A program made the translations under genes and the position numbers. From Croceivirga sp. (GTDB lineage Bacteria; Bacteroidota; Bacteroidia; Flavobacteriales; Flavobacteriaceae), in NCBI GenBank assembly GCA_028284285.1, contig JANQSA010000085.1, forward strand, positions 62,001 to 126,000: 64,000 nt of DNA, in the 5' to 3' direction. This document shows, in pieces, positions 1 through 64,000 of the stretch. How positions within the stretch are numbered: position 1 is the first letter of the stretch; the number at the start of each line of letters is the position of its first letter. The notes under the pieces are model-generated. The model saw only the letters and a program-made list of their open reading frames with translations, ran no database searches and was not told the origin of the DNA.

Positions 1-2284
1 TAGCATCATAGATGATAGAATAGGTTTGAATATCAATTTCTTCCTTTTCTGCTATTATTCTGGCATTACCCATGGGCCGTACGTTAAAACCAATAATGAT
101 AGCGTCCGAAGCACTGGCCAGCAACACATCAGACTCTGTAATGGCCCCAACCCCCTTGTGGATAATGTTCACCTGAATTTCATCCGTAGATAGCTTTTGG
201 AACGAATCCGTGAGGGCTTCCACAGAACCATCCACATCTCCTTTCAGGATAATGTTCAATTCTTTGAAATCACCCAGGGCAATACGCCTTCCAATCTCAT
301 CCAGGGTAATATGACGTTGCGTTCGCACGGTTTGTTCCCGTTGCAGTTGTGATCGTTTGGAAGCAATTTGTTTTGCTTCTCTTTCGTCTTCCAGCACGTT
401 AAATTTATCTCCGGCCTGCGGAGCACCGTCCAAGCCCAATATGGAAATTGGGGTAGCCGGCCCGGCCTTTTTTACATTCTTTCCCCGTTCGTCCTGCATT
501 GCCTTGACTTTTCCGCTACAGATACCCGCCAAAACAAAATCGCCTACCTGTAAGGTTCCATTCTGCACCAAGATGGTGGAAACATAGCCTCGTCCTTTAT
601 CCAGGAAGGCTTCTACCACCGTACCGGCGGCCAATCTATCCGGGTTGGCCTGCAATTCCAATAGTTCTGCTTCCAGTAGTACTTTTTCCAATAATTCCTT
701 TACCCCCTGCCCGGTTTTGGCCGAAATATCATGGGACTGGATTTTGCCTCCCCAATCTTCTACCAAAAGGTTCATTGCCGCAAGGCCCTCTTTAATTTTG
801 TCCGGATTAGCTGTGGGCTTATCAATTTTATTAATGGCAAAAACAATGGGAACTCCAGCTGCCTGAGCGTGACTAATAGCTTCTTTGGTTTGTGGCATGA
901 TGTCATCATCCGCTGCCACCACAATGATAGCGATATCGGTCACCTGTGCTCCCCTGGCCCGCATGGCTGTAAATGCCTCGTGACCCGGAGTATCGAGAAA
1001 AGTGATCTTTTGACCGTCGTTCAAAGTAACGCCATAGGCCCCTATATGCTGGGTAATTCCACCGCTTTCCCCGGCAATTACATTCTCCTCCCGAATGTAA
1101 TCCAGCAAGGAGGTCTTTCCGTGATCTACGTGGCCCATCACCGTTACAATCGGAGCTCGGGGCGTCAGATCTTCCGGATCATCCACCTCAACTTCTATGG
1201 ATTCTTCTATTTCAGCGGTCACAAATTCCACCTCATAGCCAAACTCTTCTGCCACTATAGTTAGCGTCTCGGCATCCAGACGTTGGTTCAGGGTCACCAT
1301 CATCCCCAGAGACATACAGGCTGAAATAATGTCTGTTGTGGAAACTTCCATCATGGTTGCCACCTCATTTACGGTGACAAACTCCGTAACCTTAAGTAAT
1401 TTGCTTTCCTTTTCCTGTTGCTCCAGTTCTTTTTCGGATTGTTGCCTGTGGAGATCGCGCTTTTCACGGCGATATTTGGCACCCTTCCCTTTGCTGGTTT
1501 TTCCCTGGAGTTTTTCCAGTGTTTCCCGCACCTGCTTTTGGATCTCTTCTTCGCTGGGCTCCACCTTTGGCGCTCCGGTTCGGGCTCCTCCCTTTCGGGC
1601 TCCACCACCCCTGGCCCTGCCATTGGCTCCAGGTCTATCGGTTTTCGTTACGATACGCTTCCGACGCTTTTTTCGTTCGGTAACGCTCTTCTCCTCTTTC
1701 TTTTCCGGTTCTTTCTTCTTTTTGGGCTTTTCGAATTTACTAAGGTCGATCTTATCTCCCGTTAACTTGGGGCCGGAAAGCTTTTGGTATTTTGTGGCGA
1801 TGGCTTCGGGTTCCTTGGGCTCTTCCACTTCGGGTTTAGGAGGTTCCGGTTTTTTCTCTACAACGGGTTCCGGCTGTGGTGGCGGTGATGGTGCTTCTTC
1901 CTTTGGAGGTTCCGGTTTCTTCTCCAAATCTATTTTACCCACCGTCTTGGGTCCGGAGAGTTCTACTTTCCCCCGGATCACATTTTCAGAAGCCTGTCTG
2001 CGTTCACGGGCCAGTCTGCGCTCTTCCTGCTCCCGCTCTATTTGCAAACGCAGTTCCTCCTTTTCCTTTTGTTTTTCCTCCGCTACTTCTTTAGAAGCTA
2101 CCCGCTTGCTTTTATCGGTTTGGAATTCATCCAACAATACCTGATACACCTCATCGGATATTTTAGTCGTAGGCCTTGCTTCAATCTCGTGTCCCTGAGA
2201 CACCAGATAGTCCACCGCCCTATCCAAAGAGATGTTCAACTCCCGTAAAACTTTATTCAATCGTATTGTTGGGTTTCCTGCCAT
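1..2284 (-). CDS. infB: Translation initiation factor IF-2 (C-terminus outside window)
   Basis: IF-2 is the GTPase that delivers initiator tRNA to the 30S ribosomal subunit. The reading frame is open from an ATG at 2284 to the window edge, so about 761 codons are present and the C-terminal end is missing. In order: an IF2-N-type segment at the start, a long Lys/Glu/Pro-rich low-complexity linker (about residues 80-280), a second IF2-N region, then the G domain with the P-loop GHVDHGKT near residue 384, followed by DTPGHEAFT and NKIDKP. The charged linker is typical of Bacteroidota IF-2. It starts 40 bp after nusA on the same strand, giving the conserved order rimP-nusA-infB. Family identity is certain; only the end is unseen. 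Confidence 0.97.
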
Positions 2285-2324
2285 AAATTACTTTTGGTCC
2301 CTTTAAATTTCGTGCAAATATAGT

Positions 2325-3557
2325 TTAATCTTCAAACTCTTCTTTTAGGATACGCACAACCTCATACACGGTTTCCTCTTCCAAATCCGTACGCTTTATC
2401 AAATCTTCCACATCCTGTTCCAAAACACTTCGTGCGGTATCCAAACCAATCTTTTTAAATTCTTCTATGATCCAGGAGTCAATCTCATCTGAAAACTCTG
2501 TTAACTCCACGTCTTCCTCAACCCCTTCCCGGAATACATCTATCTCGTAACCTGTAAGTTGGCCTGCCAGGCGAATGTTATGCCCTCCACGACCAATGGC
2601 TTTGGACACCTCTTCCGGTTTTAGGTATACCTGGGCCGTCATTTTTTCGCCGTCCAGTTTAACCGAAGACACCCTTGCCGGACTTAAGGCCCGGGTTACC
2701 ATTAACTGGGGATTGTTGGTCCAGTTGATTACGTCAATATTTTCATTGCCCAACTCCCTAACTATCCCATGAATTCGGGAGCCTTTCATACCCACACAGG
2801 CACCCACAGGATCAATCCGGTCATCATAGGAATCCACCGCAACTTTAGCCTTTTCCCCTGGTATGCGGACTACTTTCTTAATGGTGATCAATCCGTCAAA
2901 CACCTCCGGAATTTCCTGGAAAAACAATTGTTCCAGGAATTTGGGGGATGTCCTGGACATGATGATCGTGGGCTTATTCCCTTTTAATTCCACACTTTCA
3001 ATAACCCCTCTTACATTATCTCCTTTTCTGAAAAAATCAGACGGGATCTGCTTCTCTTTGGGCATGATGATCTCATTGCCTTCATCATCCAGCAAAATAA
3101 TGGCTTTATGCCGGATGTGATGTACCTCTGAGGTGTATATCTCTCCTTCTAAATCCTTGAACTGCTTGTAAATGGTGGTATTGTCGTGTTCATGGATCTT
3201 AGCGATCAGGTTTTGTCGTAAGGCCAGGATGGAGCGCCGCCCCAGGTCCATCAATTTCACTTCTTCGGAAACATCTTCACCCACTTCAAAATCCGGCTCA
3301 ATCTTTCTGGCTTCAGACAAAGATATCTCTTCATTGGGTTCCTCTACCATCCCATCTTCCACTACCACCCGGTTGCGCCAGATCTCAAGGTCCCCTTTAT
3401 CCGGATTGATAATAATATCAAAGTTATCGTCCGATCCGAATTTCTTCTTCAAAGCATTGCGGAAGACTTCTTCCAAAATTGCCATTAGCGTTACCCTGTC
3501 AATAAACTTATCATCCTTAAATTCCGAAAAGGAGTCAATAAGCGCCAGATTTTCCAT
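2325..3557 (-). CDS. nusA: Transcription termination/antitermination protein NusA
   Basis: NusA binds RNA polymerase and nascent RNA and modulates pausing, intrinsic termination and antitermination. The protein begins MENLALIDSF and has the NusA N-terminal domain (about 1-120), an S1 RNA-binding domain (about 130-200) and tandem KH domains (about 230-345, with the GACVGMKGSRI and AIGRGGHNIRLA signatures). A short acidic C-terminal part follows. The length of about 410 aa is normal for Bacteroidota. An in-frame ATG at 3569 would add four residues (MRIK); I chose 3557 because homologues begin MEN. The gene starts 12 bp after rimP, so the two are cotranscribed. Confidence 0.96.
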   Translation of the reverse strand: MENLALIDSFSEFKDDKFIDRVTLMAILEEVFRNALKKKFGSDDNFDIIINPDKGDLEIWRNRVVVEDGMVEEPNEEISLSEARKIEPDFEVGEDVSEEVKLMDLGRRSILALRQNLIAKIHEHDNTTIYKQFKDLEGEIYTSEVHHIRHKAIILLDDEGNEIIMPKEKQIPSDFFRKGDNVRGVIESVELKGNKPTIIMSRTSPKFLEQLFFQEIPEVFDGLITIKKVVRIPGEKAKVAVDSYDDRIDPVGACVGMKGSRIHGIVRELGNENIDVINWTNNPQLMVTRALSPARVSSVKLDGEKMTAQVYLKPEEVSKAIGRGGHNIRLAGQLTGYEIDVFREGVEEDVELTEFSDEIDSWIIEEFKKIGLDTARSVLEQDVEDLIKRTDLEEETVYEVVRILKEEFED

Positions 3558-3569
3558 TTTTATTCGCAA

Positions 3570-4031
3570 TTAAAATTTTAAAACCACTTTTGCTTCCTGT
3601 ATTGCTGCAAATGAGATCACTTCCTCCTTCTGAACGGTATGTTTCCCCTTTCCAACGGGCTTGGGCTCCCTGGATTTCCAGGCCAGGGTAATTCCCGATT
3701 CCCCTACTTCCCTGAGTTTACCTTCAATGGTAGTAGCTTCTGTTTTTACCTCCAAATGTCTACCGACATGCTTATGATATTGTCTTGGCAAACGTAGAGG
3801 AGCTGTTGCTCCTGCAGAAGTAACCTCCAAAGAAAAGTCCTGTGCTTCCCGATCAAGGTTATGCTCAACCGCTCGACTTATCTCCATACAATCCGTCAGG
3901 GCGACCCCTTCATCTCCATCAAGGACAATTTTTATAGCGTTGTCCCCACCCACCGTAAGGTCTATCAAAAAAAGGTCTTCCCGCTGGCGTAATGCTTTCT
4001 GTACTAATCCTTCAACCTTCTCTTTAAACAT
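3570..4031 (-). CDS. rimP: Ribosome maturation factor RimP
   Basis: RimP assists 30S subunit maturation. The protein (153 aa from ATG 4031) has the N-terminal alpha/beta domain with the DGDEGVALTDCMEISRAVE stretch typical of RimP and a C-terminal SH3-like domain. A longer frame would start at TTG 4043 and add four residues. ATG 4031 is preferred because the extra codons approach the leader hairpin and Bacteroidota favour ATG. It is the first gene of the rimP-nusA-infB operon. A TAnnTTTG promoter and a terminator-like hairpin lie just upstream. Confidence 0.93.
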   Translation of the reverse strand: MFKEKVEGLVQKALRQREDLFLIDLTVGGDNAIKIVLDGDEGVALTDCMEISRAVEHNLDREAQDFSLEVTSAGATAPLRLPRQYHKHVGRHLEVKTEATTIEGKLREVGESGITLAWKSREPKPVGKGKHTVQKEEVISFAAIQEAKVVLKF

Positions 4032-4048
4032 ACTTTCAGGCAATAAAA

Positions 4049-4069
4049 GAGGGGACTTGCGGTCCCCTC
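4049..4069 (-). terminator. Hairpin plus T-run in the rimP leader (candidate attenuator)
   Basis: GAGGGGAC (4049-4056) pairs perfectly with GTCCCCTC (4062-4069) around a 5-nt loop. Read on the minus strand, the stem is followed at once by TTTT, the layout of an intrinsic terminator. It sits 17 nt before the rimP ATG and about 25 nt after the predicted transcription start. The upstream gene is divergent, so this hairpin cannot be that gene's terminator. Attenuation of the nusA operon is an inference. Confidence 0.6.
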
Positions 4070-4099
4070 ATGAATACGGTGTATTTCATTTGCGTGGTG

Positions 4100-4130
4100 C
4101 AAAGATAGTACAAATCTTTGGTTTGCAAAA
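4100..4130 (-). promoter_or_regulatory. Bacteroidota-type promoter for rimP-nusA-infB
   Basis: On the minus strand a -33-like TTTTG (4130-4126) is followed by about 18 nt and then TATCTTTG (4107-4100), an exact match to the Bacteroidota -7 consensus TAnnTTTG. Transcription would begin near 4093, giving a leader of about 60 nt before the rimP ATG at 4031. Confidence 0.7.
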
Positions 4131-4253
4131 TGTAAACTATCCTCAATGATTTCTCTTATATCAGGGACCTCCTTACTCAGCCCGGAAGTACCCTTTCCCT
4201 TCTTATAATTTTGATTAAACGCAGGGGTAACTTTTTTTTTGCCTGGAGATTAT

Positions 4254-4261
4254 TAAGTTTG
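4254..4261 (+). promoter_or_regulatory. -7 promoter element before the 4288 lipoprotein gene
   Basis: TAAGTTTG matches the Bacteroidota -7 consensus TAnnTTTG and lies 26 bp before the ATG. No clear TTG is found at the -33 position, which falls in a run of nine T residues (4232-4240). The promoter is therefore only moderately supported. Confidence 0.5.
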
Positions 4262-4287
4262 TCCCTGAATACTATACACTAAACGCT

Positions 4288-4932
4288 ATGAAAATTTCTA
4301 TCCTATTCAAGACCGGCTTTTTTTGTTTTTTTCTTCTGGCCTGTTCGTCTTACCTGACAACGGCCGAAAACATTAGTAAAACAAAACAATCGTATAACAA
4401 GATCCTGGTTGTAGGCCGCTCCAAGGACAACACGGCACGGGTCAAATTTGAAAACAGTGTTGTGGAACAACTACAACAAAATGGGGTATCGGCAATGGCA
4501 TCCTATTCACTTGACGGTGCAAAAGACATCACTAAAAAGTACTCCGAAGATCAGACAGCGCAATTCAAAAAGAAACTCATGTCCGATGGTGTTGATGGCG
4601 TAATTGTAACCAACTTAATTAATACGGAGCAGTATACCGATGTTATTCCGGGAAATTCCTCTACATCCTATGTCCCGGCACGGGTGGGACGGTTTGGAAG
4701 ATACCTCGCCTACTACCCTGTTACCACCTGGGAACCCGACCAGCTGAAAACAGGAACAAAATACGTTTTTGAAAGCAGCTTTTATCATCTTAAAGATGAC
4801 CCCGGAGATAATCTCCAGTGGATCGGAAGATTTGAATTAAAAGATCCTTCTTCCATTCAGAAAACCGCTGAAAACTATGCCGAGGAACTTGTTACCGCGT
4901 TGTTAAAAGAAAGCATCGGCACCGCAGAATAG
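4288..4932 (+). CDS. Putative lipoprotein of unknown function
   Basis: A 214-aa protein with a lipoprotein signal peptide: short positive start, hydrophobic core and lipobox LLAC (Cys about 19). The mature part begins with a segment that reads like an alpha/beta fold (KILVVGRSKDNTARVKFENS, near residue 40). It continues with alternating strand and helix patterns and a Tyr/Arg-rich middle. I cannot assign a family or function with confidence. It is transcribed alone, divergently from the rimP operon, with a TAnnTTTG element 26 bp upstream. It is followed by the convergent ion-channel gene. Confidence 0.8.
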   Translation: MKISILFKTGFFCFFLLACSSYLTTAENISKTKQSYNKILVVGRSKDNTARVKFENSVVEQLQQNGVSAMASYSLDGAKDITKKYSEDQTAQFKKKLMSDGVDGVIVTNLINTEQYTDVIPGNSSTSYVPARVGRFGRYLAYYPVTTWEPDQLKTGTKYVFESSFYHLKDDPGDNLQWIGRFELKDPSSIQKTAENYAEELVTALLKESIGTAE

Positions 4933-4990
4933 CAGTTCAAAAACGACTTTCTACAGGACGTCCTTTTGCTTTTAGAGAACCCCTATTGCC

Positions 4991-5008
4991 TGCCATTTCA
5001 CAATGGCA
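4991..5008. terminator. Small hairpin between convergent genes
   Basis: TGCCATT (4991-4997) pairs with AATGGCA (5002-5008) around TCAC. It lies in the 84-bp gap between a plus-strand lipoprotein gene and a minus-strand channel gene, where a shared terminator is expected. No T-run follows on either strand, so the assignment is tentative. Confidence 0.35.
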
Positions 5009-5016
5009 CAAAAGCC

Positions 5017-5685
5017 TTAGACCCTGGTGGAGTGCCTGATGTACTTTTCTACCACCACTGCGGTAATAATTACGAGATAGAATTGTCCCATTAACCCTAC
5101 CAATATCGCTGCTTTTTGTGCTATGGGAATCACAGGGACAATTTCCCCATAACCAATGGTCAGCAAGGTGATGTAAGCGTAATACAGCATTGCCTCGCTA
5201 AACTGGACCATATTTTCAGTATTCAGCAAAATACCCTGAAAAGCTCCGGGATGGGTCAGCGCTATGGACATAAACAGGAAAAAGGCTAAAAACCCCAGGG
5301 AAACATACCCACTCATCAACCCCAATATCACATTCTTATTCACGTATTCTGCCCGCCAGACTTGTTGGATAATATTCCAGGTAACTACAATATGAAAAAC
5401 AAAAAAAACCGTAAGCCGCATTAAAACATTTGTCTCGGATTCCTGCCTGTTGATCATAGAACTTCCGAATATGAAAGCAGCCACCACAAACAGCAATATA
5501 AAAAACCGGGTGATCCATTTCTTTTGGGAGATAATCAACATTCCGGCCAATATGCTTCCCAGATAGAGAATGGGGAGCAAAGCAAGTTCGTAGAGCCTGG
5601 GTGGTACGAGCAGGGATCCAAACAAAATAGCCAGTTGGATCACCAGGAAGATCTCAAAACGAAGTGTATACAGCCTTTCAACCAT
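5017..5685 (-). CDS. Potassium-channel-like membrane protein
   Basis: A 222-aa integral membrane protein with about six hydrophobic segments. The last two flank a pore loop with the selectivity filter TIGYG (residues 176-180) followed by E, the signature of the two-helix K+ channel module (Ion_trans_2). No RCK or cyclic-nucleotide-binding domain is present; the chain stops about 10 residues after the last helix. The start overlaps the end of the cyclase gene by 8 bp, implying translational coupling. It is the last gene of the operon that also encodes the RND pump. K+ conductance follows from the filter; the link to the cyclase product is inference. Confidence 0.85.
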   Translation of the reverse strand: MVERLYTLRFEIFLVIQLAILFGSLLVPPRLYELALLPILYLGSILAGMLIISQKKWITRFFILLFVVAAFIFGSSMINRQESETNVLMRLTVFFVFHIVVTWNIIQQVWRAEYVNKNVILGLMSGYVSLGFLAFFLFMSIALTHPGAFQGILLNTENMVQFSEAMLYYAYITLLTIGYGEIVPVIPIAQKAAILVGLMGQFYLVIITAVVVEKYIRHSTRV

Positions 5686-6760
5686 GATTCATGACCGTAT
5701 GGATCTTAACTTCTTGTCGTTTCCCCTTCAATAACACATCACCGATGAGTTTTGATGAAAAAGGGTTCTTTATTTTCAAATCCTTCAACAGCTTTTCAGA
5801 CATTAATATACTAACATTGTGCTTGTTGCACTCTGCCTGTATCCTTGCGGAAGTATTTATGACATCACCGTGATACGCCACTTCTTTTTTTACGACCCCA
5901 ACCTCTGCCACCATTAAGATGCCTCCATGCAAACCTGCCTTAAACTCAGGGGAAATCCCGTATTTGTTGGTATAAAAGTCATTTTTATCCAGCAGTTTCT
6001 GCTTGAACGCAAAGAAAAGCTTCACGCAGTTGTTGTTGGACAACCCCTTTTGATACGGCCAACTCAATACGGCTTCATCTCCAACGTATTGGTAGATTTC
6101 AGCATCGTACTTCGGCACTACTTCATTAAGATCGTAAAAACAATCCTGTATCAACCGACTGTACTCAAAATGCCCCAGTTGTTCCGCAATGGCAGTTGAC
6201 GATTTTAGATCCAAAAACATAAAAATACGCTTCTCTTCTTTGGGCTCCCTGTACTTTCCAAAAAGCATTTTTACAAAAACCCCTTTCCCAAACTTGTCAT
6301 TGGCAATTTGTATAAAGGAAAAAATCAAGGCGGAAAAAATGATATAAATGACCAAAGTCCAAAAGGTTTTGTCATTTATCCACCACCCTTTATCATTGTC
6401 TATACCCATATCAAAGAACCTATTCGTGATTTCAATGACCAGGGTGGCAAGGATGACAACTGAAATAAGATATATCACGAAAGTTACCAGCAAATAAAGT
6501 CCCATGGAAATCCTTTTTGAAAGGTATTTATCCAAAAGAAATTCTATAACGGCACTTACAAGACCTACGAACAGGCCAAACAATATGAACATGGATAGGG
6601 CGCGAGAAAAGCTGTATTCAGTGGGTGTAATAATCCCGTCTTCCTCAGATAGTCCGAAATACCTGAAAAAGGCAAAGAGGGCCATTGCAATCATCCAATA
6701 CACTACAGATTGCCCTAACTGTTTGAGAAATCGATTTAGGTTTCGTCGTTGTTCATTCAT
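5678..6760 (-). CDS. Membrane class III adenylate/guanylate cyclase
   Basis: A 360-aa protein with four transmembrane segments in the first 155 residues and a cytoplasmic class III cyclase domain (about 178-345). Both metal-binding aspartates are visible (FLD, D184; VGDE, D228), as are the transition-state Asn and Arg (N302 and R306 in INTSAR) and an Asp (D299) at a purine-recognition position. At the position where classical adenylate cyclases have the recognition Lys (four residues before D228) there is a Gln (YQYVGD), so substrate preference is uncertain. The gene begins 2 bp after the RND pump gene and overlaps the channel gene by 8 bp. Confidence 0.88.
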   Translation of the reverse strand: MNEQRRNLNRFLKQLGQSVVYWMIAMALFAFFRYFGLSEEDGIITPTEYSFSRALSMFILFGLFVGLVSAVIEFLLDKYLSKRISMGLYLLVTFVIYLISVVILATLVIEITNRFFDMGIDNDKGWWINDKTFWTLVIYIIFSALIFSFIQIANDKFGKGVFVKMLFGKYREPKEEKRIFMFLDLKSSTAIAEQLGHFEYSRLIQDCFYDLNEVVPKYDAEIYQYVGDEAVLSWPYQKGLSNNNCVKLFFAFKQKLLDKNDFYTNKYGISPEFKAGLHGGILMVAEVGVVKKEVAYHGDVINTSARIQAECNKHNVSILMSEKLLKDLKIKNPFSSKLIGDVLLKGKRQEVKIHTVMNHG

Positions 6761-6762
6761 GA

Positions 6763-9700
6763 CTACGCATCCAATAGCGCTTCATCAAATTCATATCCCT
6801 TGTAATTCACCTTAAAGAGGGCGCTATACAAGGAAGGAATGAAAAGCAAGGTAATAATCGTTCCAAATAATAGTCCTATCATGATGCTTATGGCCATACC
6901 TTCCCACATCTCCCCTCCTGAAAGATAGAGCGGAACCAGACCCAAAATCGTAGTAAAAGTGGATAACAATATGGGTCGGAAACGTTGTAAACAAGCGGCT
7001 ATAACCGAATCCTGATCGGTTCGCCCTGCAGTTAATTCTACCTCCATCCGATCAATGAGCACAATGGCATTGTTAATGACAATACCGGCCAATGAGATGA
7101 CTCCAAGAAAAGGCATGAAGCCAAAAGCCTCCTGAAAAACCAGTAAGCCGACAACAACCCCGATTATACCCAGTGGGATTGTTAATACAACCATAGCCAT
7201 TTTTCGAACGGAATTGAACTGAATAATCAGCAACAACACAATAATAAAACCTGAAATAGGAAGATACCCTATAATTGGCCCCATATTCTCCGCAGTTTGC
7301 TCAGCATCACCTCCCAGCTCATAGGTATAACCCTCCGGCCAAACCCCATTCACCTGTTCTTTCAGCCAGGGAGTAACTACTGACATGATGGATGAGGCAT
7401 TACCGCCATCACGCAGTTCACTGCTGATGTTTATAGTTCTTTTAATATCAAGTCTTTTAATCTTAGCGTATTGCCATGACGGCACTATTGAAGCTACTTG
7501 TAATAGCGGCACACTTTTCCCACTATTTTGCGAATACACATTTAACGTTTCCAAAGAAGCCAATGTTTGTTGCTGGCTATCTCCGCTTCGCATCAAAATG
7601 GGAATAGACTTATTATCCTCCCTGTACTCCCCCGTTTGAAAACCATCCAAAACGGTTTGTAATGAGGTGGCAATATCAGCACTGGTAATACCGGCGTTTT
7701 GGGCACGATTTTGGTCAATTTCAATCAAAAACTTTTTACTCTTCGGACCCCAATCGTCTTTTACATTTTTAGTAAATGCCACTCCGGACAGTTTTTGCTT
7801 CACACTTTCCGCTATGCTGGATAGTTGGTCTGGTTCCGGCCCAGATACCTTAATTTCTATGGGAGTTCCTCCCCCTCCGGAACCCAGGAACCCAACTTTT
7901 ATATCCGCATTAGGAAAATTTTGAAAAGCATAAGCATCCAAACGTTTTACCATCTCTACGTTCTCTTCAAAAGTGGTCGTGTTTACCAGAATGTGGGCAT
8001 AGTTGGAATTGGCTTCATCTGGTGCATATCCCAAATCATAAGACTCCGGACCTTCTCCGATGTAGGATGACCAACTTACAATACCTTTCTCCCTATCGCC
8101 ATTTACTTTAAGGGAATCTGCCATGAAGCCTTCTATCTGTCGCACCACCTCAGTGGTCCGTTCAATTTTATTCCCTTCCGGCAAATTAATGTCGATGGTG
8201 ATCATGTTACGATCACTATCCGGGAAAAAGATGAAGGGGATATACCCAAAGCCGAACAATGAAAGAAAAAAAGCCAAAAAGATACCAATGATGACTTTGT
8301 ATTTATGACGCAGAGCCAATAATATCAGGTCTTTGTAGTATCGTTTCGCTGAGTTGATAATGCGGTCGATCAGACCAGGTCTCTTTTCACCTTTAGGCGC
8401 TACCTTCAGAAACATATAGCAGAACATTGTGATCACCGTAAGGGCGATCAACCAGGAAGACATTAAGGCGATGGTTATCACTACAAAAATGGGGCCTACA
8501 ATATCTCCCATAGTGGTGGGAGAAAGATAAAAAGCCAAGAATGCCGCCGAGGTAGTTAAGGTTGAGATCAATAAGGGCATCCAAAGTTCAGAAAAAGCTT
8601 CAATAGCGGCCTGGTACTTTTCCATGCCCTGCTCCAATTTAACCATTATGGTTTCGGCCACCACAATGGCATTATCCACTAACATTCCCAACGCCATAAT
8701 GAGCGCAGCAAGGGTTACCTGATTCAATCCCATATTAATAAAGCCCATGAGCATCAGGGTCATAATGGTTACAATAGGGATCAAACTCGCAATCACAAAA
8801 CCAGTACGGAATCCCAGGAATATCAACATCACCAATAAAACAATTGAAATGGACTGTAAGAGATTCACCATAAAGTCGCTAACCTTAAGGTCAATGTAGG
8901 TATCCAAAGAAGACACCCGTGTCAATTCCAAACCTACCGGCAGACGATTTTGCCACTGGTTTACCACTTCATCAACCGCTTCGCCCAAGTAGACAATGTT
9001 TTTGTCTTCCTTAAGGTTGACATGCATGGTAATCGCCTCCTTTCCATCTACACTAACAATTTGCGTTGGAGGGTCTATATACCCTTTGTTCACTGTTGTA
9101 ATATCTCCCAACTTCACCAGTTGAGATCCATTCCCAACGGCAATGAGCATATTCCGAATATCATCTACGGAATCGAAATTACCTGTTGGTTCCAAGATGA
9201 TGCGTTCATCTCCCACATTAATTTGCCCCCCGGAACTCAAAATATTAGTAGAGGCTATGGTTTGTTGTAATCGGGATGAGGAAAGTCCATACTCTTTTAA
9301 ACGCGCATTATCGAACTCTACAAAAACGCGTTCTTCCTGATCCCCGCCTAGCTCTACTTTAGCTGCATCCGGAAGTTTGATCAGATCGTCTTTGATATCA
9401 TCGGCATACTCTTTCATTTCGGCATAACTGAATCCATCGGACGTCAATCCAACAACAATCCCATAGACATCACCAATACCATCATCATTTAAATTTGGAG
9501 CTACTCCGGAAGGAAGACCCTGGATGGTATTTAATTTTCGTCGCAAACGATCCCAAACCGATTGTAGTGTTTCCGGAGAAACTTCCTCTTTTAATTCAAC
9601 GCTTACCACAGAAAGACCGGTTCTGGAAGTACTGGTAACCTCCTTAAGCTCAGGAAGCTCCTGTGCCACCTTTTCAATCTTGTCGGTTACCAATTGTTCT

Positions 9701-9876
9701 ACCCGTTCCGGACTGGCTCCCGGAAACTGACTCACTACCGTAGCGACACGAACGGTATAGGGAGGCATACTGTCCTGGGATAGGCTGAAATACATATTTA
9801 TACCTAAAAGGACGATGGTTGCCAGCACCATAAAGGTGATACGATTCTTGTCTATCGAGAATTTTGCGAGATTCAT
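6763..9876 (-). CDS. RND efflux transporter, inner-membrane pump
   Basis: A 1037-aa protein of the AcrB/MexB (ACR_tran) family: an N-terminal membrane helix, two large periplasmic loops and two six-helix membrane blocks. It uses proton motive force to export substrates through an adaptor and an outer-membrane channel. The proton-relay helix reads GMLVDNAIVVAE, so the first of the paired aspartates of AcrB is kept while the second is Asn, a variant found in many RND pumps. The length is normal. It lies 20 bp after the adaptor gene and 2 bp before the cyclase gene. Substrate cannot be predicted. Confidence 0.94.
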   Translation of the reverse strand: MNLAKFSIDKNRITFMVLATIVLLGINMYFSLSQDSMPPYTVRVATVVSQFPGASPERVEQLVTDKIEKVAQELPELKEVTSTSRTGLSVVSVELKEEVSPETLQSVWDRLRRKLNTIQGLPSGVAPNLNDDGIGDVYGIVVGLTSDGFSYAEMKEYADDIKDDLIKLPDAAKVELGGDQEERVFVEFDNARLKEYGLSSSRLQQTIASTNILSSGGQINVGDERIILEPTGNFDSVDDIRNMLIAVGNGSQLVKLGDITTVNKGYIDPPTQIVSVDGKEAITMHVNLKEDKNIVYLGEAVDEVVNQWQNRLPVGLELTRVSSLDTYIDLKVSDFMVNLLQSISIVLLVMLIFLGFRTGFVIASLIPIVTIMTLMLMGFINMGLNQVTLAALIMALGMLVDNAIVVAETIMVKLEQGMEKYQAAIEAFSELWMPLLISTLTTSAAFLAFYLSPTTMGDIVGPIFVVITIALMSSWLIALTVITMFCYMFLKVAPKGEKRPGLIDRIINSAKRYYKDLILLALRHKYKVIIGIFLAFFLSLFGFGYIPFIFFPDSDRNMITIDINLPEGNKIERTTEVVRQIEGFMADSLKVNGDREKGIVSWSSYIGEGPESYDLGYAPDEANSNYAHILVNTTTFEENVEMVKRLDAYAFQNFPNADIKVGFLGSGGGGTPIEIKVSGPEPDQLSSIAESVKQKLSGVAFTKNVKDDWGPKSKKFLIEIDQNRAQNAGITSADIATSLQTVLDGFQTGEYREDNKSIPILMRSGDSQQQTLASLETLNVYSQNSGKSVPLLQVASIVPSWQYAKIKRLDIKRTINISSELRDGGNASSIMSVVTPWLKEQVNGVWPEGYTYELGGDAEQTAENMGPIIGYLPISGFIIVLLLIIQFNSVRKMAMVVLTIPLGIIGVVVGLLVFQEAFGFMPFLGVISLAGIVINNAIVLIDRMEVELTAGRTDQDSVIAACLQRFRPILLSTFTTILGLVPLYLSGGEMWEGMAISIMIGLLFGTIITLLFIPSLYSALFKVNYKGYEFDEALLDA

Positions 9877-9896
9877 AAATTTAGCAATGGTGTTGG

Positions 9897-10982
9897 TTAT
9901 TGTAGTTTTACTTCCTGGCCATCCAGCAGGGTTTGTAATCCTGCAACGGCAATTTTTTGCCCGGCAGACAACCCTTTGGTAACCTCAAAGCCTTCTGCCG
10001 AAAGGTCGCCAACGGTTATGGAGTGCTTCTTTACCGTAGCCACCTCTCCGTTGTCCTCTACTAAAAACACAAAACGGCCATCACTATCTTCTCCTACTGC
10101 GTTGGCAGGCACCACGAGTACGTTATTATTCACTTCCTGATCTCCAAAATCAAAGGTTACGTTCGCTGCCATTCCACTTTTAATTGCATCGCTGGGATTG
10201 GTAACTACCACTCGAACAGGATAGGTAGCGGTATTGGCATCCACCGCCGGGGCCACCTCAGTTACTTTCCCCTTGAAGGTCTCATCCGTCAAGGCTGAAA
10301 AGGTTACTTCGACATCCATATCCGGACTCACCCTATTGATCACACTTTCCGGGATACCCAAGGAAATCTCCATGTCTGTACCGGAGTTGAGGACCGCTAC
10401 GGCCTGCCCGGCTTGTACATTCTCGTCCACCTCAGCCGATATAGAAGCAATGGTACCCTCTTCCGGTGCATAGATATAGCCGTACTGGATCTGTTCGGCC
10501 TGAATATCTACCCCTCTTTTTGCGGATTCATAACTTTCTTCTGCAGTTTTAAAAGAGTTCTTTGCTGCCTCAAAATCGCTAAGGGAAGAACTCCCTTTTT
10601 CGTACAGGGCGCGAACACGATTCAAACTGAGTTTTGCCGTATTCATCTGGGAAGCAGCACTGTTTAAGGTGGTGACGGCCTGTTCATAGGATAAACGGGA
10701 GGCTACGTTATCCAGGCGGGCTAAAAGCTGCCGTTTCTTCACCTTTTGTCCCAGTTTCATATCAAACACTACAATGATCCCGGAACTCCTGAAACTAAGG
10801 TTAATGATTTTATCCGTTTGAGCCGTCCCACTAAAAGTGCGCACCTTTTCCCCACCCAGAAATCCTACTTCCTGAAATTTTACCGGTCGCAAAACCTTTG
10901 TTGTGGCTTCCTCTTTCCCCCCACAACTACACAACAAAATAGTTAGGACCATTGTTCCCCAAAGTGCATTGTTATATTTCAT
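9897..10982 (-). CDS. RND efflux periplasmic adaptor (membrane fusion protein)
   Basis: A 361-aa HlyD/AcrA-type adaptor that bridges the RND pump and the outer-membrane protein. It has a lipoprotein signal (Cys in LLCSCGG), a biotinyl-lipoyl-like half (near residue 65, repeated near 175), a helical hairpin (about 95-165) and the beta-barrel and membrane-proximal domains. It sits between the TolC-like gene and the pump gene with 20 bp on each side, so the three-part exporter is encoded in order. Confidence 0.93.
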   Translation of the reverse strand: MKYNNALWGTMVLTILLCSCGGKEEATTKVLRPVKFQEVGFLGGEKVRTFSGTAQTDKIINLSFRSSGIIVVFDMKLGQKVKKRQLLARLDNVASRLSYEQAVTTLNSAASQMNTAKLSLNRVRALYEKGSSSLSDFEAAKNSFKTAEESYESAKRGVDIQAEQIQYGYIYAPEEGTIASISAEVDENVQAGQAVAVLNSGTDMEISLGIPESVINRVSPDMDVEVTFSALTDETFKGKVTEVAPAVDANTATYPVRVVVTNPSDAIKSGMAANVTFDFGDQEVNNNVLVVPANAVGEDSDGRFVFLVEDNGEVATVKKHSITVGDLSAEGFEVTKGLSAGQKIAVAGLQTLLDGQEVKLQ

Positions 10983-11002
10983 TTTCTACGGTTTTCAGTT
11001 AT

Positions 11003-13354
11003 TTAATTTCTGGTGTTCATATATTCAAAAAAGCGTTGGCGGAAGGCATCATTTTCCACCTCAGATTTGAGCAGGAAATAATAGCCCAGGGAACGTTCTA
11101 ATTCCAGGGAGCTGATCAGAAAATTATACACCGCATTCACCCGGGCCAACTGCGCATTCAAATAGTTGTTCTGTGCGTCCAGCAATTGTACAATGTTTAC
11201 GGCGCCATTGGAATACAGTGACCGGGTCAATTCCAGCGCCTCTATTGCCGTCTCTTCAGATATTCCGGAAAGTTCAATGTTCGAGACCTGATTGATCAAA
11301 TTCAGGACCCCGTTGCGCACATTGGCATCTATGGCCAACTCCGTATTGTCCTTATTGATCTCCAATTGATCCCGTTGGATGGTGGCAATCTGTTTGTTGA
11401 TGTTATTGGTGTTCTGATTAAAAATAGGCAGTGAAAGACTTAGCGAGGCATTATAGCTGTTGTCTACCAATCCGAATCCTAAATTGGGAGGAACCGTACT
11501 CCCTGCCCCACTTCTGTTAAAGACGCTGTTATAACTTCCCTGCAGCGCGACCGTAGGTACCAAACGACCGGAACCACTTAAGCGGATATTGCGTTCCACC
11601 GCCTCAATATTATAATCCAGCGATTTCAGTTCAGGGGCATTTCGAAAGGCTTCTTCCGTTAAAAACCCGATAAAGGGTTCCCGTAACTTGGGGTCATCTA
11701 AAAATTTCCTGAGCTCATTATAATTGTACCGTTCAAAAACGCCCTGGTCCAATTCTACCTCTTCCACATCAATCTGGGTATCCAGGGGGTTGTTCAGCAC
11801 CTGATTCAGTATAATAAAGCCTTGCTCCAGTTGATTAACGGCCTCTATTAAGGATTGCTGGTTCTGCGCCATCTCACTTCGAAAACGCAGCATGTCCGAT
11901 TTCCCCGACTGTCCCGCCTCAAAATTCTGTTCGGCAATCTTCATATTGGTTTGGGTAAGGTTCAGGTTCCGAAGTTGAATTGAAGTATTGGCCTTTAAGA
12001 TAAGTATGTTAAAATACGCCGTGGTCGCGTCTAATATGGCGTCCAGTTGGGAGGCGTTAAAATTTTCTTCCTGTGCTTTTTGCAATTTCTTCTGAATGGT
12101 GATATTGGCACTGGCCGCCTCAGAATACAATGTCTGATTTAAAGTGATCGCACCGGCCGTAGAAAACTCGGGGTTTTGTCCGTTACTTATTTCCGCCAGA
12201 TCCGGATCTACGTAGGTTCCTGAACCTGATGCGGTAAGGTTGGGCAAATAGTTGCTCCAGGCGGTGCGGACATCCTGTTCGGTGAGGTCCACATCCTTTT
12301 GGTTGGACTGTAAGGACAAATTCCGTTCTAAGGTTTCCTCAATAACATTTAAGAGATTATACCGTTTCTCTGCCCGTACGTTCCTCGGATTCCCTACAAA
12401 ATCCGTTTCATTGACCAAACTGTATTTTATAGGAATATCTATGGCATCGGCCGTATTGAAATTTAGGGTTAAGCGCGGGGTATATTCAATATACACATCC
12501 AATTCGGAAAGTTTAGCCCCGGAAACATAGGCTTCCACTGTCAAGGCAATGCGCCTGAAAAATTGATCCAGGTCATCACTGGATCGTGTTGTAGCGTACA
12601 TACCATCCTCTACATCATCCGGGCCATTCATGCTAAACGAAGGCAATTTTTTATCAATAAAAGCCTGGGCCAGTCGCCGGTTCTCTTCCCGGCTCAGGAA
12701 AAAACCACCAGCCATATATACCGCATCAATATTGTCCAGGTTATTACTAATATCGGAGGTAGAAGTGAACGGTATAAGCCTATAATCCACCTGTAGTTCT
12801 GCTGCGATTTTATCAAAGGTCTGTCTTACGGGCAGGATATCGATCAAGGGGGTTTCCATAGCCACCCCAAGGTTTTGAAAATTGGTCAACTCCTTAAACT
12901 TTTTAAGGTCCTCCCGAAACGATTCCGATGCGATCAGATAGGTAAAATTCTCAATGCCCGAGCTTTTTTTATTGAGATCTATGTTATTAAAATCCCGATT
13001 GACCGCTCCAAAGAGAATGGTGGGTTTTGCATGGGTAGCTCGTTGACTAATGATTTGATTGTTGATCACACCAAAGGCCAAAATCAGGTCAATGTTGTCA
13101 TCCGCAATCAACTGATTATAGTTCTGTTCTGCAGTTTCGAGATTGAAACCGCTGAATAACAGGCCTTGCTCCGGAAAAACAATGGTAGCATCTTCCCCTA
13201 CTACGGCCTGGACTTCATTCGTTAGTTGGTCAAATAACGGAGCCAATTTGGGGGATCCGCTCTCTGCAAGTACCCCAATAGAGTAGGTTGGCTTGTTTTG
13301 GGCAACTACAAAAACAGTGATTAGCAGAAATAACCACAAGAGGTGTTTTTTCAT
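11003..13354 (-). CDS. TolC-family outer-membrane protein with N-terminal substrate-binding-like domain
   Basis: A 783-aa secreted protein, far longer than the usual 420-480 aa of TolC proteins. After the signal peptide (about 1-19) there is an alpha/beta region (about 22-310) that reads like the ABC_sub_bind type of periplasmic binding protein (start YSIGVLAESGSP, later ILAFG, TILFGAVNRD and AVYMAGG). From about residue 325 to the end it follows the outer-membrane efflux protein (OEP) pattern of long amphipathic helices, with LLNVIEETLERN beginning the first repeat. It is first in the operon with the adaptor and pump. The fusion frame is continuous. The ligand and role of the extra domain are unknown. 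Confidence 0.86.
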   Translation of the reverse strand: MKKHLLWLFLLITVFVVAQNKPTYSIGVLAESGSPKLAPLFDQLTNEVQAVVGEDATIVFPEQGLLFSGFNLETAEQNYNQLIADDNIDLILAFGVINNQIISQRATHAKPTILFGAVNRDFNNIDLNKKSSGIENFTYLIASESFREDLKKFKELTNFQNLGVAMETPLIDILPVRQTFDKIAAELQVDYRLIPFTSTSDISNNLDNIDAVYMAGGFFLSREENRRLAQAFIDKKLPSFSMNGPDDVEDGMYATTRSSDDLDQFFRRIALTVEAYVSGAKLSELDVYIEYTPRLTLNFNTADAIDIPIKYSLVNETDFVGNPRNVRAEKRYNLLNVIEETLERNLSLQSNQKDVDLTEQDVRTAWSNYLPNLTASGSGTYVDPDLAEISNGQNPEFSTAGAITLNQTLYSEAASANITIQKKLQKAQEENFNASQLDAILDATTAYFNILILKANTSIQLRNLNLTQTNMKIAEQNFEAGQSGKSDMLRFRSEMAQNQQSLIEAVNQLEQGFIILNQVLNNPLDTQIDVEEVELDQGVFERYNYNELRKFLDDPKLREPFIGFLTEEAFRNAPELKSLDYNIEAVERNIRLSGSGRLVPTVALQGSYNSVFNRSGAGSTVPPNLGFGLVDNSYNASLSLSLPIFNQNTNNINKQIATIQRDQLEINKDNTELAIDANVRNGVLNLINQVSNIELSGISEETAIEALELTRSLYSNGAVNIVQLLDAQNNYLNAQLARVNAVYNFLISSLELERSLGYYFLLKSEVENDAFRQRFFEYMNTRN

Positions 13355-13634
13355 AGGTTAGTGTTTAGATCAGTCCCTAGCTTGTGTATTTTAAGAAAAG
13401 GATGTTGGATTGACTTAACCCGACCGGCGAAAATTAACAAAAAAAAAGGTCCACCCCTTTAACTTCTTTAAAATACTTGAATTTTTCAGGATTTGTTTAA
13501 TCATTTCAGTTTTATTCCTATGGCGCATTGCAATTTCCCTAGACAAAATAAAAGCGTTTACCTCTTTCCGAGATAAGGTGAAGACGAAGAATCGTGGGTT
13601 CCCTTCTCCTTTAAATGAGGTCAGCAGAGGGGCT

Positions 13635-14876
13635 TTATTTCAACTGCAGTCGATGTATTAATTTTTCCACGGTCAACCCCTGTACGATGATGGAAAAAAT
13701 AACCATACAATAGGTCACCACCAAAAACAGATCCCGGTGCATCGCCTCTGTAAGCCCTAGCGCCAACGCGATGGAAATAGCGCCCCGGAGGCCACCCCAG
13801 GTCATGATCAGGGTAGTATTGGGAACAAAATCCAATCGTTTTTGAAAGAGCTGGACAGGACCTACCAAAGAAAGGTAGCGGCAAAGTAATCCCAGGGGGA
13901 TGGCCAATAGCCCCGCGTAAATATATTGGGGTTTGAACTCCAGCACCAGCATCTCCATCCCGATAAGCACGAACAGAATGGTGTTTAGCAAAATATCGAT
14001 AAGCTCCCAAAACTTATCCACATAGTCTTCCGTGAGTTTGGACATGGCCCGTTCCCGGGTCTTACTGCCTCCGATATACAATCCTGCCACCACCATAGCC
14101 AGAGGCGCAGAAACATGAAGTTGTGTAGCCACAATGGTACCGGTCATCACCGTAGCCAAAGTAATGATCACCTCAATATTGTAATCATCAATTTTTTTAA
14201 GGAAATAATAGGTGAGCCATCCCAGCACCAGGCCGAGCAGTAGTCCGCCAAAAACCTCAACGGCAAATAATTCCAATATGCTCACCAGAGAGAAACCGGA
14301 ACCATCGCCATTGGCCAGACCAAAAATGGTTAAAAACACCACTACGCCCACACCGTCATTAAAAAGGGACTCGCCTACAATTTTGATCTCCAGTTTTTTT
14401 GGCGCCCCTACTTTTTTCAGAATCCCCAATACGGCAATCGGATCGGTTGGTGAGATCAAAGCGCCAAACAGCAGGCAATACATATATTGTACCTCAAGAC
14501 CTATCCAATTAAATACGTAATACACACTGGTGCCTATCAGGAAGGTGGAAACCAATACCCCAAAAGTGGCAAAGACCAGTACCGGCCATCGTTGTTCCTT
14601 CAGTTGTTTCAGATCGGTATGCAATGCTCCGGCAAAGAGGAGAAAGCTCAGCATGATATCCAGCAACACTACTTTAAAGTCGATCTTGGAAATGATAAAA
14701 CGTTCTGCCTTAAGCAGGGTATCATCCACAAAACTCAAGGCAAATACCCCAAGGGTGAAGAGTATGGTGATCAAGGTAAGCCCAATGGTATTGGGCAATT
14801 TAATATAGCGTACGTTCAGGTATCCAAAAACGGCAGAAATAAACACCAGGATACCGGTAATGAGAAAGTAGTCCAT
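13635..14876 (-). CDS. Na+/H+ (cation/proton) antiporter, CPA1 family
   Basis: A 413-aa protein with about 12 hydrophobic segments. It contains SPTDPIAVLGIL and GESLFNDGVGVVVF, the CPA1/NhaP signatures carrying the Asp residues of the ion-binding site. It exchanges cytoplasmic Na+ (or K+) for external protons, as expected in a salt-adapted organism. There is no C-terminal regulatory domain. It is monocistronic, 280 bp from the tolC-like gene and about 100 bp from the next lipoprotein. TTGTTA and TAACAA form a small inverted repeat about 35 bp upstream of the start. Confidence 0.92.
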   Translation of the reverse strand: MDYFLITGILVFISAVFGYLNVRYIKLPNTIGLTLITILFTLGVFALSFVDDTLLKAERFIISKIDFKVVLLDIMLSFLLFAGALHTDLKQLKEQRWPVLVFATFGVLVSTFLIGTSVYYVFNWIGLEVQYMYCLLFGALISPTDPIAVLGILKKVGAPKKLEIKIVGESLFNDGVGVVVFLTIFGLANGDGSGFSLVSILELFAVEVFGGLLLGLVLGWLTYYFLKKIDDYNIEVIITLATVMTGTIVATQLHVSAPLAMVVAGLYIGGSKTRERAMSKLTEDYVDKFWELIDILLNTILFVLIGMEMLVLEFKPQYIYAGLLAIPLGLLCRYLSLVGPVQLFQKRLDFVPNTTLIMTWGGLRGAISIALALGLTEAMHRDLFLVVTYCMVIFSIIVQGLTVEKLIHRLQLK

Positions 14877-14980
14877 TGTGGTAACAAAGCGGGAAGATAT
14901 TCTTTTTTTAACTTGTTAGCCAGTTAACAATAAAGAATTAATACAACGCTAATGACCTGGCTATTGGTTTACCAGATTTC

Positions 14981-15724
14981 TCAGGGAAACATAAAAGAGA
15001 CCTCATTGCTCGCAATCTCATTAAGATTTGGGAAAATGCGCCTCCCAAGGTTTGGATCGTCATATGCGTTACTAAAAAAAGCATCTCCATAGACACGAAC
15101 ATAAATTGTAGTTCCCGATTGGAAACCCGAACCTGACAGACTTGCCATATTAACGGTTACCTGGTCAAAGTCGGACCGGATCTCAATTACATCAGAAAAA
15201 CTGGTAAAAACCGTACTGCTGACCGTGGATTCATCATGGTAAAACAACCGAATGTATCTTGGATTACTATTATTTGCGGCAGGTGTGGTAGAAAAATCAA
15301 AAACCAGGTCTTCCCCCGATACCGTCACGGACAAGTCTGAAATTTCTGTAGTAGAAACCTGGCCCAAAGAGGGGATATTGGTTATGTTGGTAACAGCCGG
15401 ATTGTTGTGGGCCAATTCAAAACGTTTAAAGGTTCCGTAGCCCGATTTACGATATTCCAGGGTATAGGTTCCAAAAGTAACTTGAGAAAGTACAAAATCT
15501 CCATCATCATTTGTCAAATCCGATATTAGGGGGTTTGAACCTTCTATGGAGACGGTCATACCGTCATTAGTTAATTGATTTGTTAAGTCGTCATAAAGGA
15601 TAACAGCTCCCCGAATATCCGAAGCGTTTATAGAATCAGGCCTTGTCTCGCCGTCATCATCGCTGCAACAAACAAGAACTATTACAAGAACAAAACAGAG
15701 GATAAATACAGAATTTCTTTTCAT
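14981..15724 (-). CDS. Surface lipoprotein with carboxypeptidase-regulatory-like domain
   Basis: A 247-aa protein with a lipoprotein signal ending in VCCSDDDGE; the Asp-rich stretch after the Cys resembles the lipoprotein surface-export signal of Bacteroidota. Residues about 35-115 form an Ig-like carboxypeptidase-regulatory-like repeat (RGAVILYD, then LISDLTNDDGDFVLSQV and YTLEYRKSGYGTF). The remainder is beta-rich and ends in a second possible Ig-like unit. No catalytic motif is seen. Function unknown; binding or scaffolding is plausible. Confidence 0.75.
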   Translation of the reverse strand: MKRNSVFILCFVLVIVLVCCSDDDGETRPDSINASDIRGAVILYDDLTNQLTNDGMTVSIEGSNPLISDLTNDDGDFVLSQVTFGTYTLEYRKSGYGTFKRFELAHNNPAVTNITNIPSLGQVSTTEISDLSVTVSGEDLVFDFSTTPAANNSNPRYIRLFYHDESTVSSTVFTSFSDVIEIRSDFDQVTVNMASLSGSGFQSGTTIYVRVYGDAFFSNAYDDPNLGRRIFPNLNEIASNEVSFMFP

Positions 15725-16372
15725 AATAGAGCAGGTTTAGGTAAAAAACGGGAGAGCTATTACGATAAATATAGGAAAAAACCTACTAATAGTAGCTTTC
15801 GGGTTGTTAAATCAGCCTTATGTTTGTCCAAATCGCTGCACAAAGTCTTTCTTGCCTGTCTTTGGCAAGAACTTCGCACCTATCGCTTTTCCTTGTTGTT
15901 GTGAAGTGACATTTCCCCGTAATCCATAGGCTGATAAACCTCTGATGGGCACTTCACAGAGCAGGAAAGTCATTTCGAACATCCCGATGGCTATCGGGAG
16001 TGAGAAATCTGTTCCTTTCATTTTCTTTGCTGTGTCTTCCTCTCGCTATGCTCGTCGTAGACAAAAGAAAATGAAACAAAAGAAAGGACACTTTTTGGAG
16101 AGGTATTTTTATCCCGAATTCTCGAGACAAAACCAGTGTCAAGCTTCTGAATCAACTCCAAGGTTTCGTCGATTCTTAACGAAGCCTGACACCTATACTG
16201 CCCAAAAAGCAAAGACTTAGATCATCTCTGGAAGAACCTTATCTTCCGAAGATACGTTAAAGCTGTCTCCCGTTGTGCGGAGTTTTACTTGCCTGCCTGC
16301 GACAGAACTTCCTCTTTACCACAAGAAAGCTTGCCTGCTGCAAGCAGGGATTCGTGCGGTAGCGGAGGTCGA
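15725..16372. repeat. Non-coding stretch rich in inverted repeats
   Basis: No convincing gene. At least five separate inverted repeats lie within 450 bp: TCTTGCC/GGCAAGA (15850-15870); GTGAAGTG/CACTTCAC (15901-15957); TCCCGAT/ATCGGGA (15983-16000); a perfect 13-bp pair TTTCATTTTCTTT/AAAGAAAATGAAA (16016-16028 and 16064-16076); and an imperfect palindrome at 16136-16192 with GTGTCA-GCTTC-GAATC paired to GATTC-GAAGC-TGACAC. TATCTTC/GAAGATA (16240-16254) forms a further near-palindrome. Short frames through the region have no gene-like character. This resembles the dispersed intergenic repeats of marine flavobacteria, but I recall that only in general terms. Confidence 0.7.
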
Positions 16373-17581
16373 TCATGGTCGGCTTACCACCGTAGTCCTG
16401 ACATTGAGCGCTACGGTATTGAATATGTCTTCAATGGGGTTGAGATCATCCACAAGATCATCAATCATGGCCCGGTTGAGGTCGTACTTTGGAGTAAACA
16501 GGATGTTTACGTCGTAATCCCCCGGTACGGCCCCATCAGCATTAACGGTGACCGACACGCTCCCTTCTTCCCCCGGCCTGATAAACCCTGCCTGTATTGC
16601 GCTGGACATTCCCAGGAAAGCGTCGAATATATTTTCTTTGGTATCGTCCGTTGCATTATTGCCATAATCACTTGCACTGATACCATGCCGGACCGGATGA
16701 TTGCCCCTGTTTACCCACTTGAACCGGAAAGTTCGGGTTTCTCCTTGTATTACATCGGCGGTTGAAACCTCATTTTCCTCCAATTCAATGGGGTCTTCCA
16801 CGTCCACAATTACCCGATATCGGATGTGCGCTTCCGATGTATTGACGGATAGCTCAAGCTCATTCCTATCCCTGAACGAAAGAAAGTCATAATCGCAAAT
16901 AAAATCGATACTAAGATCCGTTTCCGGGTACCTGCTAAAATCATTGTCCCCTTGCCTGTATTGCAGTTCCCCACCTTCAACTTCTATGGAAGGCACAAGA
17001 TCGGTCAGATCTGTTCCATTAGGAACCAGTATGAAAATCGCATTGAAATTCATTGCCGGGTACTCCACTATCCGCTGTGCTTCAATATCTGACGGTAAGT
17101 CGGCATTTTTGTCCTTTTCAAATCGAAACCCCGTAATCTTTGGTTCCTCTTTAGGAAGGGGATCCTCTTGTATGACGGATACACGATAGCTGATATTCCT
17201 ATCCGGGTCTTCCAGGGAAGTAATGGTGTACGTAATTACGTTCCCCGCTCCAAAGGACTGTACTGATCCAACCACCGGGGAAATCTCAAATTTGGCCGTA
17301 TCAAAATTGACCGAGGCCAGGCTCAGTTCAAAAGTGTCAAATGTGGCCGGAATGGTAATAATGATCTCCCCGGGTGTTCTTTGTGCTCCGTTGACGATTT
17401 CGGGTTGACGCAATTGGATCTCGACATAGGCGACTTCGGACAACTGAAAATCGGTCAGGTTGGCGGCCGTCATATCTACTTCAATCGGGTCATAGGTTTC
17501 CGGATCCTGATCGTTACCGGAATCACACCCTAAAAACAGTCCTATGGTTAAGAAAAAACCTATTGTAAAAACACTCTTCAT
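16373..17581 (-). CDS. Putative surface lipoprotein of unknown function
   Basis: A 402-aa protein from ATG 17581, chosen because it begins a lipoprotein signal peptide (KSVFTIGFFLTIGLFLGCDSG). An in-frame start at 17677 would bury that signal. The acidic residues after the Cys resemble a surface-export signal. The rest is beta-rich, apparently several Ig-like units of about 90 residues (EEPKITGF near 120 starts one, DPIELEENEV near 255 another), and the last unit has a conserved-looking NRGNHPVRHG loop. No enzyme motif is visible. The gene ends where the inverted-repeat region begins. Confidence 0.7.
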   Translation of the reverse strand: MKSVFTIGFFLTIGLFLGCDSGNDQDPETYDPIEVDMTAANLTDFQLSEVAYVEIQLRQPEIVNGAQRTPGEIIITIPATFDTFELSLASVNFDTAKFEISPVVGSVQSFGAGNVITYTITSLEDPDRNISYRVSVIQEDPLPKEEPKITGFRFEKDKNADLPSDIEAQRIVEYPAMNFNAIFILVPNGTDLTDLVPSIEVEGGELQYRQGDNDFSRYPETDLSIDFICDYDFLSFRDRNELELSVNTSEAHIRYRVIVDVEDPIELEENEVSTADVIQGETRTFRFKWVNRGNHPVRHGISASDYGNNATDDTKENIFDAFLGMSSAIQAGFIRPGEEGSVSVTVNADGAVPGDYDVNILFTPKYDLNRAMIDDLVDDLNPIEDIFNTVALNVRTTVVSRP

Positions 17582-17892
17582 ACTATTGGACTTTTGTCTA
17601 CATAAAAATAGAAGCCAAAAAGTGCAAAAAGTCTGACAAAAATCAAGATCCATTCTGAGGGCTTTATTTTTTAACATATGTTAAGGAAGAGTTGCCCCTG
17701 GTGGTAACTGTTGAGTTACATCAAGAATTTCATTATACGGTATTGCTGTTTTCATGCCTCTGATTAAAAGAAGGTACAAACTCCAGTTACTGTTTGTATT
17801 ATCAGACACCGTATACCATTACATCATAGAAAATAACCATTTGATAATGATTTCTTATTCATTAGTTGTAAGAATTATCAGTTATTACCAAC
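17582..17892. promoter_or_regulatory. Divergent intergenic region with palindromes and a nested inverted repeat
   Basis: This 311-bp gap separates a minus-strand lipoprotein gene from a plus-strand EEP gene. It contains the perfect palindrome TTAACATATGTTAA (17671-17684) and a nested set of inverted repeats at 17734-17815: TATACGGT/ACCGTATA outside, CTGAT/ATCAG in the middle, TACAAAC/GTTTGTA inside. A further pair TGATAAT/ATTATCA (17842-17848 and 17874-17880) lies just before the EEP start. No TAnnTTTG element was found on either strand. Confidence 0.5.
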
Positions 17893-18900
17893 ATGCGAAT
17901 AGCCACCTTTAATATTGAAAATCTTGATGATGCTCCCGTAGCGCCGGAACGTGCTGATAAAGATCCCAGCTTTGAAGAAAGGGCGGCCATTCTTCGGCCA
18001 CAATTACAACGATTAAAGGCCGACATTTTGTGTTTGCAAGAGGTCAATGGCCAAAATATTGATAACGAACCCAGGCAATTGAGGGCTTTGAAGGCATTGC
18101 TTAAAGGGACCCTTTATGAAAACTATCGTATCCAGTCTACTCACCTCAAGGGGAAAAAAGATGTGGAACGATTTCGTAATCTGGTCACCTTAATACATCC
18201 TACCTTTCAATTTGAAGGTGATGTACGGGAGATCCTGAATGACTTTGTGGATAAACCAGCGTACAAATATGCTACCGGTACAAACAAGGGGGTAATTAAG
18301 GACATTGGCTGGAACAGGCCATTGCTTTACTCAATAGTTAAATTACCCGGCGATCAGAAATTACATATAATCAATGCTCATTTTAAATCCAAAAACCCAA
18401 CGGATATACCGGGCGAGGGTGAGGTGGATTTCAAATGGAATTCGGTGGCAGGTTGGACGGAAGGATTTTTTATTTCTTCACTAAAACGTGTTGGTCAGGC
18501 TCTGGAGACCAGAATTTTTATTGATTCGTTATTCAATGCGAATCCAAACGCCAATATTGTTATCTGTGGCGATATTAACGCCAATACTAACGAAGTGCCC
18601 ATGCAGGCTTTAATGGGGGAGGTAGAAGACACGGGCAACCCTGCCCTGAACAACCGAACCATGCATCCTCTTGAACACACGGTACCGGAATCTTCTCGTT
18701 TTACGCTTTATCACCACGGCCGCAAGAACCTGCTGGATCATCTTCTTGTGAGCCAGAATATGTTGGCCGCCTATCAGACCAGTGAGATACATAATGAAAT
18801 TGTGCGAGACGAATCCAGAGCTTTCGCGTATGATGTAAAGTTTCCCTCTTCCGATCACGCGCCAATCATTGCTCAATTTGATGATAGTTTGTTGAGATAG
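17893..18900 (+). CDS. Endonuclease/exonuclease/phosphatase family protein
   Basis: A 335-aa metal-dependent phosphohydrolase of the EEP (DNase I-like) superfamily. Visible motifs are ATFNIENL at the start (metal-site Asn), LCLQEVNG (catalytic Glu), INAHFKS, GDINANTNE and SSDHAPI near the end (the His of the catalytic Asp-His pair). There is no signal peptide, so it is probably cytoplasmic. The substrate could be nucleic acid or a phosphoester. It stands 77 bp before the AsmA-like gene in the same direction, and the two may be cotranscribed. Confidence 0.88.
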   Translation: MRIATFNIENLDDAPVAPERADKDPSFEERAAILRPQLQRLKADILCLQEVNGQNIDNEPRQLRALKALLKGTLYENYRIQSTHLKGKKDVERFRNLVTLIHPTFQFEGDVREILNDFVDKPAYKYATGTNKGVIKDIGWNRPLLYSIVKLPGDQKLHIINAHFKSKNPTDIPGEGEVDFKWNSVAGWTEGFFISSLKRVGQALETRIFIDSLFNANPNANIVICGDINANTNEVPMQALMGEVEDTGNPALNNRTMHPLEHTVPESSRFTLYHHGRKNLLDHLLVSQNMLAAYQTSEIHNEIVRDESRAFAYDVKFPSSDHAPIIAQFDDSLLR

Positions 18901-18977
18901 ATAATGCTATAAATTCTGAATACTATATTCCTAAATTTACATTGTCATGATCTGTTATTCCAATTACCAATCGCTAC

Positions 18978-21206
18978 ATGGCCTTCACAGTTAAACGCAA
19001 AACCTATTTCATTACCGGAGGATTACTGCTTGTTTTTATCATTATCCTCATAGCCTTGCCTACAATTATTAAGAATTATGCCATCAAGAATAGTAAAACG
19101 CTAATTGGACGCCAGATTGATCTTGGCAAACTGAAGTACAACTATTTTACAAGCACAGCAAAAGTTTACGATTTTAAAATGTTCGAAGCGAATGATAAAG
19201 AGACCTTTCTCAGCTTTGATACGCTGGTTGTCAATCTTGAGCCGCTTCGCCTGGTTTTTGGAGAGAAAAACCTGGAGCAGTTTTTTGTTCGTGGACTGGA
19301 GGTGAATCTTGCCATGCAGGATTCAACTTTTAATTTTGACGATTTGATCGCCTTTCATTCTGTTCCGACAGACAGTACAACTGTGGAAGAAGAAAAGGAA
19401 TTTAAATATGACCTTTCCAACCTGGAATTAAAAGGTGCCAATTTTTATTTCGATAACAGAAATGTCAGTACTGTTACTCGTATTGAAAACTTTTCATTCT
19501 TTATCCCACAGATCGTTTGGGATCAAACTGAAAAAAGTGAAGCAGACCTTGAATTTGCCTTTAAAAACGGGGGTTTCTTTAAATCGAACCTGAACATCAA
19601 TCCAAATGATGGGGAATTTGACGCAAACATTGAAATCAACGGATTAAATCTAAAAGCCTTTTATGAATATGTAGCGCAATATGCCGAAATAAATGACTTT
19701 GACGGTACGATGAACAGCACGATCAATATTCATGGTAATACCAATGAGGCTACCAAATCCATCGTTTCAGGTGTTGTAGAAGTCAGTGACTTGAAAATGG
19801 TGGATCAATCGAATAAAGAATTCCTAAAGGCGCATCATATTACAGCAGACCTGGACCAAATAGATTATGCCAATAATACCTATAAGTTCGGAACCATTAC
19901 GTTAACGCAACCTTACGTCTATTTTGAAATGGACTCCATTACCAATAACTATTTCAAAATATTTAAGCTGGAGGAAGAATCCGGGGGAGATGGAGAAATG
20001 GCCGTATCCAATACAACATCGGATACCATAGCATCAGAAAAGTTGTATTACGAAATAGACAAGTTGAAGGTAAATCAGGGGCTGATGGATTATAGCGACA
20101 ATCTTACCGGTGAACGATTTGATTATCATTTAAATGCCATAACCATTGATTCGGATACTCTAAAAAGTGACGCCCGTTGGATCAATATCTATTCGGATAT
20201 GCTGCTGAATAACAGAGGGAACTTAAAATCGAAGCTGGGGATCAATCCCAATGACTATGACAACCTGGATTTAGATGTTGTCGTTGAGAATTTTTTATTG
20301 TCGGATGTTAATATTTACGTCAACTATTACACCGGACACAACATCCTTTTAGGGGATTTTTATTATTATTCCAAGTCCAAGATTACTGATGGCGATATTC
20401 AAAGCGAAAACCAACTTCTGGTAAAAAACGTCGCCGTTGAGAATAAAAAAGGGGGGCTTTACACCCTTCCCTTAAAGTTCGCCCTGTTCTTATTGAAGGA
20501 TAAAAATGGGGATGTGAATCTCACGGTACCGGTGCGAGGCAATATGAATGATCCCGAGGTAAACATCCGGAAATTGGTATGGACGACCATTAAGAACAAA
20601 ATTACCGGCGCTGCGGCGAATCCCATTGGTTCCCTGGCAAGTTTGGTAGATGTAAATCCGGCGGATTATAAGGAACTGGTATTTGCGTATAATGACACCC
20701 TTCCAGGAGAAGAAAACCTCAGAAAGTTAGATAAACTTCTGGAGATGGAAACGGCAAAAGAAGGGCTAAAAGTACAGCTAGAACATTATGTGGATACTAC
20801 ACTACAAATGGAAGCTATAGCGGTAGAGGCTTTGGGGCAGCAGTTTTTTAAGGCGGAGAAAAAGGATTACCAAAAGGATAAGAAAGCCTTTGAACGCTAT
20901 ATAAGGCAGGAGACCAAAAATGACACCATCAGCGTTAAAACCGCAGCCCTTGCGCTTGTTGAGAAAGAAGAGTTAAGGAGACTTGCCGGGTCATATAATT
21001 TGGCATTGAGAAGAAATGTAAATATTTATTTACAGCAAAAGAAACCCGATACCCATATTGAGGTTGTAGCGGCAAATCCCAAAGAACCGGACCACGTGGG
21101 GTCCCAAAACCGATTACTGATTCGTTTTGATATGCTCACCGTACTTGCGGATGACGCTATTGTAACAGAGGCAACCCATGCCGAACGTTTTGATGATGAA
21201 AAGTAG
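18978..21206 (+). CDS. AsmA-like / DUF748 family protein
   Basis: A 742-aa protein with one N-terminal transmembrane helix (about 12-33) and a long beta-rich periplasmic part. It starts KNYAIKNSKTLIGRQIDLGK and repeats the pattern of the DUF748/AsmA group, whose members are elongated proteins linked to envelope lipid transport and outer-membrane homeostasis. A segment near 500-530 (LPLKFALFLLKDKNGDVNLTVPVRG) is the characteristic DUF748 core. The C-terminal 170 residues are charged and helical. Exact function unknown. Confidence 0.82.
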   Translation: MAFTVKRKTYFITGGLLLVFIIILIALPTIIKNYAIKNSKTLIGRQIDLGKLKYNYFTSTAKVYDFKMFEANDKETFLSFDTLVVNLEPLRLVFGEKNLEQFFVRGLEVNLAMQDSTFNFDDLIAFHSVPTDSTTVEEEKEFKYDLSNLELKGANFYFDNRNVSTVTRIENFSFFIPQIVWDQTEKSEADLEFAFKNGGFFKSNLNINPNDGEFDANIEINGLNLKAFYEYVAQYAEINDFDGTMNSTINIHGNTNEATKSIVSGVVEVSDLKMVDQSNKEFLKAHHITADLDQIDYANNTYKFGTITLTQPYVYFEMDSITNNYFKIFKLEEESGGDGEMAVSNTTSDTIASEKLYYEIDKLKVNQGLMDYSDNLTGERFDYHLNAITIDSDTLKSDARWINIYSDMLLNNRGNLKSKLGINPNDYDNLDLDVVVENFLLSDVNIYVNYYTGHNILLGDFYYYSKSKITDGDIQSENQLLVKNVAVENKKGGLYTLPLKFALFLLKDKNGDVNLTVPVRGNMNDPEVNIRKLVWTTIKNKITGAAANPIGSLASLVDVNPADYKELVFAYNDTLPGEENLRKLDKLLEMETAKEGLKVQLEHYVDTTLQMEAIAVEALGQQFFKAEKKDYQKDKKAFERYIRQETKNDTISVKTAALALVEKEELRRLAGSYNLALRRNVNIYLQQKKPDTHIEVVAANPKEPDHVGSQNRLLIRFDMLTVLADDAIVTEATHAERFDDEK

Positions 21207-21284
21207 GGGATACATGTATTGCGAAAAGCCCTTACCTATGGAGGCTACAAATGATATGAAAACAGGTTTTGATGTGCAGGCTCA

Positions 21285-21440
21285 TTAAGATTTAAGTATG
21301 AGCTGCATGCCCCATAAAATGAAATAGTACAGCAACATGGGTGATACGTCCTTAAATACGTTGTGCGGGCCTTCACCAGGGATTAATACTACCTTACCCA
21401 CCAAGCCTAAAAGTTGAAGTATCTGCTCTATGCTTAAAGT
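21285..21440 (-). pseudogene. Possible 3' remnant of a small membrane-protein gene
   Basis: On the minus strand 51 codons are open from just after a stop at 21441-21443 down to TAA at 21285-21287. The sequence is protein-like (LLGLVGKVVLIPGEGPHNVF, then a hydrophobic SPMLLYYFILWGMQL tail). There is no start codon at the upstream edge, so it looks like the C-terminal end of a lost gene. I do not recognise the family. A chance open frame cannot be excluded. Confidence 0.3.
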
Positions 21441-21495
21441 TTACATTTAATCAATAAAGTTTACATCCAATCAACAAAGTTTACAATATTATAAT
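21436..21495 (+). repeat. Three tandem 20-bp direct repeats upstream of the ECF sigma gene
   Basis: AAAGTTTACA occurs at 21436, 21456 and 21476, exactly 20 bp apart. The first two 20-bp units are 17/20 identical; the third keeps only the first ten bases. Two helical turns of spacing would put the sites on the same face of the DNA, as expected for a cooperatively bound regulator. They end 42 bp before the sigma-factor ATG. Confidence 0.6.
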
Positions 21496-21537
21496 CTCAA
21501 CATACTAAATTATTTATGTTATTTGTATGTAGTTGAG

Positions 21538-22098
21538 ATGGACAATAGTGTCAAGTATACCATAGAATTTTTAGCTGAGGGTATTAAAAACTCGGATGAG
21601 AAATCTTTTAATACCTTAATAGATGTGTTGTGGGAACCTATGATGCGGTATGCTGCTTCAATTATTATGGACGATAACATCGCTAAAGATTTAGTGCAAG
21701 ATGTTTGGGCAGATTATTGGCAACGAAGGCAAAACATAAATGTTGGGGACATTAAGGCCTATCTCTACAAAGCAATACGCTATCGTTGCTATAATCATTT
21801 TCGGGACAAAAAATTTAACGAAACGCAACTGGAAGCAGCCCATTCTGTTTTCGTCACCCCGGATGTAGAACGACACCAGGATGTTATTGAGTTGTCTGAT
21901 TGGATAAACAGGACAATCGAAAACCTGCCCAAAAGATGTCAAGAGGTTTTTAAACTTAGCCGGGTCAACGATATCAATAATGTAGAAATTGCAAAGCAGC
22001 TCAATATATCCCAGCGTTCCGTTGAAAACCAGATATCCCTGGCACTCCGAAAACTTCGAAAGGATCTAACCACCGTAAGACTTTTTTCTTTCCTCTAG
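21538..22098 (+). CDS. ECF-type RNA polymerase sigma factor (Bacteroidota sigma-70 family)
   Basis: A 186-aa ECF sigma factor. Region 2 (about 20-90) contains AKDLVQDVWADYWQRR, the -10 recognition and core-binding part. Region 4 (about 120-175) contains LPKRCQEVFKLSR and the helix-turn-helix NNVEIAKQLNISQRSVENQI. A TTG at 21523 would add five residues; ATG 21538 fits homologues. It is followed after 119 bp by fecR and then a SusC with an STN domain, the standard set for cell-surface signalling. The expected target is the susC promoter downstream. Confidence 0.93.
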   Translation: MDNSVKYTIEFLAEGIKNSDEKSFNTLIDVLWEPMMRYAASIIMDDNIAKDLVQDVWADYWQRRQNINVGDIKAYLYKAIRYRCYNHFRDKKFNETQLEAAHSVFVTPDVERHQDVIELSDWINRTIENLPKRCQEVFKLSRVNDINNVEIAKQLNISQRSVENQISLALRKLRKDLTTVRLFSFL

Positions 22099-22217
22099 CT
22101 GTCCAGCTTTATCTTAAGGTTAACAAAAAATGCCCTTCTTTAAGGGATCATTAAGTCTTCATTTTTTCGTGTGCGTGGTGAAGTGCTTTTGTTACTTGGT
22201 ATTGTAAGACATATACA

Positions 22218-23174
22218 ATGACCGAAAAAGACGTCAAAAAATTAATGCAAAAATACCTCGATGGTACGATAACAGAAGTAGAGGAAAGACGCTTAGAGCA
22301 ATTCGATGGTATTCTTTTATCAAAAAACAACAAAATTGATTTCAAAAGCGAAAGCCATAAGGCAAGTGTAAAGCAAAATCTTTCTCGAATCATTCGTAAA
22401 AGTGTTAAAACCAAACCCCGATACAAGTGGTTACGAATTGCCGCTTCTTGGGCATTGCTTGTGGGTTTGGGCATTGTGGTCTATAACTGGTCAAAAAGTG
22501 TTAACCCACCAAAGCCCGTTCCCGAAATTGTAGAGCGAACGGAATGGGGCCAAAAATTGAATGTGACCCTCGGGGATGGAACCCGGGTTATTTTGAATTC
22601 GGGAAGTACCCTGTGTTTTCCGGAACGTTTTGAAGGAGATTCCAGAGCAGTTGAACTTGTAGGTGAGGCATTTTTTGAGGTTGTCAAAAACAAGGACAAA
22701 CCTTTTTTGATCAAAACGGCAGCCCTTACTACTACAGTGTTGGGAACATCTTTTAACATCAATGCCTATCCGGATGAAGCGGAAATAGCGGTCACGCTGG
22801 CTACAGGAAAAGTCAAGATTGCCTCGGCAGATAGTACGGTTTATATTAACCCCAATGAACAAGCCGTCTTCAACACTTCGACTAAAACCTTAAACACTTT
22901 CCAAGTGGAAATTAATCCCTATATCGATTGGAAAAACGGGATCATTCATATTAACGATGCTACTCTCGCGGAGACTGCTGATATCCTTAGACGATGGTAT
23001 GGTGTTGACTTCGTTTTTGAAAATGAAAGATTAGCGCACTGTCATATCACGGCCACCTATGATAATCAGACGCTAGCGACCGTATTGGAAAGTATTAAAC
23101 ATGTAAAAAAGGGATTGGGATACGAATATTTGGAAGACAATAGCATTCTGATTACCGGAAGTTGTAAAGATTAA
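22218..23174 (+). CDS. FecR-family anti-sigma factor
   Basis: A 318-aa inner-membrane protein: a cytoplasmic N-terminal part (1-72) that would hold the sigma factor, one transmembrane helix (about 76-94), the FecR domain (about 112-210, with GDGTRVILNSGSTLCFPERF) and a C-terminal DUF4974/STN-like domain (about 245-315). It receives the signal from the STN domain of the neighbouring SusC receptor and releases the ECF sigma factor. Size and domain order are normal. Confidence 0.93.
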   Translation: MTEKDVKKLMQKYLDGTITEVEERRLEQFDGILLSKNNKIDFKSESHKASVKQNLSRIIRKSVKTKPRYKWLRIAASWALLVGLGIVVYNWSKSVNPPKPVPEIVERTEWGQKLNVTLGDGTRVILNSGSTLCFPERFEGDSRAVELVGEAFFEVVKNKDKPFLIKTAALTTTVLGTSFNINAYPDEAEIAVTLATGKVKIASADSTVYINPNEQAVFNTSTKTLNTFQVEINPYIDWKNGIIHINDATLAETADILRRWYGVDFVFENERLAHCHITATYDNQTLATVLESIKHVKKGLGYEYLEDNSILITGSCKD

Positions 23175-23229
23175 AACCCAACTAAACTAAATCACAAAAA
23201 GCCTATGAGATAAAAAAACGCAAAAAAGA

Positions 23230-23277
23230 GGCAGTCTGTAACACTTTGGCGAGCGGCAACAGACTGCCGACAGTCTG
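23230..23277 (+). promoter_or_regulatory. Hairpin with alternative pairing in the fecR-susC gap
   Basis: GGCAGTCTGT (23230-23239) pairs perfectly with ACAGACTGCC (23259-23268). A third segment, CAGTCTG (23271-23277), can pair instead with CAGACTG (23260-23266). The middle segment can therefore pair with either flank, a switch-like layout. It lies 43-90 bp before the susC ATG. No T-run follows the first stem; CAGTCTG is followed by AAAATTATAAAT. Confidence 0.6.
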
Positions 23278-23319
23278 AAAATTATAAATAATTATAACCA
23301 TCAAACATTATGTGAAATT

Positions 23320-26300
23320 ATGAATTCGCTAACTATTAAACAATTTATCAAGTTGACATTCAGTACATTTTGCTTTCTAGTACTCCTGGCGCTTTTGAAC
23401 CCCGCACTGGCTGCAGATGCGAGAGGGCAAAAATTGGAAACTTTCAAAGTAGACCTGGCTGTAAAAGATGCTTCGGTTATTGAAGTTTTAAAAGAAATTG
23501 AATCCCAGACCGACTTCAACTTTGTGTATGACCGAAAGGTAAAGCGCCTTGGCAACAAATATGATATTGAATACGAAAATGTTTCGTTACGCTCTGTTTT
23601 AGAGCTCATGGCGAAAGATGCCAACCTTATTTTTAGAAGAATCAATGAAACTATTTCCATTGATGTACGACCAAAAACTCCCAAAATACCGGTTGTTGAA
23701 ATAGCTTTTAAGACGGTCACCGGTACTGTAACCGATCAGGATGGTATACCCTTACCGGGCGCTTCTGTTGTTGAAAAGGGAACGCTCAATGGAACAACCA
23801 CTGATTTTAACGGCAATTTTACCATTGATGTAGCCGATGACGCTGTTCTTGAAATTTCATATATAGGTTATGCTACCCGGGAAGTGTCGGTACAAGGCCT
23901 TTCTACGGTATCGATTCAATTGGTACAAGATTCCACGCAACTTGACGATGTTGTGGTTGTGGGCTATGGGATTCAAAAAAAATCCGACATAACAGGTGCT
24001 ATTGGTTCTGTACAGAGTGAAGATTTTAATAAAGGGGTTGTGGCCAATCCCGGCCAACTTCTACAGGGTAAAGTAGCCGGTGTTAATGTAACGAATGTAA
24101 GTGGTGAGCCCGGAGCGGCACAGAATATTATTATCAGGGGTGTTGGGAGTCTACGAGCCGGTACCACCCCGCTCTTTGTAGTAGACGGTTTTATCATTGA
24201 TAACTCCGGTATTGGTGTCGCAGCTACAGCTAATCCCTTAAATTTTATCAACCCACAGGACATCGAATCAATTAATGTTTTGAAAGATGCTTCGGCTACG
24301 GCCATCTATGGTGCCCGTGCGGCAAATGGTGTCATTGTTATCACCACTAAAAAAGGAAAAGCCGGTAAAACGGAAATGAATTTAAACGTATCCACGGCCT
24401 TTTCCACTATTGCCAACCCTATGGATGTTTTTAGCGCCAATGAATTTAGAGAGCAGGTTGTTGCCGTAGGCGGTATACTGGAAGACTTCGGCGGCAATAC
24501 GGATTGGCAGGACGCGCTGACCCGAACTGCTGTTTCCAACAATGTCAATTTCTCCATGAGTGGTGGGGTAGCGGAGAAGTCCTCCTATTTTGTATCCGTA
24601 GGTGTGGATGATCAGGAAGGTATCTTGGACAATAGTTCCCTAACCCGGTACTCCGGGCGCGTGAACCTCAACCAAAAGGCGCTTGACGGACGTTTTAATG
24701 TGGATTTGAATCTCACAGCTTCCAGGACTGTTAATGAACGTCCCGATGATCGGAATATAGTACAGGAAATGCTGGAATTGAATCCTACCATACCTGTTTT
24801 TACCGATGGAGAACCTACCTTTTTGGAAGAACGAATCAATCCTGTTCAGCGCAATCGGATCTTTACGGACGAAGCCAATACCAACCGGATTCTGGCTAAC
24901 ATTTCGCCCTCACTTGAAATCGTTAAGGGATTGGTCTATAAATTGAATCTGGGGGTAGATTATTCTTCTACCAACCGCGATGTGCAGCGATTGCCCTTTC
25001 CACGATTGGAAAACTTTGAAGACGGCTTTTTAAATACTACGGCAACGATCAATACCAATACCCTGGTTGAAAATACATTGACCTATACCCTATCCAGGGA
25101 TAAGCACAATTTCACCCTGTTGGCCGCGCATTCCTATCAGCAAACAAGATTGGAGCGAAAAACTTTTGAACTGGACGGGTTTGCCGATAATGGGATCGAA
25201 CCAAGGTTCCAGGACCAGATCAGTACGGAAGAATTGCCCTCCAGATTGGATGCCAGGGCATTTGAAACGGAACTACAGTCCTTTTTTGGGCGGGTTAACT
25301 ATTCCTATGACGATAAATATTTGTTTACAGCCACCATGCGGGCAGATGGGTCTTCCCGTTTTGGGGAAAACAATAAATATGGGTACTTCCCTTCCGTGGC
25401 ATTGGGCTGGAACATTAACAACGAAGATTTTATGGCCAACAATACATTGTTCAGCAATTTAAAGTTACGGGCAAGCTGGGGCCAGGCAGGAAATCAAGAT
25501 GGAATTCCAAGTAATGTGAGTTTGGCGAGTTTTGAGGATTCCCGGGACAACACCGAGACCTACCCCCTGGATGGAGATGAAGTGACCCTGGATGATTATC
25601 CCTTTGGCACCGTCCCGGTACGTACTGCCTTTCCGGATCTTAAATGGGAAGTATCTACACAGACCAATATTGGTGTGGATTTTGGTCTTCTTGGAAACCG
25701 GATTACCGGTACCCTGGATTATTTTAACAAAGTGGTCACGGATGTGGTTCTTTTTGCACCCCGTACCGACCCGATTCAACCTACGGAAAGAATCTGGCTC
25801 AATGTTCCTGACATGGAAATTATCAACAATGGTATTGAATTTGCTCTGGATTACCGGGGGATGATCAGTGAGGACTTTAGCTTTAACATTGGGGGTAATA
25901 TCGCTTACACCGATAACAAAATAGAAAATTCTCCCTATTCAGTATTAACCTCAGGAGCCGCAAGAGGTGCCGGTCAGACCGGTGCTACAATAAACGGTTA
26001 TATCAATGGGGAACCTGCGGGGACATTCTTTATGAAAGAATTTATAGGGATCGGTGAGGATGGCTTAAATGAATTCAGGGATGTGAACGGGGATGGCCAA
26101 TCCCTGGACAATGATCGTATCGCAGTAGGCAGTGCCTTACCGGACATTATCTATGCCTTCTATTTGAATTTCAACTATCGGGATTTTGATTTGAGTTTCA
26201 ATTTTAACGGGGTTGCAGGAAATGAGATATACAACCATACGGCCATGACCATATTTTCCAATAGCCAATTGAGCAGAAACCTGAACACCACTGATTTTGC

Positions 26301-26619
26301 CATTCAATTTCCCAATGAGGATCTCAGCAATTCCAATGAGGTGTCTACCCGTTACCTGGAAGATGGCAGTTTCTTACGATTGAACAATGCCACCCTGGGC
26401 TATAATCTTAATCCTGAAAAAATTGGTTTGGGCGAATGGGTGAATAACTTCCGCTTTACGTTAACCGGACAAAACCTCTTTGTAATCACGGATTATTCAG
26501 GCTTTGATCCCGAAATCAATACGGGCGACGAGATTGATGATATTCAGACCTTTGGGATTGATCGTTTTACCTTTCCCGCACCCAGAACCTTGTTACTAGG
26601 CTTAAATGTATCGTTTTAA
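23320..26619 (+). CDS. SusC/RagA TonB-dependent receptor with STN signalling domain
   Basis: A 1099-aa outer-membrane receptor. In order: signal peptide (about 1-32, ending LNPALAADA), STN domain (about 50-110), carboxypeptidase-regulatory-like domain (about 132-205, PLPGASVVEKGTLNGTTTDF), TonB plug (about 215-330, with the SusC motif DASATAIYGARAANGVI) and the beta-barrel to the C-terminal Phe. The STN domain marks it as a transducer for the upstream FecR/sigma pair. Together with the SusD 17 bp downstream it forms a lidded importer. The substrate is not readable from sequence, but the downstream phosphatases suggest a phosphorylated compound. Confidence 0.95.
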   Translation: MNSLTIKQFIKLTFSTFCFLVLLALLNPALAADARGQKLETFKVDLAVKDASVIEVLKEIESQTDFNFVYDRKVKRLGNKYDIEYENVSLRSVLELMAKDANLIFRRINETISIDVRPKTPKIPVVEIAFKTVTGTVTDQDGIPLPGASVVEKGTLNGTTTDFNGNFTIDVADDAVLEISYIGYATREVSVQGLSTVSIQLVQDSTQLDDVVVVGYGIQKKSDITGAIGSVQSEDFNKGVVANPGQLLQGKVAGVNVTNVSGEPGAAQNIIIRGVGSLRAGTTPLFVVDGFIIDNSGIGVAATANPLNFINPQDIESINVLKDASATAIYGARAANGVIVITTKKGKAGKTEMNLNVSTAFSTIANPMDVFSANEFREQVVAVGGILEDFGGNTDWQDALTRTAVSNNVNFSMSGGVAEKSSYFVSVGVDDQEGILDNSSLTRYSGRVNLNQKALDGRFNVDLNLTASRTVNERPDDRNIVQEMLELNPTIPVFTDGEPTFLEERINPVQRNRIFTDEANTNRILANISPSLEIVKGLVYKLNLGVDYSSTNRDVQRLPFPRLENFEDGFLNTTATINTNTLVENTLTYTLSRDKHNFTLLAAHSYQQTRLERKTFELDGFADNGIEPRFQDQISTEELPSRLDARAFETELQSFFGRVNYSYDDKYLFTATMRADGSSRFGENNKYGYFPSVALGWNINNEDFMANNTLFSNLKLRASWGQAGNQDGIPSNVSLASFEDSRDNTETYPLDGDEVTLDDYPFGTVPVRTAFPDLKWEVSTQTNIGVDFGLLGNRITGTLDYFNKVVTDVVLFAPRTDPIQPTERIWLNVPDMEIINNGIEFALDYRGMISEDFSFNIGGNIAYTDNKIENSPYSVLTSGAARGAGQTGATINGYINGEPAGTFFMKEFIGIGEDGLNEFRDVNGDGQSLDNDRIAVGSALPDIIYAFYLNFNYRDFDLSFNFNGVAGNEIYNHTAMTIFSNSQLSRNLNTTDFAIQFPNEDLSNSNEVSTRYLEDGSFLRLNNATLGYNLNPEKIGLGEWVNNFRFTLTGQNLFVITDYSGFDPEINTGDEIDDIQTFGIDRFTFPAPRTLLLGLNVSF

Positions 26620-26636
26620 TAAAAATTGTGTAAAAA

Positions 26637-28394
26637 ATGAAAAATAGAATCGTAATTGCAACACTGGCTTTTTGCTCCTTATTACATTGGAACTGTACCG
26701 ATCTGGAAGAAGTACGCCTGGATGAATCTGAATTCGGGGGCCAGGCGGAACCCGTTAGCGGGGTCATTGCTCCTGCTTATGGCTACGTATCCGAGGTTTG
26801 GCTGCATACCCGCAATTTTGGTCTCCAGATTATAGCCTCGGATGAGGGTATCCTTCCCTTTCGCGGGGGGACGGACTGGTTTGACGGCGGTAAGTTTATT
26901 GCTGTACATCAACATTCCACCACCCCTACCAATGAATTGGTAGGACAGACCTGGGACGAGGTGACGATCAACATTTCCAGAACCCTGGCTGCCATTGAGG
27001 TATTGACCCCTTTGGCAGAAAGCGGTGATACAGAGGCAGAAGGGGCCCTTCATGAAATGCGGGCTTTAAGGGCCTACCTCAATTTGTTGATGTTGGACAG
27101 TTGGGGATTGGTTCTTAGGAAAGAGTCTTCTCCCGAGCAGTCCGAAGTATTAAGGGCCCAGGAGGCCATAGACTATATCGAAAGTGAATTGTTGGCCGTG
27201 GTAGATGTCATTAACACCAATAGAGGTCCGGGCAGAATGACCCAGGCAGCCGTTTGGGGGCTTTTGGCGCGGTTACACCTGAACGCGGCGGTATACCGTG
27301 ATCCCTACGGCACCCCTGATTTTAGCCAGGAGGATATGAATGCAGTCATCCAGTATACGGATAATATCATCAATTCCGGAAATTTTGCTTTATCGCTTGA
27401 ATATTTTGATCTCTTCAATGATGATAACAACAGCAATCCGGAACTCATCTTTGCCCTGGACCAACGCGGTCAGTTGGAAGATGAGCACAGCAGATGGGCC
27501 TATTGGTCCATTTCCGGGGATATGTTCCCAAGACCGGAATTTCCGAGAGCAGATGGAACGGATGCAACAGCCTTTACCTCGGATTTTATTCAGACCTGGT
27601 TCGACGCCTATGACCCTATTGACCCTGCTGAAGCCGATGCAAGGTTCTATCAGCAAAATACGATAATTCCGGATGTGCAATTACAAGACTTTGAAAACCG
27701 GGAAAAGTTGATAGCGACGGAGACTGAAAATAGTTTTTATTGTATCGATCCGGATGATTTTGAAATGGATAGAGGCATTCTACGAGGCATTCAATGGGGG
27801 GCCCGAAAAGGTGAAGATGGCGCATTCCTTACCTGTGCTGGAGGCCAGGTACGGATTTACCCGGTCCAACTAACCAGGGGAAGCGGTCCGGACGTGTTTA
27901 CAGGGTATGTGAATCATACCCTGGAGATAGATTTTACCGCAGAAGGTTCGCTGCATAACACCGGCCACCGCTGTTCCAAGTACCAATTCAGCCGCACCTC
28001 CCCGGACGGAAATGACTTAAGCAGTGTGGATTTGGTATTAATGCGTTTGGCGGAGATCTATCTCATGCGTGCCGAGGCCAAATTGCGAAATGGTGAAGCC
28101 GCCGGAGCTTTGGCGGATGTAAATACCGTTAGAACTTCAAGAACCGCACGACCAGAACAAACCCCGGAAGCCTTAACCACTATGGATTTGGATATTTTGT
28201 TCCGTGAACGTGGCTTTGAGTTATACTGGGAAGGCTTCAGGAGGAGCGACCAGATCCGCTTTGGTAAATTTGAAGATTCCTGGACCGAAAAAACCAGTAC
28301 TGACGTTAATAAAAGACTGTTCCCCATTCCGCAAAGCGCAGTAGACGCTGCATCCGGTATTGATGGTTTCCTGGAGCAAAATCCAGGATATTAA
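26637..28394 (+). CDS. SusD/RagB-family surface nutrient-binding lipoprotein
   Basis: A 585-aa SusD-like protein with a lipoprotein-type start (CSLLHWNC, Cys about 20). It has the TPR-like helical core with ALHEMRALRAYLNLLMLDSWG near residue 138 and the usual ending (ERGFELYWEGFRRSDQIRFG near 520, then FLEQNPGY). It acts as the lid and ligand receptor on the SusC barrel encoded 17 bp upstream. A strong hairpin follows the gene, so much of the transcript probably ends there. Confidence 0.95.
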   Translation: MKNRIVIATLAFCSLLHWNCTDLEEVRLDESEFGGQAEPVSGVIAPAYGYVSEVWLHTRNFGLQIIASDEGILPFRGGTDWFDGGKFIAVHQHSTTPTNELVGQTWDEVTINISRTLAAIEVLTPLAESGDTEAEGALHEMRALRAYLNLLMLDSWGLVLRKESSPEQSEVLRAQEAIDYIESELLAVVDVINTNRGPGRMTQAAVWGLLARLHLNAAVYRDPYGTPDFSQEDMNAVIQYTDNIINSGNFALSLEYFDLFNDDNNSNPELIFALDQRGQLEDEHSRWAYWSISGDMFPRPEFPRADGTDATAFTSDFIQTWFDAYDPIDPAEADARFYQQNTIIPDVQLQDFENREKLIATETENSFYCIDPDDFEMDRGILRGIQWGARKGEDGAFLTCAGGQVRIYPVQLTRGSGPDVFTGYVNHTLEIDFTAEGSLHNTGHRCSKYQFSRTSPDGNDLSSVDLVLMRLAEIYLMRAEAKLRNGEAAGALADVNTVRTSRTARPEQTPEALTTMDLDILFRERGFELYWEGFRRSDQIRFGKFEDSWTEKTSTDVNKRLFPIPQSAVDAASGIDGFLEQNPGY

Positions 28395-28423
28395 TATAGT
28401 AGTTAGTTTGAGTTAGTTTATCT

Positions 28424-28461
28424 AAAAGGGCGGTACCCTGGAGAGGTTAGCCGCCCTTTTT
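28424..28461 (+). terminator. Intrinsic terminator after susD
   Basis: AAAAGGGCGG (28424-28433) pairs perfectly with CCGCCCTTTT (28451-28460), with a 17-nt loop and a T-run. It lies 30 bp after the susD stop and 25 bp before the phosphoesterase gene. It should lower, but not necessarily abolish, readthrough into the phosphatase genes. Confidence 0.85.
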
Positions 28462-28485
28462 ATTGGTCTTACCAAAGTTTAAGGG

Positions 28486-30435
28486 ATGTCGTCTTCATTT
28501 TTAAAATTGTCAGGGGTAATTTTTGCTTGTGTCTCACTACAGGCCCTGCTATTACTCTCCTGTAAAACAGCAAACACTTCCAGTACACCGATCCAAATAG
28601 CCTTCATGGCCGACGTACACCTGCTGGATGTATACGGGGAATTGAAGGATATTGGTTACCAGGGCGTGGAATTCGGAAATGGTAAAAAAGCCCTTGTCCG
28701 CACCATGGATGCCCAAATGCGTTCTACCCGACTGTTCAACGAGAATTATTTGGCCTTTTTGTCCGCATTGGATGAGGTGGTAAAAAGAGGGATAAAACAT
28801 GTGGTGCTGCCCGGTGATTTTAGTGATGATGGACAACCCTTGAATCTACGAGGATTAAACCAAATTTTGGAGGACTATTCGGAAAACTATGGCATTTCTT
28901 TTTTTGCCATTACGGGAAACCACGATCCTACCCGGCCTTTTGGGGACAAGGGGGGTAAATGGGATTTCTTAGGCAAAAATGGCAAAGCGCAACCCATTTT
29001 AAGTGAGCCCCATTGGCATAGTATCGATTCCATAATGGAACATCCCCCTTTACTAAGTTCAGACATTAGGGAGGCCGGGTATAAAGAGATCATGGATATA
29101 CTGGGGGATCAGGGGTTTTTTCCCAAAGAGGAATATCTCTTTTGGGCCACTCCCTTTTCCAAATACAGGTATGAGGAGTATTCTATATCACAAGCCCATG
29201 AAGCCGCTGCATTTGAACAACGGCACTATACCATCGGCCCGTCCAACATGGGGTTACCTGACGTGAGTTACGTAGTGGAGCCTATTCAGGATGTTTGGCT
29301 ACTGGCCATAGATGCCAATGTTTATCTTCCCAAAGGGGATGGGAAGGAATTTCATGGTTCCGGTATTGGCTATAACCGCGTGGTAAAGCATAAAAAGTAT
29401 TTGATCAGATGGGTGGATCAAATGGTAAAGGAAGCCCACCGCTTGAACAAAACCTTGATTGCGTTTAGCCATTATCCCATGGTGGGTTTTAACGATGGTG
29501 CTTCCAAAGAAATACGAAAGTTTTTTGGGGATACCGCTTTTCAATCCCATCGGGTTCCGGATGAAATGGTATCCGAGATATTGGCAGATACGGGGTTGAA
29601 GATCCATCTGGGTGGCCACATGCACCTCAATGATACCGGAATCCATACGACCAAGGAGGGCAATACGCTAATCAACATACAAATACCTTCATTGGCAGCC
29701 TATCCCCCGGCATTTAAGGTCATGACTATTTACGACACGGAGGCTTTAGCGATTGAAACCGTTGTTTTGGATTCTGTTCCTGGTTTCGATAGTTTTTTTG
29801 ATCTGTACAGAAGGGAACATTCCTTTTTATTGGAACAGGAATCTGAAAATATCTGGGATGATGGGATCCTGGACTCAAAAACGTATTACGAGTATACCTA
29901 TAACCATCTACAAAATCTGGTGCACCTACGCTTTTTGCCAAAGGAATGGCCGGCAGGACCTAAAAGGATATTGACCACACTCACAGGACATCAGTTACTG
30001 GCACTCTCGCATATAGACAAAAGGTTTAATTCCAAGGAGTTGGAAAAGGTCTTGCAAGGTGATGAAAGTGACCCGGCCTGGCAAACGGCGCTTGCTATGG
30101 CTGAGACACAGATCATTGAAAATAACCTCAAAGTGGATGACTTTAAAAGCTGGAAAGGGGATACCTTTATTTTGGGGTTGTATACATTGCGAAATGCTGA
30201 CAAAATTGCCTTAAAAGACATTGGACCCCACCGTATTGACCAGTATCGCTTAATAGCAGAATCCATGCTACGGAACCGGGAATCCGAAGTATTGGAACCC
30301 TTAAAACTATTTGTCACCATTTTTGAAAAACAACTCAAGGGTGCCCCGGCGGCTAACTTTTACGTGGATTTGATCAAAGGCCAGATAACGCCAATGACCC
30401 ACAAGGACCTGATTGAGAAAAAGGAAACCAAATAG
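28486..30435 (+). CDS. Calcineurin-like metallophosphoesterase lipoprotein
   Basis: A 649-aa exported phosphoesterase. The signal peptide ends in a lipobox (LLLSC, Cys 26). The catalytic domain (about 36-420) shows the full set of metal ligands: ADVH (D43, H45), GDFSDDG, GNHD, AFSHYP and GGHMH. The C-terminal 200 residues are helical and unassigned. It should hydrolyse phosphomono- or diesters at the outer membrane or in the periplasm. It is followed 13 bp later by a GDPD-like/alkaline phosphatase gene, so the two form a phosphate-releasing pair behind SusCD. Confidence 0.88.
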   Translation: MSSSFLKLSGVIFACVSLQALLLLSCKTANTSSTPIQIAFMADVHLLDVYGELKDIGYQGVEFGNGKKALVRTMDAQMRSTRLFNENYLAFLSALDEVVKRGIKHVVLPGDFSDDGQPLNLRGLNQILEDYSENYGISFFAITGNHDPTRPFGDKGGKWDFLGKNGKAQPILSEPHWHSIDSIMEHPPLLSSDIREAGYKEIMDILGDQGFFPKEEYLFWATPFSKYRYEEYSISQAHEAAAFEQRHYTIGPSNMGLPDVSYVVEPIQDVWLLAIDANVYLPKGDGKEFHGSGIGYNRVVKHKKYLIRWVDQMVKEAHRLNKTLIAFSHYPMVGFNDGASKEIRKFFGDTAFQSHRVPDEMVSEILADTGLKIHLGGHMHLNDTGIHTTKEGNTLINIQIPSLAAYPPAFKVMTIYDTEALAIETVVLDSVPGFDSFFDLYRREHSFLLEQESENIWDDGILDSKTYYEYTYNHLQNLVHLRFLPKEWPAGPKRILTTLTGHQLLALSHIDKRFNSKELEKVLQGDESDPAWQTALAMAETQIIENNLKVDDFKSWKGDTFILGLYTLRNADKIALKDIGPHRIDQYRLIAESMLRNRESEVLEPLKLFVTIFEKQLKGAPAANFYVDLIKGQITPMTHKDLIEKKETK

Positions 30436-30448
30436 CAATAGTACTGCC

Positions 30449-32230
30449 ATGAAATTATGTATCATACTGTTTCTTACCATGTCGCTTTGTGCGTGGTCCC
30501 AGCATGCAGAGAAACGGAAGGAAATCACCTATAAAGTGCATTCCCATAACGATTACCAACAGGGATTTCCATTTTGGAACGCCTATATCAATGGAGCTGC
30601 CTCTATTGAGGTGGATATATTTCTCAAAAAAGACAGCTTGTATGTGGCACATGGGGAGCATGAAATTATCAAGGGGAACACCTTGGAAAAGCTTTATTTG
30701 GATACGTTACAGCGATTGTCGGCATCCAATGATCTTCGGGAATTACAATTGCTGGTGGATATCAAGTCAGAAGCCTATACTACACTGGACAAATTAATTG
30801 AAGTTCTCGAAAACTATCCCGTCCTGCAGAAAAGTGGTAAAATCCATTTTGTGATTTCGGGGAATCGGCCCAAACCAGGGGATTATACCAACTACCCGGA
30901 TTTCATCCGGTTTGACCATCAGGATTTGAGTAACCTTAATACTATACCGCTGGAAAAAGTAGCACTCGTTAGTCTTGATTTTAAACGGTATTCTGTTTGG
31001 AATGGGTATGGACGCCTGGTGGAATCTGAATGGGAAGCGGTAAAACGTATCGTTAAAAAAGTCCACAGTTTCAACAAGCCCTTCAGGTTTTGGGCAACAT
31101 CAGATACGAAAACGGCCTGGGCCCGTTTGGCCCAACTTGGGGTGGACTTTATCAATACCGATAAGCCGGAACGGGCCGTACCCTTTTTAAACCAAATGGA
31201 GGGTAATACTCACCGGCAAGAAGCACCAATAGCGACCTATTTGCCTGAGTACGATTACCCTAAAGAAGCCCAACCCAAAAATGTGATATTGATGATAGGG
31301 GATGGCAATGGCCTTGCCCAAATAACAGCATCTCTGATTGCTAATCATGGACAACTTACGGTTATGGGCATTAAGGATATAGGCTTAGTGAAAACCGCTG
31401 CTTATGATGACCTTATTACGGATTCGGCTGCAGGAGCAACTGCTATGGCCACAGGTTCCAAAACGGACAACCGTGCCATTGGTGTTGGTCCAAATGGAGA
31501 AAGATTGCAAAACCTGGTTGAACTGACCAGTGAAAAAGGCTTTAATACGGGCATTGTAACAACCGATGCCATTTATGGCGCAACACCGGCAGCGTTCTAT
31601 GCACATAGAAAGGAACGGGATGATAGCCGGGGAATTTTGGAAGATCTGATCAGCAGTGAACTTGATTTGTTTATAGCAGGAGGCCGGTCAAAAGAGGTAA
31701 TACTCCAAAAAAACTTTAAAATAGTAGAACTGGAACAACTTACTGATCTGGAACAACCCGTAGCGATCTTCTTGGGTGAAAATAAAACTCCACCTCCGAA
31801 CCAGGACGACAGTTACCCCCTATCTAAAAGTGTACAACATGCTCTAAAGGTTTTGGATAAAAAGAAGGAACCCTTTTTCCTGGTGATCGAGGGCGCCAAA
31901 ATAGATAGCGGAGGCCATGCAAATGATATTGAAAAGATCATTGGGGAAATGCTTGATTTTGATCAGGCCATCGCCGAAGCTCTTCGCTATGCGGATACCT
32001 CTGAAAATACATTGGTGGTCGTAACTGCAGATCACGAAACCTCGGGTCTTGGTATCATCGCAGGAGATATACAAGGAGGTACTGTGCAAGTAGATTTTCT
32101 TACGGTGGACCATACCGGAATTCCGGTACCTCTTTTTGCCTACGGACCTCAGGCACATACTTTTGGTGGTAGCTATGAGAATACGGAAATTTTCGAGAAA
32201 ATAATAGGGGTGCTGTTTCATGAGGAGTGA
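30449..32230 (+). CDS. GDPD/PI-PLC-like domain fused to alkaline phosphatase
   Basis: A 593-aa secreted two-enzyme protein, counted from ATG 30449, which begins the signal peptide (KLCIILFLTMSLCAWSQ). An upstream in-frame start at 30413 would hide it. Residues about 28-245 resemble a glycerophosphodiester phosphodiesterase/PI-PLC barrel (HSHNDY, IEVDIF, VAHG). Residues about 270-593 are an alkaline phosphatase with the metal Asp in MIGDGNG (D285), the nucleophile Ser in TDSAAGATA (S326), KIDSGGHAND and ADHETSG. The order suggests cleavage of a phosphodiester followed by release of phosphate from the monoester. Confidence 0.87.
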   Translation: MKLCIILFLTMSLCAWSQHAEKRKEITYKVHSHNDYQQGFPFWNAYINGAASIEVDIFLKKDSLYVAHGEHEIIKGNTLEKLYLDTLQRLSASNDLRELQLLVDIKSEAYTTLDKLIEVLENYPVLQKSGKIHFVISGNRPKPGDYTNYPDFIRFDHQDLSNLNTIPLEKVALVSLDFKRYSVWNGYGRLVESEWEAVKRIVKKVHSFNKPFRFWATSDTKTAWARLAQLGVDFINTDKPERAVPFLNQMEGNTHRQEAPIATYLPEYDYPKEAQPKNVILMIGDGNGLAQITASLIANHGQLTVMGIKDIGLVKTAAYDDLITDSAAGATAMATGSKTDNRAIGVGPNGERLQNLVELTSEKGFNTGIVTTDAIYGATPAAFYAHRKERDDSRGILEDLISSELDLFIAGGRSKEVILQKNFKIVELEQLTDLEQPVAIFLGENKTPPPNQDDSYPLSKSVQHALKVLDKKKEPFFLVIEGAKIDSGGHANDIEKIIGEMLDFDQAIAEALRYADTSENTLVVVTADHETSGLGIIAGDIQGGTVQVDFLTVDHTGIPVPLFAYGPQAHTFGGSYENTEIFEKIIGVLFHEE

Positions 32231-32344
32231 TTTTTTGGAGATTCTTAGGGTATTCTTAGTCTATTGCTTAAGATTTCCTAACCCCTGAAAAAATTAAAAG
32301 TTTATTTATATTCAAAAAAAGTATTCTTTATCGACTTAATTTTT

Positions 32345-32360
32345 AATATTGGTAAATAAT
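32345..32360 (+). promoter_or_regulatory. 16-bp motif before the DUF5690 gene, shared with the regulator/pbfA region
   Basis: AATATTGGTAAATAAT ends 5 bp before the ATG at 32366. The same motif with one difference occurs at 36185-36200 between the XRE-cupin regulator and the PLP-enzyme gene. Its 16-bp core (from TTGAATATTTG) recurs there in inverted orientation at 36313-36328. Sharing between two transcription units of one pathway suggests a common operator. Confidence 0.5.
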
Positions 32361-32365
32361 TATCA

Positions 32366-33658
32366 ATGACTTTCTTTAAAAAACGCAATGATATCACCTT
32401 TGTGCTGCATGCTTCCTTAGCGGCGTTCGGAACCTATTTCTGTATGTATGCGTTTAGAAAGCCATTCACCGTTGGCACCTTTGAAGCCCTTACTTTTTTG
32501 GGCGTTGATTACAAAATCCTTTTGGTAATTTCCCAGGTCTTAGGGTATGCGTTGTCAAAATTCATTGGCATTACATTTATTTCAGAGCTAAAGTCTTCCA
32601 AACGACTATTCTACCTTTTCATATTGATTGCAATGGCGGAAGTGGCCCTGGTCCTCTTTGCGGTTGTACCAAAGCCCTACAATATTGTATTGCTTTTTTT
32701 TAACGGATTGCCCTTGGGGATGATTTGGGGGATTGTATTCTCTTTTTTGGAGGGCAGAAGGTTTACAGACATTTTGGGGGTGGTTTTATCTTCAAGTTTT
32801 ATCGTATCAAGCGGGGTGGTCAAATCAGTTGGTCTTTATGTGATGCACCATTGGGGGGTTGATGAGTTTTTAATGCCTGCGATAACGGGCCTGCTCTTTG
32901 TGGTACCTCTATTGTTATTTGGTTGGTGGTTGGGCAAAGTACCTCCCCCCACAGAAGAGGATAAAAAATTAAGGGTTGAGCGGATTCCCATGACCAAAAG
33001 CGATAGAAAACGTTTGGTGAAACAATACTTTTTTGCACTCTTTATTTTGGTCTTTTTCTACACGCTATTGACTGCTTTTAGGGATTTCAGGGACAATTTT
33101 GCGCGGGAACTTTGGGACAGTATCGGGTATAAAGGTGATGTCTCGGTGTATTCCACATCTGAAATCAGTATTGCCCTGGTAGTTTTGGTGATCATAGGAT
33201 TGGTTTTTTACATAAAAAATAACGTAAAGGCATTGTTTGCGTATCATCTGTTATTGATCCTGGGAACGGTAGTCCTTGCTTTTTCCACCTTGCTTTTTCA
33301 AACAAAACTTTTAAATTCCTTTGCCTGGATGGTATGCACAGGCTTTGGATTGTATATCTGTTATGTGCCGTTCAACTGCCTCTTTTTTGACCGTTTTATT
33401 GCTGCGTTCAAGATTAAGGGGAATTCCGGTTTTTTAATTTATATCGCAGATGCATTTGGTTATGCAGGAAGTATTCTGGTACTGCTCTATAAAAATTTTG
33501 GGCAGGCATCGCTCTCCTGGCTGAATTTCTTTGTTTATGGCACTTATATTGTGGCTGTTACAGGCACCTTAATAACGGCCGTTTCGTATTTCCATCTGAA
33601 GAAAAAGCATCGTATAATGAATTTTGAAAACAACCTGGTTCATGGAAAAAAGATTTGA
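32366..33658 (+). CDS. DUF5690 family MFS-like membrane protein
   Basis: A 430-aa polytopic protein with about 12 transmembrane segments, matching DUF5690 in its start (TYFCMYAFRKPFTVGTFE) and in a central cytoplasmic loop rich in Lys/Arg (about 205-215). The motif YAFRKPF resembles the first helix of organophosphate:phosphate antiporters of the major facilitator superfamily. That is suggestive given the neighbours, but not proof. It overlaps the oxidoreductase gene by 17 bp, so it is coupled to aminophosphonate-type enzymes and is the best candidate for their inner-membrane uptake. Confidence 0.78.
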   Translation: MTFFKKRNDITFVLHASLAAFGTYFCMYAFRKPFTVGTFEALTFLGVDYKILLVISQVLGYALSKFIGITFISELKSSKRLFYLFILIAMAEVALVLFAVVPKPYNIVLLFFNGLPLGMIWGIVFSFLEGRRFTDILGVVLSSSFIVSSGVVKSVGLYVMHHWGVDEFLMPAITGLLFVVPLLLFGWWLGKVPPPTEEDKKLRVERIPMTKSDRKRLVKQYFFALFILVFFYTLLTAFRDFRDNFARELWDSIGYKGDVSVYSTSEISIALVVLVIIGLVFYIKNNVKALFAYHLLLILGTVVLAFSTLLFQTKLLNSFAWMVCTGFGLYICYVPFNCLFFDRFIAAFKIKGNSGFLIYIADAFGYAGSILVLLYKNFGQASLSWLNFFVYGTYIVAVTGTLITAVSYFHLKKKHRIMNFENNLVHGKKI

Positions 33659-34796
33659 TGTCATTGTTATTGGGGGTGGAGTTTTAGGAACCTTCCATGC
33701 CTATCACGCCCTTCTAAAAGGATATAAGGTTTGCCTGGTAGAGAAAGATCGAATGCCAAAGGGGGCCACCACCCAAAACTTTGGTCAGGTAGTTCCCTCC
33801 GGAATGGATTCCAAATGGCAGAAGTTGGGTCGGGAATCCCTGCGAATCTACAAGGAGATCCAGTCAAAATTTGATATTTCAATTCGTCAGCAGGGTACGG
33901 TTTATCTGGCATCCGATGATGATGAAGAACGCTTATTGGTTGAATTGCGCAGCCTGAACAATGATAATGGGTATCCCTCAAGGATGCTTACCAAAAAAGA
34001 GTGCCTTACAAAATATCCCGGACTAAGAAATGATTATGTAACCGCAGGCTTATTTTTTCCGGAAGAGGTAACCGTTGAACCCCGTATCATGATCCATCGA
34101 TTACAACACTACATGGTGGAAGCTTTGGATTTGGTTTTTAAGACCAATTTTTTAGTTGTGGATTGTGTCAAAAACAATGATGGCGTAGAAGTGGTGAGCA
34201 CTACCCATGAACATTTAAAGGCCCATACCGTGATTATTTGTAATGGTGCAGATTTTAAAAATCTGTATCCTACCCTATTTTGGCAAAGCGATTTAGAGGT
34301 TACCAAACTACAGATGATGCAGACCAAACCTCAAAACAACTTTGAATTGAAGGGCTCCGTTTTAACCGGCTGGTCTATTAGAAGGTATGAAGCGTTCAGA
34401 GAATGTCCCTCCTATTTCGAAGTAAAATCCAAAGAGTCGGGTGATTCGCTGCAAAAAAAATGGGGAGTCCATATTTTGTTTAAGCAAGCTACTGATGGTT
34501 CCGTTATTATTGGGGACTCCCATGAGTATGCCGATGTCATGAACATGGATGATCTGGGTTTCGATATTAATGTGGATATTGATACTTTTATCCTCCATGA
34601 GGCCCAAAAGATCTTTAACCTCCCTACCTACAAAATACAAAACAAATGGTATGGTATCTACGCGCAATGTAAGACCCAGGACGTTTTTCAAAAGACCATT
34701 GATGGTAATATTCATATAGTTACCGGGATAGGAGGGAAAGGTATGACGGGAAGTGCCGGTTTTTCAAAAAATAATATTGCAACCCTACTTAATTGA
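33642..34796 (+). CDS. TIGR03364-type FAD-dependent oxidoreductase of phosphonate clusters
   Basis: A 384-aa DAO-fold flavoprotein, starting at ATG 33642 just before the Rossmann motif DVIVIGGGVLGTFHA. ATTQNFGQVVPSG (about 38-50) and the C-terminal GIGGKGMTGSAG are typical of the TIGR03364 family. Family members occur next to phosphonate genes, and related recurrent flavoenzymes oxidise N-methyl-aminoethylphosphonate or aminoethylphosphonate to phosphonoacetaldehyde. The next gene is a phosphonatase-like hydrolase, which fits. Substrate specificity is inference. Confidence 0.82.
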   Translation: MEKRFDVIVIGGGVLGTFHAYHALLKGYKVCLVEKDRMPKGATTQNFGQVVPSGMDSKWQKLGRESLRIYKEIQSKFDISIRQQGTVYLASDDDEERLLVELRSLNNDNGYPSRMLTKKECLTKYPGLRNDYVTAGLFFPEEVTVEPRIMIHRLQHYMVEALDLVFKTNFLVVDCVKNNDGVEVVSTTHEHLKAHTVIICNGADFKNLYPTLFWQSDLEVTKLQMMQTKPQNNFELKGSVLTGWSIRRYEAFRECPSYFEVKSKESGDSLQKKWGVHILFKQATDGSVIIGDSHEYADVMNMDDLGFDINVDIDTFILHEAQKIFNLPTYKIQNKWYGIYAQCKTQDVFQKTIDGNIHIVTGIGGKGMTGSAGFSKNNIATLLN

Positions 34797-34806
34797 TCAC
34801 GAAATA

Positions 34807-35484
34807 ATGAAAGGAATTGAATTGGCCGTTTTTGATATGGCCGGAACCACAGTCAATGAAAATAATGTAGTATATAAAACGGTTCAAAAATCATTAAAAG
34901 ATGCTGGTTATGAGGTATCCCTTGAGATGATTTTGGAACATGGTGCAGGTAAGGAAAAGCGAAATGCAATTGCCCATATCATTGACTTGATCAGCATTAA
35001 GAAAGCTGAACCCCAATTGATTGATGAAATATTTGAAAGATTTAGAGACGAATTGAAATCGGCCTATGAGGATTTGGACATTACCAGTTATGATGGGGTT
35101 GAAGAACTCTTTGGGCTACTTAGGAACAAGGGGATAAAAGTGGTTTTAAATACGGGATATGACAAGAAAACTGCTCAAAAATTGCTTAAAAAACTAGGTT
35201 GGGAAATCGGTCGGGACATTGATGGTTTGATTACCGCCGATGACGTAAAAACAGGTCGGCCATCGGCCGAGATGATTGAACTGGCCATGGAAAGATTCTC
35301 AATTAAGGACGCTTCAAAAGTGCTTAAAGCAGGCGATTCCATTATTGATATTGAAGAGGGTAAAAATGCTAATTGCGGATTTACCATTGGGGTATTGACA
35401 GGAGCACAAACACGGGAACAGCTTTTGACCGCTGAGCCTACCCTAATCCTTGATAGCCTGGCGGAAATAAAGCAAGCGCTCTGA
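34807..35484 (+). CDS. Phosphonatase-like HAD hydrolase (TIGR03351 type)
   Basis: A 225-aa HAD-superfamily protein from ATG 34807, 10 bp after the oxidoreductase stop. Motif I is VFDMAGTTV (nucleophile Asp; phosphonatases have an AGT here), motif II is LNTGY, motif III is a Lys near KTGRPS and motif IV is AGDSIIDIEEG. This agrees with phosphonoacetaldehyde hydrolase-like proteins, which cleave the C-P bond. In true PhnX a cap-domain Lys forms a Schiff base; the candidate here is in HGAGKEKRNAI, but I cannot confirm it. The stop codon abuts that of the convergent regulator. Confidence 0.83.
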   Translation: MKGIELAVFDMAGTTVNENNVVYKTVQKSLKDAGYEVSLEMILEHGAGKEKRNAIAHIIDLISIKKAEPQLIDEIFERFRDELKSAYEDLDITSYDGVEELFGLLRNKGIKVVLNTGYDKKTAQKLLKKLGWEIGRDIDGLITADDVKTGRPSAEMIELAMERFSIKDASKVLKAGDSIIDIEEGKNANCGFTIGVLTGAQTREQLLTAEPTLILDSLAEIKQAL

Positions 35485-36051
35485 TCAGATAAAGAAATAG
35501 ATAACTAACATTTGGCAAGTGGCTTTTCCTTTATTCACAGGTACATGCGGTATTCTTCCATCAAAGAATATGGAATCTCCCTCATATAACACCACTTCCT
35601 GGTCTGCGATACTATAATGACATTCGCCGTTGAGCACATATTTAAGCTCAAAGGCATCAGTGGTTACCTTATCCCTTTTGGAACCGGGTTCCACTTTCAG
35701 TAACACACTTTGAAAACCAACGGAATTCAATGACTTTCCAAATAGATAGTTGTAGGTAAAACCAATAGCGTCATCTTCCTTTTCAATAATGTGGGAATCA
35801 TCTTTGCGGGCAATCAAAAAATTAGCTCCGTTGGCTATGGGAATACCATCAAAGAAATCCCTTAGTTCGGTTTCCAGGGCCTCCACTATTTTTAAAAAAA
35901 CGGGAAGGGAGGGTATGGTCCTACCATTTTCTATCCTGGAGATTAAGCCCGATGTTACTCCTGCCTTCAAAGCAATATCGCTAATAGTTCTTCGATTGCT
36001 TTTGCGTATTTCTTTGATTCTTTTCCCAATCCCAACCAGGTAATCCTCCAT
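35485..36051 (-). CDS. XRE-family regulator with cupin domain
   Basis: A 188-aa transcription factor: an HTH_3 domain (about 8-62, TISDIALKAGVTSGLISRIE) and a C-terminal cupin (about 110-185, VEPGSKRD, then LNGECHYSI and EGDSIFFDGRIPHVPVN). Such proteins usually sense a small metabolite through the cupin. It is convergent with the phosphonatase-like gene (the stops form TGATCA at 35482-35487) and divergent from the PLP-enzyme gene. It is therefore the likely local regulator of both flanking units. Confidence 0.9.
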   Translation of the reverse strand: MEDYLVGIGKRIKEIRKSNRRTISDIALKAGVTSGLISRIENGRTIPSLPVFLKIVEALETELRDFFDGIPIANGANFLIARKDDSHIIEKEDDAIGFTYNYLFGKSLNSVGFQSVLLKVEPGSKRDKVTTDAFELKYVLNGECHYSIADQEVVLYEGDSIFFDGRIPHVPVNKGKATCQMLVIYFFI

Positions 36052-36506
36052 TCTTCTTACGTATTTAGAATTTTACTTTTTGTAATGATTCAGTGTAATT
36101 GTTAAAATCGTATAATTGATTTAAGGTAGTGTTAAACAATAAAATAGTAACACTTCAACCGCGGACAAAATAATCAATATCTTGAATATTTGTAAATAAT
36201 GTTAAACTAACTTTTAGTCAATTGCTTAACCTAAAGCTTCATTTTTTTTAACACTAATAGCAGCCTGCCTTAAACTTCATATAAGATATTTGTTGATAAA
36301 TAATTAACCAATATTTACAAATATTCAAATAAAATAAAAAAAGCCCGGGGTTCGCATAGCTCGGCAAGCTTTGAGGGATGCTCCATGAAGCGTTTTTGAG
36401 AAGGGTAGTTCATGATAATACGATTTATCTGTTTTGTTCAATTTAGCGTGACAATGACCATAGGTGCTTTATTCCTATGGTCTTGTTCTTGCAAAACAAG
36501 GTCCAT
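36052..36506. promoter_or_regulatory. Regulatory region between the XRE-cupin gene and the PLP-enzyme gene
   Basis: A 455-bp AT-rich divergent gap. It contains a perfect 16-bp inverted repeat, TTGAATATTTGTAAAT at 36182-36197 and its complement at 36313-36328, 115 bp apart. Closer to the PLP gene are CATGAA/TTCATG (36384-36414), a perfect 9-bp hairpin GACCATAGG/CCTATGGTC (36456-36482) and CTTGTT/AACAAG (36482-36500). No exact TAnnTTTG box was found. The layout suits an autoregulated divergent promoter region. Confidence 0.6.
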
Positions 36507-37874
36507 ATGAATCACAATCAGATGGAGAAAAACATAGAACGCTTGGTTGAGGGGGATAGTAACCAATCCGAGGCAAGGAAAAACTGGTGGGCCTCAGAAA
36601 TTGATGATACTACCCGAGAGATTTTGGATAAGGATGCTCATAGTTTTATCCATCAGGCACTTTCCACCCCCTGTCTGGACGTGTTAAAACATTGTGAAGG
36701 GCCTTATATTCAAAATCTAAAGGGCAAAAAATATTTTGACTTTCATGGTAACAATGTACATCAAATAGGGTTTTCCCATCCCAAATTAGTGAGTTCCCTG
36801 GTGGGTCAGCTCCAAGAGCTGACGTTTTCTACACGTAGGTATACCAATGAAATAGTAGTACGTTTTGCCGAAAAATTGTTGGCTACGCTGCCCAATTCAC
36901 TCAACAAGTTGTTATTGACCCCAAACGGCAGTTCGGCTATAGGCATTGCACTGAAATTGGCCAGAGCGGTTACCCACAAACATAAAGTAATATCCTTTTG
37001 GGATTCGTTTCATGGGGCTTCCCTGGACGTGGCCAGTGTAGGTGGCGAAGCCATTTTTCTGGACCATATGGGGCCGGTGGCTACCTGGGCAGAGCGCATA
37101 CCACCGCCAATAAGCTACCGCGGTATTTTTGAGGATGATGGGGATAAAGCACTGCAATACCTGGAATATTTACTGACCAAAGACAACCAAATTGGCGCCT
37201 TTTTGGCCGAAACCATTAGAAATACAGATGTACAGATACCTTCGAAAACTTTTTGGCAAGAAGCCCGAAAATTATGTGATAAACATGGGATACTTTTGAT
37301 CCTGGATGAGATCCCTATTGCTTTTGGAAGAACGGGTACCATGTATGCTTTTGAACACTATGGTATAGAACCGGATATTTTGTGCCTGGGCAAAGGTCTC
37401 GGAGGGGGCATCATTCCGCAAGCCGCAGTAGTTGCGCGTTCAGAGTATGATCAATTCCAACACATATCATTAGGTCATTATACTCATGAAAAAAGCCCGT
37501 TAGGCGCAATGGCCGGTCTTACGGTCTTAGAAATTATTGAAGAAGAAAAACTTCTGAAGAAAGTAGCAAGGGATGAGGTTTTCATGCGAAATACGTTGCA
37601 TCGCTTTCAAAAGAAATTTAAACTTATCGGCGATGTCCGTGGTATAGGCCTGCTGTGGGGCCTGGAACTGGTGACCGATAGGAAAACAAAGAAAAAGGCA
37701 GTGCAGGAGGCAGAAGAAATAATGTACGATTGCCTGGCAAACGGGCTGAGCTTCAAGGTTTCCAAAGGAAACGTACTACAATTATCGCCTGCCTTAACCA
37801 TCTCAAGAAAAGAATTGGAAACAGCCCTTTCCATACTGAATGAATCCTTTTTAAAAATTAGCGCCATCGTTTAA
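36507..37874 (+). CDS. PLP-dependent class III aminotransferase-fold enzyme, PbfA-like
   Basis: A 455-aa fold-type I PLP enzyme. The PLP-binding features are TPNGSSAIGIALKLAR, ILDEIPIAFGRTG (cofactor Asp) and LCLGKGLGGG (Schiff-base Lys). The NWWASEIDD start and the phosphonate neighbours fit PbfA, (R)-1-hydroxy-2-aminoethylphosphonate ammonia-lyase, which makes phosphonoacetaldehyde. A true aminotransferase such as an aminoethylphosphonate transaminase remains possible. Start is ambiguous: ATG 36477 lies inside a perfect hairpin, and ATG 36522 is also possible; I chose 36507. Confidence 0.75.
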   Translation: MNHNQMEKNIERLVEGDSNQSEARKNWWASEIDDTTREILDKDAHSFIHQALSTPCLDVLKHCEGPYIQNLKGKKYFDFHGNNVHQIGFSHPKLVSSLVGQLQELTFSTRRYTNEIVVRFAEKLLATLPNSLNKLLLTPNGSSAIGIALKLARAVTHKHKVISFWDSFHGASLDVASVGGEAIFLDHMGPVATWAERIPPPISYRGIFEDDGDKALQYLEYLLTKDNQIGAFLAETIRNTDVQIPSKTFWQEARKLCDKHGILLILDEIPIAFGRTGTMYAFEHYGIEPDILCLGKGLGGGIIPQAAVVARSEYDQFQHISLGHYTHEKSPLGAMAGLTVLEIIEEEKLLKKVARDEVFMRNTLHRFQKKFKLIGDVRGIGLLWGLELVTDRKTKKKAVQEAEEIMYDCLANGLSFKVSKGNVLQLSPALTISRKELETALSILNESFLKISAIV

Positions 37875-38206
37875 TAAAAACCCAATATTTGTCCTGATGC
37901 TTTTTTCGCCGACGTTTAAAGCTCAAAAAGGAGCAATTACCCCCTACCCCTGTATGTAAAGGATAATGAAACCGATCCATTTCATTTTTCAATGATCAAA
38001 AGACACTTTAATTCCGGTTAATACAACTTTGTTTAGGGAGATTGCCGAAACAGAGCTACTTTTTGGTACAATTAAAGAAAATAGGTGAAGTCTCGTAAAC
38101 AGTTGGTTTTATTAAACTAACTGAGTTTAACATAGCTTACAAGGAAGCCAGAAATTCATAAAAACCCTATCTCAAATAAACCTTATTGTCTTGCAGCCAA
38201 TAGTTC
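37875..38206. other. Convergent intergenic gap
   Basis: This 332-bp gap separates the PLP-enzyme gene (plus) from the PepSY gene (minus). The only structure seen is a hairpin at 38100-38123. No coding remnant was recognised in any frame. Confidence 0.5.
38100..38123. terminator. Hairpin between convergent genes
   Basis: CAGTTGGTTT (38100-38109) pairs with AAACTAACTG (38114-38123) with one G-T wobble and a TATT loop. Its place between two convergent genes suggests a shared terminator, but there is no clear T-run. Confidence 0.4.
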
Positions 38207-39340
38207 TTATGCTGTTGTATATCTTGGCTTGTTTCTCCTGCCCCACCAAATCTTAAAACCAGTATAGGTCAAAAAAGCGGGCATCAACCCGGCAATAAAC
38301 CATAAGACTCTTGTGAACAGACCTCCAAATTCTCCAAAATGAATGGGTAAATGCCAGTTAGCCATTAGCGAGGCACCTCTTGGCATGTTTTGCGGATTGT
38401 ATTCACCGATAATATTCGCACTTACCGGATCAGCTTGTAAAAAAATACGGGGTGCCGCACCAGCGTGCAGGTCAATACGTTTTTGGTAAGCAAAGGAAAG
38501 GGTTCCATCCAACTCTTCAGTCATCCATAGATTCCTTTTGTAATGGTCGGGATAGTATTTTTCCATCTCCAAAAGTGCCTTTTGAATCGAGATGTAGTTC
38601 TTCGTAGAATTATAAGGCCCTGTCTTGAGTTCAAAGACCGATGTTGGTGCTGACTCCGATAAAGTGACCTTATCTACCAACCACTGCATTTCATCATCAA
38701 AATAAAAAGCCGCCCCGGTAAACCCCAATAGAAAAAGTGGGATAAAAAAATAAAAACCATTGATGTTGTGCAGGTCATAGTTTAATCGCTTGGCCTTAGC
38801 ATTCCATTTTATGGTAAAACTGCTTTTTCTCCTTCCCTTATTGGAAGGCCACCAAAGGTAAAGCCCGGTTGAAAGCATTACAAAGGCAAAGAGCAGTGAG
38901 GCAATCCCTGTAATTATCCGACCTGTTTCACCCATAGTTAGTGTGGTGTGCAAATCAAGGATAAAGGTAAAAACATCGTTTCCCAGACCTGATTTGCCTG
39001 AAGAAAGTTTTCCCGTAGACTGGTCAAAAAAATACCACTGGTCATCATCAAAAAATTTGAACACGTAGCTGTCCCTTCCGCGTTTCGGCCATTGGACACT
39101 CTCGATTTTCCGTTGGGAGATTTGCTCGACAAAGCTGACCATAACAATGTCGTTCTCAAAGAGGCTTTCCTGTTTTCTCGTTCGGTAAAGGTTGCTTTCC
39201 AAATATGCCACAATCTCAGGCTCAAAAACATACAGAGAACCCGTGATGCCCACAACAGAAAGTACCAAGCCCGCTGCCAACCCGGCGTATAGATGGATAT
39301 GCCTGAGAATCTTTTTTATATGTCTTTTCTTCTTCGGCAA
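38207..39340 (-). CDS. PepSY-associated transmembrane protein
   Basis: A 377-aa inner-membrane protein of the PepSY_TM family. A first helix follows IKKILRHIHLYAGLAAG (about 8-40), then a periplasmic PepSY part, then helices near 160, 195 and 345. Members act with siderophore receptors, probably in reductive release or passage of ferric iron at the inner membrane. It begins 20 bp after the siderophore receptor gene and is surely cotranscribed with it. Confidence 0.9.
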   Translation of the reverse strand: MPKKKRHIKKILRHIHLYAGLAAGLVLSVVGITGSLYVFEPEIVAYLESNLYRTRKQESLFENDIVMVSFVEQISQRKIESVQWPKRGRDSYVFKFFDDDQWYFFDQSTGKLSSGKSGLGNDVFTFILDLHTTLTMGETGRIITGIASLLFAFVMLSTGLYLWWPSNKGRRKSSFTIKWNAKAKRLNYDLHNINGFYFFIPLFLLGFTGAAFYFDDEMQWLVDKVTLSESAPTSVFELKTGPYNSTKNYISIQKALLEMEKYYPDHYKRNLWMTEELDGTLSFAYQKRIDLHAGAAPRIFLQADPVSANIIGEYNPQNMPRGASLMANWHLPIHFGEFGGLFTRVLWFIAGLMPAFLTYTGFKIWWGRRNKPRYTTA

Positions 39341-39360
39341 ACGTAGACTGATAACGGGTT

Positions 39361-41715
39361 TTAAAATTCCGCGGCCAAAGATACTACTGCCGTGGTAGGT
39401 GCACCAAACAAGAACTGACCAAATGCTAGTCCTTCTAGAAATTGTTCGTTTGTGACATTGCGAACGTTGACACGAGCGGTCATTTTAGTACTTCCCCAAT
39501 TGAATCCATAACGGGTGCCCAGGTCCAGGCGAACATACCCATCCACATTAAAGGTTTCCTGATTGTCCGCAAAACGATCTCCGGTATAGAAAAGCCCAGC
39601 GTTGACATCAAGCCCTTTTACTGGTAATTTATAATCAACAAACGTGTTCAATTGAAGTTCCGGAACACTTTGGGGTCTGTTACCATCTAAATCAGGTTCA
39701 GAGGGGTTATCAATCTCGGCATTCAGATATAGTCCTCCAAAAATTATTCTTGCCCTATCGGTAAGTTGTCCGGCAAGGCTCAATTCAACCCCTCGATGTC
39801 TTTGGCTGCCCCCGTAACGGAAAATGTTGTTGCCATCAATAAATGCTAAGGGCTGGTCAATATCAAAATAGGCACCCGTCAACAACGCGGATTTGAATAT
39901 ATTGGCCTTAAAACCTAATTCAAACTGTTCCGTTTCCGCTGGGTCAAGGAACAAATCGCCGCCCGTATTAAAGTTTGCCGCTTCCACAGGGATTTGTTCC
40001 CCCGTGGTTATTCCAGTGGAATAGCTACCGTACAGGTTTAGGTTGTCAACGGGCGTGTATATAATGCCAAAGTTCGGTGTCCACTGGTCATCTTTATAGG
40101 ACGTTTGCAAGGTTCCTTCCTCATTGAAAACATCCTCATTTTCCTGTTCTGTCCACCGAACGCCCGCAAGCACTTCAAGATTGTCAAACACTTTTATGAA
40201 ATCCGTTACATAAAATGCGCGTTGTGTGAAGAAAAGTGCATCCAAGGTCTGGCCCGAAAGGACCACGGGTCTGTCTAGGGCCACAGGATTGAAAATGTTG
40301 GAAGTTCCGGCATTGCTTTCACCGCCTTCGTCGAGTGAGAAACGCAATGGATTTCTGCTGTGGGCTACACCAATTGCAATGTCATGCTTGATCCCAAAAG
40401 TATTGAAGGTACCATTTGCGAATATGTCTAAAGAAAGGGGATCACGTACTTGAGAAGGGTCGAAGAATATATTTGTTTCAAAGTCCCCATTGGCTTGTAA
40501 AGAGCCATTTACAATATTTGCTCCTTGCTGGTCGCGTATCAATTGCATTTTTTGCACGCGTCCAAAGATGCTCCAAGTGTCCGAAATAGTGTATTCCGCC
40601 CCCAGGGAACCGACAAAGGTTCGGGTGGGATACGTTCCCCACTCCTGCCCAATGAACGTCTTAGGGTCAAAATCTTCCAACAATTGTTTTTGCTGGGCTA
40701 TGGTCAAGGTAGGGTCAAAGGAATTCAACCGGATGGTTGCCTGTTGCTCAAGATTTCTAAACTGGTACTCTCCTTCAATGTCAATTCGGAGGTTTTTTAT
40801 GGGTTTCCACTCGAAAAATGCACTTAGAAACTGCCTTGGTCCCGCTACATCATCCACAAAAGTGGCCTCCTCAGCGACAAGCGCATTGATACGGTAACCG
40901 AACTTTTCATTGACCATTCCCCCAAAATCACCGTGCACTCCTATTGAGCCATTGCTATCACCAAAAGTCTGGACAAACGCATAGGGATTCTGAGTTGGCC
41001 TTTTCAACACATAATTCACGATCCCGCCGGGAGGGGTGAACCCATATCTGATTGCCGCAGGACCCTTAATGATTTCAACGGCAGCCTTATTTTCAAAAGG
41101 GCTTTGGACCTGGTTTTGGAATATGAGATTCTCACGGCGGTAACTACTGGAGTTGTTCAAGTTGTAACCACGAATGTTGACTGTTTCATTAAAACCGGGG
41201 GGATTGCTGACAATAACCGAAGGGTCGTTACGTACCAGATCACCCAAAGAGCGTACCTGTTGGTCCAAAAGGACTTCCTGGGTAATAACAGAAACGGATT
41301 GGGGCACATCGACAATATCTCGCGTACCAAAGGTAACCCCTGTTTGCTCAGAGGCCACATAGCCCGTTTCCCGTTTCCCGGTAAGCACAACTTCGGAAAG
41401 ACTTTCTGACAATTGTACTAGTTGAAAGTTGACTTCAAGGTCCCTTCCTATTGAAACGGAAACAACACTTTGCATACGCCCATAACCTACAAAGGAGACC
41501 ACTACTGTTTGCTGACCGGGAGGGATATTACCAATTTGGTAATATCCGGAAGCGTCTGTGGCACCCCCTAACGTACTTCCTTTTATGGATATATTAGCGG
41601 ATTGAATAGGCGTTCCTGAGGTATCGGTTACCCTCCCGCTGATACTACCTGTTTGAGAAAATGAAATCGAAGTAAAGAATAAGAATGTAACAGTGTAAAG
41701 TAATGTGGTTTTCAT
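39361..41715 (-). CDS. TonB-dependent siderophore receptor
   Basis: A 784-aa outer-membrane receptor: signal peptide (about 1-20), carboxypeptidase-regulatory-like domain (about 22-105), plug domain (about 120-240, VPQSVSVITQEVLLDQQVRS and a PPGGIVNYVLKRP signature of siderophore receptors) and the beta-barrel ending in Phe. The plug motif places it with FhuA/FpvA-type ferric-siderophore receptors rather than SusC. A Fur-like palindrome overlaps its promoter. It is followed by the PepSY gene 20 bp downstream. Confidence 0.93.
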   Translation of the reverse strand: MKTTLLYTVTFLFFTSISFSQTGSISGRVTDTSGTPIQSANISIKGSTLGGATDASGYYQIGNIPPGQQTVVVSFVGYGRMQSVVSVSIGRDLEVNFQLVQLSESLSEVVLTGKRETGYVASEQTGVTFGTRDIVDVPQSVSVITQEVLLDQQVRSLGDLVRNDPSVIVSNPPGFNETVNIRGYNLNNSSSYRRENLIFQNQVQSPFENKAAVEIIKGPAAIRYGFTPPGGIVNYVLKRPTQNPYAFVQTFGDSNGSIGVHGDFGGMVNEKFGYRINALVAEEATFVDDVAGPRQFLSAFFEWKPIKNLRIDIEGEYQFRNLEQQATIRLNSFDPTLTIAQQKQLLEDFDPKTFIGQEWGTYPTRTFVGSLGAEYTISDTWSIFGRVQKMQLIRDQQGANIVNGSLQANGDFETNIFFDPSQVRDPLSLDIFANGTFNTFGIKHDIAIGVAHSRNPLRFSLDEGGESNAGTSNIFNPVALDRPVVLSGQTLDALFFTQRAFYVTDFIKVFDNLEVLAGVRWTEQENEDVFNEEGTLQTSYKDDQWTPNFGIIYTPVDNLNLYGSYSTGITTGEQIPVEAANFNTGGDLFLDPAETEQFELGFKANIFKSALLTGAYFDIDQPLAFIDGNNIFRYGGSQRHRGVELSLAGQLTDRARIIFGGLYLNAEIDNPSEPDLDGNRPQSVPELQLNTFVDYKLPVKGLDVNAGLFYTGDRFADNQETFNVDGYVRLDLGTRYGFNWGSTKMTARVNVRNVTNEQFLEGLAFGQFLFGAPTTAVVSLAAEF

Positions 41716-42016
41716 AGACCTGTTTGATTGGAGGAATCAAATGTAAGAGTAATTTTTATTTAGACCTAATATAAATAATATAGATTGCCTAAAACTTTAC
41801 ACCTCATCGGTATTTTAAATCGACCATTTTTCAGGGCATTTTTTCATCATCGCTTCTCGTTTTACGGGTAAGTCCCATTCTTGGCCACCAATCCTAATTA
41901 AAAACGTATACGGCGATCATCATACAGTACACCTTCATTTAACGGAACTCCCAATATGAAGCACTAGACGGAAGAGAAACCTATTCCCAAAAAGCGATGG
42001 TTTTGTGGTGTGCTTC
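41716..42016. promoter_or_regulatory. Promoter region of the siderophore operon with Fur-like site
   Basis: On the minus strand TACATTTG (41745-41738) matches the -7 consensus TAnnTTTG, 23 bp before the receptor ATG. TTATTTA (41756-41762) and TAAATAA (41772-41778) form a 7-bp inverted repeat around 9 nt, centred where the -33 element would lie. An iron-uptake operon with an AT-rich palindrome over its promoter suggests Fur repression. The rest of the gap, up to the HAD gene stop, shows nothing clear. Confidence 0.6.
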
Positions 42017-42820
42017 TTAAATTGCCAGGTAATGCTTTATAAAATGAGCCACCCCACTTTCGGTGTTCCGTAAGGCTATCCTGTCCGCAATGGCCTTAAC
42101 GGGGCTTACAGCATTACCTACGGCCACCCCACAACCGACACCCCTCAGCATTTCAATATCATTATAGTTATCTCCAAAGGCGATGACTTCTTTTAGTGTT
42201 TCCCCCTTTTCCAGGAGCAATTCAATTCCCTGCAATTTTGAGGTTCCTTTGGGGGCAATCTCAATTAGCCTGTCATTTGAGCGATACCATATTAAACCGG
42301 TATCAAATTTCTTTTGAAGTGTCTGTGAAAAGGAGTCCGGTACGTTCTCTTTTGCCATGAGCATTATTTTATGGGCGCCAATACCTCTTATCTTCCAGTC
42401 CTCGATGGTTTTTAGGCTACTTCTAAAAACAGGGGAAGTTCTCGTACAGTTTATCTCATTTTCAATACTATCGGTATGCTCCGACGTATACCATTCGTTA
42501 GTATTGAACAGTCCAAGTTGTATGCTGTTTTCTTCCGCGAGTTGATGTATGGATTCAATAAGTTGTATAGGGATTTCCGCAGAATATATTTGGGTAGCCC
42601 CATCCATTACCAGGGCCCCGTTGTAACAAATGATAGGCATGTGAGCGATTCCCAACCGTTCTTGCAGATAGGTAATTGCCTTTGGCATACGGGCTGATAC
42701 CAGGATCACCTTCAATCTATCCTTTATCTTCGAAATTTCAGAAACCGTAAAGTTGGAAACATCACTTTTTGTGGAAAGCAATGTACCATCCAGATCAGTA
42801 CAAAGTAATTTGTATTTCAT
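42017..42820 (-). CDS. Cof-type HAD-IIB phosphatase
   Basis: A 267-aa member of the HAD subfamily IIB (Cof/SupH). Motif I is CTDLDGTLL (nucleophile and acid Asp), motif II is VSARMP, and motif IV is AFGDNYNDIEML, with a Lys near APKGTSKLQG. Family members dephosphorylate sugar phosphates or flavin intermediates. A GTG start at 42835 would add five residues; ATG 42820 suits the family. It lies between the iron operon and the fructan locus and could belong to neither. Confidence 0.88.
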   Translation of the reverse strand: MKYKLLCTDLDGTLLSTKSDVSNFTVSEISKIKDRLKVILVSARMPKAITYLQERLGIAHMPIICYNGALVMDGATQIYSAEIPIQLIESIHQLAEENSIQLGLFNTNEWYTSEHTDSIENEINCTRTSPVFRSSLKTIEDWKIRGIGAHKIMLMAKENVPDSFSQTLQKKFDTGLIWYRSNDRLIEIAPKGTSKLQGIELLLEKGETLKEVIAFGDNYNDIEMLRGVGCGVAVGNAVSPVKAIADRIALRNTESGVAHFIKHYLAI

Positions 42821-43144
42821 GCTAGGTTGGACCACTTTTAACCGTTATATTTTTATCGAAGCACGTGTAGATACAGATCTCCTGCCTGGTCAAACAGGGG
42901 ACCTTTAGGGTCTTTCTAATGCAACCGACCACTACCCTCAATGCAAAACATAAATACCAAAAAGGTCCGCAAGCCCACCTTAAGGGCTATTTCAATTTTG
43001 AGTGCATCCCTTTTATATTCCTTTATATCCGTTCAATACCTAAAGTAAAAGCACGGGTAACTACTCCCGTGCTTTTGAAATCAACTTAAACTAACTCAAC
43101 TTAAAAAGTTTTATGGCCTAAGCCATTATGAATTGGCATTACCA
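42821..43144. other. Gap between susD of the fructan locus and the HAD gene
   Basis: A 324-bp gap. Its clear feature is the strong hairpin at 43047-43076, listed separately. No TAnnTTTG element on the minus strand was found for the HAD gene, and no coding remnant was seen. Confidence 0.5.
43047..43076 (-). terminator. Intrinsic terminator after the fructan susD
   Basis: AAAAGCACGGG (43047-43057) pairs perfectly with CCCGTGCTTTT (43066-43076) over 11 bp with an 8-nt loop. On the minus strand the stem ends in TTTT, and it lies about 70 bp after the susD stop. It closes the operon running from the MFS gene through susD. Confidence 0.85.
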
Positions 43145-44887
43145 TCAGTAGCCCGGATTTTGAACATAAAGCCCGCCGGTAAAATCGATCTCTCTTTGTG
43201 GAATAGGGTAATATTCATCCCGCCCCATGGTAAATTGTGCATTGGCTAAAAAATCCCTTTTGGTTCTCTCCTCCGCCAAATAGGCGTTTAGTGTTTCCGC
43301 TGCAATTCCCCAGCGCACCAGATCAAACCAACGGTGGCCTTCCATGGCAAATTCCAACCTTCTTTCAAACATTAGCGCATTCATGGCGAATTCCTTTGTA
43401 GGGAAGGCAGCATAGGTTCCAATATTGTAAATATCGGTTGCCCCTGCCTCCAGCGGTCTTTGGGTGCTTTGCGCTGCCCTTTCCCTGATCTGGTTTATCA
43501 AAGGCAAAGCTTCGTTCCATCTGTCCAGTTGGATAAGTGCCTCAGCCTTGAATAGCAGTACATCAGCATATCGGATAAAATCAACATTTTTAGAAGTCCC
43601 CACAAAAGGTCCCTCTTTGAGGTAGCAGGAACAATCCGGGGCCTGCTGTTCTTTCATATTACCAAAATATCCATAAACCCCCGGATCCCTTGCCCAGCTA
43701 AAATTATAGATCATGTCGCCAGGTTGGCTCACCATAGTTCTATATTTATAGGGTCTTCCGGGAATTCCAATGGTATGGTCAATTCTCGGATCAACGGTCA
43801 AGCCGGCATCGGGAGGCGTTTCCCCGTTAGCATCCACAACGGTAAAAATATCGGTATCGTTAAAGGTGTCCAACAGGGGTAAACCTAAGGCATCTGTTTT
43901 GAAGGCGTTGACCATATTCTGACTGGCCAAATGGAATCCGCAGCAACCGTATAAGGGAGAGCCATGGGGGGAATTCAATCCGGTTACAAAGCTCACACGC
44001 CCCACCACAGTTCCATCATTTATGGAAAACTGTGCCGCCCAAATAGATTCGGGGCCATTGTCAAAACCATCCAGGAAGTTATTGGCAAAATCGGGCTCCA
44101 GACTACCGGTTACCTCATCGGCAAATGTAATGACCTCTTCCAAACGGGAGGTGTTAATCCCTGTGACCTGATGGGTCTCGTTTTGCTCATAGGCCTGGTA
44201 TAACCGTAGCTTGGCCATATAGGCAGCAGCAGCATTACGGTTGGCCCGGCCCACTTGCCCCTGTGATTGTGGAAGATTATTGTAGGCAAACAAAAAGTCG
44301 TCGGCTATGGTATTCCACAATTCATCATTGGATAAATCATTGGAGGTAGCCTCAATATCTTCCTGAGTCAGATCTTCGGTAATATAGGGTATGCTTTTGA
44401 ACAAAAGCTTTAACATAAAGTGGGAATGTGCCCTCAAAAATCGAAGTTCGGCCTGACGTACGGTCTTTTCTGCAAATTCTGCCTCAGGAATATCATTGAT
44501 CACCCGCAGAGCAAAATTCGCCCTGGATATGGCCTGGTAATAGCTTGTCCAGGTGCGTGGGGTCATCCAATCCGGTGCGTAATCCGGTCGTGTTAGATTA
44601 TATTGCTCGTAAGCATCCACCACGTCCACATCGCTACGTCCACCGCCTCCCTTATAAGCATCATCGGAACGAACGCTGCCATAGGCCCATTGGTGCGTTA
44701 ACGGGCCCACCATTTCCTCATTGGCGATACCGGCATAGGCTGCAACCACCAACGCGTCTGCATTTTCGGCTGTCGCTACATTTTCGCTTGACAAAACCCC
44801 TTCGGGCTCATATTCCAAAAAATCTTCGGAACATGCCATAAAAAGCAATGCAGTCAAAATTCCTATTATAATTGTCTTATGGTTCAT
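43145..44887 (-). CDS. SusD/RagB-family lipoprotein of the fructan locus
   Basis: A 580-aa SusD-like protein with a lipoprotein signal (LLFMACSEDFLEYEPEG). The helical core carries KTVRQAELRFLRAHSHFMLK near residue 143, and the C-terminal region has the standard MFERRLEFAMEGHRWFDLVRWG and the ending LYVQNPGY. It is the surface binding partner of the SusC encoded 10 bp upstream. Position behind a GH32 enzyme and a fructose-type hybrid regulator suggests fructan binding. Confidence 0.94.
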   Translation of the reverse strand: MNHKTIIIGILTALLFMACSEDFLEYEPEGVLSSENVATAENADALVVAAYAGIANEEMVGPLTHQWAYGSVRSDDAYKGGGGRSDVDVVDAYEQYNLTRPDYAPDWMTPRTWTSYYQAISRANFALRVINDIPEAEFAEKTVRQAELRFLRAHSHFMLKLLFKSIPYITEDLTQEDIEATSNDLSNDELWNTIADDFLFAYNNLPQSQGQVGRANRNAAAAYMAKLRLYQAYEQNETHQVTGINTSRLEEVITFADEVTGSLEPDFANNFLDGFDNGPESIWAAQFSINDGTVVGRVSFVTGLNSPHGSPLYGCCGFHLASQNMVNAFKTDALGLPLLDTFNDTDIFTVVDANGETPPDAGLTVDPRIDHTIGIPGRPYKYRTMVSQPGDMIYNFSWARDPGVYGYFGNMKEQQAPDCSCYLKEGPFVGTSKNVDFIRYADVLLFKAEALIQLDRWNEALPLINQIRERAAQSTQRPLEAGATDIYNIGTYAAFPTKEFAMNALMFERRLEFAMEGHRWFDLVRWGIAAETLNAYLAEERTKRDFLANAQFTMGRDEYYPIPQREIDFTGGLYVQNPGY

Positions 44888-44897
44888 AGTTGTGAGT

Positions 44898-47800
44898 TTA
44901 AAAGTTCAAGTTAAGGCCCAATGAAAGTATGGTTGGTACCGGAATGGTACCCAAATCCGTTCGCTCAGGGTCGGAACCGATATAGTCGCTGGGGGTAAAC
45001 CAGAACAGGTTTTCACCCTGTACATAGATCCTGAAGGTTTCCATACCTCCCCATTTTTCGATCAATGCTTTTGGCAAGGAATATCCCACTTGCAAGTTTC
45101 TTAATTTGAAATAAGAATTGTTCCTGAACAAATAATCCGAAATTTGGGTGTTATCGTTGTTCACCAAGGAAAGTGAAGGTACGTCAGTATTCGTATTCTG
45201 AGGGGTCCAGGCATCTAACACCCCGGTCCCGGAATTCTCCCTTGCGGAAGCGAAATTATTGAATCCTATGGAAGGGTCTTGCCCTATTCTTCCTGCGACA
45301 CCAGAACCAAAAATGGACATGTCCCAATTTCTGTAGGCCAGATCAATCCTGATCCCATATTCCAGATCGGGAAGTGTATTTCCAATAAAATCCCGGTCAT
45401 CTGCATCTATGACGCCATCATTATTGATGTCCACAAACCGAATACCTCCGGGCCTTGCCCCAATTTGGTCGGGAGCACTATCCACCTCGGCCTGACTCTG
45501 AAAGAGGCCGTCTGTCCTGAATCCGAAAATAGCAAATTGGGATTGTCCAATTATGGAATTCTGTGCAGTTCCGGGGAAAGCGGCACGGACTTCTTCCGGC
45601 AACTCGGTGATTTCATCCGCAAAAGCCCCAAAATTGGTAGTGACGCCCAGGGTAATCCCATTTTTAAATGTTTTGGTATAGTTTAATATTAATTCCCAAC
45701 CTTTGGTTTCGGTTGTTGCTCCATTTAAAAAGCGTTGCTGACCTTCACCAATGGCCGAGGCGATAGGGGGATTGATCAAAATATCGCTGGTTTCCCTGCT
45801 GAAGTAATCAAAGGAACCCACAATGGCGTTATCAAACAGACCAAAATCAATACCAAAGTTCCATTCCCGTGTAGTTTCCCACCGTAACTCCTCATTTGGA
45901 GCTTGAATTGAAACAAAGCCCGAAGGCAATGTGCCTCCATTGTTTCCATCCAAATCGTAGGCGGTACCAATGTTATAAAAAGTATCAAAGAAAAAACTGT
46001 TGCCAACGATCGCCGTTCTATTTGGACCATACCTGGATTCGAACAGTCCAAAACGGGCAACATCACCAATAGTCTGGTTCCCTACTTCGCCATATCCTGC
46101 CCTGAATTTAAGATTGCTTAACCATTCCTGGTTTTTCATAAAGTCTTCATTGCTTATACGCCATCCCACGGTAGCAGCGGGAAAGATACCATAACGGTTG
46201 TCCGGTCCAAATCTGGAAGAACCATCCCTTCTTAAGGTAAAGGATGCCAAATACTTATCAGAAAAAGCATAGTTAATTTTTCCAAATTGGGAAAGCAGTC
46301 TGCTTCCAGTGGACGTCCCGTTGTTGGTGCGTATTCCTGTGGCTGCAGAGAGCACAAAGAAATCTTCGGTCTCAACCGCAAAATCATCTGCCTGTGCGAA
46401 TACGCTATCAAAATCATCCTTGATGGCCTCCGTACCCAGTAAAACCCCAAAGCGATGTTGTCCTATTTCAAGATTGTAGTTAAGCGTATTGGTAAAAACA
46501 ACACTTGTGAATTTGTTCTGGTCAATAATCAATCGATTGTTCGCCCTGTTCACAAAACCGTTGTTTACCCTTGGTTCAATGTCCTTTCGTTTGAAGTCAC
46601 TATAATCCAGACCCAGGCTGGTGCGAAATGTCAGGTTCTCCAAAATGTCCCATTCTGCATAGATATTGCCAAAAATTGTAGTCCGTTCTGTATTGTCCCA
46701 TCGGTTTAGGAACTGCATCAGTACGGGGTTGTTCCTATCCGAATACCCTGCTCCCAGAGGTCCTGCAAATTCCCCATTTGCATCAAACACGGGAAGCGTT
46801 GGCGCCAGGGAGATGGCCAGGAAGGGGGTAGGGGCACTTCCCACATCAGGGGAAGCCAGTGTTTCGTCTGATGTCGAAAACTGGGTATTGATGCCGACTC
46901 TTACCTTATTGTCGAAAAAATTGAAATTGGAGTTAAGCTTTGCGTTATAGCGTTCAAAACCGGTATGTTTCAGAATCCCTGTATTTTTCAAATACCCAAA
47001 ATTGAGCAAATGAAAGGACCGCTCCGTTCCTCCCGAAATGGAAACTTCATTGTTAAAAACAAAGCCGGTTTCATAAGATTCCTCCTGCCAATCCGTATCT
47101 CCTACAGGAACATTGGGATCGCCGCCAACAAAGGGCTGGGGGGTAACACTATTTAAAACCGGATTGTTGAAATCCCCATTCCAATCAAAGTTATAGATTT
47201 CCCCAAAGCCGGAAGCAGGGTCTGCACCATCATTGACCGAGGCTCTCCATAAAACTTCCCCTCTTTGCTGGGCATTCAACATGTCATAGCGCTGCTGATT
47301 CTCAAAAAGGCTCGATAGATTGGAGTTAATGGAAATACTTAGTTTTTCACCCTCTGTGGTCCTTGCCCTGTTTTTCGTGGTTACAATAACAACACCGTTA
47401 CCTGCGCGTGCACCGTACAACGAAGAGGCCGAGGCATCTTTTAATACCTGAACGGATTCGATGGTACTGGGGTTAATGTTGGAAAACACTTCAGATCGTA
47501 CCGTGGGCACTCCATCAATGACAAATAAGGGGTTATTATCCCCAAGGGTGGTGGCCCCACGTATTAGTATACGGTTACTGCGGCCTGTGGGATCCCCGGA
47601 TTTCTCAATGAATAATCCCGGCACCCTACCCTGAAGGGCTTGTACCGTACTACCGGAACTGAGTGCCTGTCCTTCTACCGGGGCCATATCAACTACCGTT
47701 ACTGCTCCCGTAAGATCTACTTTACGTTCAGCGGTATATCCGGTGATGACCACTTCATCCAACAGCTGTGCGTCTGCCTGGAGCGCCATGTTGATAGTTG

Positions 47801-48059
47801 AGCGCCCATTGACCGGTTCTTCCGAGGTAAGAAACCCAATGTAGCTGAACACTAATGTTGCGTTGGAAGGAACATTGTCAAGCGTATAGTTACCGTCAAA
47901 GTCGGTTGTAGTACCATTTGAAGTACCAGCCACCAATACGGAGGCTCCCGGCAAAGGCACCCCGTCATCCGCTGAAGTGACCGTGCCTGTAATCTGCCCT
48001 TGGGCCAATAGGCCCAAAGGGACAAAACTTAAAATGTAAAACAAGAGCTTTAATTTCAT
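44898..48059 (-). CDS. SusC/RagA TonB-dependent receptor of the fructan locus
   Basis: A 1053-aa receptor: signal peptide (about 1-19), carboxypeptidase-regulatory-like domain (about 22-95, PLPGASVLVAGTSNGTTTDF), plug (about 100-230, with VQVLKDASASSLYGARAGNG) and barrel ending in Phe. It lacks an STN domain, unlike the receptor at 23.3 kb, consistent with control by a hybrid two-component regulator instead of an ECF sigma factor. It starts 11 bp after the GH32 gene and is 10 bp before susD. Confidence 0.95.
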   Translation of the reverse strand: MKLKLLFYILSFVPLGLLAQGQITGTVTSADDGVPLPGASVLVAGTSNGTTTDFDGNYTLDNVPSNATLVFSYIGFLTSEEPVNGRSTINMALQADAQLLDEVVITGYTAERKVDLTGAVTVVDMAPVEGQALSSGSTVQALQGRVPGLFIEKSGDPTGRSNRILIRGATTLGDNNPLFVIDGVPTVRSEVFSNINPSTIESVQVLKDASASSLYGARAGNGVVIVTTKNRARTTEGEKLSISINSNLSSLFENQQRYDMLNAQQRGEVLWRASVNDGADPASGFGEIYNFDWNGDFNNPVLNSVTPQPFVGGDPNVPVGDTDWQEESYETGFVFNNEVSISGGTERSFHLLNFGYLKNTGILKHTGFERYNAKLNSNFNFFDNKVRVGINTQFSTSDETLASPDVGSAPTPFLAISLAPTLPVFDANGEFAGPLGAGYSDRNNPVLMQFLNRWDNTERTTIFGNIYAEWDILENLTFRTSLGLDYSDFKRKDIEPRVNNGFVNRANNRLIIDQNKFTSVVFTNTLNYNLEIGQHRFGVLLGTEAIKDDFDSVFAQADDFAVETEDFFVLSAATGIRTNNGTSTGSRLLSQFGKINYAFSDKYLASFTLRRDGSSRFGPDNRYGIFPAATVGWRISNEDFMKNQEWLSNLKFRAGYGEVGNQTIGDVARFGLFESRYGPNRTAIVGNSFFFDTFYNIGTAYDLDGNNGGTLPSGFVSIQAPNEELRWETTREWNFGIDFGLFDNAIVGSFDYFSRETSDILINPPIASAIGEGQQRFLNGATTETKGWELILNYTKTFKNGITLGVTTNFGAFADEITELPEEVRAAFPGTAQNSIIGQSQFAIFGFRTDGLFQSQAEVDSAPDQIGARPGGIRFVDINNDGVIDADDRDFIGNTLPDLEYGIRIDLAYRNWDMSIFGSGVAGRIGQDPSIGFNNFASARENSGTGVLDAWTPQNTNTDVPSLSLVNNDNTQISDYLFRNNSYFKLRNLQVGYSLPKALIEKWGGMETFRIYVQGENLFWFTPSDYIGSDPERTDLGTIPVPTILSLGLNLNF

Positions 48060-48070
48060 AATTGAGCAAT

Positions 48071-49684
48071 TTAGTTAACTGTTAATTCATGTATTTCTAG
48101 ATTTTCGAGTGTACTTTTCGCGGTCCCGGATTCCAGGGAAAAGGTTTCAAAAGGTGCACTAGGAAAGAATATCTCGGTCATCACTATTTGGCCGTTATCA
48201 TAGAATAACTCCAGGGATGTTTTGTCCAGTAGAATGGTACCGGTCAAAGTATTGGAATTGGAAATTCTGGGTGCTTTTGAAATACGATCCGTAAACTTTT
48301 CGGAGAACCCGGTCTTCCCTGAATTGTTCCGATCCACAAAAAAGGTATTTTCCGAAGCGTCCAGTCCAAATTTTAATTGGTCTCCCTGGGAATTGGATAG
48401 TGTAAAGGTGTAGGTACCCTTGCCGATGTCCGTTAGGGTAAAGTTGATCTCAGTCTTTGACAAACTTATCGTCTCGGAGGTGGTCAGAACCGCCTTCCCT
48501 TCGATAGCGATATTTTTATCGGCCACTTTTTTTGCACGATACCCATTGAGTTGTTTTACGGGATTGGAAATGAGTCGATACGTATTAGGTCCTTTGATCA
48601 AGCCCAATTCCCGGGCCACAGTGCTGGCACTACGCCATTTTTCTGTTGGAACCTGATTGGCATATAACCAATTTGACATCCACCCTATGAACAATTTCCC
48701 GCCTTCGGTTGTTCTTGTATTGGACCAGGTCACCCCGGCGTAATTATCACGGCCGTGATCTACCCAAAAACTGTGTTCTTTAGCGAGTTCCTTTCGAAAA
48801 CCTTCGTCTATTGTAAAGGTTTTACCATCAAAATCGCCAACAAAATATTGGGTTGCCGAACCACTATTGGGTCCTCCGGGGTTTATGCTCACTAACAATA
48901 CCCACTTGGTTTCCTCCGTTCCCTTTACCGGAAGTGGGAAAAAGTCCGGACATTCCCAGACCCCGTTATGGTTCCCGATCCCTTTTCCAAATTTGGAAAG
49001 CAGTTCCCAGTTTTTTAAGTCCCTGGAAGCGTAAAACATGATTTCCTGTCCCGCAGCAAGAACCATGGTCCACCGCTCTCGTTCCTGGTCCCAATCTACC
49101 TTGGGATCGCGGAAGTCAGGGATATTCGGGTTTTTAATGACAGGATTACCGCTATACTTTGTATAGGTTTGCCCTTCATCCAAAGAATAGGCAATAGCCT
49201 GTGTTTCATCATTGATCTTACCGGCTTTATCTGCTTCCATATCATGGTAGGTGAACATAGCAATTACCGGTATTTCCCCATCTCTGGAAAAGTTGGAGGT
49301 GTTCTTTATGTCTACCACTGCGCTACCGGAAAATATATATCCCATTTCATCGGGGTACAACGCAATGGGCTGCTCTTTCCAGGTAATTAAATCGGTACTG
49401 ATGGCATGGCCCCAATGCATTGGCCCCCATGTATTGCCATCCGGATAGTGTTGAAAATAGAGATGGTAATACCCGTTATGGTAGAATAACCCGTTGGGGT
49501 CATTCATCCATCCTTTCTTAGGCGTAAAATGAAAATTTGGCCGATACATTTTCTCTTCCATTGAAGCCACCGTATCCATTTCTTCTGAATCTGCCCTATC
49601 TTTTTTCTCTCCAGAGGTTTTGCATCCCATTACAACTCCTATTACCAGTACTACTATAATTGATCTTACAATTGATCGTTTCAT
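48071..49684 (-). CDS. Glycoside hydrolase family 32 lipoprotein (fructanase)
   Basis: A 537-aa GH32 enzyme with a lipoprotein signal (VVMGC, Cys 21). The five-bladed propeller starts at about residue 50 with GWMNDPNG (nucleophile D62). The transition-state Asp lies in FRDPK and the acid/base Glu in WECPDFF. A beta-sandwich module follows (about 390-537). GH32 enzymes hydrolyse beta-fructosides such as levan, inulin or sucrose; the exact linkage cannot be read. The lipid anchor suggests outer-membrane or periplasmic location. Confidence 0.94.
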   Translation of the reverse strand: MKRSIVRSIIVVLVIGVVMGCKTSGEKKDRADSEEMDTVASMEEKMYRPNFHFTPKKGWMNDPNGLFYHNGYYHLYFQHYPDGNTWGPMHWGHAISTDLITWKEQPIALYPDEMGYIFSGSAVVDIKNTSNFSRDGEIPVIAMFTYHDMEADKAGKINDETQAIAYSLDEGQTYTKYSGNPVIKNPNIPDFRDPKVDWDQERERWTMVLAAGQEIMFYASRDLKNWELLSKFGKGIGNHNGVWECPDFFPLPVKGTEETKWVLLVSINPGGPNSGSATQYFVGDFDGKTFTIDEGFRKELAKEHSFWVDHGRDNYAGVTWSNTRTTEGGKLFIGWMSNWLYANQVPTEKWRSASTVARELGLIKGPNTYRLISNPVKQLNGYRAKKVADKNIAIEGKAVLTTSETISLSKTEINFTLTDIGKGTYTFTLSNSQGDQLKFGLDASENTFFVDRNNSGKTGFSEKFTDRISKAPRISNSNTLTGTILLDKTSLELFYDNGQIVMTEIFFPSAPFETFSLESGTAKSTLENLEIHELTVN

Positions 49685-49797
49685 CTGTTTCAGTTTTAAT
49701 TATTCAATGGTAACCCTTTGACGGGCATGGTCCGCTGTGCCCAAAGATGATGTTCATCCTGTTGGTTCCATTCCTTCTTATTCCGGGTACTTTCCTT

Positions 49798-51147
49798 TTA
49801 TTTCACACGTCTTGAGTTTAGTTTAAAACGATTGGGTTTGGACAACGCCCTGCCCAATTCTTCCAGGCTTACTCCTTTGGTTTCGGGCATTACAAAGGCC
49901 ACAAACAACAACTGCAACACCATCATAAAGGCGAAAAATGCAAAGACCGTCCCCGGCCCAACCCTGGTAAACAGTATGGGTACCAAAGAGGGTACTATAG
50001 CCGCGAGAATCCAATGGATAGATGATCCAAATGACTGTCCGGATCCTCTAAGGTGATTGGGGAATATTTCGGAGATAAAAACCCATATTACCGTACCCTG
50101 GCCTATTGCGTGGGCTCCGATAAACAGGAACAGCAGGACAGGCACGATCTGTCCACCCCAATCTAAATAAAAGGCACTGGAGACCAAGGTTAACGAAACA
50201 ATGTAACCCACCGAGCCCATATACATGAGTTGTCTTCTCCCCAGGCGATCGATCAGGTACAAACCAAGAAGTGTAAATAGTAAATTGGCCAGGCCAATTC
50301 CTATACTACCGACCAATGCCGAGCTTTCTTCCATTCCGGATTCTACCAGTATTCTAGGGGCGTAGTACAGAAATGCATTGATGCCCGATAGCTGATTGAA
50401 AAAAGCGATCAAAAAGGCCAGGATCAGCGGAAATCTATACTTTCTCATAAATATATTTTCGCTTTGACTCGAGGTATCCCCCTGCTGATTTATCTCTAAG
50501 ATCCGTTTTTCAAAATCCCTACCCGGATACATTAACTTCAGGACATCTTTGGCTTCGTCAAGGCGTGACTTTATAATAAGCCACCTGGGGCTTTTGGGGA
50601 GGCCAAGTGCGAAGAGCGTATAGATAAAGGCCGGGACAGCTTCAACACCTAGCATCCAGCGCCAGGCATTCTCCCCGATACCGCTGATCAGGTAATTGGA
50701 GAGAAAAGCGGCCAATATGCCCAATACGATATTAAATTGGTACATCGCCACGAGTTTTCCCCTATCTTTTGGGGGAGCAATTTCCGAGATAAAGGCAGGG
50801 GCGGCTATAGTAGAGGCGCCTACTCCCAGACCTCCAATGAATCTAAAAAAAGCAAAGGTGTAGGGCTCGTTGGCAAAAGCTGAACCCAAGGCCGAAACGG
50901 TATACAACATCCCTATAAAGACCAACGTTTTTTTACGTCCAAACCTATTTGTGGGCAAGCCTCCAAAAATGGCACCGACCATGGTTCCCCACAAGGCCAT
51001 GCCAATTATGACCGTACCGTGAAAAACATCTGAGGATTTCCATAAGGATTGCAGTGTTTTTTCGGCACCGGAAATGACTACGGTATCAAATCCAAAAAGA
51101 AACCCTGCAAAGGCAGCCGTAATAGACCAAACCCATATTTTTTTCAT
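49798..51147 (-). CDS. Sugar-porter family MFS transporter
   Basis: A 449-aa protein with 12 transmembrane segments and sugar-porter signatures: FGFDTVVISGA at helix 1, FGRKK after helix 2, PKSPRWLI after helix 6, DRLGRR in the second half and PETKG after helix 12. It would bring fructose released by the GH32 enzyme across the inner membrane. It is first in the MFS-GH32-susC-susD operon, 246 bp after the hybrid regulator. Confidence 0.92.
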   Translation of the reverse strand: MKKIWVWSITAAFAGFLFGFDTVVISGAEKTLQSLWKSSDVFHGTVIIGMALWGTMVGAIFGGLPTNRFGRKKTLVFIGMLYTVSALGSAFANEPYTFAFFRFIGGLGVGASTIAAPAFISEIAPPKDRGKLVAMYQFNIVLGILAAFLSNYLISGIGENAWRWMLGVEAVPAFIYTLFALGLPKSPRWLIIKSRLDEAKDVLKLMYPGRDFEKRILEINQQGDTSSQSENIFMRKYRFPLILAFLIAFFNQLSGINAFLYYAPRILVESGMEESSALVGSIGIGLANLLFTLLGLYLIDRLGRRQLMYMGSVGYIVSLTLVSSAFYLDWGGQIVPVLLFLFIGAHAIGQGTVIWVFISEIFPNHLRGSGQSFGSSIHWILAAIVPSLVPILFTRVGPGTVFAFFAFMMVLQLLFVAFVMPETKGVSLEELGRALSKPNRFKLNSRRVK

Positions 51148-51242
51148 AATCCAAACTAAGGTGCTGTTCTGCTAATGTATATGTAAAAAAGAATGGCCTA
51201 TTTTGATAATGTTTCAATTTCTTATGATTTTGTTAAGAGATT

Positions 51243-51275
51243 AACTGATATGTTTTAAAAGATTACGTATCAGTT
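51243..51275. promoter_or_regulatory. Inverted repeat upstream of the fructan operon
   Basis: AACTGATA (51243-51250) and TATCAGTT (51268-51275) form a perfect 8-bp inverted repeat with 17 nt between, about 100 bp upstream of the MFS start and 120 bp past the hybrid-regulator stop. It may be an operator for the regulator or a hairpin in its 3' end. No TAnnTTTG element was found here. Confidence 0.4.
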
Positions 51276-51393
51276 GTTTATAACAATTATTTAACATATC
51301 ACCCTTTCAAAGAAGTACATTGAGGTTACATTACCTTTGAAATTGATACAACTACAACGGTTGCATACTAGTGATTTGTAATGAAAAAAGGTA

Positions 51394-54141
51394 TTATACT
51401 GTCTTTCTGAAAGAAGCCGGGGATTTCCCGTACTTGCCTTTAAAGGCTGTAGAAAAGTAATTTGGAGAAGAGAACCCGCTGCTATAGGCAATTTCGGAAA
51501 CAGACATAGTGGTCTTTTCCAACATTGATTTGGCCTTTTCCAAACGGAGATTACTTATGTAATCGCTGATACTGATCCCCATCATTGCCTTTACCTTCCG
51601 GTACAATTGAACCCTGGAAATATTGAGGTTTTCCGCTAGGTTTTCAACGGAAAAATCAGAATCCCCCAGATTTTCAGTGATCAATACGTTTAGTTTACTA
51701 ACAAACTGCTGTTCCATATTTCCAAAGGAATCCGTATGTTCTATATTATGGATATTACTGGTATAGTAATACCGTAACTTTTCACGGTTGTATAACAGGG
51801 ATTTAATGGATTGAACCAAAATTGAATAACTGAACGGTTTTGTCAGGTACAGGTCCGCACCGGATTGTAATCCTTTAAGATACGATTCCTTGTTTCCGAG
51901 TGCCGTAAGTATTATAGTTGGAATGTGCGATGTCCTCAGATCCTTTTTTAAGGTCTCGCAAATCTCAAATCCGTTTTTTTCGGGAAGATTGATATCGCAT
52001 AAAATGATATCGGGGATGGTTTCAAAAGCTTTTTCCAATGCTTCCGTACCATTTGATAAATGGATTTCATATTCTAAATTGAGTTTGTTTCTTAAGAACA
52101 ACGAAAGATCCTGGTTATCCTCAATGATCAAAACCGAATACTTCTCGTTTCCACTATCGGGAGCTTGTACCATATAATTCTCATCCACCAAATGTTCTGA
52201 AGTAAAATCGATAATATTGGTATCCACCAGGTCCTGATCTGGTACAATCTCATTTTCATCAAAATGTGCGCGCCCTTTATACAAATGAATAATGAATTCC
52301 GTGCCGTGGATGGATTTTGCCTCAATCGTTCCTTTATGCATTTCGATAAATTCTTTGCTAAGATGCAACCCGATCCCGGAACCGTTCTTTCTATTGTTGG
52401 AGCCCTTGAAAAATGCTTGAAACACCTGTCCCATATCCTTTTCAGGAATACCTATGCCCGAATCCTTAAAATGTACGGATACCTTGTTTTTATCAAAATG
52501 ATCTATGATCTGTATTTCTATTTTTCCATTTTCCGGAGTGAACTTGAACGCATTGGATAGCAGATTGAAGTATACCTTGTCCATTAGGTTCCTATCCATA
52601 AACAGTTCTATTTCTTCATTGTTGCTGGTCAATTTAAAAGCAATGTTCCTTTTATTGGCCTCGCGCTGAAAATCCTTAAAAATACTTTGAGAGAAAAGGA
52701 ACAGGTTTGTTTTTGAGGCACGCAACGTGAATTTTCGGTCTTCCACCTTTCTGAAGTCCAATAACTGATTGATAAGACGTAGCAGTCGATTTGAATTATT
52801 GTAAATCAATTCAAGCTCGTTAGCCAGTTTTGAACGCCTCCCCTTTATCCCTTCTGCAAGAGATTCTATTGAACTGATTATCAATGTTATGGGTGTTTTG
52901 AACTCATGGGACAATCCGGTAAAGAAGTTCAACCTTGCTTCATTGCTAAGCTTAACCTCTTCCGCGATTTTTTTAATTTGATTTCGTTGGACAGTAATCT
53001 TCTCATTCGTGAGCTCTAATTGCCTGTTCTTTTTTCCGATAGCAAAAATGGAATAAATACTGTAGAGGGCAAGTGCTAATATAATGGTTGTCAGTGTCAA
53101 GGTAATCTTTAGCATGTTATTCTGGAAATAATAGCGGTCCTCAAGTTTGGCGATGGCTGCTATTTGATTTTCGATATCGTTTTTTTGTTCGTTGATCCTG
53201 TCGAACTGGTTTTTCATGATATCGGCATTCACCTTGTTAATGATAGTGGTGGAAAGGATGTTATTTTTAGGGACGTACTCTTTATTCAATATCTGCAATG
53301 CCAGTTTAATGGCTTCATCACCCCCCGTGGGATATAGTACCGTAGCCTTTAATTTTCCGTCTTTTACCGCTTGTATGCCACCATCGGGGCCGGCCAGGCC
53401 GTCAACGCCAATAAAATCAATAGTGTCTTCCAATCCAAGATCACTTGCCACCTTCCAGGCACCAACCGCCATTCTGTCGTTATGGGCAAAAACGTAGTCC
53501 ACCTTTATGTTTTGCTGTAACAGGGCTTTCAGCTTTTCCTGGATGGACTCTTTTTCCCAATCTCCTTCAATACTTCCTACAATTTTTGCCCTCTCATGTC
53601 GATCTATTATCTGATTGAACCCCAAGCTTCTTTCTTCTGCCGGGGAAGATCCCTTTAAACCCTTAATCTCAATAATCCGTATGGAATCTTTTGTATTGGA
53701 GGCTATGATTTCCTTTGCCGCGTTTCTGCCTACCTCAATATTGTCGGCTCCCAGGTAGGCCGTATAGTTGTGATTTTCCGTTTTACGATCTACCAACAAT
53801 ACCGAGATGCCCTCCTCATAGGCCTTCTGTACTACCGCCGTAATGGGTTTGGATTGAATGGGAGATACAATAAGAACATCAACACTATCGGCAATCAAAC
53901 GCTCTATTTGCTGAATTTGTTTTTCTACCTTATAATCGGCATCCTTGATAATAAGTTCAATGTCCGGGTTTAACGAAGCCTGAAGCCGCATTGAATTGTT
54001 CATAGAACGGCGCCAGTCATCGTTGGTCATCGCCTGTGAAAAACCAATGCGAACTTTGTCATCTGAATGACCTACCCTGCACGAGAAAAAAAGCAGAACC
54101 AAGGTCAATACGAAGAAAAAGACGACCTTTTCGAAATTCAT
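51394..54141 (-). CDS. Hybrid two-component regulator with periplasmic sugar-binding domain
   Basis: A 915-aa one-protein sensor and regulator. In order: signal/anchor (about 1-21), a LacI-type periplasmic binding domain (about 30-305), transmembrane helix (about 345-368), HisKA with LSHEFKTP (H412), HATPase (about 510-620, with NAFKFT and GIGLHLSKEF), a receiver (about 668-785, D716 in LCDINLP, K768) and an AraC-type HTH (about 815-915). The same order is known from the fructose-binding regulator of the Bacteroides thetaiotaomicron fructan locus (BT1754). With GH32 next door, fructose is the likely ligand. Confidence 0.94.
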   Translation of the reverse strand: MNFEKVVFFFVLTLVLLFFSCRVGHSDDKVRIGFSQAMTNDDWRRSMNNSMRLQASLNPDIELIIKDADYKVEKQIQQIERLIADSVDVLIVSPIQSKPITAVVQKAYEEGISVLLVDRKTENHNYTAYLGADNIEVGRNAAKEIIASNTKDSIRIIEIKGLKGSSPAEERSLGFNQIIDRHERAKIVGSIEGDWEKESIQEKLKALLQQNIKVDYVFAHNDRMAVGAWKVASDLGLEDTIDFIGVDGLAGPDGGIQAVKDGKLKATVLYPTGGDEAIKLALQILNKEYVPKNNILSTTIINKVNADIMKNQFDRINEQKNDIENQIAAIAKLEDRYYFQNNMLKITLTLTTIILALALYSIYSIFAIGKKNRQLELTNEKITVQRNQIKKIAEEVKLSNEARLNFFTGLSHEFKTPITLIISSIESLAEGIKGRRSKLANELELIYNNSNRLLRLINQLLDFRKVEDRKFTLRASKTNLFLFSQSIFKDFQREANKRNIAFKLTSNNEEIELFMDRNLMDKVYFNLLSNAFKFTPENGKIEIQIIDHFDKNKVSVHFKDSGIGIPEKDMGQVFQAFFKGSNNRKNGSGIGLHLSKEFIEMHKGTIEAKSIHGTEFIIHLYKGRAHFDENEIVPDQDLVDTNIIDFTSEHLVDENYMVQAPDSGNEKYSVLIIEDNQDLSLFLRNKLNLEYEIHLSNGTEALEKAFETIPDIILCDINLPEKNGFEICETLKKDLRTSHIPTIILTALGNKESYLKGLQSGADLYLTKPFSYSILVQSIKSLLYNREKLRYYYTSNIHNIEHTDSFGNMEQQFVSKLNVLITENLGDSDFSVENLAENLNISRVQLYRKVKAMMGISISDYISNLRLEKAKSMLEKTTMSVSEIAYSSGFSSPNYFSTAFKGKYGKSPASFRKTV

Positions 54142-54356
54142 ACTTGGACATGTACTTTAGCATAAACTTAATGAAAAATGGTCAAACGAATTGGAAATCC
54201 ATTCGAAACGGCGGCCTGTTACGGTTCAAGGACTTTACGGGATAAAAGGAATTGCGGTCGATAATGAAACGGTATGATGAGAGTACATACCTCTGTTCTG
54301 TTTTTAATCCAATACGTCCACTTTGTTATGAACTTTACCCAAGCTTGCTATGAAGT

Positions 54357-55043
54357 TTAAAAAACATGAAAGATGAAAACACCGTAATTCTCTTCCTGAG
54401 CCCTCTCCGAACCGTAGAAATCAATATTAACCCCTAATCCAAAGCTCGTCCTGCCCAATGAAACTCCCCCTCGTACATAAAGTAAACTTCTTTCATGTGC
54501 CCCATCATCCAGGTTTTGATTGTATATACCCTGAAATCTGGAGTATATCCCTAAATTGTTTGATAGCCTTGGTTTATACTCAACGATACCTACCGTCTCA
54601 AAATTGATGGAGGGTGCCCATTGCAGATTGGGGCTAAACAGGAACAGCCATTTTGGGCTGGCAGAAAAAAACTGAAGGCCGGTAAAAGGGACCGCTCCTT
54701 TGGAATAGTGAAACTGTAATCCTGCTGTGGCAAACCACTTTTGTGAAAAGTTGTAGGTGAGGGAATTGGACATTACAAGCTCGTTGTTGGACCTTTCGTT
54801 CTCATACGGCACTAATGCCGAAGCGACACCAAAATATCCGAACTTACCCTTCTTATCTATGGGGAGATTCAATATGGTGAGATAATAGATTTCTTCATTG
54901 CCGAACATTATCTCCATAGGTATCGGGGGATTTTTGGTTTCCGGAGCTTCCTGTCCTTTCGCCTCGTATACAACAAGAATAAGCACACTAGAAATACATC
55001 GCAATACCCATAAAAGGTAATGTTTTCTAACTATTGGAATCAT
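54357..55043 (-). CDS. Putative outer-membrane beta-barrel protein
   Basis: A 228-aa exported protein. The signal peptide ends near EAKGQEAPE. The mature part alternates polar and aromatic residues in a pattern of amphipathic strands (WFATAGLQFHYS, YSRFQGIYNQN, LLYVRGGVSLG) and ends with a C-terminal Phe (VFIFHVF), as in outer-membrane barrels. I cannot name the family. It is 81 bp after the GNAT-GH13 gene on the same strand and could be cotranscribed. Confidence 0.65.
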   Translation of the reverse strand: MIPIVRKHYLLWVLRCISSVLILVVYEAKGQEAPETKNPPIPMEIMFGNEEIYYLTILNLPIDKKGKFGYFGVASALVPYENERSNNELVMSNSLTYNFSQKWFATAGLQFHYSKGAVPFTGLQFFSASPKWLFLFSPNLQWAPSINFETVGIVEYKPRLSNNLGIYSRFQGIYNQNLDDGAHERSLLYVRGGVSLGRTSFGLGVNIDFYGSERAQEENYGVFIFHVF

Positions 55044-55124
55044 ATCCTTTTTCTTTTTGATCCTCTTATCCTCTTTATCTCCAAAGACGCAACCAGGGCA
55101 ATAGTCATACCCCGGAATCCTTTC

Positions 55125-56996
55125 CTACTTCATCTCTTTTTCGTTTCGGATGTAGAAAATACCTACCCCTCCGTTTTTCTGAAAATCCTTCTTTACGGTG
55201 ATTCTCAATTTCCGCAACTCTTCTCTTGAAACAGGAAAGCTGTTATTTCGCCATAAGTCCACGATTTCGAAGTTGTCAACGGTTTTATCAAATATCTGGT
55301 CAACAGGCAGCTCAAGTTCGATATGTACCTCGTGATTCTTATCATTTCCCACGACAAGGATGCATTCATTCTTAATATAGCGTACATAGGGTATGGGAAG
55401 CCCTTCTGTGGAGCTCTCGAAATGGACAGGTTTCATGGATGGGCCCAGTTGATCATAGTTCAAAATGTGGTTAAAGCGTTTTTTGATATTCATAATGGTC
55501 TTGAAGTCCTCTAAAAACTCTTTCTGGCTATCTGATAGCTTCCAATTCAACCATGATGCATAGAGCCAGGCAGATGGTCCGCCACCTCCGAACATGTCCT
55601 TTTGGGCTGCAGGCAAGGGCCTGTATTCTGCATTGAATTCTTCACCCGACATCAATATTGGGATGGCCGTAGAAAAGATGTAGCAGTAGGCCAATTTGAA
55701 CCGACTCCCCTTTAAGGCGTAATATGACCTATCCGCCTTCTTATCTATTCCAAAATCATGGTTGCTGATCGGTCTGGATAGCAATCTGTTTTTGATGGGT
55801 TTATGGGTCTCAGTAGGTAATATCGGCGGCTCACCATCAAGACCTTGCTGAAAATGCAAACGCATGTTCTCCGGAAAAACCAATATTTCCTTACCATGAA
55901 GACCACAAAAAGTGATGATCTCATCCCAAATCGCTAAGGTCTTCTCATCGGAATCATATCCGTTGGGTCCATCCAACCGAAAGCCATCGATATTATATTC
56001 GATCACATAATTGGTCCAGGTGGCTACCCACCACTTTCTAAACCCCGGATGGTCATATTTAAAGTCCGTCATTCCCCAGGAAGTTCCTTCAAACCAGTCC
56101 GGGTGTTCCGTCAACAAAGGGCTATCGTTGGTCACACCGTGGGTAATGACATCCAAAAATATCTTGATGCCATACTTGTGTGCGGTAGCAATGAGTTGTT
56201 TAAAATCCTCGGTGGTTCCAAGTCTGGGGTCTAAAACACTTGGGTCCGTTGTTGCATACACTGATGGGATGCCCCTAAAATGTGAAGTGGCGTGGGAAAA
56301 CCCCGCCAACCAGATTCCATTGATGCCTATGTCCGACAGATAGGGAATTTTTTCATTCATGGACTTGAAAGTCCCACTACCACCACCATCAATCCCTGCG
56401 CCATTGGGGGAAGTGAACGCATAGGGGTTCACTTCATAGATTACGAGATCTTTTACCCAGTTCATTTTTTGGTTCCATAATACATCGCCCAGGTATTTGA
56501 CCATGTCCAAATTGTCCAGACCGTCGTGCCGGAACTCCCCAAGTGTACGGAAACCGTTCTTTAAGTAATACCGTACTGCTCTTTGATTCCTTAGTTGAAC
56601 CCCACCCCATAGTATTATTTTTTTGGTTCCCGATTTTTTCAATTCCCCTTCCACAAAAGACAAGAGAACACTTCCAATACCCTGGGACTGGACTGCATCA
56701 GCCACTGAAGGGGCAATAATAGCGTCACTCTCCGGATCCAATTGTATCGGATACTTTGAGAATCTGGATAAAGCTCCTTGGGACAAATGCGTTTTGACCA
56801 CCACATAGGCAATTATAAGACCGTCTTTGAGACAAACAAACGCGCGATAACCCAGATAGTTCTCCCTGCAGATGGAAGATAGGACGTCCGTATCAATTGG
56901 ATGTGGGGCAAAGTAACTTTTGGTCTCTTGGGAGAGTTGCTGAAAATATGTCGTTAACGGACCAGTATCTTCGGGTTTTACTTTTCTAAATTCCAT
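55125..56996 (-). CDS. GNAT acetyltransferase-GH13 amylase-like fusion
   Basis: A 623-aa cytoplasmic protein (no signal peptide) with two catalytic-type domains in one open frame. Residues about 1-170 are a GNAT acetyltransferase; the acetyl-CoA loop is QSQGIG near 103, followed by RNQRAVRYYLKNGF. Residues about 180-530 are a GH13 barrel with all three acidic residues visible: D342 in GFRLD, E376 in VFPEN and D414 in SNHD. A beta domain follows to 620. The substrate is unknown. It may be controlled by the AraC gene 265 bp upstream. Confidence 0.85.
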   Translation of the reverse strand: MEFRKVKPEDTGPLTTYFQQLSQETKSYFAPHPIDTDVLSSICRENYLGYRAFVCLKDGLIIAYVVVKTHLSQGALSRFSKYPIQLDPESDAIIAPSVADAVQSQGIGSVLLSFVEGELKKSGTKKIILWGGVQLRNQRAVRYYLKNGFRTLGEFRHDGLDNLDMVKYLGDVLWNQKMNWVKDLVIYEVNPYAFTSPNGAGIDGGGSGTFKSMNEKIPYLSDIGINGIWLAGFSHATSHFRGIPSVYATTDPSVLDPRLGTTEDFKQLIATAHKYGIKIFLDVITHGVTNDSPLLTEHPDWFEGTSWGMTDFKYDHPGFRKWWVATWTNYVIEYNIDGFRLDGPNGYDSDEKTLAIWDEIITFCGLHGKEILVFPENMRLHFQQGLDGEPPILPTETHKPIKNRLLSRPISNHDFGIDKKADRSYYALKGSRFKLAYCYIFSTAIPILMSGEEFNAEYRPLPAAQKDMFGGGGPSAWLYASWLNWKLSDSQKEFLEDFKTIMNIKKRFNHILNYDQLGPSMKPVHFESSTEGLPIPYVRYIKNECILVVGNDKNHEVHIELELPVDQIFDKTVDNFEIVDLWRNNSFPVSREELRKLRITVKKDFQKNGGVGIFYIRNEKEMK

Positions 56997-57261
56997 CAGA
57001 AGTTGTATGTGCCGAGTACAATATTCTTCCCTTACCGCCTATCTAAGGGATGCTAAATGTTTTTAGAATATTATCCTCTTGTTTGCCCTTTCAATTTACT
57101 ATTTTGAACACTTTGTATACCTTGAAATAAGGCGTGCCCATAGGATCTGACAATAAAGTGTCAAAAATGGAAAACCTGGTAGAAGAGTGATACATAAACA
57201 ACCCCAAAACCATTTCTACCCACAAGGTGATTTTGATAAGGGTAATCAATTTGAGTACGTT

Positions 57262-58128
57262 CTAGGCCTTGTATTCCAGGTAAAACTGTTTTGGTGTTTT
57301 ACCTGTTATTTCCTTGAACTGCCTGTTGAAGTGGGAGATGTTGTTATACCCTACTGTCCTTGAGATTTCCGAAACGGTTTGTTCCTTCGAAATCAATAAC
57401 CTGCTTGCCTTACCAATCCGGATTTCGTTCAGGAACCTGCTAAATGTTTTTGTTGTTCTGGATTTAAAATATCTGCAAAATGAGGATTTGGTAAGATGTA
57501 GCATTTCGGCAACGGTTTGTACACGAACTTCTTTGTGATAGTTTAAAAGGACATACTCATGTACCTTCCGTATGCGCTCCTGGTCCAATTCATTCGTTGT
57601 TACATGGAAACCCTCTGTGGATAGCGGAAAAAGTTCCTTTGATTCCGCCAATACATTAAGAATATCGAGTAAGATCAGAATACGCTCAAATCCTTTGGCC
57701 CCATAAAGGGTTTCTATTTTTTTTGCCACTACGTTTCTTGTCCTGCCTGTTATTAAAAGGCCCTTGCTACTCCTTGACAAGAGTTTTTTGACCTTAACAG
57801 TTTCAGGCAAGGAAAAAAGCGTTGTCGCAATTCTATCGATCAAAAAATGAATGACATAGATATCCGATATTTTTGAACTATCCTTTTTATAAAAGTCATC
57901 ATCATTTTTCCATACATGCGGTAGATTTGACCCAATCAGGGCCATGTCACCTTCATAAAAGCTTCCAATGTGGTTTCCCACAAACCGGGTACCGTAACCC
58001 TTGTTCACAAAAATGATCTGATATTCGGGATGGTAGTGCCAGGGAATATTGATATGTGGCATGACCTCTCTTTTTACCGCAAAAGAGGCATCCACGTAGT
58101 TCGGTACTTGCTCTAATATAGGTTTCAT
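57262..58128 (-). CDS. AraC-family transcriptional regulator
   Basis: A 288-aa regulator with an N-terminal cupin-like sensing domain (about 15-90, HINIPWHYHPEYQIIFVNKG) and a C-terminal AraC double HTH (about 190-285, VQTVAEMLHLTKSSFCRYFK and SEISRTVGYNNISHFNRQFK). The family controls sugar use and often senses sugars through the cupin. It reads towards the GNAT-GH13 gene on the same strand, so that gene is its nearest candidate target. Confidence 0.9.
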   Translation of the reverse strand: MKPILEQVPNYVDASFAVKREVMPHINIPWHYHPEYQIIFVNKGYGTRFVGNHIGSFYEGDMALIGSNLPHVWKNDDDFYKKDSSKISDIYVIHFLIDRIATTLFSLPETVKVKKLLSRSSKGLLITGRTRNVVAKKIETLYGAKGFERILILLDILNVLAESKELFPLSTEGFHVTTNELDQERIRKVHEYVLLNYHKEVRVQTVAEMLHLTKSSFCRYFKSRTTKTFSRFLNEIRIGKASRLLISKEQTVSEISRTVGYNNISHFNRQFKEITGKTPKQFYLEYKA

Positions 58129-58550
58129 GATAAGGGATATCCTTACAGCTTTATGGCTATGGAATTACAGACTAAAATTAAGACATATTGGCCATTAACA
58201 GGATCAGGTTATTCATTTGCAACAGGCCTACACGATCTTAAAGTTCGCGCAAAACGGGAACTAAACAGAACCCCCAGGAAGAGTACTGGCGTTCTGTTCA
58301 ATAGCGGGTTACACTGATAGATCATCTCTAAGGACCCCTATTTCAATGAAGAATTCGTTTAATGTCCTGTCTTAAAATATAGCCGTTGTAGGTGGTTTGT
58401 TTTTTGTTGAATTACTTTGTTTCTCTTTTTTGCAGGTTGAATACTGTTCCTGCCGGGTCCTGAATCCAATGCATATTATCCGGAAGTTGTTCGAGCTCGT
58501 CACAAGTTTCCACACCTTTTGGCGGTAGTTTTTAATTACCCTTTAGGGTA
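58129..58550. other. Gap with a decayed VOC fragment
   Basis: A 422-bp gap. Its right part holds the VOC remnant at 58412-58528, listed separately, and a hairpin at 58532-58554 (TTAATTACCC against GGGTATTAA, one bulged base) that overlaps the stop of the hydrolase gene and may end its transcript. The left 280 bp shows no open frame or repeat that I can interpret. Confidence 0.5.
58412..58528 (-). pseudogene. C-terminal remnant of a VOC/glyoxalase-like protein
   Basis: On the minus strand 38 codons run from just after a stop to TAA at 58412-58414, encoding a protein-like stretch that ends MHWIQDPAGTVFNLQKRE. The DPAGTVFNL motif is the usual C-terminal strand of VOC-superfamily domains, where it carries metal-site residues. 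No start codon or upstream domain is present, so this is a truncated remnant. An intact VOC gene lies 1.4 kb away. Confidence 0.5.
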
Positions 58551-59564
58551 TTAATTGGTTATGAAATCCAGCATTTCTTTGATGAGTCTTTGCCTACCTC
58601 GTTCCGGTTTATCAAGAAAGACATAATGCGTCCCGGGAATAGTGATACACCTGGACCTTGGTGAATTCCTCATGTCTTTCCGGATCGTCTCCAAGTCCTC
58701 CGGCCTGGACCAAAAATCCAGTTCAGTTCTAATGATGAGAACCGGGACTTTTAGATCCTTTGCCTCCCAATATTTTTTACCCAATGACATATAAAAACTT
58801 TCCTCCCTGTAGCCGCCAGGGACTTTTAACACCGTAGTATCGGCTCCAAAACCTGAAGCATACTTTCTATAGGCCCGCTCAACATTAGGGTCTCTCCAAA
58901 GTTCTTTCTTCTCAATAGGGATGGTACGCGTCCACGATCTGGTAAGATTTTCTTGTGGAGATTCCCTGAAGAATGAGGTCTTCTTGAATTTGACAGCGTC
59001 CTTATCAGACCGAAAATACTGTCTTAAATCCCAGGGTGCATTAACTCCATAAAGTGAGTTGAGAGAAATAAAAGTGCTAACAGTTTCAGGAAACTGTGTA
59101 CCGTAATGACCAGCCCAGTGCCCTCCGGTGGCCCAACCAAACAAATGAACTTTTTGCACTTTATCACGATCCAGGATCCAGTTCACTGCAGTATGAATGT
59201 CTTTAGACGCTTCAATATGTGAACCCACAACGATTGTTGAATCTGAGAAATCGTAATCCGGTAATTCGGATTTTTCCCAACCCCTGATATTAACCAAATA
59301 CACCTTGTACCCCTTGTTGGCAAATTCCTGGGCGAATGAACCTTCGGCAACGGGTAAATCAAAAGAGGTAGTAGCACCTGGGCCTCCTCCGTGGATCATG
59401 ACTAAGGGAATATCCTGTGTTTGGTTAGATGGTGAAACTTCGCGAATGTGAAGTTGTAGGTTATCCTTAGCATTGATCAAGTGATCTTCTCGTGTTATGG
59501 CATTATCCGATAAGGATTTACAACAGCATAATGTTACTAATATGGTTAAGGGGAGTATTCTCAT
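58551..59564 (-). CDS. Alpha/beta-hydrolase lipoprotein lacking the nucleophile Ser
   Basis: A 337-aa exported protein (lipobox-like CCCK near residue 15) with an alpha/beta-hydrolase fold. HGGGPG (oxyanion loop, about 59-64), RGWEKSE, an acid-like IIRTELDFW and a His in PGTHYVF are all present. The nucleophile elbow, normally GxSxG, reads GWATG, so Ala145 stands where the catalytic Ser should be (codon GCC, one base from TCC). Either the enzyme is inactive or it has another role. Other parts look intact, without frameshift. Confidence 0.82.
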   Translation of the reverse strand: MRILPLTILVTLCCCKSLSDNAITREDHLINAKDNLQLHIREVSPSNQTQDIPLVMIHGGGPGATTSFDLPVAEGSFAQEFANKGYKVYLVNIRGWEKSELPDYDFSDSTIVVGSHIEASKDIHTAVNWILDRDKVQKVHLFGWATGGHWAGHYGTQFPETVSTFISLNSLYGVNAPWDLRQYFRSDKDAVKFKKTSFFRESPQENLTRSWTRTIPIEKKELWRDPNVERAYRKYASGFGADTTVLKVPGGYREESFYMSLGKKYWEAKDLKVPVLIIRTELDFWSRPEDLETIRKDMRNSPRSRCITIPGTHYVFLDKPERGRQRLIKEMLDFITN

Positions 59565-59672
59565 ATCTGTCAGTAGTATGTCTTATAGTTATCTCGTTAT
59601 CATTCACCATGTTTGGTCGTTGACTTCTTTTGTTCTTGAAAATTACAACATGGTTATGGCTATTGGTCAAAA

Positions 59673-59963
59673 TTATATCCTTCCCTTGGACGATTGGGGT
59701 AATAAAAGGCCTGAATTGATGCATTTATTGGTTTGAACAATGATTTTCTTATGATATACCCAAACGATAGTTGCCAGGAGAAACCCATAGCTATCCACAA
59801 TCCATAAAAGTTGTGCACCTGAAGGGTTGAGGTCTACCGTAAGTTTGGGAACCGCTAAATTCAATACCGTCAGGTCCATGGAATAGAGCATGCGAGGCAA
59901 AGCAATGACCGCCAGTCCAAGCCATTCCTTTTTGGTTGCTTTTAGTGAACCGGAATCCATCAC
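59673..59963 (-). pseudogene. Truncated MFS transporter (DHA2/SmvA-like) N-terminus
   Basis: The first 65 or so residues read as the start of a 14-helix drug exporter: KKEWLGLAVIALPRMLYSMD, then TVLNLAVPKL and LLWIVDSYGFLLA, the usual first two helices. After about 59772 the frame runs into unrelated residues and stops at 59673, so about 85 percent of the protein is missing. Its ATG overlaps the stop of the VOC gene (ATGA at 59963-59960), showing it was once a coupled downstream gene. Confidence 0.75.
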
Positions 59964-60361
59964 CCTTCCATAACTGAGATGATGTTTCCAGCGGGATCCT
60001 TAAACCAGGCAATATGGGGTTCTGTACCATCCCCTGTGTTCCAGCAAATTCCTTTTTCATCAGTCTTCATGGGTTCAGGATATTGCTCAAAGGGGATACC
60101 CAAGCTGATCAAGTGATCTACCACTTTTTCAATGTCTTTTACCCCAAAGTTAAGCACTGTGAAATTTGCCGGTTGATGATCTTTCCCTTTGGGATAAATA
60201 ATAAACGGGCTGCTACCTTCAGCCTTTATTTCCAGGATACCCATTTCATTTTCTTTTACATGAAGCCCTAAAGTTTCTTCATAGAATTTCCTGGACGCTT
60301 CCAGGTCGTTTGTGGTGAAAGAGCTGAAGGTGTAAGCGTCTTTTAGCATGATGAAATTCAT
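59960..60361 (-). CDS. VOC-family (glyoxalase-like) protein
   Basis: A 133-aa single-domain VOC protein from ATG 60361 (starts MNFIMLKDAYTF); ATG 60349 is also possible. It contains LEASRKFYEETLGL, VLNFGVKDIEKVVDHL and the final HIAWFKDPAGNIISVME, covering the paired beta-alpha-beta-beta-beta units. Such proteins bind a metal and act on or sequester small molecules; the exact role is unknown. It overlaps the truncated MFS gene by 4 bp. Confidence 0.88.
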   Translation of the reverse strand: MNFIMLKDAYTFSSFTTNDLEASRKFYEETLGLHVKENEMGILEIKAEGSSPFIIYPKGKDHQPANFTVLNFGVKDIEKVVDHLISLGIPFEQYPEPMKTDEKGICWNTGDGTEPHIAWFKDPAGNIISVMEG

Positions 60362-60506
60362 TTTTAAATAAATATACGCATGGGCGCTGTGTCCCTGGGA
60401 GTGTAAATGAGGCAATCATAGGAGCTAATTGCGACAATCGTGATATGCTCAACCCGACTCCGAATGTACTATTGTTGCTGCTGCTCAAAACGGCGGCCAA
60501 TAGCTA

Positions 60507-60920
60507 CTATTGAACCACCCAATCATCCTTGTAATCTACCACATAGGAGCCAAATCTCCTTTTAAGCTCGTCTTCAACTGGTTTGGCTTTGGCCAAGCCT
60601 TCAAGCTCATACTCATTGGGTGTTCCATCCTCATTGAAATAATAGTCACGAGTCGGCTCGGTTGCAAAAACCCATATCAACCCTAATTTATCTTTATACT
60701 CTCCCCTGACCGATTTGACCAAGTGGCCCTTTATCATAAAGTGTTTTTCATATTCCGGTATGACATGGTTTACGAAAAATTCTTGAAATTCCTCCATGGT
60801 TACTCCTTCGTTAAGTTTTACCTCCATGACGTGCAATCCAATCAAATTGTCCCTTTGCAAGGATTGCCCAAAAACCCAGGAGGTGCCTAGAAGTAAAAAG
60901 AAAGTGATAATTTGCTTCAT
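60507..60920 (-). CDS. Small secreted protein of unknown function
   Basis: A 137-aa protein with a clear signal peptide (KQIITFFLLLGTSWVFGQ, cleavage near residue 19). The mature part has a compact alpha/beta pattern: GLHVMEVKLNEGVTMEEFQ, then HMIKGHLVKSVRG-like and LIWVFATEPTRDYYF stretches that recall a ferredoxin-like (dimeric alpha-beta barrel) fold. No catalytic motif is visible and I do not recognise the family. It stands alone between the VOC and DUF2911 genes. Confidence 0.7.
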   Translation of the reverse strand: MKQIITFFLLLGTSWVFGQSLQRDNLIGLHVMEVKLNEGVTMEEFQEFFVNHVIPEYEKHFMIKGHLVKSVRGEYKDKLGLIWVFATEPTRDYYFNEDGTPNEYELEGLAKAKPVEDELKRRFGSYVVDYKDDWVVQ

Positions 60921-61060
60921 ATCAGTTTATTTAATGTTTCGTGAGTTACTATAATTATTAAGACGACTTCCTTTGTGTAATAAAAACATGTCATTTAAAA
61001 ATCAATTCTGCTTCAATCAATACATCTGGTACAGAGCGATTGCGATTACTGTTATGGTTG

Positions 61061-61936
61061 CTACCCTCTTTTCTCCAATGACTCGATCAACGCGTTGTTA
61101 AGCACCAGGTAGTTATTCCTGTTTCCATGTTCCCGGGCCAATTCCATTGAGGTTTTGGCAGCTTTTATAGCTTCTTTATTTCTACCCATATCTTTAAGAA
61201 TTCGGGCTTTGTAGTGGTAATACCAATAGGGCTTCAATCCTTTGGCTTCCCCCGTGCGGATGGCTCCATTGATCATGTCTAAGGCCTTAGCATAATTGCC
61301 GTCATACTCATAATAAAACTGTGCGGCATGCCAGTAATGGGGTTGGGAAGAGTTAAGACTTGCTTCCAGTTGCCGTCGAAGCGTTGGCTTCACATTGGTT
61401 GTAATGGGAACGGTGATCTGCCAATTCTCCCAACTTAACTGTAAATCGATACTTTCCGGTTTAACATTGGTAAACTGACAAGTGAACGTCTCTACAAAAT
61501 CGGAGCTATTCGCTACAGGAACTTCTGCCCGGCAAACGTCTTTTTTGATATCATATCCGTCAGATCCCCAATTTTCCAATCCTTTGTTTATTATGACCGT
61601 CCAGGTACTAACTTCAGGAATCGTATACAACACATATTCGCCCGCATCAATGATATTGCCTAAGATCTCCACTGGGCTATTGAATTTTATCCTGGTCGGC
61701 GCATTGGCTCCTGTCCTCCATACGGAACCGTATGGCTCTACATGCCCAATCATTTTTCGACCTTTAAGCCCGGGGCGGGAGTAGGTTAATTCAATACTGG
61801 ATAGTCCGAAATCCTGAACAATGGTTTGTTCCGGACTTGGATTGGGTAAATTCACTTCCTGCGAAAACCCTTTATTGACTACAAGGAAGATAACCCACAA
61901 TCCGAGACATTTTAATCCTCTATATACTAAACTCAT
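61061..61936 (-). CDS. DUF2911 domain protein with C-terminal TPR-like region
   Basis: A 291-aa exported protein. The signal peptide runs to about residue 25 (KGFSQE). Residues about 32-175 are DUF2911 (FGLSSIELTYSRPGLKGRKM, WRTGANAPTRI and YVLYTIPEVSTWTVIINK). The C-terminal 110 residues form TPR-like helical pairs (HYWHAAQFYYEYDGNYAKAL, then GRNKEAIKAAKTSMELAREH). The DUF2911 function is unknown. It overlaps the preceding receptor-like gene by 4 bp (ATGA). Confidence 0.88.
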   Translation of the reverse strand: MSLVYRGLKCLGLWVIFLVVNKGFSQEVNLPNPSPEQTIVQDFGLSSIELTYSRPGLKGRKMIGHVEPYGSVWRTGANAPTRIKFNSPVEILGNIIDAGEYVLYTIPEVSTWTVIINKGLENWGSDGYDIKKDVCRAEVPVANSSDFVETFTCQFTNVKPESIDLQLSWENWQITVPITTNVKPTLRRQLEASLNSSQPHYWHAAQFYYEYDGNYAKALDMINGAIRTGEAKGLKPYWYYHYKARILKDMGRNKEAIKAAKTSMELAREHGNRNNYLVLNNALIESLEKRG

Positions 61937-62229
61937 ACTTCAATTTTTATAGGTGTTTCTTTTGTCTTTTTAAAGAAATCCTTGTAGCCTATAAGCATTA
62001 CTTGTACCAAAACCGGTTCATTTGAGCTGTTTATCAGTTCAAACCTACCCTCCTCGGTGGTTATCGTACCGGTAATCATTGTAGTATCCCGGACCTTTAA
62101 TAAAATTACGTTGGCATAAGGTACCGGAGCATTCTGTTCATCTACGACCCCTCCGGTAATGGACCGTTGGGCTGTTATGTTATGGAGTATTAAAGTAAAA
62201 ACCATCAAAAAGAAAAGGGTTTTTTTCAT
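61933..62229 (-). CDS. Short carboxypeptidase-regulatory-like protein (truncated receptor?)
   Basis: A 98-aa exported protein from ATG 62229 (KKTLFFLMVFTLILHNITAQ signal peptide). The rest is one carboxypeptidase-regulatory-like unit, ITGGVVDEQNAPVPYANVIL followed by EEGRFELINSS, which normally forms the N-terminus of an outer-membrane barrel protein of about 800 aa. Here the frame stops right after that domain and the next gene starts in an ATGA overlap. It may be a remnant of such a receptor or a genuine single-domain protein. Confidence 0.6.
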   Translation of the reverse strand: MKKTLFFLMVFTLILHNITAQRSITGGVVDEQNAPVPYANVILLKVRDTTMITGTITTEEGRFELINSSNEPVLVQVMLIGYKDFFKKTKETPIKIEV

Positions 62230-62448
62230 TTTCCATTCCGTTTGCCCTAATGTAGTACCCCATGAGGACGGATAGATTCCAAAAAGGATTGGCAACTCAC
62301 GATGGCGTAAAAACTCCGGATAAATGCCCGGGAATGCCGTTGGTGTTGTCCTGGCTGTCTTTTGGGGCCTAAACCATGCGGTTCGTACTTAAAAACCCAA
62401 AAAATTCTACAAAAAATTCTTTCTTGCGGTAGTTTTAGCTTCAAGGGA

Positions 62449-63489
62449 ATGTTCTCATTGGATAAAGAATACAAGGGCTGGCCGTTTACAAGAATCGCCA
62501 GGCATGTTTTGTATTGGGGCTTTTGGGTCACATTTTATTGTGTACTCAATGCCGCCTACCAGAGAACCGGTTACCTACAATGGTTATGGCTGGAGCTGAT
62601 GTTCATGACGGTGAAGATTCCCTATGCCTATTTTGTTGCTTATTTTTTGTTTCCCAAATTCCTGCCAGGGAAAAGGTACGTTATCCTTTTTGCCTTGATG
62701 CTGTTGTTTGCTTTTGTAGGGGTGGCGTTGATGGTGGTGTTACTTAGATTATTTCCTGAGTTTGCCAGTGGTCAACCCTCCGATTTTTGGTCGGCAAAAA
62801 GCATTTTCAGGGCATTGGATCTAATATACATCGCTTCATTAATCGTTGTGGTAAAAATGATACAACGGGTTTTTCGGCAAGAACGCATGAATGCTCGCTT
62901 GAAGGAGGAGAAAATTGGCTCGGAATTGCAAATGCTCAAAAACCAGTTGCAGCCCCATTTCCTGCTCAACACACTCAACAACATTTACGGACTCCTATTG
63001 GATGGGGATAAAAAGGCGGGAGATACGCTGATTCAACTGTCGAACATCATCACCTATATGTTGTATGATTGCAATATGGACCGGGCAGAGCTACAAAAGG
63101 AAATCCATCTTTTGCAGAACTATCTGGAACTGGAAAAAGTACGATACGGAAATCGCCTTGATCTTTCCCTTGTTGTAGAAGGAGATATTGCTGAACACAA
63201 AATTGCGCCTTTGTTGCTCATTCCCTTTGTTGAGAATTCCTTTAAGCATGGCGTATCGCAAAGTCAGGGAAAAGCATGGGTGCGTATATTGATCCAGATA
63301 TTTGGAAGTCAATTGTCCTTTCAAATAGAGAACAGTGTAGCCAGAACAACAGAAAGCACCCCAACCCTTAAAAGCGGGATTGGGTTGGAAAATGTGCGCA
63401 AACGCCTAAATCTCATATATCCTGATGCCCATACACTGGACATTCGATCCGGAGAAACCTTTTTGGTAAACTTAAATTTAGACCTATGA
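62449..63489 (+). CDS. LytS-type sensor histidine kinase
   Basis: A 346-aa membrane kinase of the His_kinase (LytS/YehU) family, from ATG 62449, which has AAGGGA just before it; an upstream start at 62362 would add 29 unlikely residues. Four membrane helices (about 15-140) are followed by a helical linker and the phosphoacceptor motif LKNQLQPHFLLNTLNNIYGLL (His about 205), then the ATPase part with IPFVENSFKHG and SGIGLENVRKRL. It overlaps the response regulator gene by 4 bp (ATGA). No sensing domain other than the membrane helices is seen. Confidence 0.93.
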   Translation: MFSLDKEYKGWPFTRIARHVLYWGFWVTFYCVLNAAYQRTGYLQWLWLELMFMTVKIPYAYFVAYFLFPKFLPGKRYVILFALMLLFAFVGVALMVVLLRLFPEFASGQPSDFWSAKSIFRALDLIYIASLIVVVKMIQRVFRQERMNARLKEEKIGSELQMLKNQLQPHFLLNTLNNIYGLLLDGDKKAGDTLIQLSNIITYMLYDCNMDRAELQKEIHLLQNYLELEKVRYGNRLDLSLVVEGDIAEHKIAPLLLIPFVENSFKHGVSQSQGKAWVRILIQIFGSQLSFQIENSVARTTESTPTLKSGIGLENVRKRLNLIYPDAHTLDIRSGETFLVNLNLDL

Positions 63490-64000
63490 ATTGCATGATC
63501 ATTGAGGACGAAGAACCTGCTATTAAAGTTTTGGAGAGCCACATAGGACATTTTAGGGACCTGGAAATCCATAGCGTCTATAACAATACCATGGAAGCAC
63601 TGCCCCACCTGCAACAGGCCGAAGTGGATATTCTGTTTTTGGATATTCAGTTGCCAAAAATTTCCGGTATTGAATTCCTCAAAAGCCTAAAAGTTAAGCC
63701 GGCAGTTATTTTGACCACTGCGCATAGAGAATATGCCCTGGAAGGATATGAACTCGAAATAACGGATTATCTCTTGAAACCGATTTCTTTTGAACGCTTT
63801 GCGAAATCCCTGGCTAAAGCTTATAATTTTAAGCATAGTAAATTCGAACAGGGACAACAAAAAATCGAATTACCCTATCCGGAGATAAAAAAAGGCACTG
63901 CTTTTTCCGCACCGTTCATTTATATCAAATGTGAACGTGAGTACGTTAAGGTACTTTTGGAAGAGTTACTTTATGTAGAAAGTATTAAGAACCATATCAA
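63486..64000 (+). CDS. LytTR-type response regulator (3' end outside window)
   Basis: A response regulator with a receiver (1-115: IIEDEEPA acidic pocket, phosphoacceptor D53 in FLDIQLP, Lys in LLKPISF). After a linker, the LytTR DNA-binding domain begins (IYIKCEREYVKVLLEELLYVESIKNH). The window ends inside this domain. The start overlaps the kinase stop by 4 bp, so the two form a coupled two-component system. Targets are unknown. Confidence 0.93.
   Translation, partial: MNCMIIEDEEPAIKVLESHIGHFRDLEIHSVYNNTMEALPHLQQAEVDILFLDIQLPKISGIEFLKSLKVKPAVILTTAHREYALEGYELEITDYLLKPISFERFAKSLAKAYNFKHSKFEQGQQKIELPYPEIKKGTAFSAPFIYIKCEREYVKVLLEELLYVESIKNHI

Follow-up and report, generated by a model that had tools for sequence, protein, structure and literature searches.

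What does a SusCD outer-membrane pair import when it lies among phosphatases and aminophosphonate enzymes? SusCD pairs mostly serve glycan uptake. The question is raised by a locus of the marine flavobacterium Croceivirga sp. within the window, the whole 64,000-nucleotide stretch of DNA that was analyzed. A sequence-only reading had listed eleven genes here, from an ECF sigma factor to a PbfA-like enzyme. All eleven are open in an ORF check of the window, with the order and coordinates of that reading, and each has a Pfam or NCBIfam match. The stretch consists of two modules, an uptake and phosphatase module A (21523-32230) and an aminophosphonate module B (32366-37874).

Module A lies entirely on the forward strand. 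It starts with genes for an ECF sigma factor (21523..22098, ATG at 21538; Pfam/NCBIfam) and a FecR-type anti-sigma factor (22218..23174; FecR and FecR_C, PF04773 and PF16344). SusC (23320..26619) matches TIGR04056 with 775.8 bits (cut-off 368.25) as well as TIGR04057, and contains PF07715 and PF13715. The STN-like N-terminal signaling domain given to SusC in the sequence-only reading is weak, at 20.9 bits against the Pfam cut-off of 28.4. PF16344 is also weak on SusC (19.1 bits, cut-off 24.4). The SusD lipoprotein (26637..28394) carries PF07980 (SusD_RagB), and a Pfam search at E 0.001 found neither PF00593 nor PF14322 on this SusC and SusD. By eye, a hairpin with a T run is visible 3' of SusD. 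The fifth gene encodes a calcineurin-like metallophosphoesterase lipoprotein (28486..30435; Metallophos, PF00149) with an N-terminal lipobox recognized by eye; across 16 sequences, conservation of its residues D43, H45, D111, N145, H146, H329, H378 and H380 is 97% or higher. The sixth (30413..32230; PF13653 and PF00245) joins GDPD_2 and Alk_phosphatase domains in a single PhoA1-like chain, in which H45, N46, D47, E66, D68 and H80, and D297, S338, H502, D540 and H541, are kept in 30 sequences. All such conservation figures refer to homologs of more than 40% identity that are near full length and stop-free.

None of the eleven proteins (21523-37874) contains a Pfam glycoside hydrolase domain, in agreement with the sequence-only reading, and the stretch holds none of the CAZymes that a polysaccharide utilization locus requires beside its SusCD. 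The SusC-SusD pair adjoins phosphomono- and diesterases without a CAZyme, and there is a FecR-like regulator together with a PhoA bearing PF13653; both features agree with a phosphate utilization system (PUS) of the PUSII type. Judged by domains rather than orthology, module A is close to PUSII of Flavobacterium johnsoniae (Fjoh_3249-3252), which is described as Pi-induced (PMC8115612). The likeness extends to FecR (PF04773, PF16344), SusC (PF07715 and PF13715), SusD (PF07980) and PhoA with the extra PF13653. The domain match is incomplete, since the lists in that source give PF00593, PF07715, PF13715 and PF16344 for PusC2 and PF07980 and PF14322 for PusD2, two of which the window did not yield. 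In turn, the window adds an ECF gene, absent from the PUSII genes listed in the accessible part of PMC8115612, as well as the lipoprotein of the metallophosphoesterase family and a separately regulated cassette of PbfD, PbfA and the PhnX-like enzyme, which has a regulator gene to itself.

Module B is an aminophosphonate cassette. On the forward strand it contains DUF5690, a candidate inner-membrane permease (32366..33658; PF18943, 553 bits, cut-off 25), a PbfD-type FAD oxidoreductase (33624..34796; TIGR03364, 395.9 bits, curated cut-off 285.1), the adjoining PhnX-like hydrolase (34801..35484; TIGR03351, 235.4 bits, cut-off 218.9) and PbfA (36477..37874; NF049939, 684.5 bits, curated cut-off 525). 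The XRE-cupin regulator is divergent (35485..36051, reverse strand; HTH_3 and Cupin_2, PF01381 and PF07883). The earlier assignment of this catabolic half to an aminophosphonate pathway is supported by the family membership of its enzymes. K306 of PbfA, conserved in 37 sequences, is the residue we take to be the PLP lysine. The hydrolase scored 98.8 bits against the true phosphonatase profile TIGR01422, below the cut-off of 220; by profile it is a TIGR03351 PhnX-like enzyme and not the TIGR01422 phosphonoacetaldehyde hydrolase PhnX. Its DxAGT, K51, K53, R153 and GDSxxD are conserved in 97 sequences; DxAGT, a cap-domain lysine and an arginine replacing the HAD lysine are presumably marks of a PhnX-like mechanism. 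A pairwise alignment with a Bacillus cereus PhnX sequence was dropped because the cap region aligns poorly.

For DUF5690, 3 of 52 relatives match the OPA/MFS permease profile TIGR00881 (best 2.5e-8), and the window's own copy does not. With hhalign the similarity to the OPA type is weak (probability 5.5%, E 0.0069; 0.7% and E 0.087 for a control MFS family), and a PDB sequence search with the DUF5690 profile returned a single match, a thioredoxin at E 0.5, by chance. DUF5690 likely has the same role as AepP, a GlpT-related 2-aminoethylphosphonate permease of which a Bacteroidetes example (Kriegella aquimaris) is mentioned (PMC8316502, in part); the DUF5690 family resembles organophosphate:Pi antiporters distantly.

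The PhnW profile TIGR03301 has no match over cut-off in the strain's own genome (G000; best E 4.3e-12, 5 of 5 candidates scored). PbfD was over cut-off in 32 of the 36 DUF5690 genomes examined, and PhnW in 0 of 32 PbfD-positive versus 5 of 7 PbfD-negative genomes (Fisher p 3.6e-5; at most 38 candidates scored), the seven including three hand-picked genomes without DUF5690 whose exclusion gives 3 of 4. This pattern points to PbfD as a substitute for PhnW. Hydrolytic AEP degradation with an FAD oxidoreductase of PbfD2 type in place of PhnW has been described in PMC10590968, the accessible part of which links TIGR03364 to PbfD. The window is alike in its TIGR03364 enzyme beside a PhnX-family hydrolase and in its genome without PhnW over cut-off, and differs in having TIGR03351 instead of TIGR01422, DUF5690 as the permease candidate, and linked SusCD and phosphoesterases. 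It also resembles the pbfA phosphonate clusters of PMC8154272 and PMC12366243 in combining PbfA with a PhnX-family enzyme; the partners named in the accessible parts of those texts are PhnW, PhnX, PhnY and PhnA, and neither text mentions TonB.

Module B of relatives often has its own, different SusCD2, divergent from XRE-cupin and behind a conserved inverted repeat, which was present in 35 of 38 XRE-SusC2 loci versus 0 of 26 loci without SusC2. In the window the repeat is kept 5' of PbfA (36287-36323) and SusCD2 is gone. The retained SusC2 promoter/operator region (36052..36336, forward strand; TATTTGTAAATA at 36187) scores 142 in alignment with relative G008, where the best of 300 shuffles gave 43.5, and 142.5 with G002, where the best shuffle gave 36.0. 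The adjoining 36337..36430 (forward strand) may be what is left, in degenerate form, of the 5' end of SusC2; its score of 16.5 was reached by 0 of 1000 shuffles against G008 and 3 of 1000 against G002. A further candidate remnant (37877..38000, forward strand; score 20.0, reached by 1 of 1000 shuffles, compared with G008 only) corresponds to a purple-acid-phosphatase-like gene 3' of PbfA in G008. SusD2 was not found in the strain's own genome at E 1e-60 (21 of 21 candidates scored). Judged from its genome, the strain has lost this second uptake module.

The ECF-controlled SusCD locus joined to phosphorus genes, as the sequence-only reading had it, is probably not one regulatory unit: operator-like sites occur at module B only, with none at module A, and the hairpin with its T run follows SusD. 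From these sequence features, the halves appear separately controlled. The window contains three sites with at most one mismatch, against 1.10 expected (11 of 100 shuffles give at least three). The random control used when comparing sites between modules and loci included coding sequence, so that the background in AT-rich gaps may be understated. The site directly 5' of DUF5690 (32347..32358, forward strand, one mismatch) is alone not beyond chance and is missing from the nearest loci, L176 and L177. No operator was seen before SusC in the related locus L271, and a promoter and terminator consensus scan gave no excess over shuffles (39 vs 38.2; 13 vs 17.8).

Beyond this genome, SusCD and phosphorus genes are found together, rather than the SusCD part being conserved alone. 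Among matched genes, module A directly precedes DUF5690 at locus L177 of Croceivirga, L229 of Maribacter stanieri and L243 of M. caenipelagi, and A-type SusCD lies beside module B also in Maribacter and a third genus. The pairing of SusCD with the cassette recurs; the usual cassette partner in relatives is the different SusCD missing here. A-type SusD, at 718 bits or more, was detected in 34 of 397 family genomes (top three candidates per genome scored; G404 and the DUF5690-bearing G162, whose matches are split in two, excluded). DUF5690 is present in 15 of these 34 versus 17 of the other 363; the two genes are at most 26 kb apart in 8 of the 15. The genomes that share the arrangement are kin, and their counts cannot be read as independent events. 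Profile A1, built from 22 of 25 SusD2 adjoining DUF5690, exceeded 650 bits in 25 of 397 genomes, 20 with DUF5690 and 5 without, the high scores there being partly by construction. Both limits, 650 and 718 bits, were chosen after the scores were seen. A further profile, A2, consists of six rows, G000 and G208 among them. In one large genus, 11 of 121 genomes have A-type SusD (at least 623 bits). The DUF5690 gene was found in 42 of the 395 Bacteroidota genomes that were sampled; weak DUF5690 matches in G343 and G392 are not part of the counts. In the 80 highest-ranking DUF5690 loci out of 570 or more, a sample thus biased to near relatives, PbfD and PhnX-like homologs occur in 67, more than a chance association, and a SusC match is absent in 20 (one of which has SusD-A, and some contigs of which are short), which indicates that small aminophosphonates may need no SusCD. 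Twenty downstream regions were chosen from 35 loci by SusC or a cut end after XRE-cupin or DUF5690.

We consider it fairly probable that this is a compound phosphorus-scavenging locus in which the two modules work as follows. Gene content, conservation, the repeat, and a genome in which neither PhnW nor SusD2 was found come from sequence directly; transport direction, substrates, regulation and the supply of module B by the A-type SusCD are what we infer. Ligand would be sensed through SusC, FecR and the ECF factor, while SusD and SusC would bind and import organophosphorus molecules. On the cell surface as well as in the periplasm, phosphodiesters and monoesters would be cut by two enzymes, the lipoprotein phosphoesterase and the fusion of GDPD and phosphatase, and DUF5690 would move freed aminophosphonates inward. 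PbfD would oxidize AEP or N-methyl-AEP to phosphonoacetaldehyde, and PbfA would form this intermediate starting with (R)-1-hydroxy-AEP. Its cleavage to acetaldehyde and phosphate would be the work of the PhnX-like enzyme. XRE-cupin would control module B from the divergent operator. An ancestral module B presumably came with a SusCD2 pair and trimming enzymes of its own, deleted here, so that PbfA would now sit behind the old SusC2 operator.

A stronger version of the sequence-only reading has the A-type SusCD dedicated to phosphonate-bearing molecules, such as phosphonolipid head groups or phosphonate-decorated glycans, trimmed by the GDPD-phosphatase before aminophosphonate uptake. It agrees with the position of module A in Croceivirga and in two species of Maribacter, just 5' of DUF5690, with an A-type SusCD adjoining XRE-cupin in G907 (L271), with module A followed by PbfA and a purple-acid-phosphatase-like gene in G154, and with the locus having no other SusCD than that of module A since SusCD2 was lost. 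We find it rather doubtful. A-type SusD occurs without DUF5690 in 19 of 34 genomes, which makes a purely phosphonate importer unlikely, and no XRE-cupin site was seen at module A. Moreover, SusC and SusD (54-86%) are conserved above the adjoining phosphatases (44-61%) in 13 of 13 comparable genomes, which is easier to reconcile with one common class of ligands than with a niche phosphonate. That the A-type SusCD carries phosphonate-bearing molecules at all we can only infer.

The modules might also be mere neighbors, two independent phosphorus systems in one genomic island, with module A serving ordinary phosphodiesters and free aminophosphonates reaching DUF5690 through porins. Separate control signals, the 20 of 80 best-matching cassette loci without a SusC match, and module A lying elsewhere in the genome in 7 of the 15 genomes holding both speak for this; recurrence of the adjacency in several arrangements and genera speaks against it, and we hold it to be unlikely. 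Maribacter forsetii also speaks against it: there the most raised SusCD, an alkaline phosphatase, an FAD oxidoreductase and a phosphonatase-like hydrolase, all of one such neighborhood, were detected together, although oxidoreductase and hydrolase appeared in only two of the three replicates (PMC11345257, in part). The same source proposes that SusCD as a laminarin importer. A glycan utilization locus with incidental phosphorus genes would accord with that proposal and with the usual role of SusCD pairs, but the lack of glycoside hydrolase domains in the eleven proteins makes it very improbable, as does the finding that 28 of the 32 regions fetched have phosphatase homologs on the flanks of the A-type SusCD.

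We tentatively suggest, as a possibility short of an even chance, a class of dedicated flavobacterial outer-membrane phosphonate utilization loci. Their SusCD pairs would take up pieces of lipid or glycan that carry aminophosphonates, phosphodiesterases at the surface and in the periplasm would release the head group, and an oxidative route without PhnW (PbfD, PbfA, PhnX-like) would yield phosphate; one SusCD would have been exchanged for another in this lineage, and the published M. forsetii laminarin importer would be a member. Proximity of SusCD to phosphonate enzymes is already published in general terms. New relative to open-license PMC texts are the cassette, the PbfD/PhnW exclusion, the operator and the deletion, with which Fig. 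6 of PMC8115612 may overlap, and also the suggestion that the M. forsetii SusCD is possibly misassigned. If true, Bacteroidota use SusCD machinery to take in phosphonates that are built into larger molecules, and marine phosphonate cycling includes a route that its description by ABC transporters and C-P lyase does not cover; SusCD proteins raised on sugars may then reflect phosphorus demand, not sugar. DUF5690, as a cassette marker, gains a testable role, and the cassette suggests how PhnW-less bacteria could use AEP.

Another SusD family, scoring about 238-275 bits, adjoins ECF and FecR genes in both regions fetched for it (L267, L268). PusD2 of F. johnsoniae could be A-type SusD or a member of this family. 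The AAAGTTTACA repeats 5' of the ECF gene had suggested a Pho box, but this was dropped; relatives have a single TTTACA-TAATAT element there, which is more promoter-like.

The locus is probably a compound phosphorus locus, in which a PUSII-like import half (module A, 21523-32230: ECF, FecR, SusC, SusD, a metallophosphoesterase lipoprotein and a GDPD-alkaline phosphatase fusion) adjoins a PhnW-free aminophosphonate catabolic half (module B, 32366-37874: DUF5690, PbfD (TIGR03364), a PhnX-like enzyme (TIGR03351), a divergent XRE-cupin gene and PbfA). All eleven genes named in the sequence-only reading were found open and in the order it gave, confirming that its observation was real. Family searches of the window proteins exceeded curated cut-offs for SusC, DUF5690, TIGR03364, TIGR03351 and PbfA, and catalytic motifs are kept among homologs of the metallophosphoesterase, both halves of the fusion, the PhnX-like enzyme and PbfA. 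The STN domain assigned to SusC gave a weak match, and the phosphonatase-like hydrolase stands as TIGR03351 and not as a true PhnX (98.8 bits against a cut-off of 220). Overlaps and short gaps between genes suggest three blocks: ECF-FecR-SusC-SusD, metallophosphoesterase-GDPD-phosphatase and DUF5690-PbfD-PhnX-like. The XRE-cupin gene is divergent from the last block, with PbfA beyond it. Inspection by eye located a long-looped GC hairpin with a run of T 3' of SusD (about 28425-28461); the terminator scan of the window did not consider hairpins with long loops. Three AAAGTTTACA repeats with 20 nt spacing lie 5' of the ECF gene (21436-21485), the last of which alone is present in the genus relatives L041, L044 and L177.

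DUF5690 exceeded the cut-off in 32/397 genomes of the family, in 4/10 further members of the genus and in 42/395 genomes of a phylum sample. We compared 80 named loci, the best 80 of at least 570 and biased to near relatives, the closest being Croceivirga MAGs (91% and 87% identity). PbfD and the PhnX-like gene accompany DUF5690 in 67 of these, joined by XRE-cupin in 62, and a SusC absent from the window (SusC2) directly follows XRE-cupin in 38. Among 20 downstream regions, chosen out of 35 loci for having SusC or a cut end after XRE-cupin or DUF5690, SusC2 adjoins XRE-cupin in 17, SusC2 and SusD2 are both found in 18, and PbfA in 18. The usual order past SusC2-SusD2 is a phosphodiesterase (PF01663, PA14), an MBL-fold protein (13 regions) or DAO flavoenzyme (2), PbfA, a purple-acid-phosphatase-like enzyme and an alkaline-phosphatase-superfamily enzyme, with Pfam labels tested on one member per gene type. 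SusD2 belongs to PF12771 and the window's SusD to PF07980. Given SusC2/SusD2 beside XRE-cupin in relatives, module B therefore often has its own SusCD, differing from that of the window. Two contigs from different genomes (L042, G005 C25, 8430 bases; L043, G006 C34, 8437 bases) share both break points, one at the end of SusC and the other within the PhnX-like gene; PbfA (E 1e-100) and SusD2 (E 1e-60) were not found in either genome. DUF5690 and PbfA also occur in L246, a MAG labelled Opitutaceae that shares the sample code IP29b with Croceivirga MAG L176, through either transfer or binning error.

Window positions 36052-36336 align with the SusC2 promoter regions of G008 (score 142, against at most 43.5 in shuffles) and G002 (142.5, against at most 36.0), both members of the genus. 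A weak candidate SusC2-start remnant follows 36336 (score reached by 0/1000 shuffles for G008 and 3/1000 for G002), and a weak candidate phosphatase-start remnant lies 3' of PbfA (1/1000, tested against G008 only). SusD2 was not found in the window's genome at E 1e-60 (21/21 candidates scored), whereas G002 and G008 have it. From these alignments and this distribution, the window has most likely lost SusC2-SusD2-phosphodiesterase-flavoenzyme together with the phosphatase 3' of PbfA.

TATTTGTAAATA and the inverted repeat TATTTGT-N23-ACAAATA sit 5' of XRE-cupin, 101 nt apart in 26 of 29 SusC2 loci having both. Of the 38 named loci in which SusC2 adjoins XRE-cupin, 35 carry the repeat, versus 0 of the 26 in which it does not. 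Both sites are kept in the window, 100 nt apart and 5' of PbfA, with SusC2 absent; the repeat occurs once in 64 kb (0.01 expected). A one-mismatch operator-like site lies directly 5' of DUF5690 in the window, although the window as a whole has no more of these sites than chance could give; this placement recurs in 25 of 80 named loci versus 124 of 4000 random stretches. None was found at module A. We infer that XRE-cupin binds this putative operator.

The sequence-only reading had proposed a single imported substrate for the whole locus, which is possible. SusD of module A scored at least 718 bits in 34/397 genomes of the family, of which 15 also carry DUF5690 (Fisher p 8e-10, ignoring kinship among genomes). 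The two are at most 26 kb apart in 8 of the 15 and elsewhere in 7, and most of the close cases share one arrangement, probably through descent. GDPD-phosphatase or metallophosphoesterase homologs flank the module A SusCD in 28 of 32 fetched regions. In Croceivirga and in two species of Maribacter, module A lies immediately 5' of DUF5690 among the genes matched; its SusCD occupies the SusC2 position in genome G907 and precedes PbfA in G154, which has neither DUF5690 nor PbfD. Across 14 genomes, identity to the window is 54-86% for SusC/SusD and 44-61% for the adjoining phosphatases, SusC/SusD being the more conserved in 13/13 genomes with an enzyme to compare. Loci L156-L159 and L161 share a conserved gene order between modules B and A, comprising a metallophosphoesterase (c12), a glycosyltransferase (c14) and a GH1-like gene (c13), labelled by eye.

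According to PMC8115612, PUSII is Pi-induced, and the domain set given there nearly matches that of module A. PusCD complexes are also stated there to co-localise with phosphonate-degrading enzymes; thus, the general idea is already known. PMC11345257 proposes the Maribacter forsetii SusCD P177_RS04595/P177_RS04600 as a laminarin importer, beside an alkaline phosphatase, an FAD oxidoreductase and a phosphonatase-like hydrolase, a neighbour set resembling that of Maribacter stanieri (L229). By this published description, the neighbourhood would be the same locus. The controls were carbon-limited casamino-acid cultures, and the pair may be a phosphorus SusCD answering phosphorus demand.

PbfD and PhnW were compared in 39 genomes, namely 36 with DUF5690 plus G154, G408 and G028, added by hand because they hold locus parts without DUF5690. 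PbfD exceeded the cut-off in 32 and PhnW in 5, divided as 0/32 PbfD-positive versus 5/7 PbfD-negative genomes. The remaining two have neither; one, G090, carries another flavoenzyme near the PbfD position (L254). This pattern fits the PbfD2 idea in PMC10590968. PhnW adjoins a GlpT-like gene in G028.

DUF5690 is likely a permease. TIGR00881 was matched by 3 of 52 relatives (best 2.5e-8) and not by the window's member. The profile comparison with GlpT-like proteins is weak, yet better than with a control MFS family, and places the invariant RK of DUF5690 on their R-K. A mutant test identified the GlpT relative AepP as an AEP permease (PMC8316502). Our search of open-licence PMC papers found none on DUF5690.

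Elsewhere in the window, positions 43145-54141 contain a further, separate SusC/SusD locus, which encodes a GH32 enzyme as well as a hybrid two-component sensor carrying a periplasmic sugar-binding domain and looks like an ordinary fructan-type locus. An RND efflux set (AcrB-like, HlyD-like, OEP) adjoins a guanylate-cyclase-domain protein at 5678-13354, and a single 623 aa frame at 55125-56996 has a GNAT acetyltransferase at its N-terminus and also matches an alpha-amylase domain.
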